Shown here in pieces: positions 1 through 64,000 of a stretch of 64,000 nt of DNA. The translations under genes and the position numbers were made by a program. Origin of the DNA: Cerioporus squamosus (Eukaryota; Basidiomycota; Agaricomycetes; Polyporales; Polyporaceae). Positions within the stretch are counted from its first letter, which is position 1, and every line of letters starts with the position of its first letter. The notes beneath the pieces were generated by a model. It worked only from the letters and a program-made list of their open reading frames with translations, searched no databases and was not told the DNA's origin. Location: positions 1 through 64,000 of the forward strand of contig JABYQS010000122.1 of NCBI GenBank assembly GCA_022592435.1, written 5' to 3'.

Positions 1-1611
1 GGAGCGAGGTGATTTGGGGAGCAGTTGACGGTGGGAGGGTGTTACGTGGTCTTGTGGTACCTGGTTGACGACGTCTGGGCAAGAACTGTACAGGACCTGG
101 TGAGCCACATCACCAAAAATAGAGAACAGAAAATTAGCGTGACCAGACTGTGGCTAGCTCCCTCGGTAATCGTCGGAAGGTTGAATTGGGCTACAGAACT
201 TGAAGGAAGGGTCAGTATTGAGAGGAGACCGACAGAGGTTGAACACATCTGAACACGTACTCCCTTAAGTGCGGCGTGTTACGTGCACGGCCAATGCGAT
301 ATGGCCATAGTACGGCGGTGTTGTGCAGTTTGCATCTAAAGACAACATGGAAGTGCCGAAGTTCTTCAGCACATCTTCATTAAGTTGAGTGTACGTCACC
401 AATGAGCGTGCCGACTTACAAGGAGCTGTCACTTGACAGAAGGATGGGATGCAGGCTATGGCCACCTGCTAAGACTGTCGTCGTGTTCTTGTACGTTATC
501 CTGTCGCTGTAGTGCTGCATCGCTGAAGAATCAGGTTGCGGAAGATGAGGCATTTGTCCATACCTGCATCTGAATGGTGTTGACACCCCACACACAGACC
601 TATGTGCGTAAATATCCTGTGCGAAGAAGATGTGAGTGGAGAACGACATGCATTGGTCGCGTGCTGCTGCTGCAGCTATGCGTCACTAAGGGCGGGGTGC
701 GGAAGACGTTGCGAGGCTCAGTGTGGCATCGGTCCTGCCGCTGCAGCAGTGGTGCGTTACTCAAGGGGCGAGTACTGAAGAAGTGAGTTAAGCCTATACC
801 CCATGCGACGAACCGCTGAAGCGGTGCGGTACTCAAGAGCCGGAGTGCGGAAGACGCAAGCTGAGTCCGTACCCCATCTCCCGCATCGCTGCAGCAGGGC
901 GGTACTCAAGAGCCAGAGTGCGGAAGATGCAAGCTGAGTGGGTACCGCGTCTCCCGCGCTGCTGCAGCGGTGCGGTACTCAAGCCCCGAGTGCGGAAGAT
1001 ATTCCCTGAGTCGGTACCGCATGCACCACACCGCTGCAGCGGTGCGGTACTCAAGAGCGGGAGTGCGGAAGACGCAAGCTGAGTCGGTACCGCATCCGCC
1101 GCCCTGCTGCAGTGGTGCGGTACTCAAGCCCGAGGGCGGAAGACATTTCCTGAGCCGGTACCGCATGCACCGCACCGCTGCAGTGGTGCGTTACTTGAGA
1201 CCCGGATTGCGGAAGGTGTTCGCTGGGGCGGGGCTGCATATGTCGCACCGTTGCAATGGTGCCTCACTCATTAGCGTACTGCTGGAAGATGTGAAAATGC
1301 CGGTACTGGGTGTAATTCATTAGATTGGTACAGGCTCTGGTGCGTCTACTTGTACATGAATGGCTCACCGTGTTCCTTGTGTGATATTGAGTAACGTAAG
1401 AATGGTGAGTGAGGGGAGGATTGGAAGGACGGAGGGGCAGGGAGGTTCTGTAGAGGAGGTGCAGCAATGCGGCAGGCAAGCCAGCACTGCAGAAGTTCAG
1501 TATGGGATGATCTGAGGCGCGAGGCACCCCGGCGCCTCATGTGCCGATGAGCCGATCACGTGCTGGCTTGGCGTCCGCCGGAGCTGGCGGACATCTCTCC
1601 AGAGCCCGGGC
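1..1611 (-). mobile_element. Terminal part of a repeat family (copy L), terminus at about 1611
   Basis: The reverse complement of this stretch matches 56604 to about 58350 in pieces that keep the same order. The matching pieces are the terminal block (GCCCGGGCTCTGGAGAG, left 1595-1611, right 56604-56620), a following block containing TGGCTTGGCGTCCGCC in the left orientation, an array of roughly 73 bp repeats, and an outer block (left 60-135, right 58260-58350). The sequence is diverged and gapped, so the two copies are old or fast-changing. The body of this copy extends left beyond the window. The gene that starts at 58444 in the right copy would have its start just outside this window. Confidence 0.75.
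650..1255. repeat. Degenerate tandem array, about 73 bp unit, 7-8 units
   Basis: The words GCTGCAGCGG, GTGCGGAAGA and GGTACCGCAT recur every 70-75 bp. The array is homologous, in inverted orientation, to the cleaner array at 57040-57740. Several ORFs run across it, but they consist only of the translated repeat and are not genes. Sub-terminal arrays of this kind are common in large DNA transposons, where they can be transposase-binding sites; that role here is inference. Confidence 0.85.
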
Positions 1612-1628
1612 GGCAAGGTGGTCATTCC

Positions 1629-1715
1629 GAGGGGTGGGCCCGCCGTAGGCGGGCCGCCCGGCGCCCAGGGGGGCCCGAAGGGCCCCCCGGAAAAGTGCCG
1701 AGGGGTGGGGCTGCT
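1629..1715. repeat. Two adjacent GC-rich hairpins flanked by a short direct repeat
   Basis: A perfect stem (GGCCCGCC with loop gta) lies at 1637-1655 and a second (GGGGGGCCC with loop gaa) at about 1668-1690. CGAGGGGTGGG occurs on both sides (about 1628 and 1699). The rest of 1612-2144 shows no convincing gene and contains the upstream region of the gene at 2145. Confidence 0.6.
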
Positions 1716-2144
1716 ACTTAGGGGCAAAGCGTGACACATGTGGTTACGCCTGTGTAGTTCGTTCCTACTGTACACAAGCAACATCCTGAGGTACTTACAT
1801 TGTCAGGCGAGTAGGGGAATGTCAAGAATCCCGGCCGGTGCTGGCCGTGAACGTACGGTTGCCATATGCGGAACCCTAGCTCGGCTAGGCCGCGCAGGCG
1901 ATGGTACACAACCTTCGCTTAGATCTGCTCTCTGAACCTTCCCTCCTCCTGGTTCTGCACCAAATCCCGCGCGCCATATCCGCCTTCCGCGCTCGGAAGT
2001 CGTCCAGACACACCGCCATTGAGTGATCTCATTATTCCGTGCAAGGTAAGTCCGATCTCGACTGTATACTACTTATAAGAAAGTGTTCGTTATGCTGTAG
2101 CACTATCCTGTACTCTACCGCCCAGACACTACGAGTAATTCGAC

Positions 2145-3070
2145 ATGTCTGCTACTCCTCCGTCTGTGATATCCATCTCTGACGACGACTCTGACATCGT
2201 GGTCGCCGACGCCGTCCAACACGCTGCCGACGACTGGGACGCTGAGCCTGGGTCGCCGCCCATCGTTATCTCCGACGACGACGACGAACCTGTCAAGCTC
2301 GAGAACGAGTCTCCCATCTCGGGCTCAGACATGGAGGTGGACGACTTCGAGGCGAACGACTTCGTCACCCTGGAGAACGCGAAGGACTTCTTCCTTACGC
2401 CCTTCCACAATCACTTCGCCACTCAGTATCGTTGGGATCCCGTATTCAGCTTGAATGGCCGTGGCCAGTTCACGCGTCGTTACTTGCTCTGCCATCGTCG
2501 TCAGAATCCCACCCCACCCGGCCGTCGTCGTCATCTGCCTATTGCATGGGATCTTATTGGGCAGTTCTCTCCGGAGGACTTCTGGTTCTTGGGCTTCGGC
2601 CATTCCATCAAGCCGGGTACGCGATCCAGCGACCCTGACCCCGTCGCGTCTTTCTGGCTGCAGCCTCGCCCCCATGCGGCATCACTGCTTAACTGGCGCG
2701 GGGTCCAGGAGAGCGTCCAGGCGATCGCTGATCTCGAGGACGGTGAGGTCAACACCTCGCACCTCTTCCGTCTGAATGACGAAGGTTTGCCTGAGATCCA
2801 GATTTTCTGGCAGGGTTATCCGGACGAAGTACGTTCTTGTAATTCTCACTGCTAATACAAGAGCATCTAACTGACTATTGGACTATATAGACTATCGTTC
2901 GCAATGCCCCATTTTTCAACCAGCACGGCGACCGGGACATGCCCATGAAGGCGGAGGATGTTCCTTGGACGTCGGCGTTGCACGTCGTCTTCACTATCGA
3001 CCTCTTCAACGACACTAGGGACGGGAGGAAGATCTTGACGGCGCAGCTCACCCGTGCTTGTATTGCTTAG
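2145..3070 (+). CDS. Hypothetical protein with acidic N-terminus
   Basis: Two exons: 2145-2828, then intron 2829-2890 (GTACGT...TATAG), then 2891-3070. The predicted protein is about 287 aa. Residues 1-75 are rich in Asp, Glu and Ser, with two clusters of the ISISDDDSD/VISDDDDE kind, which resemble SUMO-interaction-like motifs. The middle contains aromatic and proline-rich segments (FWFLGFGHSIKPGT) and the C-terminal part is globular and ends LTRACIA. No family is recognised. It lies 430 bp upstream of a transposase gene on the same strand and may be the second gene of that transposon, but no terminal repeats were found to prove it. Confidence 0.65.
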
Positions 3071-3496
3071 CTATAGTACAGTACTAGAGTTCCATCGACC
3101 TGCCGCTGTCCTGCATTCGTTAAGAGTACTACGTCATATTCTTGTGCTATACAAGTCTCGCAATTGTATGGTATTCATAGCGGTATCTGGTCTGTATTTC
3201 CATCGCATCTGGCAGTCTGCAGACGAAGCTCGACCTGAGCATGAAGTGCAAGAAGTACACGAGTACGAAATCCGATCAAAGCCCAAACAACCTAGCGTGC
3301 ACGACAACACTTCGACGCATTCAAGCGGCCTACCCGACGTTTCATCTGGACGGAGTAGCCCTGGACACCATGCACCCTCCGCCCGCGAATCCGGCCGCCG
3401 TGGCGGAGTGGCCATACCGGGGACCCACCCGACGCAACTCCTAATTCGACCCCTGTCGGCATCCTTTTCCCTCCCACCACTACTGCTCCCCAGACG
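3071..3496 (+). other. Gap between the two genes; possible 5' exon sequence
   Basis: No independent gene is supported. The frame of the next gene is open upstream from 3359 to the chosen ATG at 3497, so its first exon could be longer or joined to an upstream exon. Confidence 0.4.
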
Positions 3497-6400
3497 ATGT
3501 CCGTCTTCGAGCCTCACATAATTCGTGCCATCTGTTGCAGCATCTACCCCACGGCAAAGGAGTGTGCACAGGCCCTAAAGAAATGGGGGAGCAGGGTTAG
3601 TCTGTTTGCGTCCTGCTAGCGCGCGATAGTTTTGACTCACCATGGTGCAGGTCGACCGAAGACTTGCGACCTGGAAAGACAATCGGGAGAGTCAGTCGCA
3701 GTGGTCCCCGCAGCTCGAATGGGAGGCAGAGGTTTGTGAGTACGTCAGCTTCCTCGCCGACCACACGAGGTCCAAGAACGGTCCTATCGCGCTCGACAAC
3801 CGTATCCCTATCTTTGGACCCCGGTTTATCCCACCAGCGTATCTGCACATCAACAAGCGCAATCCCACGCCCGAGGTCCTCCCGGAGACTACTTACCTCA
3901 AGCCCCTCAATGTTATTCATCCTTTCTATTATCCGGGGCTTGTAGACACTTGCCCCAACTGCCGGGTGAGCGGAACAAAGCCGGATATCGAGTGGAATGG
4001 ATGGAACCATAAAGGGCATCGCGAGGTCCACGGTATCTCGCGCGAGGAGACTGCGATCGGACCGCAACTTCGCTGTAAAGTCTGCGCGGCCAAGTACAGT
4101 AAGCACGCTACGGGAGGCAATGCCGACAGCATGTCGGCAGGCCAATATTGCTTCGCGGTTACAAGCCACTTGTTCTGGGAAGGCGTCGAGCACTGGCAGT
4201 ACCCTCGTGAGTGATATCTTCGGCATCACACAAGCCCGAGACTTACCGCTGTCTTGCACCAGCCGGCCTCCCGCGATTCCTCAAGAGATGCGCGGTTACT
4301 TCGGACTTGTTCGACCTGATTATGGAGCTGCGTCCATCAACAACCTCGGCTGGCTTGTCTGAGAACATACGGCGTACGTACCTTCGGTGCTGTTATTGCC
4401 GATGTCTGAAGAGAGCTCTTACGTTGTTCCTGTTCATCCCTGGATAAATAGAACTACATCTTCTAGAATATCACAAGCAGCGGTATGCGTACCTTGAGAA
4501 CTACCGCATTCGCTCCCAGCGCATGACGGTCGTGACGCAGAAGAAACCCCTTCGGAACTTCTCCAAACCGGAGACGTGTGGTGTCGCGCAGCAAAGCGGG
4601 GGTTACGACAATCGCTCGATATCGGATGACTTGATTACCGATCTCTACTTGAAGTTCAGTGAGCAGACGAGGCAAGCAGAGTCAGAGGACAGCCTACGCG
4701 TGAAGACAGGTGAGTTGTTGCGCAGAACTCCCACGGTATCGCTTCTGTCTCAGGCGGCAATATCTATCATTGTCCTCTCTAGCCCTTACCATCTCCCTCG
4801 ACGCTACCTTTCGCACCGCGTACAAAGCAACAGTAGTCGAAAATGACAAGTCGCGTACGAAGGCGTTCAAGGGAGGGATTGAGACCGTCCTTAATGAAGA
4901 AGGACAGATCATCTCTTGGGTACGTACCATACCCTGAATCCGCTACTGACCAGTACTGACTTAGTATGTACAGAGATTTCTGACGGACCAAGGCCACTCT
5001 CAAGTAGAAGAGATCCTCCAAGGAATCAAGCGTCGGTTGACCTTGCTCGGTATCTCTGACCCCGAGATCGCAGTCGCCGACAACTGCTGCCACATCAGGA
5101 GTGCGATTGTGAAGGCTTTCCCAGATATCGCAGTCGTCCTCGATGTATGGCATTTTCTCATGCGGTAAGTCCTTGCACAGCCTCACAGTATGTTTCATTT
5201 CAAAAGTATTCTTCTCATTTCCGTCTACTAGTTACCTCATATGTGTTGTTGGGGGCATGAAGAACCCTCACCGATCCGAGATCGCCCGCGACATCGTCGA
5301 CGCTTTATTGAAGTCTACGGCCAACGGGAACACACCGGCGGTGTACAGGAGTAAGGAGGAGCAAGAGGTTCGCTTGCAGGAGATCTGGGAGAAGTGGTGC
5401 GCGCGAGAGAATATCTGGACACAGGCGGCGGAGAAGGTGCGTGCACTATTCCCTACGTATGAAGGTCGTCCTGAACTCATTTGCCTGACAGACGCACGAA
5501 GAGCAGATGAATCATGTCCGTAAGGGATGCTTGGCGCGCTCCCGAGATGATGTACGCTCCGATGGGAGCCGTATTGAAGGGGCTCACAAGGGCTGGAACG
5601 GTCTTCAGCGCTCGTTCGCAAGCGGTCTCGAACTGCTGGTCGCTCTTTGCCACGATTTCGTCCTCCGTCGCAACCATCGTATCGAATCCGCCAACCCAGA
5701 TATTGTCACGCCATTTGTCGCCTCGACATATGGTTCCCACCACATCCGGCTCGTCGATGCCTGTGCGAAGATCTTCAACAACATGATCGCACGCACAGAG
5801 AAAGCAGGCCGTACACTACCAAGCGGTATCCACCGGCTCCCTGAGCTAATCACTGTCGCTAGCGGTGAGCGATTTGGCATCTTGCCAATGAGCACGACCA
5901 CGGCCGCTCACCACGCCATGGTGAGCGTGAAGGAGGAACCAGAGGACATGTTCGACTTGTCCTCGGAGAGCCTCCTCGACGCGGCTATGGTCCTCCAAGA
6001 GCTCGGCATCGATCCGAGCCTCTTGCACAAGCCGCTCGTCAGCAAGTCTGACGTCCCGATCCCTGGTAAGTATTGGTTCAAAGTCGAACTCCGCACTCTG
6101 CCGCTAATCATCCCTCCTTCACAGCCCCGCAGTGTCAGCAACAAACTCCGAGCACCTCAAGAAGTGCCATGTCGACGTCCTCGAAGGCGACTGCAGTTGC
6201 GCCTGCGCACGGGACGACTCCACCGGACGTGAAGGGCAAGGGTGTTGCCCGGATTCCTGATGTCCGTCTCGTCGAGGTATGCCCGCGCTTGCACCCCACG
6301 TTAGCATCCTAACAAACCGTTCTTTCCCTCCAGACTGTCACGCAAGCCCAGGCACAGGCGGATAACTTGGAACACGACACCCGTGGCGCTGCAGTCAAGC

Positions 6401-8038
6401 GTGCGCGTGAAGACTCGGATTCCGTACTTGAGAATGACGAGATCGTCGAGATACCGACCGATGATTGGCAGGGTCTTCTCACGCCGCGGCAGCAAAGCTC
6501 TGACGGGTCCAGCACTACTCCGTCTGTCTCCACTTTGTCGATGTCTGTGCTATCTACCTCCCTTGCTGCGTCCACCACACAGGCCACGTCAACCTCGCGT
6601 GTCTCTTCTCTCCCCCCTAGTCTAACTGTACCCCCGCCTTCACGCTCTGTAATTACCACCTATCTCGCAGACACCACTGCCGGGCCAAGCAGGAGCACGT
6701 CAAGTCAACAGCAGTCCCCGCCGAGGAAGAAGCCGCGCATCACCGTGCCGGGCATGCCTGCCGTCAGCCGTGGTACTGTCATACGAACGCAGCCTCCTGC
6801 GGCCGGACCAAGCAACGCGCGCGCAACGGGGACTACATCTATTGCAGAGGTAAGCATTTATTCAATCATAGCATACTCGCATCTACTCACATACAACGTC
6901 ATCACACTAGGCACGCATGAACGCTTTCTTCGCTCCTCGTCGCCCTGAACCCATGGCCGCTACCATGACGAGTCTCAGGCCGCGTGTCCCCTACGCCACG
7001 ATCTCCGGGATGACGCGTTCACAGCGCTTCCTGTCGATCGCGTCTGGCATCGATCCCCGCGCCCTCACCTTTGGCAAGGGTAACTCGAAGGAGTTTTTCC
7101 TCTTCATGACCCTGCGTGCCCAAGAGCAGTGGTCGTCCTTCCGGATGACCCCGTTCGACTGGCTGTGCGCAGCCTCTCGGTACAATCAAGAGATCGAGAA
7201 GCTGAACACGCGCGAACGCTACTCGTTCCCCATCAAGACTCCCCGCGCGTTGATGGAGAAGCTCTCTGAGGTCGAGCTAATGATACTCACACGTCTCCAG
7301 AGTGGCGACTATAAATGTACGTCTCTCCCTTTTATTCCACAGTCTGACCTTGCTGACATCTGTCGTAGCCAAATCAGGAGGGACAGCGTTCTGGCAGCAT
7401 CACTGTCATGCAGTCTCCCTTGGAGAGAAGGTGAACCAGGACGGCGAAATGGCCGGGAAGAAGAAGGTGAGCTGGCTTGCACCTTTCGTCGTTGGTATGA
7501 CCTGATGTATCACACGCAGACCCGCAAGGTGTACCATACATGCTCTCGGTGCAAGCAACTCATGTACCCCTACAAGCAGGGGTCGCCGCTCAATCACCGC
7601 AAGGCTTTCTGCTCCGATGGAGTCCCGCAGATCGCCCATTCTGTTGAGAAGGTCATCAACGGCCAGAGTGTCACGATCGTCGACACTCCACCGCCATACC
7701 CGCAACCAGAGGGTGTCTTTACCCTTGGCACCCGGTTCCACGGTCTCACCTTCCTCCAAGAGGTTCAGGCACTCTACGACCGCGTCGTCACAGAGAAGGC
7801 ACCACTAAGCATGCAAGATCTCGCGTTCGCATCGATGGTTCACACGCGCACACTCGTTATCCCTGCATCAGGCGACCAGCGCGCGATCACTCTATTCCGA
7901 CTCTTCCCTTCCCTCGACGCTGACTGTCCTCAGCATCTTCTTGTCGAATATGAGGGCCAGCGCTACCTCCGGATGAACTACCTTGACGTGGATCAGCCTG
8001 GGGAGGAGGAGAAGGCGGCCGTTGATGTTGACGTCTAG
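3497..8038 (+). CDS. Intron-rich DDE-type transposase with C-terminal Cys domain
   Basis: Thirteen exons join in frame to about 1268 aa: 3497-3595, 3651-4206, 4263-4373, 4467-4709, 4783-4919, 4974-5164, 5232-5436, 5492-6065, 6125-6276, 6334-6849, 6911-7316, 7369-7466, 7520-8038. The N-terminal third has a Cys cluster (HPFYYPGLVDTCPNC, later QLRCKVC), resembling a fungal domain often found next to transposases. The catalytic core is readable: ISLDATFR (first Asp codon 4800-4802), AVADNCC (second Asp 5079-5081), LDVWHF near 5137, and RIEGAHKGWN (Glu 5576-5578). A Ser/Pro-rich linker (about 6060-6850) follows, then a C-terminal part with CSRCK...NHRKAFCSDG. No stop or frameshift was seen, so it may be functional. 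The start is uncertain. The family name is from motif memory; a domesticated copy is possible. Confidence 0.8.
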
Positions 8039-9347
8039 TAGTATTGAGGTTATCTCCTTGGCTGCGTTGTTTCTGGCCTGTTTCTTGGCATCTTGGCATC
8101 TGAGACATGAATTGCATATGTAGTAGTGTAGTAATACATTAGTGATCTCTTCCTTCCTCCAATGAGATGGCTTCGCGCGTTGGGCGCTGTGGTTTCATCT
8201 TCGCCCAAGAGTGTTCAAGCGCCGAAAGCAGTGCACGTGTGACACACGACCACAAGTGGTCTGGCGTCTATTACTTATGTGAGGTTAGGGTCTAGGTGGT
8301 CCGAGGTGGTCCGAGGTGGTCTGGGGGACCAACCGGGACCAAATTTGGTCCCACCCTCGGAATGGCGGAGTTACCGCCCGGGCATTCAGACGAGTCCGAG
8401 GTAGGTACGAGTACACGGCGTTGCGCTGCGGTCAATCCCAGTGTCACGTGACCTTCAAGCCGGAGCATAATTCCATCCTTCCTCGCGGGGCCTGAGCCGA
8501 TCGGGCCAGCGAGGAGCCACGAGCATGACCATACTTGTGTGGAGGAGCCCGATGAGATGAGCACCGTAGCAGGGTGCGGGTGGCGAGCCGTAGCAGCTGC
8601 CATACGACCTCCGCCGAGGAGCGCCTCTCCATCACGCCATCGAATCTGCCGCGGCCTATGCGGCGGCGGCGAGATCGACCCAGCGTACTTGCACTCGGGC
8701 AAGTCGGAACGACACTCCAATGGTCCTTCCATGGGGCAGAGGCAGGGATGCCGCAACGCGAGGAGGCTCAGCTAGGCACGGTGCTTTGACCGCGCGGATC
8801 GTCGCATCTAGCTCTTAGCCCGATGGTTCGACAGACCCCTTCGAGCTGGCCGGCTTCGGTCTAGAGGGATTATCCTCCCGACCAGTACTACTGGTCTCTA
8901 TGCGAAAGCACGCGCGGCACATAGAGTGCGCGCAGTACACGGAGCCATCCACTAGTCACAGACAAAGTGGGGCCCCGTCGCGAGCGAGAGCAGAGAGAGC
9001 GGTGAGGCCTCGTCGGCCAGCGATCTATAAACAGACAACATAAGTAGTAAATAGCAGGCCCCTCAGCGTGCGACCGGAGCCCGCCGAGGAGGTGGGGGCG
9101 ACGCGATGGGTGTCGTGAACTGGACAGTGATGGACGAAGGCCATTGCGCGGGCGTAGGGCCGGTAGGATGGATGCAACATGATGTGCTCATATGAGGACG
9201 TCCTCCAGGATGTGACAACGAGACGAGATAGCAGACCGGTATAGAAACACGCCGTTCCCCCACCCAGACAGCGGTCACGCAGACGGCTGTCCTGCAGGTC
9301 GAAACCGTGGATCTGGCATAGTCGGGTGGCCGCGTAGGCGTACCCTA
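8039..9347. other. Intergenic stretch without a supported gene
   Basis: It holds the 3' region of the transposase gene and the downstream region of the queuosine gene. A short tandem repeat of GGTGGTCCGA occurs near 8296-8325. No reading frame looks coding, no terminal repeat was found, and no tRNA was recognised. Confidence 0.5.
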
Positions 9348-11238
9348 CTAGTACCAGATCGAGCGTGTCCTGTGGATGGGCAGCATGCCCGCCGACCGCA
9401 CCCCTTCGACGCCTTCCGGTCGGCCCTCTACACGCTTCGCGAGGTCCCACAGGTAGAAGTCGATCACGACGCTGCTGACGGCGTCGTCTGCCTCGTCTTC
9501 GCCGCTAGCGGTGCCGTCCGCAACCCGGCGTTCGTCAGCGATGATCCTGAGAATCTCGTGCCGCACGCGCTCGACAGCGACGATGCTCGCAGCGCGGATG
9601 CTCAGCTCCTCGGGGCTCCCGGACGCGAGTGGGGTCCGCGCGTTGAGGAGCTTGACGAGCGTTGGGGGGTACGAGAGGATGCGGAGGTGGTGCAAAATTT
9701 GGGGGACGCGGTAGTCGGCGAACATGGTCAGCTCTTGTATGCGTGCGTCTGCTGGGAAGAGCGGATGCGCCTGCGAGGCGTGCTCGGGATAGAAGGCGGC
9801 CCACGTCTCAGCGACAAGGATCTGCGTGCGCTTCCAAATGTACACTGCAAGGCCGGACGATCAGTAGAGCGCATCGACAGCAGAAGAAGAGGACACACCT
9901 CGTCGCCCGTTGTACATGTGCTCGTCGCGGAACGATGGGAACGTGTCTGCGACCATCTTGACAAGCTGCAGGGCTGATCCTCGATCCTCATATCGTCGTC
10001 GAAACGCCTGTATGAAGCCGAAGAAAGATCCTCCAAAATCCTGCACACAAGATGAGACTGGATGCGGAGAAGAGAAGGCATGGTAGACCTCACCAAACAC
10101 AAGATCGAGCCAACCTCGCGCAGAACGCGTATGCGCTCGTGCAGCAACGGTATGGTCTCTTTTGACTGTGCGGCAGGGCGGAAGATGTGCTCAATGAGGG
10201 CGTCTGGACAGCGTGTCTCGGAGGCATAAAATGCGGGGTCTGTGATAGGGATGCCGTCCTCGAGCGCTGCATAAACGACGGTGAGAGCCTTGTTACGACG
10301 TAACGCAAATGGGAGGAATTTGGAGGACATGTCGAGAGCATATATGGCAACGTGGACACTGAGCGATGTGCATTGCGGAGGTTCGCGTGTAGCGGTCTCC
10401 GATTCCAGACTGTCTTGCGCTGTCGCCAGCGGCTCGAGCATGGCGTCCATAGACGTTGCGGTGCGAGGGGAGCGTGTGTATGTCACAACGCAGAGGTCCC
10501 GGAATTACGTGCACTCGTAAAACGAGGTGCAGGCATTGCAAAACTTATAGAAACAGATCGCCTACAGCTGGACAAAGGGGGGCTGACGACGGAAACACGT
10601 GTTGAGTGGGATTGAGATGCGTACTCACCTCTATCTACAGCAGCGACCAACGACCAATATCCCGTATGGACGACCATCCGGTCAGAGTTCCATCCATCGC
10701 GCCATTCCACGCCGTACCGCCCAGGTTGTCCTTCGAGCTCCGACCAGAAGCTGAAGTTCAGGGACGATATGAGGAAGATCCAGTTGAGGCACGCGTGTGT
10801 GGATGAGTCCTCCCAGGAAAACGGCTCGGCGGGACAGATATGGAGGGGGTGGGTCCGCCACGTCCGCGGGACGTAGGACTCGCGCTGCATCTGGGCGTAA
10901 ATCTGTAGAATACATACGTGTAAGCGCGACGCCGCGCGTGCGGCAAGAGAAGGAGCATATCGTACGTATTTTGCTGCAGATCGTATGCCAGTCTTCGTGT
11001 GGTCGCGCAAGTCCGATTGCCTACGGGGGACGAGGAAGAGAAGTAAGGGGCTGCGAAGGCTGCAAGAAGCCTATCAACTCACTTCGACTACCCACTCTGA
11101 TGTCTCCAGTGCCGGATTAACACCCTCCTCGAACACTGGACGCGTTGAACCTCCGTTTGTCTCCACTGCATGCTCTCGCTTCGAATCGACATTCGTCTGG
11201 GGATTTTCAGCTGATGTTGCAGCGAGTGTGACAGTCAT
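9348..11238 (-). CDS. Queuosine 5'-phosphate N-glycosylase/hydrolase (Q_salvage, DUF2419)
   Basis: The protein family releases queuine from queuosine 5'-phosphate so that the base can be reinserted into tRNA. Exons on the minus strand: 11238-11083, 11020-10966, 10902-10629, 10266-10094, 10040-9899, 9844-9348. Family-like motifs are read in order: NPALETSEWVV, TWRTHPLH, LNWIFLISSLNFSFWSE, HTGYWSL, then after the intron ALEDGIPITDPAFYAS, IPLLHERIRVLREV, FPSFRDEH and LTMFADYRVPQ. The last four exons join in frame. Two oddities: the intron between VAAVDR and ALEDG is 362 bp (10267-10628), far longer than its neighbours, and the best frame of the short second exon does not match the phase of exon 1. 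The N-terminus is therefore uncertain. Confidence 0.85.
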
Positions 11239-12322
11239 TTTCCGGAGTAAACCGATGTGTTCCTGTGAGGTAGGTCAAGTCCCTTCAGAGAGCAGCCACC
11301 TCGAGGATAAGGAGAATGTCAAGGAGGATGAGGAAGTGAAGACATCGTAGCGAACCACGGAAAAGTGATCCAAAGTCACCGCAGAGAAATGTTCCATTGG
11401 GCGCTTCACTCTTGTCTCTAACCTCATGAAGTTCGAGCAATTGGTACTCGTCTTGAAATCTGTCTATGAGCTGGGACTCTGGGGTTGGTAAGCGGAGCAC
11501 AAACTACGGATGATTTACTGAAGTACTGACCGCTAAAGCTGAGGCTCACCGTTCGCCGATCTGGTAACAGAGTAAGTACTCCACGTCTGTCGTGCTTCCA
11601 AAGTCACAATTGCAAGAGACCAGTGGCCAACAGTGTCCTGTAATTCATGTACGCGTATGCATTACAAGTCAAGCATGGAACGGAACCGTCTAACTGCTTG
11701 CGGTACTTTCGAAGTTAGCGTAAGTAACAGAAGTATCGCGGCATCGGTGAATTCTCCGTGACGCGGGGAGCAAACGCCATTCTCCGCAGCACACGATAAT
11801 TGGTATGTATCCTCGCTTTCCTCGGTGCCGGGGCTCTTCGTCAGACCTCCAACGTTTTGCTGAGTACTGGCATCAGGACAGGACTCTACACCGTGGCTGA
11901 TCGGATAGGAGTGATCGCAGTTCGATAGCAACTGCGGGGAGGTTGAGCCTGGGTCGAGCATCCAATGGCTTGCCACAAGAAACGTCTGCGTTTCGCCACT
12001 TGTTTTCGACCATCCGCAAGGCACCGGCGACTGCGCACCATGACTCAACGCCCCCGCCCACTGAGGTTGCAATTGAGATCGCTGAAAGAGGACCCACCAG
12101 CGTCGATGCACAGCCGCTGCGCACGAGCACGCCTCCTTGCGCAGCCCTCTCCGCTGCTTGCGCAGTATGCACTCCATCTGTCACCAAGTCTGTCGCAAGG
12201 ACAGGATTCGAGGTCGGTCCCAGTGCCCACATCGCAAACGCCCGCTCCCAGGCATATAAACGCTAACGTCATCGGTCGTATAGCCTCGCCGTCCATCTCA
12301 TCCCACTTTGAATCCTACTACC
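11239..12322. other. Intergenic region between divergent genes
   Basis: No convincing gene. It contains the upstream region of the queuosine-salvage gene on one side and of the gene at 12323 on the other. ORFs here on both strands lack splice-consistent or domain-like content. Confidence 0.5.
12253..12260 (+). promoter_or_regulatory. TATA-like box of the gene at 12323
   Basis: CATATAAA lies about 65-70 bp upstream of the start codon, followed by a pyrimidine-rich leader. The spacing fits a TATA box with a short 5' UTR. Confidence 0.5.
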
Positions 12323-13964
12323 ATGAGCACGCAGACCGCTGGATACGACCAGGAGAAGGGCCCGGAGACAAGGCAGCTCCTCGCACCTCCGCCGCCTGGC
12401 CCTCCCGGCTACTATGCCGTCCACCAGTCCCCCGTCCCGATCCCTCAGGACCGCCCCAGGAACGCCCGCAGGCGGCGATTCTGGCACTTTCTCGCCTGCA
12501 CCTTCCTCTTTGTCGGTGCAATGCACCTCTTTGCCCCCCGTGGCCCTCGCGGATTGAAGGTAAGCTCCGCTTGCATACTGTTTGTTACTGGCCCTCTTGC
12601 TGAGATCTCGGCCGCATTAGTGGCACGGTGGTTTACCCGTCCAGCAGCAAGTGCACGATGACATGTATCCCTACGCGCCCTCGGACTGCTCGGAGTCTGT
12701 GAACTGGACTACCGACCCTGTAGAGCATCCGGACCAGTACCCGTATCGCGCGCGGACGTCGTTCACGCTGCCCGTCGGTGCTAAGGAGCTCGCCTTTGTC
12801 GCTGAGGGCGCGCGGCAGCACGGCCACTTCGAGCTCTCGCAGACTGCCGACGCCGGCTCGGACGAGGTCGTTGTAGAGGTGCACGTCTCCTATTACGACC
12901 AGAATACGCTTTCCGACGCGACCGTCTGTCGTCTGCATCCCGCTGAGGACAATTGGGGCCTCGGCATCTTCGTACGTCTTTCTGATGATTCGTGCTGTGA
13001 TTCACGTTGACGTGCTTGGGCGCCGCAGACGCCCCGCTGGGTTCCTCCTCATACCCACAGCAAACTCAGATTCCACGTCCTCGTCCGCCTTCCTGCTGCT
13101 GACGCCGGCTCCCCGCTCAAGCTTGAGAATCTCGGCACCCACCTCCCGCAGTACACGCACCACGTCGAGGACATCGGCGACACCGCGTACTTCGAGTTCC
13201 TCCGCTTGAAGGGTTCCAACAGCCACATCAACGTCGAGGTATATCTTTTCCAGCTCAGTATCGCCCGTCATTGATCGCTGACGGCTACGCAGTCCGTCGC
13301 AGGCAACCTGGTGCTGGTCAAGTCCTCGAACGGCGCCATCACCGGCACGTACAACACCTCGACCTCGCTCGTGCTCGAGACGTCCAACGCCCCGATCACC
13401 GTGAACGCGAACCTCCTGAACGGCAACGAGCGGCCGACCGTTCTCTACGCCAAGACGAGCAATGGGTACGTGTCTCGCCCCCAGCTTCTCTCGTCGCACT
13501 AGTAGTCTGGCAGTACACTCACTCGCCATCCGCCTCGCAGCCGGGTCGATGCCGAGGTCACCCTCGCCACGAACACCTCCGACGGCACCCAGGGCAAGTA
13601 CCACGTCACCACGCGCTCGTCCAACGCCCCTCTCCATGTCGCCTTCGTCGACGCCCCCGTCGACTCCGCACTGACCGCTATCGCGCACACGTCCAACTCC
13701 CCCGTGCACGTCGCGCTGCACGAGACGTTTGAGGGTCGCTTCGACGCGTCCACCTCCTCGTGGTTCACCCCCGAGGTGAGGTGGAAGCCCGTGGAGGACC
13801 CCGCTGGGCGCGAGCGCAAGCGCGACGTCCGCATCGACACGGTCAAGAGGAGTCACGTTCACGGGTCTGTGTATTGGGACGCGGATGGCGAGGAACGCGG
13901 AAGTGTCACCGTTGAGACGTCGAACTCGCCCATCCGCCTGGACTTGTCGAAGGTGGATGACTAG
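12323..13964 (+). CDS. Membrane-anchored protein with adhesin-like beta repeats
   Basis: Five exons: 12323-12559, 12621-12971, 13029-13238, 13293-13465, 13541-13964. A cytosolic Pro-rich N-terminus with a basic RNARRRR stretch is followed by one hydrophobic segment (FWHFLACTFLFVGAMHLF, about residues 53-70), giving a type II signal-anchor topology. The rest carries repeated short beta-strand units of the form (T/S)SN(A/S)PI (TSNAPITV, SSNAPLHV, TSNSPVHV, TSNSPIRL), as in bacterial DUF4097-type adhesin repeats and related fungal proteins. Likely exposed outside the plasma membrane; its function is unknown. A TATA-like box lies just upstream. Confidence 0.75.
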
Positions 13965-14142
13965 TTCGGGTAAGACAGTGTCGAGATACTTTCTGTACAA
14001 CCCGTGCCTGCTTGTTTTATGTTTACGTTTCTCTGAAGCAGGTATCGTATTCGAAATCATATGCAGTGTGTGGTGTACTCTGTGTAAGGAATATGCAGGA
14101 AGCAGTCACCGAGTGCACATGCGGGCAAACACTACGACTAGT

Positions 14143-15620
14143 CTACTTCAAGGCTTGCAACTGGTCGCGCTGCTCGTACAACAGCTCCGCGTATTCTGCT
14201 ACACCCTGTAGCGCAAACCGATAGAACATGTGCAGCTTCCGGTTAGGCCGTGCATCGGGTGCTCGCCAGGCATATTTGAACGCGCCTTGCAATGCACGTA
14301 GTCCCATGATCCACCTCAGGAACAGCAGCGACATCCCCTTCACCAACGGTGCATGGTCGGAAGGCTCAAAGAAGACTTGCTGTAGAGCGTTGAGCACAGC
14401 GTCACGTTGGGAACCGCCGCCGGAGAGCTGCTCACGCCACATCCGCACGCTTTGCTGCTCCATCAGGCCAGCGTCCTCCAAGGCCCGACGATTGAAGACG
14501 GTCGCCCATAACGCAGTCCACATGAAGGAGTGCAGATCGTCGACCGGATTCTGGACGTAGTCCTTGTCATCGTGCCTCAACGCCATCCTCAACGAGTCAG
14601 ACATGAACTCAGGTGTTCCCTGTAAGTATGTCGAGCACTAGTAAGCAATCAATGGACTACGCAGATTGACACGAACTTACGGAGACGACACCTACATGCA
14701 CAGAACTGATGAAGTACTCCCCTGAGTTAGCGACCATATCTTCGTCGATGAGGAGGGCTCGGAACTCGGTCGACAGTCCAGCGTTCAAGTTGGCGAGCGC
14801 ATGCTCGAGCCTTTGCGCGGCTACCGCAACTTCCTCGCCGCAGTCCGTCCAGAAGTCACCGTCACTGTAGCCTGAGTCTTGCTGCTGTGCGAGCCGCGTG
14901 GGCACCGCGTGCGATCGCTCATGGTTCCAAGTCGTTGCTTCCGAGCCGCGCCCGCCTGCCGCGCCGTCGCCCTGGGAAAAGGCCCGAATTGCCCGCAGCC
15001 ATCCTACGGCGCGCAAGGGAACGTTAGCCGGACATCTTTGGACATGAGAGGTAGATAGTGGGACGAGCACTACTCACCGAGAAGAGCGTGCAACAAACAC
15101 TCGCCGAGCTCCCAAGCACTCACGCAATGCTCGAGTCTTCTCCATTCGTGCGTTGGAGCGACGACTCGGGCGGGAAGGGTACGATGGTCGGATTGGCTAG
15201 GTTTCGTCTCAGCCTTCGACTGTGAGGACGGGAGGTGCCGCCCACACGGTGCGGCGGGGGTGCACTGGCATACACTCGAGTCTGTAGCAGACCCTATGGG
15301 CAACGAGATAACGAGATGCTGAAGAACCTCAGGCTCCAACTGGCAGGAGTACGAGTAAATCCCAGGCTCAAGCTCGAGCTTCCCGCTATTTGGCCAGGTG
15401 TACTTGAGCACGACGCCACGAGGATCTTCGGAGGGCCGCATCGCTCCAGCACTGGCAGGACCTATGACCATGGTTTGCACATCCAGCGCGTGTCTCATGA
15501 GTTGATTATGTACGCCGTCAGACGACAAGCTCGACTCACCAATGGGCAGATGTAGGCTGAAATCCAACGGGACTGCGGTTGGCTCTTGCAGCCTGAGAGT
15601 CTTGAGTCGTCAATAGGGGG
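14143..15620 (-). CDS. Fungal-type (FunK1-like) protein kinase, probably incomplete or degenerate
   Basis: The last exons show features of fungal FunK1 kinases: LLIDEDM at the position of the usual LIDFDMA (DFG equivalent), then, across an intron, GTPEFMSDSLRMAL (activation segment end), then NPVDDLHSFMWTALWATVFN, matching the conserved DDLESF(F/Y)W block. Upstream exons contain GVVLKYTWP, possibly the N-lobe lysine strand. Introns: 15473-15550 approximately, 15002-15078 approximately and 14621-14681 approximately. No clear HRD catalytic motif was found before LLIDEDM, and the 5' end was not located. It may be a pseudokinase or a 5'-truncated gene. Confidence 0.6.
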
Positions 15621-16349
15621 TTTCGGTTCTAAGTTGTGTGCTCGAGTTAGTCAACTGGAATAGAAGTGACAGCAAGCCTCCCGCTCACTATCCAATGCAA
15701 GGGTAAGTGTAGCGGCCCTCAGCTGACGAACAGGTACGAGGTTAAGTATGTGCGCGCGGAAGCAACCACCAGTGGACGCGTCCTCGGAAAACCCCGAACC
15801 ACGACCGAACGGTCCGAACCACGACGTGAAGCGCGTGAAGAGCAAGTACTTGTATAGTAACTCAAACTGGCCGACTGTATGATTGGGCGTGTGTGATTCA
15901 ACGCTATGCTGGTGAATGGCCTGTAGGCTGTTGTAAGAGGGAACATCCCTCTTTCAGGTAGGGTGTCTGGTCGTGATCTGGTGACTGGTCATAATGTCAA
16001 CAATCATAGGTAGTTGACGGTCCAAGTCAGGAACCAAATTGCTGATATAGAGCGGGAAACCCCTGTGGGATACAAAAGAGCATGGGAGCATGTGCGCGGG
16101 TCTACCGCGCGAGCGTACACATGTAACACCTAGGCTACACGGAGAACAGAGGCGCGACTGGCGCAGAATGATCGGATGAGTTATACATCTAGAGCACAAT
16201 GAGGGAGTTAGAGAACAAGCAGGTAGAACCGAGAGCATAGATAGTCGTGAACGAGCGTGCCCTTCCAGGGGAGCTTCCCAAGGATGATGCGAGAAGGAAG
16301 GCTAGAGTGCAGGAATTAGAGGGTGCATGTACGTAGCGACTAGTGCCGC
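15621..16349. other. Intergenic stretch without a supported gene
   Basis: Short ORFs only, with no splice-linked coding signal. The missing 5' exons of the kinase gene may lie here. Confidence 0.45.
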
Positions 16350-17627
16350 TCAGTGCCAGTGGCGTCTCCTCTTGTGCGCGCCGAAGACCTGGCGAGGGCC
16401 CGGGGCCCTCTTCCCGTTCGCACTCGTATCAAAAGCGACTGTCATCGCCGGCGCGTTCAGGTACCCTTCGACGACGCTCCTCGTGATCGCACTCTGGGTG
16501 TAGTCCCAGTCGGTGTACCGCTGGATGGCGATGCTGTCCGTGTCGACGTCGAAGATGACGCCATACGTGACCTTGCCCCCCGTCGGACGCGCGAAGAAGC
16601 TCGCGCCCGAGCCCGTCGCGCCCTTGGGTGAGTAGATCTCCGAGATCGCCTGGTTCACGTCCGCGCCGGCGATGGTCTCGAGGATGTCGAGCTCTCCGCA
16701 GCCCTTCGCGCCGGTGCCGCGGCAGTTGCAGCCGTACTGCGCCGCGCGGACGATCTGCGCGTTGAGGGCCCAGATCGCGGGCACTTTCGACGCGTCGGAG
16801 GACTCGGGCATGTCGAAGGTGAGGACGAAGAACTTGCTACCCGACCAGCCGTGGTTGGCGGTGCCGCGCGAGAAGCCATCGCACGCGCTATCTTTGCAGC
16901 TCTTCGCGGTCATGATGTTCTGGGAGGCATGAAAGGTGAGGGGATTTAACAGCAACTTTGGCAGACGAGGTACGCACGATTTCGTGACCTTCGGGAAGGT
17001 TGCCACTTGCGACTTCTGCATTCGCAGACGCCGCAGCGGCAGTCCAATCGCCGTTGGCGTACGACTGACTGGCTCCCGCACAAACTAGCGTTTTGGATCA
17101 GCCCACGCAACCACCTTCACAGGCGGGGAAGTACATACTGGACCACTCGCCGCTGACGTCGCCACCGTCGTTGTTCATGAAGACGAGGTTGGTAGGCTGC
17201 TTGCCCGCCGCCCACGAGCTGACTTGCTTCCAGCTCGCGCTGCTAGCATTGGTGGGCTGGTAGACGGCGATGTTGTATACGGTCATCGGTCCCCGGAATG
17301 CGATGGTCATCTCATCGTCGAAGGGCGCCAGGTTCCCTATCGAAACGCGTGTCAGAACGCGCTTCCGACTCTACTGACGCGCAACCTACCGCTGATCTCC
17401 TTAGTCTCCGTGACACAGAAGGGGTTCACGTCGCACGAAGGGAACGTGCCCGGGTGTATGTTGGTGACCTGATCGTACGAGCCCGTGCTGCCGACCTTCG
17501 TGTACTTCAGGGCACTGAGAGATCCCGAAGTGGCGGTCGCCGCAAGGTTGTTTGGCTTGAGCTGCCCGCGAGCGTATGGAGCAGCAAGCAGAGCTGCGGC
17601 GGCGATGAACGTGGCGGAGAGACGCAT
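16350..17627 (-). CDS. TOS1-like cell wall glycosyl hydrolase (DUF2403/DUF2401)
   Basis: Starts with a signal peptide (MRLSATFIAAAALLAAPYA, residues 1-19). Exon 1 carries the N-terminal cell-wall domain; later exons carry a C-terminal jelly-roll-like domain with KVPAIWALNAQIVRAAQYG, the Cys-rich CNCRGTGAKGCG and GELDILETIAG, which fit the TOS1 C-terminal family where these acidic residues are the presumed catalytic ones. Introns lie at about 17341-17391 and 16921-16979. A third junction, between the Cys-rich YFPACEGG and ASQSYANGDW, can only be bridged by a GT...TAG segment of about 27 bp (17084-17110), unusually short. Secreted, likely acting on beta-glucan in the wall. Confidence 0.85.
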
Positions 17628-19040
17628 GGTGAGTTGGACGATGACGTTGCGTGATGTAACGAGTGTTGGGCTAGCGAATGTCGACCTCAGAGAGAGAGAA
17701 CGTGTCGAATGAGTGTGAACGTCTTAGAGACCGGGGCAGGAGGACAGGTGAGGAGGAGAGGTCTTGTAGGGATCGGAGGAGGGGAAGGTGGTGGTCGGAG
17801 AACAAGAAACCGAACCCTCGCAATCTTTTGCCCAGCGGTTCGTGCTGGCTGCGAGCGCGCACGACCAAGATAGCGGAAAACTGCGGTGCATGGATGCTCC
17901 ACCTTTTCCACGCTGAGCGCGTGCTGAATGTTGTTACCATATCCGGAATCCGAGGGAATCCGACGTTGGACGCGCACACGGAGAATCATGACGGTGAGCG
18001 GGGCGGGTAATAGCACGGAGATGGAAGCACGGATGGTAGATGCGGTAATGGAGAAGATGAAATGGAGGAGATGATGACTGACATCGCATAAACACTCATG
18101 CGGCGTCGGACTGACCATTAGTGCGCGTCCTGCATAATGAAGTTGGGCAGGTAAACAAGAGAATTTGTATGAGTCTGAGCACTCACAGCGTTGCGTAGAG
18201 GCAAAGGTACTGGTGCCTTGCGGTGGGCGAAAGTTGCAGGAGCAATGCGCGTGGGTTCCTTATGCACAAGTCGATTCATCTTGACAACGCAGGCGCAACG
18301 CCCAGACCTCGTGGTGTCATGGCCATTTCCTCACGAGTAGAGCAGCCGGTGGGCGCATTCTCTGCGAATCGTCAGAGAGGGAAGACGATATGCGATGCTT
18401 ATGGAGGCCATACCCTACACGCTTATCTGCGCAAGTGCCTTGATGTCCGTTGAATAGCTGACCGGGAACGTAAGAGAAAGCAGCACTTAAGACAGAATAC
18501 GGATATGGTGAAGACGCATCATATTCCGAGCATATATGCAGATGTAACAAGATGGTGGTCGAGGTCGAGAGTCAAGAGGGAAGTGCCGCGCAACGCTGAC
18601 GCTGCGTTGAAGTCGGCAAGGAAGGTACGGTCGCCCACAGAGACAAGATCGCCGGAAGTCAGCGTGGAGTCGCGCATCTCGTCCTTCATGTTCTCCCGCT
18701 GCACGGGATGGCGGAATGTTTCTCATATGCAGCTAGTGCATGTACTGGCACTGGTATTTTCAGTTCTTCGGTTTGTCATGTTCAATACGGTAAGATCGTG
18801 TACAGGAGGTCGTACCTGTATGGTTCTCTCCATGAATGACCGCCTGCCTCGATGTCGCGTAGCCAACTTGAACGCACTACCGTTTTGAGGCTGTTCGAGT
18901 AGAGGAGGACATGCAGCAAGCGTCAATAATTCATCACATCACATATACACCCATGAAATGTAGTTTGAGAGGTGGTGGAGGTGGTGGTGTGGTGGTCCTG
19001 TGATGGTCGAGACTCGAGGACTTGGGGAGCGCTTCCAGCA
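17628..19040. other. Intergenic region left of the giant element
   Basis: Upstream region of the TOS1-like gene, then about 1 kb in which no gene could be supported. A run of GGTGGTGGAGGTGG type lies near 18970-19000 just before the element starts. Confidence 0.5.
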
Positions 19041-19064
19041 CACTGCAAGCGCCGCCCCGTTGTG

Positions 19065-19648
19065 CAGGATGCGATAGCCTTGTTATAGTCGAGAGTGAAG
19101 GTAACCTATAACAAAAGGTTTGACGGTCTATAACATGGTGCGATAGGTAAGCTATCGCCCCACAATAACCAGCTTATCGACCCGGGTCCTAGGTTACCTT
19201 TAGCCTGACTATGACACGGAGGTATAGTGGCTTTGAAGGTAGCCTTGAAACCGGTGTTATAGGCGTGCGGTAGCATGCCTAGAACACGATGTGATAGATA
19301 ACCTATCGCACGCAAATCGCACGCTTATAGCCCCCCTGGATACAAAAAGGTGTTGTCTGGCTATTGACTGCCTATAACACTACTATCGACCCACTCCATA
19401 GACCCATTATAGGGTTCTGATAGGCGTGTTGTAGGTAACCTACAACACCGGACTATAGTGACGGTGTACGCTTGCTATAATAAATTCATGGATAGGCTAT
19501 AACACCGTGTTATACTTAGATTGTCGCACGGGTCAATAGGCGGTCTATTGTCGGGCGATGGCTTACCTATCGCACCATGTTATAGACCGTCAAAACTTTT
19601 GTTATAGGTTACCTTCACTCTCGACTATAACAAGGCTATCGCATCCTG
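19065..19648 (+). repeat. 584 bp palindromic (MITE-like) block in the left TIR
   Basis: Begins CAGGATGCGATAGCC and ends with the reverse complement, GGCTATCGCATCCTG; the terminal arms are about 90 bp. The interior is full of TATAAC, CTATCGC and GGTTACC words and is AT-richer than its surroundings. The copy at 48130-48713 is the same length, with very few differences seen (for example g/a near 19142), and is in the same orientation. Confidence 0.85.
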
Positions 19649-19984
19649 GAACCCAGTGGGCATCGATCATTTCTCTCCCCCGCCGAGCCGTCACTTATCT
19701 TCGATTGAAGTCCTGCCTGGGGTCCTGAATAAGTGTCCAAGAGCTCATCTGATGGACTGACTCTACAGCGAGTCGGTCAACTCTGCATTAGAGCAGGTCC
19801 GCCGACAACAGTAGCCAACCCACTACCGCAGATAGCACGTCTGCACTGCTCAAGTCAGGACAGAATGACCCGAATACGACACTGAGCAACAGCAGCTTGA
19901 AACAACACCGCTTTACGACACTGAGCGACCCCGGCTCGAAACGACATCGACGTTCTGCTCAAGGCCACGACGAAAGGCTCGACA

Positions 19985-20315
19985 CCGCGCTGCACGACCT
20001 CAGCTCGAAACCACACCGCTCGGCACGATGCCGCAGAGGAAGACTCGACACCGCACCGAGCAGCGATGCGACGCGCCGGACGGCTCGACGCAGTGACGCT
20101 GCACGACCTCAGCTCGAAACCACACCGCTCAGCACGATGCTGCAGAGGAAGACTCGACACCGCACCGAGCAGCGATGCGACGCGCCGGACGGCTCGACGC
20201 AGTGACGCTGCACGACCTCAGCTCGAAACCACACCGCTCGGCACGATGCCGCAGAGGAAGACTCGACACCGCACCGAGCAGCGATGTGACGCGCCGGACG
20301 GCTCGACACGGCGCA
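19985..20315 (+). repeat. 109 bp tandem array, three units (left TIR)
   Basis: The word CACGACCTCAGCTCGAAACC recurs near 19994, 20102 and 20211; measured period 109 bp (GACGCTGCACG at 20095 and 20204). Sub-terminal repeats of CACTA elements are known binding sites for element proteins; that function here is inferred. ORFs through the array are not genes. Confidence 0.9.
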
Positions 20316-20470
20316 GAGCTGCATCGCACGACGCGAGACGGATACCACTCGGGCTCGACACCACTTAGAAAGACACTGCGCAAACCCAAGTCTCAAATCT
20401 CTGCTCGAGTTTGACGCCAACCAGGATCGAACATGGGAAACCGCTTCAATGTTCAATGCCCTCTCTGATT

Positions 20471-23400
20471 CTATCGTAGAAAATCATGTCTGTCGGATGT
20501 GTTATGATGAGCTTCCCAAATGGCACTGAAAGCTTCACACACCCTGTCCAGCGACCGCACCACGATGCATTCCGCACCAATATCCGAAGGTGTATAGACC
20601 ATGGAGGCGAAGTGAGCTTGAATGTCTTGTAGCGCGAGGACTTGCGGATCCGGCTTGAAGCGGTTGTAGAACAGGCGGGTGTCGAGGTCGTCAATTTGTC
20701 GATACGGATCGAGAGCTGCATGTGCATCGGATAGATCCATATACTCGTCGACGATGAAGAACGGCTCAACAATCTTCTTGTCGTTCTCCACGCGAAGATG
20801 TGTGAATACCTCCCGGATCTGGCCTGCTCGCAGAAATGCCGCTCCGCCCTCCGAATCAGGCTGGTTGAACAATATGAATGAATTGCGCAGTTGCGCACTC
20901 TTGGTCCCAAACTTGAGTCCCCCGTGGTCGAAGCTCCGCTGGTAGTTCACGGCGTCTGGGAGTCCGGGACGCCGGTCGGTCAAATCGAAGATGGACGAGA
21001 AGGCAGAGTTGCCCAGTTTGGTGAGACACGCCAGAAGTGCCCGATAGATGGGTCGAGGAAGGGGGAGCGCGTCTTCCTCAGAGAACACAAGAGGTTCCGG
21101 TTGCTCCGGGACCGGTCGGAAGCTGGACATACGAGGGTTACTGCGCGCTGCGTCGCGGAAGGACTTCTTGTAGTTTTCCATCATTGCCGCAAAGTAATCA
21201 TTCTCGGGCCATTGAGTGGTAGCCATGAGCCATCGTAGATTAGCGCCGATGTAGAAGTAGCGCATGAATGTGAGCGGCATGTCGTCTGTTATGCACTGTC
21301 AACAACAACGAAGGAGAGTGGTGGTTCTGCACGCACTGGTTCGACTGTTCGTATTCAGGTGCTGCAAGATCCCATTGAAACGCTCGAATGGGAATGCCCA
21401 CCATGCGTGTACCGGGCCGAAGAGCTCGAGGCATTCCCTCAAGTGGAGGGACAGATGATGATTGGGAACGAGAGGGTGCTTGAAAGTTTCGGTGAGGGAA
21501 GAGAGGTAGCGATGCATGTACGAATCAAACTTCTCCACACGTTCGTGATCCATAGTTCGCCGCGTCACGAGATCCACAGCGCGCACAAGATCCAGGAAGT
21601 TGTTGAGCAGGGTCTTCTGCCTTGGAGTTGCGGTCGAGGTACCCCATACTCTGACAAGGGTGATTACCAGGTTCACGAGGCACGCAGTCCGCCATTGGTC
21701 CGCCTTTAGCTTCCCATGGGACGGGCTGCCAAAGTTCTTCGGTGCGCGCTGCATCCAGGAAGGTAAGATCGTGTTCAAGATGTCTGCCCGTATGGAGGCC
21801 AGGGTATCTTGGTCCAGGATGCGGAACTTCGAGATGTCGAACTCGTCATCGACGAGGTGGAAATCGCGCGTGGATTCTTGGAACACCGGAGGTAGGCGGA
21901 TATCGACATCTTTGTTTGCCCTCCACTAGAAGTGGCGGTTAAAGTATGGCAGGATATGAAGCAAGAGCGAGACGTACCCATTTGAGAAGCTCCTCGATGT
22001 AGTCGCGTTTGGTGAATCCGCCGAACGGAGGGACTGCACCGTTCAGCTGTGCAACCGCCGCGAGATAGCCCTTCCGTACACGGTTCAGCTTGTTGAAGTT
22101 CTCCTGCTTGAGGTACGACACGACGTTCTTGAGCCAGGATAACTGTTCGTCGGGTGAGTGGGGCGTTACCTTCTGGGTATCCTTGGATTTGTCCTTGATG
22201 TCGACACCCCAGAAGTCGCGGCAGTGATGGCGCAACTCTCCAAGGAACAAGTTGTGCATCGCGTCGACCAAGGCGAAGCGAGTCGGATCCCAATACGGCA
22301 AGCGGAGCAACTCGGACCAGCGAATCCCGTGTTTCTTGAAGCAGTCGTCCCGCTCCTTCTCCCTCTCAGCATCCTTCCACTCGTCCGCGTAGGCCTGATG
22401 CTTCGCACGGGATCTCCGAGGCCACTTCGAGCGCCTGAGGTCGCTGATGCGCTCCTTCGGAAGCTGACAGAAGGAGCAAAAGTACTTATTGGAAGAATGA
22501 CCGGCAAAGCCAGCCGCCTTGCGCAAGGCGGGCAGATCGCAGACAAGGGGGATCATGGCGGCACGGACCACCAGCGACGCACCATCGAGTGCGGAGGACG
22601 ATAAGAAGATGCCGCGTTGCCACAAAATGAGGAGTTCGTCAACAAGAGGGCGAAGGAAATGGTTGAGCTGATGGAGCCCGGGTTCGTGTGGGCCGGGGAT
22701 GATACCTGCCAGGTAGATATTCTCGGGGCGATAGCGGATATCTGGTGGGAGATTCAAACAAACGAGGTAGATCCCGCCCACTGAGTGCATCTTGCCGGCC
22801 TTCTTATTGCCATACGGGTTGAACCAGTCTATGAAAAGCGAGAATACGAGATGTACCGAACCGTCGGGTTGAGCGGAGAATGGTGTGCGTCCATCTGGTC
22901 CGAGGAAGTTACGCAGAAGGGGGGCGTGCCATATATCCGACCACCGGGATCGTTGTGAGTTTTGGGGTGTCCACGCCTCACGGGCAAGTTCCGCGAGCAT
23001 GGGTCTCTGGAAGAGTTCCGCAAGCCAAGCGTGCATAGAGCGGTATGGGAAGAAGCGGATGGGCTCGTACTTCACGTAGACCTGTTTCCCCTCGCGTATC
23101 TCCTGTCGCCTCACGAGTGTTTCGCCGCAAACCCCCTTGTCAGTCTCGCGGAAAGTGCAGCGATGGGGATAGGGATCTCTGGGCTTCTTGGGATCGGGCG
23201 CATAGGTCGCGCGACAGGCCGGACAAACCGCGTACCGTATGATGGCGGGTTCCAAGTCGAGTTTCTTCAGTATCGCACGAATGTCCGATGGGATGGCCTT
23301 TAGCATGTCGTTCTGTGCATCCGTAAGCGATGGCCTCCTCCCAAGCGAACTGTTCAACCACATAAAAGCGCCGAAGAGTATGGCCTTGACGCCTGTGAGA

Positions 23401-24501
23401 ACGAAGGCAACATCGACCTGTGCCGCTTCAGCCAAAGCGTGCATCACGGTGACAAGAAGTAGTGTAGCCAAGATGAAATGCTCCGTCGTCTTCGCTCGCT
23501 CGCCGGGCTGGATGCCTGTAAGGATTCAGTTCATATGTTGAAGTCATCTCGTACATGGGCGAGACCTACCGATCGGAACACTTTTCGGGCCCGTCTCCAG
23601 GCTCGTCGACTCGAGGTAGCGAACCAACAGATACTCCGTCCATGCATCGTCCCTCAGCCGGTCGAGGTTTTGCAGATAGGAGTCCGCTCTCTCGATGAGG
23701 CCATCGAGGCGACGATCGAGATCTGTGTCACCGACAGCGTTGAGCTGGGTTAGATACTTGTATTGCTCGAGGATCTTGCCGCGAACACCTCGATACAAGC
23801 TGTTTTGCTGTCCGTCACCTTGAGGTTCTTGCGGAGGATCAGATAGCTTGGTTGTTGGAGAGACAGAAGAGAAGTCCAAGCTGAGCTGAGCCGGTATCAG
23901 CTTTCGGTGCGCGCTCAGAGAAGATTCGACTGTGGCCAAGAATTGTCGCCGCTGGCGGAGTTCATGCTAACAGGTACGACAACGGGAATAAGTATAAGGC
24001 AGCGAAGAGGACAGCAGAGAATAGAGCTCTTACCTTTCCAGCAGTCGGTGCTGCTGTGGTAGTAGTAGGCGGATCAGAGGCAATGTCGGTAGCAGAAATC
24101 GGGGGGATGTCGGCTGCGTGCAGCGTCTGACGGCTTGTTAGGGGTTGTGTTCGAAGTGAATGAATCTCGTCAATCTATCGACATACCGATTCATGTCGTT
24201 CAGTAGATGCAGGCTGTCTAGATGCGCGACGATGGGCCTTCTTATCCTTCGGGCGGACGGGAAGAGACGGAGAGGAACCACTGGAGGACGCCACGGTGGC
24301 GACGAGGATACTGCTTTCCAAGACCTGCTGTAGATCTTCGTCATTCTTGACATGCTTCTGCACGGTCCTGGCGGTGTTGAAGAGTCGGCCCTGGTGCTCT
24401 ATGCCATCCTGATCCGTCCATACACGGCTGTTGCATTGGCTACAGGTGCAAAGGTATTTTCCCTTTGGCACCGGTACCAAGGACGATGGTTGGTCAGCCA
24501 T
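20471..24501 (-). CDS. Tnp2-like CACTA/EnSpm transposase
   Basis: Six exons join in frame to 1248 aa: 24501-24187, 24126-24034, 23966-23570, 23515-21978, 21925-21337, 21285-20471. The N-terminus has CTCSQCNSRVW, a zinc-ribbon-like start. Exon 4 has a second Cys cluster (CPACRATY...CTF...CGETL) and the core signatures YWDPTRFALVDAMHNLFLG and ELRHHCRDFWG near 22230-22300. Exon 5 has GPVHAWWAFPFERFNGIL, the typical Tnp2 block. A C-terminal CIVVRSLDRV segment closes it. No stop or frameshift was seen, so the element may be active or recently active. It cuts and pastes the element by binding the terminal repeats. The family call is strong; the boundary with the next gene is clear. Confidence 0.92.
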
Positions 24502-24793
24502 CGGACCGAGACAGAGCCTTGAAACGAGTAGCGAGAGACCTGGGCAGTGGGATCGAGGCGGGGAGGTGAGATGGGGAGAGAGATGAGGATACAGGGAGCT
24601 GCGGGAAGCGCGTCGCCAAGAAGCAGTCAGCGCGAAACAAGGACTGGGTGCGGACTCACCAAAATCGGAGCTTCTGCATTGCGTGATCTTCAGATCTGAT
24701 CAAGACCGGACGAACGGACGGATCATCAAGCCGCTTCAAGCGCATATATTGTGAGCTAGAATGGAAACCGAAAGATTTACTGCCACGGGGACA

Positions 24794-26654
24794 TCATAAC
24801 TCTCTATGCCGCACGCGCATAGCCTCTTCCCAGACCGGATGCTCCCCAAGAATCAGGTCACCTTGCGGTTGACCAGACATTGACTGGAGATATTCCAGCA
24901 TGCAGAGCAGGATAGCCATGGCGAGGATGTCGAGACCTTGTCCATGCTTCCGATAGATGTATCGCACGCGTGCCTGCCATTGCTGACGGGAAGCAGGTAG
25001 CTCCAGAAGGGAACAATAAGATCAGCAAAAGATAGCGGCCATCACAGCGGGGAGAAATACTCTACCTTGTACTCGTGAACTGGGGCCGTAGTGCGTTTAT
25101 TCGGTGTTGTCTTGTCTGTTGCTAAATTGGGATCAAGGGGAGGGACCGCTCGAAACTACAGTGTATGGTTACGAAGATCCCGACATCGCAACCAGGATAA
25201 ATACTCACAATATTGTTGACTAGGACCGTCACGGCGGTAAGGCACAAGAAGCCGGCCTTTGTCATGAACTCGGGTGGGAACGCCACCCAGGGCAGGTTCG
25301 TGGGGTAAGAAGTATAAGGGGAACCTCGGGATGGCTCCGAACTCGTACTCGGCTCGACAAGGGCTCCCGGGGCATCGGAGTCAACGACATGGCCAGACTC
25401 CCCAACGTCTGTCAATTGGGGAGGCATGGAAGAGGGTGTAATATCCAGATGTTCCGAATGAGCGGGCTCGCTCGAAGACACCGGAACGAAGCCCGGGTCT
25501 GCACAGTCAACCTACACCGGCGAAGTCAGGAATGTTCTCGAGCCACAAGAGATGCATGCATACCGCTACGCCCGAGGAATCCGATGCATATGGCTCCCAA
25601 GAGGTGTCGCCCAACTCGTCGGCCAGCGAAGGAGCGAGGTCTGAGTGACTGCTGCCTGATGACGGATCGTCAGAGCGAGATGGATCGGTTAGGTGCACAT
25701 CTGAGCGGTAGCTTGACGAAGGTTGGGATGTAGAGGGATAATCTATCAAAGTCGGTAGAAGAGACTGAATGTCATCACCAGCTTCGGGCGGATCCAGGAA
25801 TTGCAGACACGGAGACGTGCTGCGCGGGCGAGTGTGCTCATCCTGTGTAATTTCAAGTGCAGCCGCGAGTTCTTTCGCACCGTCTGCCTGAAGTTGAGTA
25901 ATGGCCTCCTCGGTCTTCTGCGCCCACCGGCCGAGACTAGATAACACCAATGTCAGCGAAGCCACATCCGCCTTGCTGTTCGCTGCTTGAGCCTTCAGGA
26001 CATTGCTGTCCAACTCCATCTTCTTGATTCGGGACTGCAAATCTTCCAAGCTATCTTGGCATTTGGTTTGGAAGTTCTCTAGAGCGCGGCGTTCAACGTT
26101 GAGGTTTCCTGTAGACGCATCCTCAGACATGCCACTCAGAACAAAGGAGACGGTGAACTTGCCTTGGGCCTGACGATAGGACAGCTTCACCGGTTGCATC
26201 TTGGTGTCGCAATTTTTCCGAATAGATACCAACTCGTCCTCGATATGCGTCAGGCGTTTCTCGAAAGCATTCTAGTGGGCATGGTTATTTTTGTTTTCAG
26301 GCCACAACAGAGCTTGCAATAGCTTTACCTGCGTGCGTCGAATAGACAGAACAGCTCTGTAGAGGTCCGCGTTGCTAGAGTTCAGGCTTTCCAACTGTTT
26401 GCGAGCCTCTGAATATTCTGCATCCCACCGCGCCCCATCATCATCGTTCTTCGGACGCTCCCTGTAGCGACAGTGAATGCTGTCGAAGCAAATTGAAGGT
26501 GGCGCACTTACCCGATGAATTTGAACACCTCCAGCGATATATCATACGGCAACGGCACAGAGAGCGAACCAATCTCGCGTGATTGAGAAGTGTCTTCCAT
26601 CTCGTCGACTTGCCTGCAGTCAACATGGTGCTCTTGATGAGGGAGAGAAGACAT
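24794..26654 (-). CDS. Coiled-coil protein with hydrophobic C-terminal helices
   Basis: Start at 26654 (MSSLPHQEHH). Exons follow in frame through FKFIG, then ERPKNDDDGARWDAEYSEA, then NAFEKRLTHIEDELVSI. A long coiled coil (FQTKCQDSLEDLQSRIKKM and onward) is followed by a Ser/Asp-rich linker, then a hydrophobic stretch FLCLTAVTVLVNNI (near 25210-25260) and a last exon with LDILAMAILLCMLEYLQS, ending HREL at 24794. The two hydrophobic helices suggest membrane association or an amphipathic hairpin. No family is recognised. It lies directly upstream of the transposase, same strand, where CACTA elements often carry a second protein; whether it plays such a role is unknown. Confidence 0.65.
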
Positions 26655-26915
26655 GGTGGTGGTTGGGGACAAGTCGCACATCGCCGTGGTTTTGACATCG
26701 CGCTCAAGGAACAATGACGCTTGTCTGCCAAAGCGCTTTGCCTGTTTGTGTCCGGCGCGCGGTGAGAGGCGTGAGATCCGGTTGATGTGCCACCACTCAC
26801 TTTCGGGGAGCAGGAACATGCATGAATTATGTGGAGACTACACTACAGGACAGGAAAAAGTGGCATGGTACAACGGTAGCAAGAGCAATGTCGTGACGTC
26901 TTGAGTTGGAAGGTC

Positions 26916-28135
26916 TTATGAGCTATCTATACAACGGTTGAGCAGACGACACAGTGGCGCGAAGACGAGTGAGAGCTTACCTTCGGCATTGAGGCGCACG
27001 AACCAGTGCTGGCGGATCCAAGAGGGGTTCTTCCTCTTTCTCGTCAGGGATAGCAGCCTGCCGTCAGATCTCCGGTAACCAACGTAGATTGGCATCCAAC
27101 GGGGCCCTCGACCGTCTGGAACCCAGATCCAAAGTTGAGACTTCCTGCTGTCTAGCGTATCGCGGCGGTAAAAGACATCGCCGAGTAAACACTTCTCTTT
27201 GACGAAGTGAGGGGGTTCCGGAATTGCAACTGCGCTCCTGATCTCGAACCAGGCCGTCACAACAGTGTGGGTTGGATCGAGGCTGTCGGGCCGGTTGCCT
27301 GTCTTCCTGGCCAGGAACTTCCCCCAGACGCTTCAACCAACACGACGAATGTCCATGACTGCATGTCACTCACCATTTGCGTCCGCACCGAAGACGACCG
27401 GCCTCGGGAATTGCTGGGACCTGGTGCGTCGTTCTCTTCCTCCTCCGAGCCCTCCAGCTCCACCCCCTCCTCCTCGGTCTGTTCGTCGTGTTCGACGTCA
27501 GAGGATATATCAGTAAGAGGTGAAGGGGGAGCGGATCCGAGATCGTCGCAGCGGCTACTTCCATCTTCAGCGCCACTCATGGCATCCGACCCCGCCGGTA
27601 AAGGAGCAACATGAGTATGGTCGATGGAAGGCACACACTGAGCGGGAGAGCATGGTGTGATCACCAGAGGCGTGACCCGCCTTGAGCGGGAGCGTTGCCG
27701 AACTGCCCCGGGACTCAAGGACCTTGCCGTGGCAGAACTTTGCGCACGCGACGATTGAGGGTCGTCACGGTACTCGCCACTACTGGATACCAGCGAGGCG
27801 CAGTTGTCTGACGCTTCCGACTTGACGTCCAGAGCAGGGCTGGCGGTGGCTTCCTCAGCGGGAATCTGCAATATGCCAGTGGCCACCACTCACCTGCGTA
27901 GGCGCACAGGTGCAAATTTCCTCGCGATGGTTGGCTGCGCGTCATTGTGGAAGTCTGGAGGTCGTGGAACAAGCATCTCCAGGTTCGTCGTGCGGTGTGC
28001 AGTGACAGTTGTGGTAGCCGAGAAGACGAAGGCAAGTGTGCGCGAACGCATTCGCCTCCGAGTGCAGGACCGCAGTGCAAAGAAGACACATAAGAGTACC
28101 GTGAACGCGGCGATCGTGAATGCAGCCAGCTGCAT
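26916..28135 (-). CDS. Unknown protein X: N-terminal TM, low-complexity linker, beta-rich domain
   Basis: Likely start at 28135 with a hydrophobic segment (LAAFTIAAFTVLLCVFFAL). A Ser/Glu-rich, Arg-rich linker follows (27380-27880), then a C-terminal globular domain containing TAWFEIRS, LLGDVFYRRD, WMPIYVGYRRSDGRLLSL and NPSWIRQHW. The same ordered motifs occur in the neighbouring gene at 28708-29986, so the two are paralogs. Exon joins near 27880 and 27370 were not fully resolved; one candidate intron (about 28 bp) is suspiciously short. Function unknown. Confidence 0.6.
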
Positions 28136-28707
28136 AGCGGAGAAGTGGCAAGAGAGTGGCGTATGTGGTGGTCGGAGAATGAGAAGAAAGAATAAGCGCG
28201 CGGCCGGCACGCGCTGTCTTCTCCGCGTGACATTGACTTTGGTCAATGTCAAAGTTACAGCATGTATAGCGCGAACATTTTATCACGCAAGAGAGTACCA
28301 GTTGCAGAAAAGGGATTTTGGTAGTATCAGAATTCATAAACACTACAATACAGACGGAACACGAGGAGCGCGGCGCATACGAGTCAGAGGAGACGAGGAC
28401 GAGGTACAAAGAACAGATCAAAAGTCGATGGTTATAGGACAGAGCAGCGCGTCCTGTTCCACACTATCGTAAACATACATGAGAAGAGAGAAGTAGAGAT
28501 CCAGAAACGCAAGGGTTGGAGGCACTGGGAACACGAGACGGAAATAACGGGGGCCTTGGGACATTGCATGGAACAGCGCGTTTGCGTCCACGTAAAGCTA
28601 CACTTGACTGATGTGGGACTGATTGGAGGTGTGCGAGGATGACTGCAAGTAATCAGTAGGAGCAAAGGCAAAGGACAGCAGACGGGGAGACTTACCCATC
28701 AAGGCAC
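28136..28707. other. Spacer between the X and Y genes
   Basis: No gene is supported. It holds the upstream region of X and the downstream region of Y; small ORFs lack coding character. Confidence 0.4.
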
Positions 28708-29986
28708 TCAGGACCCACGAGCTATTGCGGCACAACGGCGCAGGTTGGCCAAGTATTGGCCCTCCTGCACCCAACTGGGCTCTTGCTCTCTCGGCGTAAT
28801 GCTGAGCCTGTAGCCGTCAGCACGGCGGTAGCCAGTCTTGACAGGCCACCACCCAAAGCGGCCATCTACCCCAACCACGCGCAGGAAGAGTTGAGGGTCG
28901 GGGTCGCCATTCATGGTATGCATGAATACATCACCCAGTGTGGGGTTCTCTAGCGATGACGACGCTGGTGGCGCACTGATGCGGCTCTCTCCCTTGGTGC
29001 TGAACCAAGCCATCATGACTACTTGGCCGCGGCTCTTGCGGCTCTTGGTCTGACGCTTAATCAAATCGTTGACCTAGCGAAATTCTTTAGGCTTGAACTT
29101 CTGCGATAACAGTGATACTTGTGCATACCTGCATGGCCACGTCGCTATCGTCTGTCTGGACGAGGTCGATTGGGACTGACGACGCCTCCGGAGATGACGC
29201 AACGGAACGATCCGACGAAGAAAGGGATGAGGAAGACGACGAACGACGAGGAGACGTTCTAGTTTGTGACCGTCCAGGACCCGGCGCCGGCGCGATGGAT
29301 TGAGAGCGAGCACGAGAGGTAGACTTGATGCTGGGAGGCGTGCATTGCCTTGACTCTTGAGCTCTACCTTTGCCTTTGCCGGTGGCGGACGTTGCAGCAA
29401 CGGGCGTGGACGGTCCAGCAATTTGTTCCCGGCTTGCAGCAGCCTGGCCGTCTGCGAAGGATGGGGAGCCAACAGGTGTGGTAGATCGAGGAGGGATTGC
29501 AGAGGTTGCGGAGGGGAGCCGGACCGCCCGGACACGAGCTTGTTTCTGTCCCGTAGGGGGCGGCGTAAGGGGAAGGGGGTCGTCAACAGGCTTGGGAGTT
29601 GCGGCAGCGACGGCGATAGTACGGGAACGAGGAGCCTTGGAGGGATTTGCTTGCACAACACTGTCACTGGCAGTAGCAGTGGCATTGATAGCCCTGGGGA
29701 AATATCAGCCACAGTCGGATACAGCATGCTGCTTGAGGACGCACTTCCTCACTCCACCAACGCGACTCGGCTCGCGGTGACCCGATCGCGACCGAGGTCG
29801 TTGCGCGAGAGGAATAGCGACCTGCTCTTCCTGACGTCCACGTGCGTCCGCCCCTGGCACCACAGCATGTCCGGCACGCCGCTCTTCGTCCAGGAGCTCC
29901 GCCCGAAGGAGTCGAGCATAGAGATAACCTGCTAGCAGCAGAGAGAAAAAGGCGACAAGAGTGGTCAGATCAATGTTGACCTCCAT
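28708..29986 (-). CDS. Unknown protein Y: paralog of X with N-terminal TM
   Basis: Start at 29986 with a hydrophobic helix (LTTLVAFFSLLLAGYLYARLL) followed by an Arg/Glu-rich segment. A Ser/Pro/Arg-rich linker spans 29120-29660. The C-terminal domain has MAWFSTKG, TLGDVFMHTMNGD, WWPVKTGYRRADGYRLSI and EPSWVQEGQY, aligning in order with gene X. The shared pattern is AWF-LGDVF-W.P...GYRR.DG..LS-PSW. A cytosolic or nucleoplasmic globular domain tethered to a membrane is the likely layout. No known family is recognised. Introns lie near 29705-29755 and 29065-29130, borders approximate. Confidence 0.6.
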
Positions 29987-30573
29987 TCTATCCGGAGAGG
30001 AGGGAGGGAAAAGGTGAAGGACGCCACTCACCGACACTCAGCAGCTGCTGCCATATACTCCTGCGTACAAAGGCATTGATGGCGTGGAACTCAGTAGCCG
30101 AGACAAAGCAGTGGACAAAGGTTGTGGCAAGTCGGTGTAGTGCTGCGCGGAGTCGCTTGAAACGGTGCGGTGCTGAGCGGTTCAGTGTGTGATCCAGTGT
30201 GTAGCAGCAGGTAGCAGCGCTGTGCACGCCGAGCCTCTATTGCCGATGTTCTGTACTGAGCTCGAGGAGGTGGGAGAGAGCGAGGGTAGAGGATGGACAT
30301 GGCAACATGACAGGTAGACGCCAGCCGGGCAACTCGAAGCGCCCTATGAGTAGCACGGTCTACGGTCCTTCGCTCGCTCATGCTTCCTGCATGGATGCCC
30401 GAGTAGCGTTGGTCGAGGTCTTCCCGCACAGGTGTGAGTGATATGTACGCGGGCAAAAGACAATAAATAATGCAACGGTGACAATACAAATGGAGAATGT
30501 GTCGGCGGTACTGTACAGATGCGTCTAGAGATAGTCCAGAGGAGTCGTCCCTACGTCCCACTAAGCCCTCCCC
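29987..30573. other. Spacer inside the giant element
   Basis: No gene is supported. It lies upstream of gene Y and downstream of the P1 gene. Confidence 0.4.
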
Positions 30574-31545
30574 TCAAGCTTCAATGGATTCGGGTAGATC
30601 CAAATCATGAACATCGTCAGGGGCCTGTGACCCAGCGGTGGGTTGGCGTCGAGTAGGCACGGTGAAGCGCACGTCCTTGTGGCCGGGACGCCTGAGCAGA
30701 CACGTCTGGCCATCCCTTAACAGGAACTTTTCGTGGCCAGGCAGGATCTCGTCTGGCCGGACACCGAACGCACTGTCCAGATTCGTGATGCGTGTTAAAC
30801 CGAGCGCGGAGGATGGTCCGGAGCGGTTCGGGACGGCCAACAGCTCGAACTTAAAAGGAGAGTTGACAGGCAGCCCTGTTCGGGTATCGACGAAGTCCAG
30901 GCAGTACTCCCGTGCTAGCACACAGCCGGGAAACAGCCGAATAGAATAGGGACTGTTCGGGATGGGGCGAAGGAAGACGTTGCGCTCCGTGGGTCCGGGC
31001 TTCAGCTGGAACGGCGAGACTCAGGTTTCCGCATATTTCGCGCTAGCGTAACCACGTACCCCTGTAATACGATTGGACGGCATACCAAGTGAAGTCCGAG
31101 CATAATCCATCACAGCTTCTAAGCTCCCCACCTCCTGAATAGCAAAAGCGAGTTGCTCATCCAGCCACGTGCCCAGGTTGGCCCGAGTCCCTGGATACTT
31201 CGTGGTCGCCAAGGTGATAAGTTCAAAATCATTGCGAGGTCGAAAGCCGGGGAAGTTGAAGCCGATCATCTGCTGACAGATATCGCGCAGATCTTGACCT
31301 GGCTTTGTGGTCGGTAAAGCGAGGGCGGATAATGCGGCAGTGGAAGACGACTGGGAGGAGCACGAGGGGCGGGATGATGAGCCTGAAGGGCGGGAGGAAT
31401 GGGACGATGAGCCTGAGGGGCGGGAGGGAGGTGATGGGCCATATGGCGCATATCGGCCGGCAGCCTGACCACGCAGACACATCAACAACTGAAGAGCAGC
31501 TACGATAACTGACAACCCACTGCAGTGACCGAGGCACGCCTGCCT
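30574..31545 (-). CDS. Unknown protein P1 (paralog of the gene at 33348)
   Basis: The downstream exon ends at 30574 and contains YSIRLFPGCVLAREYCLDF, KFLLRDGQTCLL and VRFTVPTRR. The upstream exon (31285-31068) contains DICQQMIGFNFPGF, NDFELITLATTKYPG and GMPSNRITG. The intron is about 31017-31067 (GTACGT...CAG). The same motifs in the same order are found in the plus-strand gene P2. Upstream of DLRDICQQ lies a Ser/Pro/Arg repeat region and a hydrophobic stretch (LSVIVAALQLLMCL) that could be a signal anchor; the start is not settled because this part lies in a local duplication. No known family. Confidence 0.55.
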
Positions 31546-31770
31546 GAGGTGCCGCGCACATCTTGATTTTCCCTTGAGGTCGGTATAGCGAGTGCGGATA
31601 GAGCGGCGGTGGAAGAAGACTGGGACGGGCGGGAGGGACGGGCGAGAGGGGAGAGATGAGGGTATGTTGATCTGCCCGCACCCTGACCCTATAGACGCAT
31701 CAGAAGTGTAGAGCAGCGACAATGGTTAACAACGTACTGCAATAACCGTGGCGCGCCTGAATGACATGGT
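31285..31770. repeat. Local direct duplication (unit about 230-250 bp) in the 5' part of P1
   Basis: Two imperfect direct copies share GTCGGTA(A/T)AGCGAG(G/T)GCGGATA and, further on, GAGCAGC(T/G)AC(G/A)AT with TGCA(G/A)T(G/A)ACCG. The duplication covers the low-complexity 5' part of P1 and confuses its start. Confidence 0.6.
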
Positions 31771-32092
31771 TGGGGGTGCGGCGACGTAGGAGGACATCTT
31801 TGAAGGATTCCGAGGAGATGGGGGATGGTTGTAGTTCGAAACAACCATGGGCGCTCGTTGTAATTCGAGACAACCCCGGGCGCTCGGCCTCTGATGTCCG
31901 AGTGGGAAGTCAACCTGTCACGCGTCACATCTGCACTGCCATTGGACTCGGCAGGGCGAACGAACATCTTCCGATTCCAGATCGACTTGTATCAACATGA
32001 GAATTCAAACCCGTATACGTAAGTTCCGCGAGGTAAGTAGTGTGGTATACAACGCGGCATGCGGCGATGACAAGGTACCGTACAGCGTGCGT

Positions 32093-32977
32093 TCAAGCCT
32101 TGGAGCTCGCTCCTCCCGTTGCCCGACCCCTTGCACCGCGCTTCGCCCGACCCCTCGCACCTCGTTTCGCACCTCCCTTTATGCGGCCGGCTGCACCACC
32201 CCGTGACGACTCACCGCCTGCACCATCGCCCGCCTCGCCCGGTTCGCCCGGTTCGCCGGCCGCTGCATCATCGTCCTTCGGTTTTCCCATCGCCTTGCGG
32301 TAGTTCTGGACCTGGGTTGCGTACCGGATATAACGGAAGACCCAGTACTTCCCGTTAGGTTTGATGGGCGGTGGCTCCAGCTGCTTGTCCTTGCGGCGCT
32401 CGTGCTCGTGGTAGTGAAGATCACGAGGAGGGCCACCCGACGTGGGGGCGGTTCGTCTGATCTCCACAACATGGTGCCAGGAGAGGCGCCATCCGATGAC
32501 CAAGACGCCGCCGACGACATAGCCACCCAAGAGCGCTGGGACTATCGCCGGTATGACGATTGGTACATCCCATCGCTGCAAGTGCGTCTGGCCGAGGTCG
32601 GAGGCAGTGATCGCCCACATAGCGGCGTTCCCATCGGCGACCCACACTTGGTCGAGCACCGGGCCCGGAAGGAGGGTGGCTTCGATGTATGCGAAAGTAG
32701 TGCCCCAGACAAGTACGCATGTGGTGATGCGGCGCCGTCTCCCCATTGCGTCTAGGATGGCATCCCAGATTCGCTGGAAGTACAGGTCCCCCATCCGTTG
32801 ATTAGGACGGAGAGAGCCGACTGAGCCCAGGAACCAGCCTCCGGGGGGAACGTCACGACGCTTCGGGCCGCGGCGCTTCCGGCCCCGAGGTACAGGCCCC
32901 GGTATGGCCACCGGAACCAGAGTCATGTCGACATCCTCCACCGCGGCCTCCGGGTGTTCGTCCACGTCTATATCCAT
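32093..32977 (-). CDS. Putative multi-pass membrane protein with basic Gly/Arg tail
   Basis: Start taken at 32977 (MDIDVDEHPE); an upstream exon ending in a TTCTAG junction is possible. An acidic N-terminus and a basic RGRKRRGPKRRD stretch (an NLS-like patch) precede two hydrophobic segments (CVLVWGTTFAYIEATLL and IVIPAIVPALLGGYVVGGVL). The tail has a GEPGEPGE run and a repeated K/RRGARGRA motif, ending SSKA. No family is recognised. Together with the SUN and WD40-TM genes it adds to the unusual number of membrane proteins in this element. Confidence 0.6.
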   Translation of the reverse strand: MDIDVDEHPEAAVEDVDMTLVPVAIPGPVPRGRKRRGPKRRDVPPGGWFLGSVGSLRPNQRMGDLYFQRIWDAILDAMGRRRRITTCVLVWGTTFAYIEATLLPGPVLDQVWVADGNAAMWAITASDLGQTHLQRWDVPIVIPAIVPALLGGYVVGGVLVIGWRLSWHHVVEIRRTAPTSGGPPRDLHYHEHERRKDKQLEPPPIKPNGKYWVFRYIRYATQVQNYRKAMGKPKDDDAAAGEPGEPGEAGDGAGGESSRGGAAGRIKGGAKRGARGRAKRGARGRATGGASSKA

Positions 32978-33347
32978 CGTCTGGAGGCCTAGAAACAGGT
33001 CAGTCACGTTCGGCGACGGTCCGTTGTGTCTAGAAACGCTCACTCATTGTCGGACATAGAACCTGTTAAGCAACAGAATGAGACTTGAACAGCGAAAGGA
33101 CAGGTGCCCTGTACGGACTCACCTTTGGCTGTACGCGATGTTGGGGTCGGGCAGCATGGGAGTGCCTCCAACTCCATGCAGTATATATATCTGTCCGCAG
33201 CGGCCCTGGGACCCCATGTACCGACAGCTTCCGTCCTGGTGTTCCAACCCGTGAGCAATCTGATTTGGGAACTGTATTGACCGTCCGCATGGTGCACGGC
33301 GCCCGGCACATTGTCGTGGGAACAGGTGCCTGCAAGTTTTGCCTGGA

Positions 33348-34221
33348 ATGAGAACGCTTCACCCCGGGCCTGCGATCGATATCCGACTTCACCTCCTCTC
33401 CTCTCCTCCCCCTTGTCTACCCATGGGCTATACTCGTATGTCCCCCTGCTCCTACTGTGGGTTGTGGCTAATGAACCTGCAGCAATTCGGGAGCCCCCGA
33501 CCTGGGGTGAGGTCCTACGACAGCAGTGTCAACGGTACCCTAACTTCCACCCTGAAACTCCCTTCGAAATCTACGCGCTCGGCCTGGCTGGTCCGCTGTT
33601 GCCAGCACCAGAAGATGCTTCAAAGAGCACGATTCGTGCCTTCCTGAAGAACACTTTCGATGAGATCCTTCGAGAGCATGACGGTGACCTTCTTTTGGTG
33701 GAGGAGATGGTCCGTAAATTCCTGCAAGACCCAGCACACATTACGGGGGTAAGTGGTAATCGATTCGCATTCCCTGCAGGCTCTAGAACTGACATGATTG
33801 TATACAGAAGCGACCCGTCAATCCTGATGGATATAGGGTCAGAACGGTGCCCGGGACAAACTACAGCATCCGGATGTGGGAGGGCTCTCGCCAGGCAGCG
33901 GAGTGGGTGTTCGAGGTCTACGACAACCAGACTAACAGTCCCTTGTGTCCCCCCGAGGGTACCATTCAAGTTTGGCATGTCCCTAACCCCGGTTGGGGGG
34001 AAGGGTACCCAGCCCGTCACGAGATCGCACCTTTGGAGGACTTGCTCAACAGCTCCTTGGGAGGACGGGCGAAAGGGAAGACGTACCTTCTCCACGATGG
34101 AGAAACATGTGTCGTCAACTTTAAGGAGAAGAACACGAGCATCTCGTTCACCGCACCCACCCGCTCCCTAGGTCCCACTTACGGCAAAGAGGGACATGAT
34201 CACTACACGCTTGACTTCTGA
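33348..34221 (+). CDS. Unknown protein P2 (paralog of P1)
   Basis: Best model: start at 33348 (or 33423), intron GTATGT...CTGCAG at about 33436-33483, then TWGEVLRQQCQRYPNF, TPFEIYALGLAGPLLP, FLQDPAHITG, intron about 33750-33808, then NYSIRMWEGSRQAAEWVF, TYLLHDGETCVV, ISFTAPTRS and the stop at 34219-34221. P1 shares FEL-ITG-YSIR-(F/Y)LL.DG.TC-FT.PTR in this order. The two genes are divergent and about 1.8 kb apart. Length is about 250 aa, probably soluble. Function unknown. Confidence 0.65.
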
Positions 34222-36216
34222 CGCAGTACACCTTTACCGCTACAAATCCATGTACACTCTTACTCCAGTCTCGTCCGTGATTGTTCATATCTATTGCGCC
34301 TTCACCGTTACAAATGCACCCATACTCCAGTGTCATATCGATACTGTGCCCCTCGAATATGTCTTGTCTAAACTCGAGATTGAATACTACGCTTCCAGTA
34401 TACGATTTGGACTTCATCGAGCACATCATGGGATAATCCAGCACCTGTACGCTCTTCCTCTACGCCATCTGCCTACCCCGCCGCAGGTCGGAGCCCCCAC
34501 TAACACGCATACCTTGACGCCTATCCCCGAATAGCCTGCGGGGCTTCGTACGGCGGTGAAGAGCGCATGAGCACGGCGTGCGTCTTGTAGGCGCAAGAAA
34601 CTGGGACAGGACCTGACTGCGCGTCTTGTATGTGGGGGTAGCGGTATACCATGTGTTGCCATCCAAGTGCGTGCCGGATGCGCGGATCCAATGTAAGCTA
34701 CACTGTGACGAGCTAGTTAGCGGCGATGTAACGCAGAGCTCAGGGCGCTTCCTGGGAGAGACGCGAAATCGGTCAGGGACGTACCTCGCTCTCGTCCAAC
34801 TGTACGAGCATCGTCGGGGTTGGTATGGCATCAATGAAGCCAATGGGCGGCTGCGCAAACGTAGCGTGTCGAGACCGCTAACCAAGTGGCGGTGGTCGCC
34901 GCCGCGGTTGTCCTTCAGGCGGGAAGCAGTCGCTATTGGGGAACGCGGGCTGGGCGTACGCAGCCCCGACGCAGCTGCGACGATACTCGGCGCCGGCGGA
35001 CAGCATTGGTGACCACGGCGACGATAAGCACGAGCTCGAAGATGCCGAACGCGCTATAGACGCCCATATTGCCGTTCAGGGTTCGGATTGCAGTCTCTCG
35101 TCGTCGTCGTGGGTGCTCGCAATCCCAACGTTCGGTCTGCAGAGGGCCCGCCGTTTGATCACAAACTAAGAGGCAACGGGGGGTTGAGTGAGAATACGAA
35201 CCTGCAATATGGTGTGATATAGCACCTCATTTCCATTGCTGTCCTTCCTAAATAGCCTCCAAGACGTTCATGTGTCGTGTGCGAGGCGGCATCGAGAGGC
35301 TGCCTCAGAGGGACAAACCTGCAAAAACGTGAGCGCTTGACTTTGCGCAAATTGGACAAGATCGGCGTGCAATCGGCGTGGAGCCTCGCAGAAGTCTGCA
35401 GCGGGCTGCAGCGGGAGGGACCCAGCCCATGCATAAGCAGGCAGACCGCAAAAGACGAGCGGGACCCGCAACCGTCATTCGCAAAGGAGGCATCGCATAG
35501 GCATGCACGGGAGGGACCCTACCCATGCATGACCCGATGGAGGGCACGAAGACGAGCGGGACCCGCTCGTCTTCGCGACGTGCAATCTGCGCGGAGGCTC
35601 AGACGACCGACGGCAACGGGAGGGACCCTGCCCGTGCGTGATCAGGCAGACAGCAAAAGACGAGCGGGACCCGCAACCGTCATTCGCAAAGGAGGCATCG
35701 CATAGGCATGCACGGGAGGGACCCTACCCATGCATGACCCGATGGAGGGCACGAAGACGAGCGGGACCCGCTCGTCTTCGCGACGTGCAATCCGTGCGGA
35801 GGCTCGTACGACCAACAGCAACCCGCCCACCACGCCGACGACGAGCCGGAAGTAACGACTTACATTTGAATAAGATTTGCTTGCGGTAGAAAGATTGGAG
35901 GGTATACAGAACGGAAAGACTTGAAATTGACGAGAGCTTGCTTGAAGCAGAAGCGGGAGGAAGGGAGGAGGTCGCAGGAGGATTGTCAATCTGGAGGAAG
36001 ACAGTCTCAGTGGGAGAAGAAAAATTGTGGCGCGAAGATCTTATCTTATCAGGAGCGGTTCTCGGTATGACGTCGTCGGCATGTCTCTAAATTTAAGGCA
36101 GAATGCCGTCCGGCCGGATCCATTGACATCTCGGTTTCACGCAGTGAGAACGATCCTTGTCGACGTCACGAATGATATTGTCTTATATTATGATAGAATA
36201 ATTTGAGATACATGGT
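34222..36216. other. Region without a resolved gene; small hydrophobic ORF on minus strand
   Basis: A minus-strand frame at about 34935-35070 encodes MGVYSAFGIFELVLIVAVV, a possible membrane helix, and nearby splice-like signals (GTACGT at about 34780, acceptor TTAG at about 34885) hint at a multi-exon gene, but no continuous model was found. The remainder is occupied by the direct repeat described next and by the downstream region of the TET/JBP gene. Confidence 0.35.
35395..35815. repeat. Tandem direct repeat, two copies of about 210 bp, each with a palindrome
   Basis: Copy 1 (about 35400-35600) and copy 2 (about 35610-35815) are nearly identical, sharing CATGCACGGGAGGGACCCTA and CGCAACCGTCATTCGCAAAG. 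Each copy includes a palindrome, CGAAGACGAGCGGG around ACCCGCTCGTCTTCG (35549-35577 and 35754-35782). Confidence 0.8.
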
Positions 36217-37680
36217 CTATACTCCGCGCGCCCTGGAAGACGCACACGGGATACCGGCTTCCTGCCACAGCGCTCGGTGTGTGAAATGGACAAGGAAGTG
36301 CCGTTGCCCGCTGAGCCATTCCGGTACACTGTGGAGAAGATCATGACCACGGAAGAAGACAACGTCACCGGGACGTAGCAAGAGCTTGAGCCTCAGTTGG
36401 GGGAACTCGAAGTAAGCCCCATCGAAGTCCCCGACGTAAGCGATGCAAGCCCAGGACATCGGGGGATCCTGCTTGTCCCAGTGGAGCGGTGACCAGCGGT
36501 TGAAGATTATTTCCCGACCTTCCCAAAGCATCTTCTTGTCGAGTGCTGCAAAGGCCCTCTGGGAAGCATAGTTGCTGAGTCGATAACTGTACACCTTGTG
36601 GAGCAAGCCGTATTGCAGAGGATCGATGCAAAGCAATGTCCGCATGCAGTACGCGTTGACAATCTCGAGGCGCTCCAGAAGGTCCATGGCGGCTTCAAAA
36701 GACTCTCCGGTCTTACGAATGTCCGCACACACGACTGGTGCTGAGTTCTGGGCTTCAGGTGAGTTTGTGTATGGCGTAACAATGGGAAGACGGAAGTACG
36801 TACCCGACGACCAATGGCGTGCCATAGGAGCGCAATACGAGTGCGACCACTGATAGCATACTCCTGTTTGTATGAGTTGCCGAAGTCGTTCTTGCCGTTG
36901 GTTTGGCGAGGTGCCATGGCGCCCCAATCCAGCATGGCCTTTTCTAAGTCCTTCTACACAGCGGTCAACACTAAGGCCAGAGAGGGAGAAGGTGCGACAC
37001 GTACCAGTGTTTTTCCACGAAATGCCTGCGGGAAGCGATAAACTAAGTCGTACTGGTCATTGCTGACTGCACGCTCAGGACAATCTGCAGCGAATAACGT
37101 CCATGGGCCTTCGGGCTGTGGAACCCGGTCAGGATTTCCACGCTTGCCGTGCACAGCCTGCTCGAGACTGAAGTCGAACATATCTGGGGCGAACCAGTAA
37201 GGCAGCAGACATTCGCGGTGTGATAGGAGACTCACGAGTGTTCTCGGGCAGCTGGGCCTTTGCGACGTTCTTCCGGGCATGCTTCTCAGTTCCCCAGACA
37301 ATTTCGCGTAACTGCTTCTCTCGTGTCATTCTCTCCCAGCGGGAGCTTGTCCTAGGACGGGGTGAGTGTGTCACTGACATCTAGTCCAGAACGTGCTCAC
37401 TTCTCGATGTCTATGTCCCTAACGCGGAGACCCAGCACCTTGAGCACAAACGGTAGGACGCGCAGGAACATGTAACTTACAAGTCCACATCTTCATCGCG
37501 GACGTCTTCGAGGTTGCTGAAGCTATCCACGCCGTCAGCGGCAGAAGATGCGTTCTGAGCGACACGCGGAGGGCTCAGGATGCCTCGCCGCTTGGCATCA
37601 AATAGATAGCGCTCCGCTTGCGCGTATGCCTCCTGTTCCTTGCCTAACCAATCCAACGGAGCAGCGCCCTGTCCGCCCAC
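36217..37680 (-). CDS. TET/JBP-type 2-oxoglutarate/Fe(II) dioxygenase
   Basis: TET/JBP enzymes oxidise 5-methylcytosine (or thymine in JBP) in DNA; fungal members act on 5mC. The last four exons join in frame: 37351-37236, 37183-37005, 36953-36804, 36747-36217. The catalytic double-stranded beta-helix is in the last exon. The iron-binding HxD is read in SPLHWDKQD (His codon 36481-36483, Asp 36475-36477); the distal His in RGHDLLHSVPEW (36331-36333); and the 2-oxoglutarate-binding Arg in SGQRHFLVHFTH (36301-36303). The FEFPQL...LRPGDVV spacing fits fungal TET-like proteins. An upstream exon (37680-37477) and perhaps more, to about 38660, encode an N-terminal extension. All metal and co-substrate residues are present, so activity is plausible. 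Confidence 0.85.
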
Positions 37681-37889
37681 CAGCTTTGAGGTATGCGTGA
37701 TCAGCGAGCGGATTCAAATAAGACGAGGATGAATACATACCAAGATGGGAGCGTCTCCGGGCGTGGGCGTTTCCTTAGGGTGGACTAGTGGGGGCGGGCC
37801 GACTACTAGTGAGAGCGGGTTGGGTAGCGAAGGCCGATCAAGTAGCGAGGGCGGGTCCGCTGCTTGAAGCTTGAGGACGATCGCAAGAC

Positions 37890-38235
37890 CATGCACGGAA
37901 AATAGGCCCACCTTGTTTTGCCTTGTTCCCTACAATTTTCGCCTTGTCGCGTCGCTCGTGACGACCTTTGTCAGACAGGATTTCGGGCACAGAGGCAGTG
38001 GGTCGTGGGCGCAGAACTGTATTGTTGAAGAGGTATCGAGTACACGGGTGAAAGCAGTGCATATAGCGCGGACGTACCTCGGTCAGTTCCGCTGCGCTGC
38101 TGGTGACTTTTGTCGCATGCGATGCCGGGGATGGAGGGGGTGGGACGTGGACGCAGAACTGACATTAGATTTGAGTAGTTGGTACAAGGCCTGCACGAAG
38201 CGCATAGCACGAACGTACCGCGGTCGGCGCCCATG
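37890..38235. repeat. Imperfect tandem duplication upstream of the TET/JBP exons
   Basis: On the minus strand two stretches translate to related peptides: VLRPRPTPSIPGIACDKS (about 38150-38095) and VLRPRPTASVPEILSDKG (about 38015-37965), each followed by an Arg-rich run and preceded by a Cys-Thr-containing PCT(N/R)Y. This may be a duplicated exon of the TET/JBP N-terminal region. Confidence 0.55.
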
Positions 38236-38663
38236 TTCAAGCCCGATTCCTTGCCGACGTCTAACCTAGTGTCAGGAATGAGGCACGTCTCACGAAGAAG
38301 CAACGGGAGATCCGAGAGAAGAATGCCTTGAACCGGACGCGCTCCCTTTGTAGCGGAGATCGAACAGTTCGGCGGCTGCCGCGCTCCTCCGGACTCGACG
38401 GGACAAGCACCGCTTGAGCGCCGCTCTAGGGCATCTTCCTCCAGCTCTCCTTGTGTATCCATCCCTGAAGTTAATCCATCGTCGGTCGAGCTCCCGATCT
38501 TGATTCCTTGCCCTTGGATTGCTGCAACGTTGGTGCACTTGTCCGCTGGTCCCAGAATTGCTGGCGGGTGCGGAAGCCGCGGTTCGCGGAGTAGAGCTCA
38601 CGCTGAGGCAAGGATCCGTCGCTTTTCCTTTTGAAATGGTGCATTGCTAGTCCGTATGTTGCT

Positions 38664-39549
38664 CGTCATTCAGCTCACCGTTCGTAGGTTCAAGATGCAT
38701 TCCTTCCCTGAGCATCTAGGCCAAAAATCGATGGCTGCGTCTCTGCCTTCGACCTCGCCTTCCGACGCCTTCACCCATCGACCTCTGTGGACATCAAGTC
38801 TCTTTGGAGCAGTTGCCATATATTCCTGAGTCCTTTCGCCCCCCTGCGGATGACCCGACGATTGCCTAAGTGCACACCCGTCTCCTCCCGCATGCTCATC
38901 TCGCGCAGGACATCCTCCACGATGACATCCAACACCGCTACCAAGAGGTCCTCGACAACCGACACCACCACCTCCGACATCGCTACCGCTACCTCGCTTG
39001 CTTGCTCGCTCGGTCTCCGTCTCGTCTGTGCGCTTCGCATTGCATAGGCATCCATACGCCGCCCTTCCGTGTTTCAGTGTCATCCGTCTTCAGCATCGGC
39101 CGCCTCAAAGCCACTCCTCCGTTGGGCTCTCAACTCCGGTTGATTTCGCAGGGGACCGGAACGCGCAGACAGCAGTACGTCGCGTCTTGTCTGCTTCATA
39201 TCGAGATGAGATGTTGTTCACGTTCATAACTGTGCCAGTGTGTCGCGATCTGTGATAGTTCTGCCCTCCTACTGATGTGGACGTGCAAGTCGTCCCCCAG
39301 GTGATGCCCTTCAGAGCCACGGTATGATCTTTTGTGTCATTATCTTGGCAAGCTTTGGCCTGACAGACCGATTGTGCCCAGCTTTGGCTTTTCAGACTGA
39401 TTCTTCAGTGGCGTAGTCTGCTTTGTTCACGTTCTGGTACTTAAGCGGTCCGGTTCCACTCGTCCACCCTCCACACTCTACATCCAACAACACGCTAACA
39501 CCACCCGTCTACTGCCCCCGATTTCTCCTGCTCACTGCAGCTCCGCAAG
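38664..39549. other. Intergenic region between divergent genes of the element
   Basis: No gene is supported. It lies between the putative 5' end of the TET/JBP gene and the gene starting at 39550, whose upstream part is pyrimidine-rich (39460-39540). Confidence 0.4.
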
Positions 39550-40506
39550 ATGTCGCAGTGGACTTTACGGTACGGCATACTCTTATTTACTAGGCCAAGC
39601 TTTACCGATGCCCGCAGTTGTTCCATTCAATTTGTGGATGTGATCGCGTGTGGGTCTCCCACCGAACACTTTGCGCGTATTGGTGCTCGTCTATTGCTCA
39701 CCTGTGATGGATCGTCTGGTGAGTTCTGAGGGTCTCTCTCGCATGCGCGGCTCTCCCAACTTTGCGCCACTCCCACCTGCATTAGCATTCCTATGTGTCA
39801 CCGGGGATGCACGTGACGATGTGGTTGCATTCGACTTCAACAACTTGATGACACACACCCATATCAGCCGGCCGGTGAGCGCGAACGCTATTCGGATTCT
39901 GTGCTTTCGTCTCATCCACATTTCTCCGCAGTCACCTCACGTTGTAACCTTTCGCTGCGGTCAGCCTATGCTGTGTTTCATCTTCGCCGGCGCAGAAGTG
40001 GCCGAGGCGTTTGTACAGATCACGCAGGCTTCGCGGCGCTCATGCGGTATGTCCGACCGGCCTCCCTCTCTGCAGCACCTGCAAATTCTGGGCATCTTCG
40101 GAGAAGACGATATCACCTCGTCGTACGCGCATGCCCTCGTCAACGAAAAACCGCTGTGGATCTGTCATTACCTCTCACGCGGTGAGGAGGACGGTGATAC
40201 AGATATCCCTGGTGCCTCCGGCGCCTCGACTCTTTTCGAGCGAGTCTCTACTCCGAGTGAGTCAACTCTATTCGACCGCGTCTCCGCTCGGGTGACTCCG
40301 ACTCGGATTCGGCCTCGATGTGGATTTCGGACATAGGAAGCTCATCTGAAGAGTCCCAAGGGGAATCTTCCTTGGAAATCATGGATGGTTGGGTAGATGA
40401 CGGCCAGTCGTTGGAGGAGGCGAGTTATGACATTAACCCGGAACCGGACACTTACTATGACGCTGTGGAGTGCCCGGAATGTATGTGGTTCCAGCTGGAA
40501 GCCTAA
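39550..40506 (+). CDS. Hypothetical protein, five to six exons
   Basis: Start at 39550 (MSQWTLR), intron to 39618, then CSIQFVDVIACGSPTEHF, intron (GTGAGT...TTAG, 39719-39787), AFLCVTGDARDDVVAFDF, intron 39873-39931, SPHVVTFRCGQPMLCFIFAG, further coding to TLFERVSTP, and a last intron (40258-40336) before an acidic Ser/Glu-rich tail ending CMWFQLEA. The protein is about 260 aa. The N-terminal two thirds look like a compact beta-rich domain with repeated hydrophobic strands (LLLTCDG, FLCVTGD, MLCFIFAG). It is not recognised. It lies between the TET/JBP and WD40 genes, plus strand. Confidence 0.6.
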
Positions 40507-40851
40507 TGCTGTATTATCATTGTCATGTATCTCTGCACTCGTCATGTATCTCTGCACACTATCAATGATATGTAAGAACTTCTTATAACCCACGCTAACT
40601 GGTGTGTGTCGCTGAGGCAGCGGTAAGTACGCACATTGAGCGCTTGGTTGGGTCATATCCTTGTATCCGCGAGCAGACGCGGTCCCCATTATCATTCAAC
40701 TGGAAGAATCGCACAGACGTCTCGCTCGTATCAAGGGACAGGCTTGAGACGAAAAAGATCCAGAAGGTGAAGAGAGTCCGGTGTTAGAAAAACCACCATA
40801 GTACCGGATGTCCATTGCGCCGCGTGTTCCTACTTCCAATCTATCATTTAC

Positions 40852-42385
40852 TTACATCAGAACTCCGGGCTTGTCTGTAAGTACGGGACGCATCACTGCA
40901 ACTCCGCCACCAATGATAGCGGCAACGATGACCGGAAGTACAAGGAACTGAAATGCTCCGGTTACATACGTGTAAGGGCAGGAGATAAAGACATACCAAA
41001 GGAACACCGCAGAGACAGCGCCACGGCCGGCGTGGTGAGTCCGTTCCTGCACACAGCCGTGTAAGAGGAAGGGCAAAGTGCACGCATAGAGGTACTTACG
41101 AGCCATCCAGATTACCACTGCAGATTTTCCTTCGGAGTCGTTCCCGCCAGCGGCCAGCAGAAATTGATCGAACTCGGCATTATAATTTGCCTAGACGTCA
41201 GTGTCAGCCAATACCGTACTTTGTTTCTTTGGCTTCACGCACTGTGATCGCCAATATCGTGTCGTATGCTACAGAAAGCATTCGGATCAAGGGTACAATA
41301 CCGCAGAAGATAATCTGAGCTTACGTGTAGGGGAAAAGGTTTGATGAACTCGTTTATTGTGAACGTTCCACAGAGTAGCGCGGCCAATTGTGGTCCCACC
41401 AAAGAGTGCCCGACCACCGTGTACAAGGAGTACCGGGATGGTGCGCGTCCCATCGGACACGTCAGGGAATGACGAGATGCAGTCACCGGTGTCCAGATCG
41501 TAGAGGTCAAAGCCAGCGCCCATAATCGACAACGCTATAGTGGAACCTATGGGGGACATGCTCGAACCACCGCTGAGAGTGTGTTGATGTGAGCACGACA
41601 GGGGCGACTAGGTCCAGATAGTACTCACATGTCGCTGAGAGGAATCACCTTGATCCGGTGCCAATTGGACGAGTTATAGAGGCTGCTTGGCATAAGCTAT
41701 GGTTCTATAGAGAGCACACGTTGGCGTCCGGCACTTACATGATGCCATGGTGCATGTACGTGATTGCTACGACGGAGTGGTGAACCCTCGTTTTCGTCCA
41801 ATGGATTCCCATCACGATGAAGTCCTCGTCGGCGTTCTTGGAGTCCGTAGACGGACCGTTCAAGTCTGTAACATGTTTCCATTCGCCTATTGAGAGCGTA
41901 TATGTTCAGTAGGTCAGTGCGAACTTGCGAACGAGACGTACCGTGGCTGAGGAGCTTCCAAACACTGACTTTGGGATGGGCCCCGGAAACGAGTCGCTTG
42001 TCTTTTGCAGCAAGACGTTCCACAGGGTATTGGTGTGCCCAAAATCCCGTTGCCTTGGAGATGTCCTGCAAGCTACGTTAGCCGGAAGTCCACGAGATCG
42101 CTATGTACCTACGGCATCAAATCTGAGCATGGCAATGTATCCATCACTCGATCCGCACAGGATGGTATCCTCGCGCTCGGGAAGCCATTCGAGAGAGAGA
42201 AACGGATAACGGCTTCCACTGTAAGTGTGCAGCAGTTTGCTGTCAGCGACGCGCCATACGTACACCTTCTGGTCCTGCATCCCAGCAGTGGCGATGTACG
42301 TTCCTAAGGGACTGAACGCCACTACAGAAACACCTCCGTGAAGACCACGCTGCAGCCTACAGACTTCTTCGTATCTCAGGGACAT
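40852..42385 (-). CDS. WD40-repeat protein with C-terminal transmembrane helix
   Basis: Start at 42385 (MSLRYEEVCRL). WD40-type blades are visible: GVSVVAFSPLGTYIATAG with VYVWRVAD, FLSLEWLPEREDTILCGSSD, KRLVSGAHPKVSVWKLL, FIVMGIHW, MSPIGSTIALSIMGAG and RALFGGTTIGRATLWNV. Further exons lead to FLLAAGGNDSEGKSAVVIWMAR and then a hydrophobic segment (LVLPVIVAAIIGGGVAVM) just before the C-terminus DKPGVLM (40852). At least seven exons; borders approximate. A tail-anchored beta-propeller is the likely layout. It starts 264 bp from the divergent SUN-domain gene, so the two share a promoter region. Confidence 0.7.
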
Positions 42386-42648
42386 CGTCAGGAGGATGGG
42401 CGAATGAAGTCAAGGAAGGAGGATATGGTACTGACGCGCCAATCGCTGATTCCATTTCAAAATTCAGAACAAGAGAACAAAGCGGAGCTAGGCGCCAGCA
42501 TTGGGGCGGACCCTCGCGGACCGCGGCCGACGCTCGCGGCGGGCGCTCGAGCTCGCTGCCGCCGACCTTCTGCCACCACCATCCGAGCCACTCACCCTTC
42601 CCAGCCCACTTCTGCCCGCATACATTTCGATCTCTCTTTTATCCTAGC

Positions 42649-43756
42649 ATGCTCTTCCGCAGGCCGGAAAAACAAGCAAATTCTTCGGACCCCTTCGAGG
42701 ACAGATTTGTGTATGAGACAACGCCAACCTTGCCACCGAGTACGTCTACCCCCTCTTATTCAACCGTCCTTGCCTGACATTGGGATAGAGAAGACGAGGC
42801 GGCCTCACACGCGTTCTGTTGAGGATGCTCCACCAAGCGGCGATCCGTTCTCCTCCGGACCTGAAGTGTACCGAGCTCCTGCCCGACGAAGAACCTCTGG
42901 CAGGTCATGGTTCGGCCGTGTGGCGTGGCTGATTGGAGTGCTCATGGCGGCTACAGTCGTTGCAGTCTTTGGTTTGGGCAATGCTACCTCACGGGATCTC
43001 AGCGTGGACACGGACCTCCCCCCAGGGCCGGTGGTCTCGTTATCTCAGGAGCCTCCATCGCCGGCGGACACAATCATCCCCCAACTTGAAGCCTATGTCC
43101 AGCACGTCGTCTCCGCTGCTCTGCGCGATACCGTCGGCAGAAGAGACTTCGCGCTCTTCCAGGACGGCGCCGCAGTAATCCCGAAGCTCACCTATCCCCC
43201 ACCCCCAACCCGGCAGCCTAGAGCATCTGCCCCAGCTTCAGCTCCAGCATTGGACGGGCGTGGCGAACCGGAGGCCGCATTGGACGAAGACCTCCATGTG
43301 GGTTCCTGCTGGCTGATCAGCGGTACCTCCGGGCAACTCGGCGTCGGTTTGCACGCATTTGTCTCTCCGACTCATGTGACTGTCGATCACACCCCGCTTG
43401 AAATCGCAGCTGATATTGGGCGAGCTCCTCGCAGAATGATCTTGTGGGGCTTGGTTGAAGGGGAACAGAACATAGCCCTCTATCGCGACCTGCAGGCCCG
43501 CGGTGAGCGTCTGCACGCCGCAGCACCGGGACGTGAAGCCCCCGCCCGAGACGGAAACCAGCTCTTCGTGACCCTCGCGAGCTTCGATTACAATGTTTTC
43601 GCGCCATCTCACGTTCAAACCTTCCCTATCAGCTCGGTTGCCGTCGAAGAAGGGCTCTACTTTGGGGTGGTAGTGTTAGAGATCCTGGATAACTGGGGCG
43701 GCGAGAGTACGTGCCTTTATCGCCTCCGTGTACATGGCAATAGAGTTGTGGTGTAA
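42649..43756 (+). CDS. SUN-domain protein (nuclear envelope type)
   Basis: SUN proteins sit in the inner nuclear membrane and bind KASH proteins to link chromatin to the cytoskeleton. Exons 42649-42739 and 42789-43756 join in frame to 352 aa (start MLFRRPEKQ). A short basic N-terminus (nucleoplasmic in the family) is followed by one TM helix (AWLIGVLMAATVVAVFGLG), a short spacer with a possible helix (LEAYVQHVVSAAL), and a C-terminal SUN-like domain: VGSCWLISGTSGQLGV, VSPTHVTVDHTPLEIA, APRRMILWGLVEG, FVTLASFDYNVFAPSHVQTF, EGLYFGVVVLEILDNWGG and TCLYRLRVHG. These blocks match the family order closely. It is divergent from the WD40-TM gene and lies within the giant element. Confidence 0.85.
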
Positions 43757-44042
43757 TGTACTCGTGTACTCTTAACTGCAGCACACTACGTTCAAGTGCT
43801 TAGCGGGAGCCACGATTCGATTTCAGCTGCAGGCATCGATCCGCACACTGAAGTGATGACCGTGCGACCGCTCGCGCTTTTGAACCATGATGCATGAAGA
43901 ACTACGTCATGGTCAGACCAAAGCCTACCAAAGCTTGGCAGGCAAAGAACAAAGCAGCAAGAGCAAGATGATCCGGTGAGACTATTTATTCCAATCTTGC
44001 GGCCACCGAAAGCCACTGACAACTCTTCCACGTTCCATCACA

Positions 44043-47000
44043 ATGAGCCACTTCGCCACTTCGTCTCAGCCACCAGCACCTCCCTCTTCCGCACCCAAGG
44101 GGCTCTTTGCTGAAGTAATTGCAGGACCATTTGAAACGGTCAGCGTTCTGAACGGCGCGAAGCGACCTCCGGGAGGCCCATCGATCCACGATTCAGTCCA
44201 CAACACGAAGCAAAGCCGCGGAGCGTCAAGCCACTCCGAATGGGTCCTTACTTCAAGGTAGGCTGCTATCCGGCGAGGATTGCAGGATCATCTTGCTCAC
44301 CATCTGCGTAGAATGGTGTGAGAGAGGATGCCGATGTGCGCCGTGAGCGACTCGCAGCGGCCGATGCAGCGTCCTCCGCCTCTTCTTCTACAGATGGCCG
44401 GCCGACCAGGAAGAAGAAGCCCTCGAGCTCAACCTCTAGGCCGAGTACCCGTGCCTCTACGCGCATCGCGGGCTCTACCATATCTGAAGCGGGCGCAAGT
44501 TCCCATGCCACTCATTCTGCTACGGTCCCTGATCAAGCTGCCTCGTCTGATCCTGCTGCTCTTCAGCCGGTTTCCATCCCCCAACTTCCCCAGCCTATGA
44601 CCACTCCTGAGCACGTTGCGGTTCCCGAGCCCGTCGCAGTTCCCGAGCCTGTCGCAGTTCCCGAGCTCGTTGTGATTCCTCGTTCTGTCCCGGATCCTCA
44701 GCCTTCCCCCGCTTCTCAGCCTTCCATGGCTCAGCCCGCACCTACTACTGGCACTCAACTTCAGCATTCGGTGCCGCTAGCGGTTACGTTTCCCATCAGT
44801 GCCCAACCTTCGGCCTCCCACCATGTCCCTTTGCATCTCGTCCAGCCCATGCAACTTCCCCGTGCGCTGATGGACTACATCCGTGGGCTGTACTTGGAGC
44901 ATCAAGGGAAACTTCTGACTGACAAAGGTGTGAGGATGGTGTGGACGAACCTCGATGACGGGCGGCGCATACACATCGTAGAACTCTATGGGAAATGCAC
45001 CGCAGAAGCGCATGTGCGAGCCAGCGATGACGCTTTTGAGGCCAAGCTCAAGGCCAACCTGTCCAAGGGCTCCATCCCCTCGCAAGCGAGCCCCGAGAAC
45101 AACCCGGAATCCCGACCGGCTCCAACTGATACAGCCACCTTCTGCCGAAGCCGTACAATTCGTCAGCAGGCAAAACTCTGCTGCGGGATCTGCATTCTCG
45201 CAAGCTTCACGGTCCATCAATGCCTCTCAGTCCGCTCGGTCCGGTTCGTTGATCAGCGCGGAGGGGACGGAGCGCACTCTGGACTCAGAAGAAGACATGG
45301 ACATGGTACGCCCATTCCAAGCATCACGACGCCTCATCGTCCCGGGCCCTAACCGGTTATATCCTCCTCAGGCCTACACATTCGACGAAGACAATGGCCT
45401 CCTCGTAGCGGCGGAGAAAGGCAAAGTAAGCATGCGTACATCGTCCCGGCCTCCGCACTACTGATGTCTGTGCAGGGTCGAGCTGTGGATATGGACATGG
45501 CGGACGTAGACGAATCAATTGACGCTGATGACGAAGCTGAAATTATGGACTACGATGTCAATGACCGCAGCGGCCTTGCCACTCCGACTCCGCGGCCAGC
45601 TCAAGTGCGTTCCTTGTCTTCGCTAGTTCTCGGCTTGCTCATCAATTTCTACGACTAGGTCCCTGGAGACGGCTCTTCGGGCAAATTCAACGCCGCGTTG
45701 GACCCAGAGCTCATGCTCGTGTTCGTACGCAAAGTAGACGGATTGAGCAAGACTGTTCGCGACCAGGCTGAGTTCCTCAGGGAATTGACCGAAGGCAACC
45801 GTGCTTTCCAGTACGCCAGTCGCTACTGAAGGTGTTCGTTATATTGATCTTCCAACAGGACACTTGTGTTGGAAGAGCTGCGGTCGTTGCGTGCAGCGCG
45901 CGGAACCACTCAGTCCAAAACTCCTCCCCAAGCCTTGCCGCGTGCCGCGGCTGCTATCCAGAAGGTTATGGAGCGCTCTGCCAAAGCTCGCGGACAGGAG
46001 CTCACTCTTACACCGGAGGCGATTGAGAAGGTACACAGGACCCGCCAAATGGTCCGTACATCCTATGTTTGTTCATGTGCTTCTCATGCAGTAAGCTAAC
46101 ACCGTAGTAGTCAAGGATACACGGACATATGCGTACGCTTCTGCAGATGACCGACTCCACCGACCTCGTCGTCCTTCACCCTACGCTCACCGAAACGCAG
46201 GCAGCCGCATACAAGGCTGGAGACAAGACTTTCGCTTGCACCCCAGAGAGCTTCCACGTAGATTTCATTCGCGGATGGAAGACATTCTCGTTGAACAAGC
46301 ACGCTAGGCTCGTTCTCATCCGGTCATTTCAGAAGAAGGCACAAGGTGGCGCTTTCGCCATGAACCCCCCACCAAAGAAGATGTTAACCGATGAGTTCCT
46401 CGGGGGACTCATTGATCAGTACATGATCAGTCTCCGACGGGCCTATCGCGGCGCGCTGAACCCGAAGACGGAAGCACAGCAGCTAGAGATCAGACGGCGC
46501 GCAGCAAGGAACGCTCGGATGGGCACGGTGAATATCATTGTGATTGCTTTCCAGAGGGGCGCATGCTGACGAAGCTTGACAGTTGTACAAATCTCGTCTT
46601 TTTGTTGTGGTCCACATGGGGTATGGCCAGCACTCGATCCTCTTCAGTCGGATGGTGGCCTGCAACATGAGCGGCGACGAGACCGACGGTGACGAAGTCA
46701 AACATCCTCCGACCTACCGCATCATCATCGCCGAATGGCAGAGCTTGGAGTTACGGGTCTTCCTGTGGGCTTTGGACGCGAAGTACATTGCTCACTGGGA
46801 GAAGCCTCCTAAGCACCGACGCACCGGAGGAAACCCGGCACGAGTGCGCGACGTGCGCGACGAGAGCAAAACGCTCCCCGGGATTGCCCCGTGCCGTCTG
46901 TGGCGGAACTGCTACAATCCGGAGTGGCTCGAGAAGTTAGAAGACTGGGAGATCGAGCTCTTGGAAATTGTGGACGAGGACTACGACTTCACCTTGGACT

Positions 47001-47080
47001 CCCCTTCCGCTACCGCTACCGCTCCGGGGCAAGCTTCCAGCCAGAAGGGCGCGACAAAGGCAGGGTCATCTCGTCACTAG
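44043..47080 (+). CDS. Large transposon-type hypothetical protein
   Basis: Exon 1 44043-44257 (MSHFATSSQ), then a Ser/Pro-rich exon with repeated VAVPEPVAVPEP, and a block LPRALMDYIRGLYLEHQGKL. Later exons (from about 45470) are acidic, then a Glu/Leu-rich part (LVLEELRSLRAARG), then a compact C-terminal domain: MRTLLQMTDSTDLVVLHPTL, AMNPPPKKMLTDEFLGGLID, YRIIIAEWQSLELRVFLWAL, APCRLWRNCYNPEWLEKLED. The two good coding frames around 45120-45170 are offset by one base with no GT...AG pair between them, so this copy has a frameshift or a base error. Similar multi-exon ORFs are common companions of transposases in Agaricomycetes; a role as second CACTA protein is a guess. It lies next to the right TIR. 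Confidence 0.65.
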
Positions 47081-47508
47081 ATTCATCGCTGGTTCATTGG
47101 TATGCTGTTCCATCTGATTCATGTACAGTACTTCACAACTCCCTAGTTCTCATCGTCAATCCATTCCCTATGTGCAAAGCAGATCGGTCACCATCATCTG
47201 CCGTGCTTTTCTGCACGGCTCTATTTGTGACTGGTGCGGGGGCTTACCCTGTAGTCCTTCGGTGTCGTGCCGCGTTGCTCGGCGCGGTGTCTACTCTTCC
47301 GACCCGTCCCGCGCTACGCGCCGTTGCTCAGTGCGTTGCAGTCCGGCGTCGTACGGTGTTGCTCTGTGCGGTGTTGTGCAGAGGGCGTTGTCAGCGGAGT
47401 CGTGAGCTGGGGTCATCAGCATAACGGAGAGAGCACCGTGTTGACCTGTCCGGTGTGTCGCATCGCTGCTCCGTGCCACGTCGAGTCTTCCACTATGGCA
47501 TCGTGCCG

Positions 47509-48737
47509 AGTGTCTCTCTAAGTCGTGTCGAGCCCGAGTGGTATCCGTCCCGCATCGTGCGGTGCGGCTCTGCGCCGTGTCGAGCCGTCCGGCGCGTCAC
47601 ATCGCTGCTCGGTGCGGTGTCGAGTCTTCCTCTGCGGCATCGTGCCGAGCGGTGTGGTTTCGAGCTGCGGTCGTGCAGCGTTGCGTCGAGCCGGACGTCC
47701 GGCGTGTCGCATCGCTGCTCGGTGCGGTGTCAAGTCTTCCTCTGCGGCATCGTGCCGAGCGGTGTGGTTTCGAGCTGAGGTCGTGCAGCGCGGTGTCGAG
47801 CCTTTCGTCGTGGCCTTGAGCAGAACGTCGATGTCGTTTCGAGCCGGGGTTGCTCAGTGTCGTAAAGCGGTGTTGTTTCAAGCTGCTGTTGCTCAGTGTC
47901 GTATTCGGGTCATTCTGTCCTGACTTGAGCAGTGCAGACGTGCTATCTGCGGTAGTGGGTTGGCTACTGTTGTCGGCGGACCCGCTCTAATGCAGAGTTG
48001 ACCGACTCGCTGTAGAGTCAGTCCATCAGATGAGCTCTTGGACACTTATTCAGGACCCCAGGCAGGACTTCAATCGAAGATAAGTGACGGCTAGGCGGGG
48101 GAGATAAATGATGGATGCCCACTGGGTTCCAGGATGCGATAGCCTTGTTATAGTCGAGAGTGAAGGTAACCTATAACAAAAGGTTTGACGGTCTATAACA
48201 TGGTGCAATAGGTAAGCTATCGCCCCACAATAACCAGCTTATCGACCCGGGTCCTAGGTTACCTTTAGCCTGACTATGACACGGAGGTATAGTGGCTTTG
48301 AAGGTAGCCTTGAAACCGGTGTTATAGGCGTGCGGTAGCATGCCTAGAACACGATGTGATAGATAACCTATCGCACGCAAATCGCACGCTTATAGCCCCC
48401 CTGGATACAAAAAGGTGTTGTCTGGCTATTGACTGCCTATAACACTACTATCGACCCACTCCATAGACCCATTATAGGGTTCTGATAGGCGTGTTGTAGG
48501 TAACCTACAACACCGGACTATAGTGACGGTGTACGCTTGCTATAATAAATTCATGGATAGGCTATAACACCGTGTTATACTTAGATTGTCGCACGGGTCA
48601 ATAGGCGGTCTATTGTCGGGCGATGGCTTACCTATCGCACCATGTTATAGACCGTCAAAACTTTTGTTATAGGTTACCTTCACTCTCGACTATAACAAGG
48701 CTATCGCATGCTGCAGAACGGGGCCGCGCTTGCAGTG
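47509..48737 (-). repeat. Right terminal inverted repeat (1229 bp)
   Basis: Reverse complement of 19041-20377 except for one fewer 109 bp array unit (copies near 47645-47680 and 47755-47790) and scattered substitutions. The palindromic block inside it is, however, not inverted. A further stretch with array-like words continues inward to about 47250. Confidence 0.9.
48130..48713 (+). repeat. 584 bp palindromic (MITE-like) block in the right TIR
   Basis: Same length and same (direct) orientation as the block at 19065-19648, while all sequence on both sides of it is inverted relative to the left end. Differences seen: a/g near 48207, and a g/c change in the last arm (CGCATGCTG instead of CGCATCCTG). 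Confidence 0.85.
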
Positions 48738-50719
48738 TCTTGTGTCAGTTCGTCCCACCGCAATCCATACCCTTGACTCTTATGTGACGGACCGCGCCGT
48801 TTGCAATCGTGATGTGTCCGAAGGAATTCTCCGAAGGAATTCGAAGGCAACCAGTACTGTGAGTCTGACGTCCACATGCATGCCGGACTGCCCTCCGGAG
48901 TCCGTACTTAGATGGGATGCATCATCTTATCTTATCTGGAGAGCGCTCCGACAAGACCGAACAAGCGCTTGCCTCTCGAAAGCTCCAGCCTCCTCCTCCT
49001 CCTCCTCCTCCTCCTCCTCCTCCTCAGATTCATCCTCTCTTCCACCATCATTATCCTGCATACTCACTCATCTCTACCCTATACTCGCTTGTATACAATG
49101 CTACAATGAGTGGCAATCTCTCTACTGAGACGACATGGGATAACCGCCTCTCGGCTGCGGTCTACAGTCCAAGACGTGCTCGCCCACCCAACACAAGGTG
49201 CTGTGCGACCGGGTAGTTTTCGAAGGGGTGATAGATGGTTAACCGGTTTCGGGCTATACGCGGAAGATTGTATGTTCTCAAACTTAACTCCTCGCTCTCT
49301 CCTCAGTTGTGCCCGTAGTCGCATAACCCATCCCCTCCCCCGTGCGACGACGCTCTGTTCAAATCTGCTAGGGTGCGAGGCCATCCAAGACACGCAATCC
49401 CTGTACGGCTACGGATGTGCAACGTGCGGATAATGGCGTCCTGCATCGGAGTCCGCCCACATCTTCAACTGTTCGGTACGAGACCATATTCAACTCATCC
49501 CCCCGAGTCGTCTCCCTCCTCCTACACACCCAGGTACCAGACATCTATGATCGGAGTTCAATGCCCATTGGACTCGCTCAGGATGTAACCTACGTATGTG
49601 GGTCCGACTTCTGGGCCGTCGAGGGGCGCTTGATGAGCATGCCGTATCCCCTACATCTTCCTGTTGCAGCAGCCGGACGTCTCCCAGAGGAGCCCTGCGC
49701 GTCACATTCGCATCACGGTCAACGAGATCTATCTGTCGTTGGGTGCCATTCACAGTCACTCAGGCAAAGACGCGCCGCATACACTCTGAACGGACACTGT
49801 GCCACTCGAACTCGAAGGTACACTCCCCTTCCTTCGCTCGGTCCACGATGCGCACATGATACCACATCGACTCGAACGTCTTGCGTCAAGGATCTGGTGT
49901 TGCTCTCCTTGCTCTGCTCTTTCCACAGCTCCGGGACTTCCTCCTACTGGTCGCGTCCGAGGCCAGATGCGTCTCATCCTGAGTCAAGACTCCCCGAGGT
50001 GCTTTGAACCTGTATTGACCGCATTCTTCGGCATAGGATGGTTCTTCTCGTCAGTTATCTGCTATTCACTACGCTGACCTTACGCTGACCTACGTCCAGA
50101 TTACTCCCCTTGTTATCTCTATGACTGCTGTGATCATCGGGCACCTCCGCATACGGCCATTTGTATGTGTTCACCGGAGCCGCTCTCTCATCTGCTCTCC
50201 CTCGCGCTCGAAGCGTGGTCGCTGCCGAGTGATCTCCTCGCAGCGCCCAGCGAATGATTGCTCGGTCGGTCCCTGCGGTCTGCTTCCTTCGCCGCCCTCG
50301 GACCTTTGGCCCTCACTCCTGCTTCCGAAGCCCTGGCGTTCCCCCTTCCACGGGATGCAATACCTGATATCTTGTCCTCGGGATCCTAGGAGGTAGACCG
50401 GGCATGAGCCTGTGCGTTAAACGCCGTCTGGTGTCTTGGAAAATCCTAGTACTACAGTCCCTGTGATGTTATTGTCTGCTCTTACATTCGTTTCCCACAC
50501 TCCATCGCCTGGCCTTACGGCTTCCTGCAGTGTTGCCTCACGACACGCTTCTGTTGGGATACCTCTCGCATGCCCGATCTCCTGCCACTGGTCTGGACCT
50601 CCTGAGCATCGACGTCGCCGTTCTTCCTTTGGTTCTGCGTGGACTACGATATACTCAACATCGGTGATGATAGCTATGTCTCAAGGAATTTTGAAGAAGG
50701 TTTTCAACGCTCTCGACAT
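48738..50719. other. Region right of the giant element without a supported gene
   Basis: A CCT trinucleotide microsatellite lies at 48989-49025. ORFs on both strands (for example 49417-50007) do not join into a model and show no recognised domain. Remnants of a decayed gene are possible. Confidence 0.45.
48989..49025. repeat. (CCT)n microsatellite, about 12 units
   Basis: Uninterrupted CCT repeats just right of the transposon end. Translations through it give poly-Pro, poly-Leu or poly-Ser and are not evidence for a gene. Confidence 0.95.
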
Positions 50720-53560
50720 TTATGCCTCTACATGATACGGCCCAGACACCGGGCGAATCCGCACCGTCCCATCATGCGAACCCGAGGCAAGCATGAGCCC
50801 ATCGGGAGAGAACATCGCCGACGTGACGTTGTCATTGTGCTCGTTGAACGTCGTCGTGCACACCCCGTCGCTCGCCTTCCACAGGCGCACCGTGTTGTCC
50901 GACGCCGCAGACGCGATCCACTGGCCGTCCGGGGAGAACTCGACAGCGTTGATCATGCTGTCGTGCCCGTCGAGCGACAGGAGCCTCTCGCCGCTGTAGG
51001 AGTCGCACACCTTCACCGTCGAGTCGCTTGACCCGGAGGCGACGCGCTTCCCGTCGGGGGAGAACGCGACGGACCACACGGGCCCGGTGTGCTCGTGCAA
51101 AATGACGAGAGCCTCGCCCGTCTCCGCCTTCCAGATGCGGCTGCTCCCATCGTCCGACGCGGTCACGACGCGGTTTCCGTCCGGGGAGAACGCCGCCGCG
51201 CTCACCATGCCGCGGTGCCCCTCGAGCACGGAGAGCGGCTCGGGGCTCTCAGCGTCGAGCTGCGCCGTCTCCCAAATGTAGCAGACGCTCTCCGTGCCCC
51301 CCGTCGCCATGCGCCGCCTGTCCCGCGAGAAGACGATGAAGGTCACCACCGCGGCGTTCTTCCCGATCGTCTTCTCGAGCGCGTAGGTGCCGGACCGCCA
51401 GATGTGCAGCTTGCCGTCGCTCGTGCCCGCGATGAGCTTCCTGCCGTCGGGCGTGTAGACGAGGGAGTGCACGGCGCTGTCGGGCACGATCTCCCTGATC
51501 TTCGTGCCCTCTGCGACGTCCCAGAGGATGATGCGCTCGTCTTGCGACGCGGACGCGAGCACGCGGTTGTCGCGCGAGAAGGCGAGGGCGGACACGGTGT
51601 CCTCGTGGCCCTCGAGGCGCTTCGGGCCTGCGTTCCGCGGACGTCCCAGATGACGATGCAGGTGTCCTCGGAGCCGCTGGCGGCGAAGCTGCCGTCCGCG
51701 GAGTATGTGAGGGCGGTCACGGATCCGTCGTGGACGCTCGCTTGGGCACCGAACTCGGGACGTTTCCCTGCGGCCTTCTCCCCTGGCGGGGCACCCACGT
51801 CGAAAGCTCCATCGTCGTCTGTAGGGGCAAGACCTCCAATTGGATCTGGTATAGTGGCGGGGAACTGAGTAGTCACGTCCAACATCGACGCATCTGCGCG
51901 GGTGGTTCAGCGATCACGACCTCGGACACAGCGCGTTAGACTCACCTTCTTCCTGTGGCGCATACGGCATCTGAGAGCTTGGAGAAGGATCTGCATATGG
52001 GAACTCTCCTGTAGATCGGGCTCGTTTGTGTGTTTGCTCTCCCTCTTCGAGGAGGTCGTCGTTCCTCCGTTTCCTTGCCACGCGATAGTCCGCTGCGATT
52101 GTGCCGACTATCCAGCCATCCGCATATTAGTGGAATGGACAATGGGAAGAGCTCGAGTACGCACCGCCCCGCTCATCGACCTCGATGGTAGGTCGAAGCT
52201 CCTCCAGCACCGCCGGCATGTCGTTCGCATTCGGGAACTCTCGGTCCTACACAAGGCTTGAGCCATGAGGAGGAGGAGGACGCCTCGGGGAACAGCTTAC
52301 TGCGAAGATGGCATACAAGTCCAGATCGGAGGCGATCGCCACCTCTGTTTCAACGGATTGCTGCGGCGGGCGCGATGAGTACGAGCATGGCTGAATGGGA
52401 TATAGACCACATACCGAGAGAATGTAGTCCAGCAGTATGTTGACTGGATCGTATCCCTGAGACGCGCTGATGAGCTTACTGATTCGAGCGATGAATGATT
52501 CGGTCCTGGGCGAAGAATGAGACAAACCTGCGCGATGTCGAATCCTTGCTCCGACTCGAACTCGTACTCCCCGCCCGTCATCATTGGAGCGTCCATCCCT
52601 GGGTTGTCTGGCCAGGCGGGAGCTGATGCGGGCCTCCAGCGGCCTGCATGGGCTCCTTGAGCGGCCACCAGAACGCCCGCCGCTTCATTTTGTAGTAATG
52701 CACGAAGAGACACTGGTTTGCAGGGTGTGGCGGGCTTGGTGTCGAGTACCCGGGGTACGTCAGCGACGGCCCCCAGGCGGGATGGAGCGCGGCTGCCGGG
52801 GACCGTGCCTGTAGTGTTCCGCGGGGAGTATCTGGTTGGAGATGTTGATAGACAGCCCTACGCTCGCGAAGGGACCGAAGTCGCCCGTCACGAAGCCCTC
52901 CGTCTTCCTGAACCTGTTCCCCTGGAACGCGGCGACGGCCCATTTCGAAGTCTTGGTCGTGCCGCAGACGAAGATGATGTCCTGCTCTTTGAGATCGAGG
53001 CCCCAGCTGTAGGACGCGTTGGCGAACTCGAGCCAGCTCTCGAAGTTGTCGCGCATGTAGTTCACGATGTGGCGCTTGGAGTCGATTTCTTTGCTCTGCG
53101 CAGGCGCATCTAGCAGGACGAACGCGCCGGAGTCGGACGTAGATTGGAACTTGATCCCAGCACCCGCCGATACTGGAGGGACCATGCTAGATGCGCATTG
53201 AGGGACAGAAACTGCGCATGTGGACGGAAACACGTACGTGCCAGCTCCGACATTCCCCTGCGCGTCCGTGGTGATCAAGCTCCGACTGCACACCATCTTC
53301 TGCATGATCCTGTCGCAAACGGCGACAGAGAGATTCTGGGGCCTGAACACGTTGAAGTCCCGAGGGACGCCTTTATCGAGGTTGACGGGATCGTCGTGAG
53401 GCTGCATGGAGTTGAAGAGTGCGCGGAACTCGCCCGTTTTCAGCCACCCGACGTCCCCGATCTCGACCTCGCGCTCGTTGGGCTCCGGGATCCAGAGAGG
53501 GTGGCCATAGCCGACTGGGAGGAGTTGCTCAGCGTAGATGTCCCAGGGAGTGGTGCTCAT
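50720..53560 (-). pseudogene. Fusion gene: unknown N-terminal module plus WD40 repeats, frameshifted
   Basis: Start at 53560 (MSTTPWDIYAEQLLPVGYGH). The N-terminal module (EVEIGDVGWLKTGEFRALF, SKEIDSKRHIVNYMRDNFE, FVCGTTKTSKWAV, CLFVHYYKMKRRAFWW, YDPVNILLDYIL, MPAVLEELRPTIEVDERG) is shared with the plus-strand gene at 54539. A basic linker (ADYRVARKRRNDD) and an intron at about 51900-51950 lead to at least six WD40 blades (HDGSVTALTYSADGSFAASG through FSPDGLMLASGSHDGTVRI). Three one-base frame breaks are needed: near 52750 (after RSIPPGG), near 52600 (before NPGMDAPMM) and near 51640 (between IWDVRG and NAGPKRLEGHEDTV). So this copy is broken, unless the breaks are assembly errors. The function of the family is unknown to me. 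Confidence 0.7.
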
Positions 53561-54538
53561 CTGTGTAAAAGCAGGAGCGAAGAGAGTGATGAGTCCATCG
53601 ATATATGGCCTAGGACATGCTGTGCGAATGAGCGGACATGTGTGAACCTTATATTCAGGAAGCACCCAGGCTGTACACAGGCTGTACGCCTTCCTGGCTG
53701 AGGTGCGTGAACATCGCTCTGGGGAGAGAAGGCGTTGAGATAGGGATAGGGTAAGCTTCTCCGCTTGTAGATCAACTCATGCCTTGCTCGGATGTGAGCC
53801 CAGGGCTGCGATGACAGAAGGTTAGAGATGCACGCCGCAGTGCGGCGATGTGGCGATGGTTGACATGAGGGTTGTCGGCATTCAGATCTATCCATATGCG
53901 ATTGAAGTCAGTTTCCTGCATCACCTCGAGACTGCGTGAAGGTCAAGAACGATATGGTGCACACCTTCATAGCATCGTTAGTAACTTCAGAGCGTTGTTC
54001 AACCGCGCTCGCCACTTGCCGGGTTTCGCGGCCTGGCAATTACGTAACATGACATCCGGTTGAGGCGGCCCTTACTTAGGCTCCCTCGGTCTCCCGGACG
54101 TCGATGTAGTTCTCAGTACTCAGTACTCAGAGCTAAGCATCGCTGGCCTGCGAACATCCGTGAAGTCGATATATCTGGGAGATGATGTGTCTCACTCCCG
54201 TTCCTGTGGCACTTCGTTCGCTCCACGGCTCGCCAACTTCGCAGTACTAGACTCCGAGAGGGGTTGTCTTTCGATTCGCCACAGTACATTCTCTTCGAGA
54301 CAAGGTGACTCGAATGTCGCGCTCATTTACATTTGATGGTGCCAACATAATCTCCTGGAAACAGATGGCATACTCTCGCTTATCACTCCATATTTCAGAC
54401 ATATTCTATAAGAGCAGAGGTGCTTCGGTGCATCGTCCAACATACTCAATCCTTCCCTTCAGCTGAATCAGCTATTGTCAGACGGCCTCATAGCTCCTCC
54501 CTCAACACCCATCTCCTTCGCTTGACCACACTCCCCCC

Positions 54539-56079
54539 ATGGCTCCGAATGATCTCCAGCCCCATGACCGCTACGCTAAGCAGCTCTTTGCTCTGGGGTA
54601 TGGTTATCCCGTATGGGACGGTGACCCGGAGGACTCGGACGATCCCAAAAAGGAGATATTGGTGGGATCGGTTGCGCATGCCAGAGATGGCAGGCTATGG
54701 ACCATCTTAAATACCACGAAACCCGCAGATCATCCCCTAAACCAAGCGAACAGCGATCCTCTTCCCAACGACTTCAAAATGCTGCCAGAAAACATGGCAA
54801 CGCTTCAGTTCAATGCCATCACCGACATGAACGTCCTCCATCGCAATAATGTCAACTCCAGGAAGGTTTCCGTAGAGCTGAATGGAGGAAGGTGAGCCTA
54901 TGTTTGTGGCCGCTTCTATCTTGCAGTTGATTTATCCTTTGGTGCAGCTTGGATGGACTGTTCTCAGCCGGCCGCACATTCGACTTTTCCTGGCAGGGGC
55001 AAACCGCCGCGATCCTCCTCTTGGATACACCAGCGGTAAAGGAGGTGATCGTCGACAAACGACACATTGTCACCTATATGCGGAATAACTTCGAACACTG
55101 GGAGGTTTTTATCAACGAGACACTTGGCCTCGGGATCAAACCCGATGACATCTGGTTCATCACCGGGACTACCAAGACGACAAGATGGATGTCCGCCGCG
55201 TTACATGGAGAGGCTCGTGGGGGTTCGGCCTCTATACAGGGCGGATTTGCGAGCGTTGCCATGTCCAACTTCTCTGTGCATTTTGAACAGTCTTCCAGAG
55301 GTCTGCGGACCACGAAGTATGGTCCACGACGACAGCCACAGAGCAGCTCGCCGTCCCAGGCAGTTCTTGCTCCCGGCGACTCGACTGCCTCGTCTGTTGC
55401 TCTCGTGCGGAATCAATGTGTATTCGTTCACTACTACCGGATGAAGAAACGGTCGTGGATGGCAGCCACTGCTGGTCCTCCTCGTTATCTGAATCTTCTT
55501 AGAAGCCTGTCTCTGAGTCGTATGACTCATTCGCGGCGACGGAAGGGACACCGCAGTTCTCGTTTCTCCCATCAGAAGGCAGTTGATGAAGAACAGCCAG
55601 ATGACGAGGAAAAGTTCGAAGAGGCTACTCCTCCCACCAGAGTACGTCGTCGCAGTGGTGCTTCCTTGTAGTGACTGACGTTATGATCAGCATTTCGACC
55701 CCGTGGACGCATTGCTCGATCATATCCTGGAGGTACGCTGTCCTCTATGTAGTCGTTATTTCCTTCCTGATCGCGTGCGCGCAAGAATTCGGAGGCTGAG
55801 ATTGCAGTCGCCTGTGATCGTGACATCATCGCCATGTTCAAGGTTCGAGCTGCTCGCAGTCAGTGTGGGTGTGTACGTGCTAACGTTCATGGCACTCAGG
55901 ACCAAGGGATTCCGGATGATCTGAAGGCCGCGATTGACGCACTCAAGCCTACCATAGATGTGGAAGATGGAGGTGCGTCCAACACGTCTGCGGGAGCGAC
56001 TCATATTTGACCGTCGTCTTGAACAGTTGCAACCGTCGTCGTCGTCGACCCGAGCGAGGAGACCCTTGCAGCCAAGTGA
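54539..56079 (+). CDS. Paralog of the 53560 gene, N-terminal module only
   Basis: Six exons join in frame: start 54539 (MAPNDLQPHDRYAKQLFAL), intron 54893-54947, long exon to PPTRV (55640), then FDPVDALLDHILE, EAEIAVACDRDIIAMFK, DQGIPDDLKAAIDALKPTI and the last exon ATVVVVDPSEETLAAK with stop at 56077-56079. Shared landmarks with the minus-strand neighbour are KRHIVTYMRNNFEHWE, FITGTTKTTRWM and CVFVHYYRMKKRSW. There is no WD40 part before the stop. The two genes are divergent with about 980 bp between starts. A lone WD40 fragment 320 bp downstream suggests that this copy once had the same fusion and lost it. Confidence 0.7.
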
Positions 56080-56398
56080 TTTCCATCCCCGAATGCTTCC
56101 AGTATTGACGTTGCGCTATCTGATTGCTGTCTGGATTGTCCGCTGTGTTTTCGAATGGTATTGCTGTCGACGTGTTGTACGCTTCTGTCATGTTGGTTCC
56201 GGTTAGTTTCCGGATGTCAGATGAATGAAATTGGATGTCCCTACCGAGTCAATGATTGTATCTCTATGGCGGCACTAGTCACATTGAGCTATAGCTATGG
56301 TTGTCAGCTTACAATGCATACGAACACCGTGGCCCAGTGTTTGTAGGTAATAGTTGATCTAGTGAGTAGTCAGTAAGTGGTGGTAAGTGGAGATCCGT

Positions 56399-56446
56399 CG
56401 TGTCTGGATCGTCGGACCGCACGATGCGGCTGTGGAACCGAAGACG
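56399..56446 (+). pseudogene. WD40 repeat remnant
   Basis: Translates to VSGSSDRTMRLWNR, the end of a WD40 blade, isolated between the truncated gene at 54539 and the repeat terminus at 56604. Best read as the leftover of the missing WD40 half. Confidence 0.65.
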
Positions 56447-57039
56447 CTGTCAACATTCTAGTGGGCCCAGAGTAAGCCCGTCTCAAGTCTGCGGAGGAGG
56501 AGGAGGTAATATTTTGGCAGAGATAAGGTACAGGTGTCTACTACCACGAAATCGTCAAGTAGCCTCGTGTTCGCGCTCAAGCGCTGCCCACGGCGTCCTG
56601 AATGCCCGGGCTCTGGAGAGATGTCTGGACTGTCTGGCGGACGCCAAGCCAGACTGTGATCGGATCATCGGCACATCAGCCGCCGGCGTTCCTGGCGCTA
56701 GTCGTCATGCAAGCTGAATATCGTTCAAGTGGCGATCCCCTGCAGCACTCCTTCCGTCTGTACCGCATTGCTACAGCAACTCGTACATAACCTCACTAGT
56801 ACTGCTCTCAACACCCCCTCTGCCTGTTTTCCTCCCTCTTCATCTACCCTCAGTTTCGTCATAGCAATGCATGTCTGGTCAAACATCCTCAGCCCATTGT
56901 GTGTTCACGCAAGCACTACCCACAACAGTACCCGCACCTCCACGCATAGAGTCTGCTGTTACGTAAGTCCTCCTCTCACCTATAACCACTTTGCTGCACA
57001 GCAACGCCTGCTGCTGCCGTGACAGATGCAGACGGATGG

Positions 57040-57740
57040 TGTGATATCTTCCCAAATGCGGGAACTCACTGACGTACTGCTGCAGCATCGGGGCCCCTCT
57101 GACATCTTCCGCACAGAGCCAAGTGACGCGCCGCTGCAGGCAGCGTCAGATGAGGTACGGACCCCTTTGACATCTTCCGCACGCCGGCAGCCAAGTTGCG
57201 CGACGCTGCAGCGGCGCGTCAGATGAGGTACGGACTCCTTTGACATCTTCCGCACGCCGGCAGCCAAGTTGCGCGACGCTGCAGCGGCGCGTCAGATGAG
57301 GTACGGACCCCTTTGACATCTTCCGCACGCCGGCAGCCAAGTTGCGCGACGCTGTAGCGGCGCGTCAGATGCGGTACGGACCCCTTTGACATCTTCCGCA
57401 CGCCGGCAGCCAAGTTGCGCGACGCTGTAGCGGCGCGTCAGATGCGGTACGGACCCCTTTGACATCTTCCGCACGCCGGCAGCCAAGTTGCGCGACGCTG
57501 TAGCGGCGCGTCAGATGCGGTACGGACCCCTTTGACATCTTCCGCACGCCGGCAGCCAAGTCACGCAACGCTGCAGCGGCGCGTCAGATGAGGTACGGGC
57601 CCCTTTGACATCTTCCGCACTCCGGGAGCCAAGTTGCGCGACACTGCAGCCGCGCGTCAGAGGTGGTACCGACACCTCTGACATCTTCCGCAATCCGGGA
57701 GCCAAGTGCCGCCCCGCTGCAGCGCCGCGTGACATACGAT
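57040..57740. repeat. 73 bp tandem array, about nine units
   Basis: GACATCTTCCGCACGCCGGC recurs with a 73 bp period (near 57170, 57243, 57316, 57389 and onward). Central units are almost identical and the edges are diverged. Homologous to the array at 650-1255 in inverted orientation. Overlapping minus-strand ORFs are repeat artefacts. Confidence 0.95.
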
Positions 57741-58443
57741 ACTGACGGCCGGTATGCCATCTCCCTGACCCCGGCAACTATGTTGACCTATGTTCTCCCA
57801 GTCCTCATTCCGACCAAGCAACCCAGTCTACAAGTTAGTATCTGTCGCAATGCGACAGCTATTGAGGTATGTCATTGCCACCCTTCCTCATCGTCTAGGT
57901 CGTTCTTGTTTCCATGTGTCTTTCACTGACATGATCCCTGTTGCTACAGTCACATGTACGTGCCCTGCTGAAGGTCTGCTTCAGCATCGCGCCACTCAAA
58001 CATTGGAATATCATGCACAGATCGAGATGCCTTGAGTGCTGTTTGCACAATGGGTCCTTGGAGAAGAGCTTCCCAGGACGTTTAACATACTGAGAAGTGT
58101 CGCAAATGCAGCAGTTAAGTGTTACGCGGTAGGTCTTTGCTTGTACTTGTCCCCAACGCTGAACTTATGACCTCTGATCTCTCCACTGCAACCTGTGGTA
58201 TTCTGTCAAACCTTGTCCATACTTAGTGAGCAAATTCCCCAACGGTAAGTATCCCCTCGTATCGGCTGGCCGGTGGTCTGTTCTCCATTTCAGGTAATGT
58301 GGCTGACCAGATCCTATACAGTTCTTGCCCAGACGTTTCTCATGTGGTCGCGCCAGGTAACCTTCACTATGTATTGCAGTCCTTCCCCTCTCACCAGCTA
58401 CCCTTCACGCCTGCACTCCAGATCGTGTGTCCCCTGCACACCA

Positions 58444-60537
58444 TGCCCGCTGACACAGACGATGATGTCGACGTCCCTCAGCTCTCTCACCTCGAGCGCT
58501 GCCCGAAGTGCACGACTGGCTGGCTGACGGTCCCCACCATGGCGACCGGCCGTAACACGCCCAGCAACAAAGACCGCTGGTATCAGATGGTTAGTACCTT
58601 CCCTGCTCGCCTCCGACAGCCTTGTACTTTTGCTATCTGGTGCCTGACATCCCCTTTCAGTGCTCCAACAAGCTGCATGGTAGCCCGCTCCATTGCAACT
58701 TCTTCAAATGGCGCGACATTGGACCCAACCCTATCAAGCGTGGCAAGCTCCCCGCTGGCACTGCGAGCAAACGTTGCAAGGGCTACGTTTGCACCCATGG
58801 GCGAGGGTCCAGGGTGGTCAACGCTGAGTGCCTTTTCGGCCTTTGCCAGACCTGTTGCGTCCATCTCCACGTCACCATCACTGGCACGCCCTTGTGCAGC
58901 TGCAAAAAGCATGAGAACGCCCTGGGGGAGGGTCGTAGTAAGTCTGTACTGTATCACTGAAAGTACCGCGCTCAATGACGGGTATCCCTTGCAGCTCTGT
59001 TCCACCTGCCTGACGACGCCATCCTACCGACCATCACCTATCCCCCGTACTGGCAGCCCCCATCTCCATCATCCGCACCGGCTTCCTTACAACCAGAGCC
59101 AGATGACCCCGGTGACGCTCCCAGCCCGCCCCGCCCTCGTCGCACCCAAGGCAGCGCTGCTGGCAGGGCTCGCGGTGGCCGAGGCGGTGTTACAGCTGGT
59201 CGACGAGCTGCTCCTGCTCCTGCAGCCGTTCAGTCTGAGTCTACCGCGCCCTCAGCATGCCAGGGATCCAACCACCGTTCGACCTACGCCATCTCCTTCT
59301 CGCCTGTCTACGACTACACTCTCTATCAAGCTCAGATGATCGAGCAGCAGCGGCTTGACCAGGCGGCGATGTCGAAGCAAGTGGGGCACCCGCAGATGCG
59401 AATGACAGATGTCTTCTGGTGGGATGAGGTTCGTCTATGGCAACAGGCGTTCTTCTCTGTCTGTCGCTCACCCTTGCATCTGAACAGAACGGCAAACCTG
59501 CACGAGAGATCCGGGTGCAAATCCCAAACGACCCATGGTTCCATCCTCGCGACTCTACTTACCTCGTCAATCGCTTCTCCCTCAAGGATGGGGCGTTGTT
59601 TCAGTTCTACGACTGGCGCAAGGATACATGGATTGATGGTGGGCTCGACTCCGTCCCTCTGCACGTCGACCTCTCGGGCGAACTTCACTATCGCTCGCAG
59701 GGTGTGACTTGGAGCCCTGACATGCCGGGTGCCTCCATGCCCTGCCCGCTTCCCGCCTCTGCAACCTCTCTTACGCCTGCATCTGCCGCTCCCCTGCCCA
59801 GTACCCCCTCGTCACGCGCGCTGGGCAAACAGCCTTCTTCCGGGCCAGTCATTGACCTGACCGACGAGGACGACGCAGCCTCCTCAGTTACACCTACTGC
59901 TGCCTCTTTCCTCCTCCATCGCTCCCATGTGACGTCGACACCGTCATCCAGTTCTCGAGACAGCGCAACTCCTTCGTCTCGCTTCTCGACCCCATCCTCT
60001 GTTGGCGCCTGGTCAACCCCTTCCCAGCGCGCAGACTTTGACTATGGCACTCCGTCCTTCCTCAACGATGACTGGAGCGGCCTTGCAATCAGCGACGCAG
60101 TGCCTGCTGCGTCCTCCTCCTCTGTCATCCCTGCTGCCTCCCCCTCCGCCGTCACGCCCACTCGCTCATCTTCTCCAATCATGAAGTCTCGGTCTGCGTC
60201 TTCCTCAACCTTGACACTCTCTGATGGCGGCTTGGATCTTGAGCCGGCCCCTCGTGGCCCGACCGCGACTGGGTGGCCGTGGATGTACGCATGCGACATG
60301 ATTGCGGGCTTCAAAGCCTTGGAGGCACTGCGTCGCACAGGCCTCAAGAACTCTGCAGCCTTCCCCAACGCATTCCGCGGACACAAGTATATTCGTGGCA
60401 CGTTCAACGAGAACCTGGCTGTATACAAAGCCGCTCAAGAGGTGCCTGGAGAGCTCGAGCATTGGAGAGAGCTGGGTCGTCAGGATAGCGGTAAGTGGTC
60501 CGAATTCCGTAAGAAATGGGGTCGTAAGCGTTCGTAG
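58444..60537 (+). CDS. Transposon-type protein with Cys/His cluster
   Basis: Four exons: 58444-58587 (MPADTDDDVDVPQ), about 58662-58936, about 58994-59428 and about 59489-60537, joining in frame. Near the N-terminus is CPKC, then CSNKLHG...CNFFKW and a dense cluster KRCKGYVCTHG...CLFGLCQTCCVHLH and CSCKKH, a probable zinc-binding domain. A Pro/Ser-rich middle contains VIDLTDEDD, a SUMO-interaction-like motif. The C-terminal block is GWPWMYACDMIAGFKALEAL...FRGHKYIRGTFNEN, seen in several transposon-linked Agaricomycete proteins as I recall them. No enzyme motif is seen. Possibly the DNA-binding partner of a transposase lying beyond the window. Confidence 0.65.
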
Positions 60538-60890
60538 CTTCCGTGCTTGTATCTTTGTTTATACCAGTGTAAACATGTCAATAAGAAGCATCAGCCGCCA
60601 ATCAATTGTTCCCATTGTAATTACGTGTTGTTTGCAACCAGATACCAAACCAAGCATGAGGTTACTTACCTGGCTGGAACATCGGGTTGCACCGGAACGG
60701 GGCGTCGGAAACATCATCCTCTTGTCGCTCTTCTCATCACCCCACATGCCTCTGCCGACGAGAACTCTGCTTGCCTCTGCCACTCTCTTCGCCTGGACCT
60801 CCTCTCTTTAGACTCTATCGCATTGTTCAGTTACCAGTCCCCCCACGCTCAAAGAGCAGTAGAACTCCCTTCGGTGCTCTCAACCTCAGC

Positions 60891-63800
60891 ATGGCCAGTT
60901 CTCTACATACCACGCCGCGCGGACGAACGGTCCTCACACACACTCAACTGTGAGTGCACCCTCTAACTTTGGAGCCAGTACTTCCGATTGCTTACGTGCC
61001 TGGCACATTCTGAATCACTTTGGTAGACAAAGTCTGGAAAAGCATGAGCTGCTGGTAGGTCGTCACCTTGTTCAGATGCACTCAACTCGTCACTGCTGCT
61101 GACGTCTGTTCTACCGCGACCTAGAACCTGCTGAAGACAGGCAACTACACCAAAGGGAAGGCAGCTGCGCTTCATTTCCGCAGTGAAGACGAGTTGCGCC
61201 GCCAGCTCACTGCAGGTGGCAAGTTCACGGTGGGCTGGTCGCGTGTCTCACGTTGGATGAAGTCACCGCCTGAACCTGCAATGGCGCCGACGCGAGGCCT
61301 TGCACAGCGAGAATGGCTGATGGATGACCGCATTGTTGATTTGGTCAGGAAGGGCCGGCTTTCAATTCCCGAGACACATTCGGTCACGGTATGCAGTCCT
61401 ACTCCAGCCTGGGTTCTAGTAAGAACTCATTGGTTCGCTCGCAGCCCGTCCATTCCATTCGACGTTCCACGAAATCTACCTCGCCTGCAGTTGACAACAA
61501 GGAGACTAGGGTACGTGTCTTTCTGTGGTGCATAGAGCATTCAGGACTTAACTTGATGCATAGGGCGAGGCCAGTGCGGTGAATGCAGAGGTGAGGCCGC
61601 CGAGCTTGTCTGCCTCGCTCGTCGCCCCTACCGTGGACTGGTTTTCCCGGTTCCCACAGCCGACTCGTGGGCACTCCGTCTCTCCGAGGCACGACTCAGA
61701 GATGCCAGCTCCAGGCGCACGCGTTCTACGCGCAGGCCAGTGAGCCTGTGGTCCTGATCGGACCTACTATGGACACCAGTCGACTTCGGGCGTTACAAGC
61801 TGGGAGTCCTCTTCCGTCGGGGAAGTCCATATCCCACACATCGTCACTTCCCCGCTTGCCGAAGCCAACTCGGGGGCACTCGGTGGCTCCAGCCCAGTAC
61901 TCCGGGGGTTCAACTGCAGCCGCGCCAGTTCTCCGTGCCGGCAGCGAGCCTGCGGTCCTGATGGGACCGACGCTAGACGTTCATCGACTTCGTGCATTAC
62001 CAGGTGCGAGCGTCGCTCCGGAGGAGCCCACGTGCGACACATCACCCACGGAGGTTCTCCGCGCTCCGCCCCCTGACATCCCCCGCACGGCACCGGACAA
62101 CAGCACCTCTGTTGTCGGCATGCAGATCGACGATGACACCGCACCCTCCCAGATCACATCGACTTCTGGCCTTTCGACCCCCAGCCCTTCGGAGCGGGTA
62201 GGACATTCTCAAGTCCAACATGTGCGGGAAGATGTAGGTGCGGCTTCTGGCCATGCAGCTCAGAATCCCCATGTGCCTGAGGCTACTGTGCCTGCTATGA
62301 CAGGTGTGGAGGCCCCCGTCCGTCGTTCATTGTTGTCCCAGCCTGGTCGTGTCCGTTTGTTCGGTATGCCGCCATCACCCGCAGTTACAATGGCTGCTTC
62401 CTCCGCCTCTGCTCAAGCTCCTGCCCCAGAGGCGATTGTACCTGGCGTGTCGCCCTTGGGGGCTTCAAGCTCTGTGGTTACTGCGTGCGCCCTAGAACAA
62501 GATGTCAAGTTGGAGGAGAATCGGTCACCCCCTTCCTCTGACAGCCGACCTACTGCAAGGTCATTCTTCCCGCCATCTCCCGACCCTGCAGTCCTGGAGT
62601 TGGAGGGGTTCTTGGCCGGTGCTTCACCAGCTCTCATCCGAGAGACTCCAGATAGTGAACGGTCGCGCTCTGCCAACGATGGGGTGGGCGAGCTGGGCGA
62701 GCTCTTTGCAGGGGCGCGAGACGGCCCCCACGATGTCTTTGAGGCTGCAGTGGACAAGCCCGCCACAGTCTTTGAGGTGCTGCCGGACGAGCCCATGGAG
62801 GGCTTTGAGGTGCTGCCCGAGGAGCCCATGGAAGGCTTTGAGGCTGTGCCCGATGCGCCCAAGCCCACGGGAGGCTTTGAGGCAGCGTGGAACAACCTGG
62901 CGGATGTCTTTGAGGCCGCGCCGGCCTTTTCTGTCAGGGAACACGGTGATAGCGAAGGCTCAGGCTCAGAGAGGAGTTACTGCTCTGATGACGCTGATTC
63001 GGACGATGCACGAGACGACCCAGAAGAGCCAGGCCTTGCGCTCATCTGTGAAACCTTGGAGGCCTATGGATTCGTGAGTAACCTCGGTCCAAGTCCTAAT
63101 TCGTGTGGTATAACATTTGAACAGGTTGATTGGCGATACGAACCCAGTGACCGCGATTCATCCCCCCCCTCCACCCCTCCTCACTACCACGCTTCTTCTG
63201 AGGCAGAGACGGACTACAGTTGTGGTGATCTTAGCATCAACCGCAACACTGGGAAGAAAACCTATCGCCGCTTTCTCAATGCAGCCAGGAAAAGGAAGGC
63301 CGAGGTACGTTGGTTCCCTTCTCGATCTCCTGAAGCTGCTCGCTCAAGCGTCTTCTCGGCGGCTAGGCCACGGAGCGTCTGACTGGGTTGGACGATTCTG
63401 AGGTGGGACAATGGCCAGAGGCATTGAAATGGCGAGGTTCCGGCAAGATTGCGGCGTTCGGGGAAGACCGCACAGTTCCAGGTTGTTCCTCTCAGATTGT
63501 GGACGTACTGTGTGATGTCCCGATCTTCTTCGACCGGCGGCATGGTCTCTTCTCAGTCTCCTCCGCACATCTAGTTGGACATCTCATTCAATCCGTCACT
63601 GTGGAAAATGGTGCGTCTCATCTCTCAGTTCTGCGTTCGTGGTTAATTCGTCTTTGTACTACTGTAGTCTGCGGTTACCTCGGAGTTCCAGTCAAGGTCG
63701 GCGGCAAGATCAGCACATGTAGACTGGCCTTCTGGGACCAGCCAGGTGGGAAATTGAAATCCCTGCACCGGGAGGTTCACATCGAGCTGTCGGTCCTGGA

Positions 63801-64000
63801 CCCTGCGAAGTCCGCCCGTGATTACCGCGATGTACGCCTTGGGGTGCAGTATGTTGTAGAGCCGGTGCGTTGTCGCTGCCATCTTGTGCCTCAATACTAC
63901 TCGCTTACTTCTGTAGTATGTCCAGATTCCCTCGCCTCCTACCAAGAGTGCTCACGCAGTGGTCCCTTCGCTGGCTCAACATACCCGTCAACGAGTACAG
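60891..64000 (+). CDS. Long low-complexity protein, partial at the right edge
   Basis: Start at 60891 (MASSLHTTPRGRTVLTHTQL). A 28 bp micro-exon (61028-61055, SLEKHELL) links to NLLKTGNYTKGKAAALHF and WSRVSRWM, a small helical N-terminal domain. Then Ser/Pro-rich repeats: PTRGHSV with EP(V/A)VL(I/M)GPT(M/L)D occurs twice, about 206 bp apart (61657 and 61863), and EPMEGFE repeats near 62790-62880. After an acidic stretch, later exons carry a globular part (GKIAAFGEDRTVPGC, LRLGVQYV-like strands). By comparison of the two repeats, one extra base near 61738 breaks the frame. The gene continues beyond 64000. Not recognised. Confidence 0.5.

Follow-up and report, generated by a model that had tools for sequence, protein, structure and literature searches.

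Among known systems, those nearest to the element analysed here are the CACTA transposons maize En/Spm and soybean Tgmt*, the latter 20.5 kb long with terminal inverted repeats (TIRs) of 13 bp, as given in the sections of PMC2613891 available to us. Enlarged En/Spm elements of 16-20 kb, with 4-5 ORFs, are described from Chondrus crispus in a passage of PMC6431247 that names no SUN or TET. Large size alone is therefore not unprecedented in the group, elements of 16-20 kb being already in print (PMC6431247, PMC2613891). An earlier note on the present DNA held kilobase-long TIRs and a dozen cargo genes to be far outside the usual form. The TRC elements of animals and fungi carry Transposase_21 beyond plants, including a Phanerochaete match, although the example in the part of PMC1636069 at hand is about 5 kb long and the fungal ends are uncharacterised there. 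In fungi, TET+ EnSpm elements combine CAC..GTG termini, a 3-bp target-site duplication (TSD), an EnSpm transposase and a TET/JBP gene; in the available text of PMC12730594 they come from Puccinia and Agaricus bisporus, while the Polyporales appear there only with TET+ Kyakuja.

Here we analyse a 64-kb stretch of DNA, which we call the window, from a polypore-like basidiomycete, together with the 54-Mb assembly of 988 contigs to which it belongs. Our principal reading, to which we give a probability of roughly 85%, is that the interior and the ends of the span 19041-48737 make up a single member of a family of EnSpm/CACTA-type cut-and-paste DNA transposons, giants of 27-30 kb. The assignment to this type rests on the transposase, the tips, the TSDs of relatives and the subterminal arrays. 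That the giant units move, and that the cargo belongs to them, follows from two complete relatives with TSDs and with collinear cargo under selection. With maize En/Spm and soybean Tgmt* the element shares CACT-type tips, a 3-bp TSD (in its relatives), tnp2, subterminal arrays and a second putative DNA-binding protein; it differs from them in its length of 27-30 kb, in a conserved cargo of several genes (SUN, WD40, DLFF), and in a direct subterminal block at both ends. The earlier note had proposed a CACTA-type giant at 19041-48737, and we retain its element type, tips and Tnp2 transposase, while parting from it on the make-up of the inverted repeat of 1229-1337 bp and on the reading of this very span as one undisturbed insertion.

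Results

The transposase gene occupies 20446..24501 on the minus strand, with a likely start codon at 24501 and exons at 21942-23525 (Transposase_21), 21302-21925 (DUF4218) and 20474-21298; like all gene models here, it comes from a home-made splice finder and is approximate. The ORF 21942-23525(-) matches Transposase_21/tnp2 (PF02992) at E=7.3e-19, as expected from the earlier report of a Tnp2 transposase near the left end, and ORF 21302-21925(-) matches DUF4218 at 2.2e-5, under the curated cut-off. The stretches SLFIDWF, LVCDLPA, CSFC, HHLSLH and FPFERF follow one another as the D, D, C2C, H(4)H and E motifs, and the EnSpm scheme given in the sections of PMC12730594 at hand is a DDE with C2C and H..H between the second D and the E. 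Membership in Plavaka or KDZ was rejected, since PF02992 is the only Pfam match of the transposase and the tips are CACTG, unlike the PlavakaA/B tips, TGT..ACA or CATCA..TGATG, in the same portions of PMC12730594. Among 7996 candidate homologues scored, 188 reached E<=1e-50, and Tnp2 relatives extend into other orders and Puccinia.

The left tip, CACTGCAAGC, begins exactly at 19041 and the right tip, GCTTGCAGTG, ends exactly at 48737, where they had been placed before. They are the only two exact matches in the window to the 12-base sequence CACTGCAAGCGC, among 10 with <=2 mismatches (8.4 expected by chance). The tips are CACT-type (CAC..GTG), not strict CACTA. The left end (19041..20382, + strand) carries a 584-bp block at 19065-19648, nine CTATAACA sites and tandem units of about 109 bp at 19988-20307; the right end (47504..48737, - strand) carries the block at 48130-48713, again nine CTATAACA sites, and tandem units of 110 bp at 47586-47802. 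All 18 of the 18 CTATAACA sites in the window lie, on either strand, in the outer 608 bp of the ends, and this confinement of the motif to the element's two ends is the likeness to the subterminal arrays of CACTA elements. The two 584-bp blocks are in direct orientation and 99.66% identical, each with its own 120-bp inverted arms. As a result the ends form a mosaic: their outermost 145 bp are inverted, 19185-19528, within the palindrome-armed block, runs in the same direction at the left and the right end, and the regions 19529-20382 and 47504-48249, which include the tandem units, are inverted again. The inverted arms measure 554 nt (97%), 178 nt (95%) and 145 nt (92%) and lie 27.1-29.4 kb apart. 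The inverted repeat of 1229-1337 bp that had been reported thus exists as inverted arms, interrupted by the direct 584-bp block, and the simple kilobase TIR is rejected.

Two further sequences in the assembly resemble these ends. Contig C874 carries 19041-24603 at 99.7% with the same exact tip and other flanking DNA; it is a partial copy of the element and gives independent confirmation of the left end. On contig C340 there is a free 633-bp MITE with both tips and the TSD TGC, about 82% like each end, and the 584-bp block of the window is almost a copy of it.

The catalytic exon has 56 matches in the genome, some of them several pieces of one gene. Two of the elements to which they lead are complete, namely C13:406932-434210 (27,279 bp, TSD CAC) and C212:65000-92258 (27,259 bp, TSD TGA), bounded by identical 14-base tips (tip CACGGCAGGC); across the window element and its relatives the tips are CACTG or CACGG. 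The flanks of the C13 and C212 elements do not match each other, and C212 is collinear over 86.8% of C13. With the window element both share the order of transposase, DLFF-domain genes, WD40 gene, SUN gene and TNPA-like gene, and the proteins of these collinear elements are about 30-64% identical. With their own TSDs, unrelated flanks and collinear cargo, the two relatives support the earlier suggestion that the interior genes move as a unit. Within the source-genome contigs examined the cargo was not found in conserved host synteny without the ends, and the ends themselves are not two separate smaller elements. Four further contigs were examined. Besides the partial copy on C874 and the MITE on C340, they hold a relative on C568 that runs off the end of its contig and one on C822 that is unbounded, its ends being confused by repeats that in our reading are in part retrotransposon-like.

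The inverted end of the C13 element is 64 bp long and perfect, and that of C212 about 113 bp at 84%. Hence kilobase-long inverted ends, which in the window reach to 20382 and 47504, are not general in the family. In both relatives a direct-orientation block of 215-241 bp stands at both ends, 99.5% and 98.8% identical within the element, whereas the ends of C13 and those of C212 are only about 83-87% alike; this suggests that some copying process keeps both ends of an element similar. Every site of the motif CATTTCGG (9/9 in C13, 7/7 in C212) lies within the outer 400 bp. Three whole elements only were compared, the window copy, C13 and C212, and the direct subterminal block is common to all three.

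We now turn to the cargo, of which about 8-10 genes can be named; the dozen claimed by the earlier note is not clear. Next to the transposase a predicted coiled-coil-like protein (24815..26600, - strand), which the finder had fused with the transposase and which we split by hand, is shared with C568 at 40% amino-acid identity, and a Pfam scan gives no family. Two copies of a novel domain of about 90 residues follow on the minus strand at 26919..27332 and 28711..29073, with no Pfam match for either. We name the domain DLFF; its pattern is PP..GD.F..W.W..G.RR.DG..L..T...PSW, with 12 invariant positions across 9 copies, some of them partial, and its genes do not correspond one to one between the window and C13 or C212. 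A predicted gene at 30574..33157 (- strand) is a gene model only, for which the fetched elements gave no relative, and an ORF at 39707..40336 (+ strand) is shared with C568 at 33% amino-acid identity. The WD40-repeat gene (41335..42385, - strand, likely start codon 42385) is collinear in C13 and C212, with a similarity that is partly generic, in that a WD40 gene outside the element at 50720-52219 also matches weakly. Beside it lies the gene for a SUN-domain predicted membrane protein (42404..43753, + strand, start codon approximate), which matches Sad1_UNC (PF07738) at E=2.5e-18. The last gene before the right end (44312..47080, + strand) encodes a low-complexity or coiled-coil stretch and a conserved C-terminal domain, MSGDETD...WQS.EL, for which there is no significant Pfam match. 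We call its product TNPA-like, a putative end-binding protein, because of the position of the gene and by analogy with the two-protein scheme of En/Spm outlined in the accessible part of PMC2613891. AlphaFold models of this C-terminus and of the DLFF domain are of low confidence (pLDDT 45.8 and 44.1).

Between the DLFF and WD40 genes lies a TET/JBP-type dioxygenase gene (36217..38062, - strand), whose exon 36220-37056 matches Tet_JBP (PF12851) at E=1.6e-7; the match itself, at 36274-36519, falls just under the curated cut-off and lies between the element ends. The exon aligns to the solved CcTet at E=4.9e-7 with HxD kept. However, 5mC activity of the protein appears doubtful, because in this alignment the positions of CcTET Gly331 and Asp337, both named in the text seen of PMC12730594, are occupied here by Asp and Ala. 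Nor does the gene qualify as core cargo: no credible match turned up in C13 or C212, or in the examined part of C568, and its relatives on C323, C412, C368 and C460 lie on contigs without a Tnp2 match. The combination of CAC..GTG termini, EnSpm transposase and TET/JBP gene, with the 3-bp TSD of relatives, resembles that of the TET+ EnSpm elements; in the same excerpts of PMC12730594 the EnSpm of Agaricomycetes are of the PE type (HxE), whereas the gene here has HxD. As regards TET+ EnSpm membership, the ends around the TET gene may derive from two insertions.

Comparison of C13 with C212 shows that key cargo genes are under purifying selection. The ratio dN/dS is 0.08, 0.17 and 0.21 for the transposase exons and 0.33 for an ORF further upstream; among the cargo, SUN has a ratio of 0.16, the TNPA-like gene gives 0.13 and 0.12, a predicted membrane protein 0.12 and 0.19, a WD40-region ORF 0.16, DLFF-region ORFs 0.27-0.35 and a long Gln-rich ORF 0.33. 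Over all 50 ORF pairs, 26 have ratios of 0.5 or less and 24 lie at 0.59-3.05; the latter we take for fast regions and for ORFs in a wrong frame that overlie real genes.

Cargo genes also cluster near Tnp2 across the genome. We used 26 Tnp2 loci, all with scores of at least 184 bits, leaving out C92 (174.5 bits, with stops inside), weaker Tnp2 matches, the second fragments of C922, C638 and C48, and a second TNPA-like fragment of C211. Among the matches listed, and without the window, 5 of 15 for SUN, 10 of 17 for the TNPA-like gene and 15 of 18 for DLFF are no more than 30 kb away from a Tnp2 locus, where chance would give at most 2.9%; the queries were taken from the window, the E-values of some TNPA-like and DLFF matches come close to the limit, and the match lists are lower bounds. 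Ten of 16 SUN matches have no Tnp2 match within 30 kb. Five of these, 29-30% identical, may be host genes; among the remaining five, C257 and C241 show a DLFF match nearby, forming SUN/DLFF pairs on contigs with no Tnp2 match, C588 has a TNPA-like match, and C357 and C591 have neither.

Discussion

Our analysis indicates that the window carries a member of a family of giant EnSpm/CACTA-type elements. How did this particular copy come to lie where it does? The earlier note described the 29.7-kb span as one giant transposon. The flanks, however, resemble parts of two loci, and we reject the view that this very span is a single undisturbed insertion. Whereas 3-bp TSDs are CAC in C13, TGA in C212 and TGC in the C340 MITE, the window copy as drawn has no 3-bp target duplication, with GCA on its left and TCT on its right. 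Contig C800 matches the left flank at 99% up to base 19040 and then continues without the element; as an empty allele it proves the left junction. We call this site locus A. The DNA of C800 beyond the junction has no other full copy in the assembly, and a search for the predicted right junction of locus A gave 18 matches, each of them with 2 mismatches, whereas a reversed-pattern control gave 29. The far end of locus A is thus unseen.

Reading outward, the right flank has AGA as its final bases at the tip, and in C874 the flank opens with AGA after the opposite tip, so that pairing the window's right end with C874 would give AGA/AGA, an agreement expected once in 64 by chance. Moreover, a gene piece at 54638-54889 in the right flank has its sole other genome match (E<=0.001) at C874:11408-11656, 2.3 kb from the end of the C874 element; a more distant relative of the piece lies in the window at 53345-53623. 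The shared AGA and the gene piece suggest a single insertion, locus B, with the right flank on one side and C874 on the other. On this view the left flank comes from locus A, the right flank comes from another, near-identical insertion at locus B, and the window contig, C27, probably joins halves of the two, by assembly error or by exchange, assembly error being the likelier given the kilobase repeats. One could instead suppose a single true insertion at locus A, in which later deletion or rearrangement beside the right end accounts for the missing TSD and the odd right flank. This would suit the match of the C800 empty allele right up to the tip, and the right flank without a second copy in the assembly, but it leaves the AGA shared with the C874 flank and the gene piece matched elsewhere only on C874 to coincidence, and we consider it unlikely.

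Might TET/JBP, SUN and the others be passive passengers, captured by chance and without a role in the element? In plants, CACTA elements are known to capture genes, as passages of PMC8978399 report, and the TET/JBP gene was not found in C13 and C212. For the cargo as a whole, however, we judge such passive carriage quite improbable: the genes have stayed collinear even though the proteins are now about 30-64% identical, and SUN, the TNPA-like gene and the predicted membrane protein have evolved at dN/dS of 0.12-0.19 since C13 and C212 split. Finally, an accidental or composite-like arrangement of two small MITE-like elements around unrelated host genes, to which the free C340 copy, the direct orientation of the outer blocks and the missing TSD of the window copy might lend themselves, is rejected as highly improbable, largely by C13 and C212, which have TSDs and the same order of genes, flanked by quite different ends, and also by the inverted similarity that reaches inward beyond the block to 20382 and 47504 and by the clustering of cargo near Tnp2 genome-wide.

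Returning to the giant EnSpm/CACTA-type family, we can sketch how its proteins might work together. The transposase would cut at the tips. The gene with the conserved C-terminus, or else the coiled-coil gene, would act as TNPA, binding the subterminal arrays and joining ends that are far apart. The TET/JBP-type enzyme would remove base methylation that silences the element, and the SUN, WD40 and DLFF proteins would make up an accessory module that may tether the element or the transposition complex at the nuclear envelope. For the TNPA-like, SUN, WD40 and DLFF proteins these roles are conjectural. Taken further, this giant CACTA lineage might be a near-autonomous parasite, with SUN and DLFF/membrane proteins that anchor it, or its transposition complex, to the inner nuclear membrane and a TET-like enzyme of altered substrate pocket that saves this subfamily from silencing, a tentative picture that we think has a rather small chance of being right. 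A tether of this kind might help two ends 27-30 kb from each other to synapse, or favour biased passage between the paired nuclei of a dikaryon.

Relatives of the SUN protein number 33 at E<=0.001 among 7998 proteins scored, one of them the window's own; those named come from Lentinus, Polyporus, Fomes, Pilatotrama, Ganoderma, Trametes and Dichomitus, all of them polypores, a placement confirmed for two of the species. The host of the element is accordingly a probable polypore. For the TNPA-like protein there are five relatives among 1719 candidates. In Lentinus tigrinus the SUN (P0007) and TNPA-like (P0002) relatives both list a 282,889-bp contig, with tags 470550 and 470548, and a gene model of Ganoderma sinense (P0072) holds SUN and Transposase_21 together.

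Comparison with other large eukaryotic elements, or TET-bearing fungal ones, extends to Plavaka, KDZ, Starships and Teratorn. Starships are characterised by a tyrosine recombinase captain gene; among the element proteins scanned there is no Pfam match to such a captain, nor any of the virus type. The enlarged Chondrus crispus elements are smaller. A SUN-bearing transposon was not met in the titles and abstract openings of the open-licence literature searched, and the terms 'SUN domain' and 'Sad1' are absent from the main text of PMC12730594. The new features are a conserved block of cargo, SUN included, in units of 27-30 kb, and the direct subterminal block; nothing comparable came up in the literature so searched.

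Thus, more generally, the extra genes of a CACTA element can form a collinear block, with its main genes under selection, that is kept across diverged subfamilies and does not consist of loose captures. If SUN and TET serve the element, it would become testable how large transposons join distant ends, sit in the nucleus and escape methylation.

Related copies and internal repeats

Within the giant CACTA/EnSpm-type element of the window we find a 205-bp tandem duplication (93% identity) at 35408-35822, which contains a 29-bp palindrome. The near-identical partial copy on contig C874 of the same genome is interrupted beside its transposase gene by positions 1-3499 of sequence stretch L009, whose DNA is without match in the window and which, by our own reading, is hAT-transposase-like. 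On contig C340 there is a free 633-bp MITE (L011, 7477-8109) that consists of the terminal block of the element; it has both tips and a TSD of TGC. Contig C212, which carries a complete 27,259-bp relative, also holds an inverted repeat of about 5.7 kb (85-88%), with arms at local positions 10716-16449 (L020) and 54364-60000 (L024), one of them starting about 100 bp beyond the right end of that relative.

Flanks of the element

Our pairing of the window's right flank with the C874 flank, as the probable two sides of one insertion, drew on a gene piece at 54638-54889, which at E<=0.001 matches just one further place in the genome, C874:11408-11656; a more distant relative of this piece lies at 53345-53623 of the window. 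Close to the element's left end is an ordinary gene for a Tos1-type cell wall protein (16350-17627, minus strand). Farther out, at 2145-8038 on the plus strand, a large predicted protein of about 1560 aa looks transposase-derived, and its first 964 residues gave no Pfam match. Outside the element there is also a second set of inverted matches, pairing 71-130 with 58277-58336 and 1517-1611 with 56604-56698 (83-88%), accompanied on both sides by tandem repeats of 73-bp period (812-1215 and 57094-57730); together these are perhaps the ends of another repeated element.
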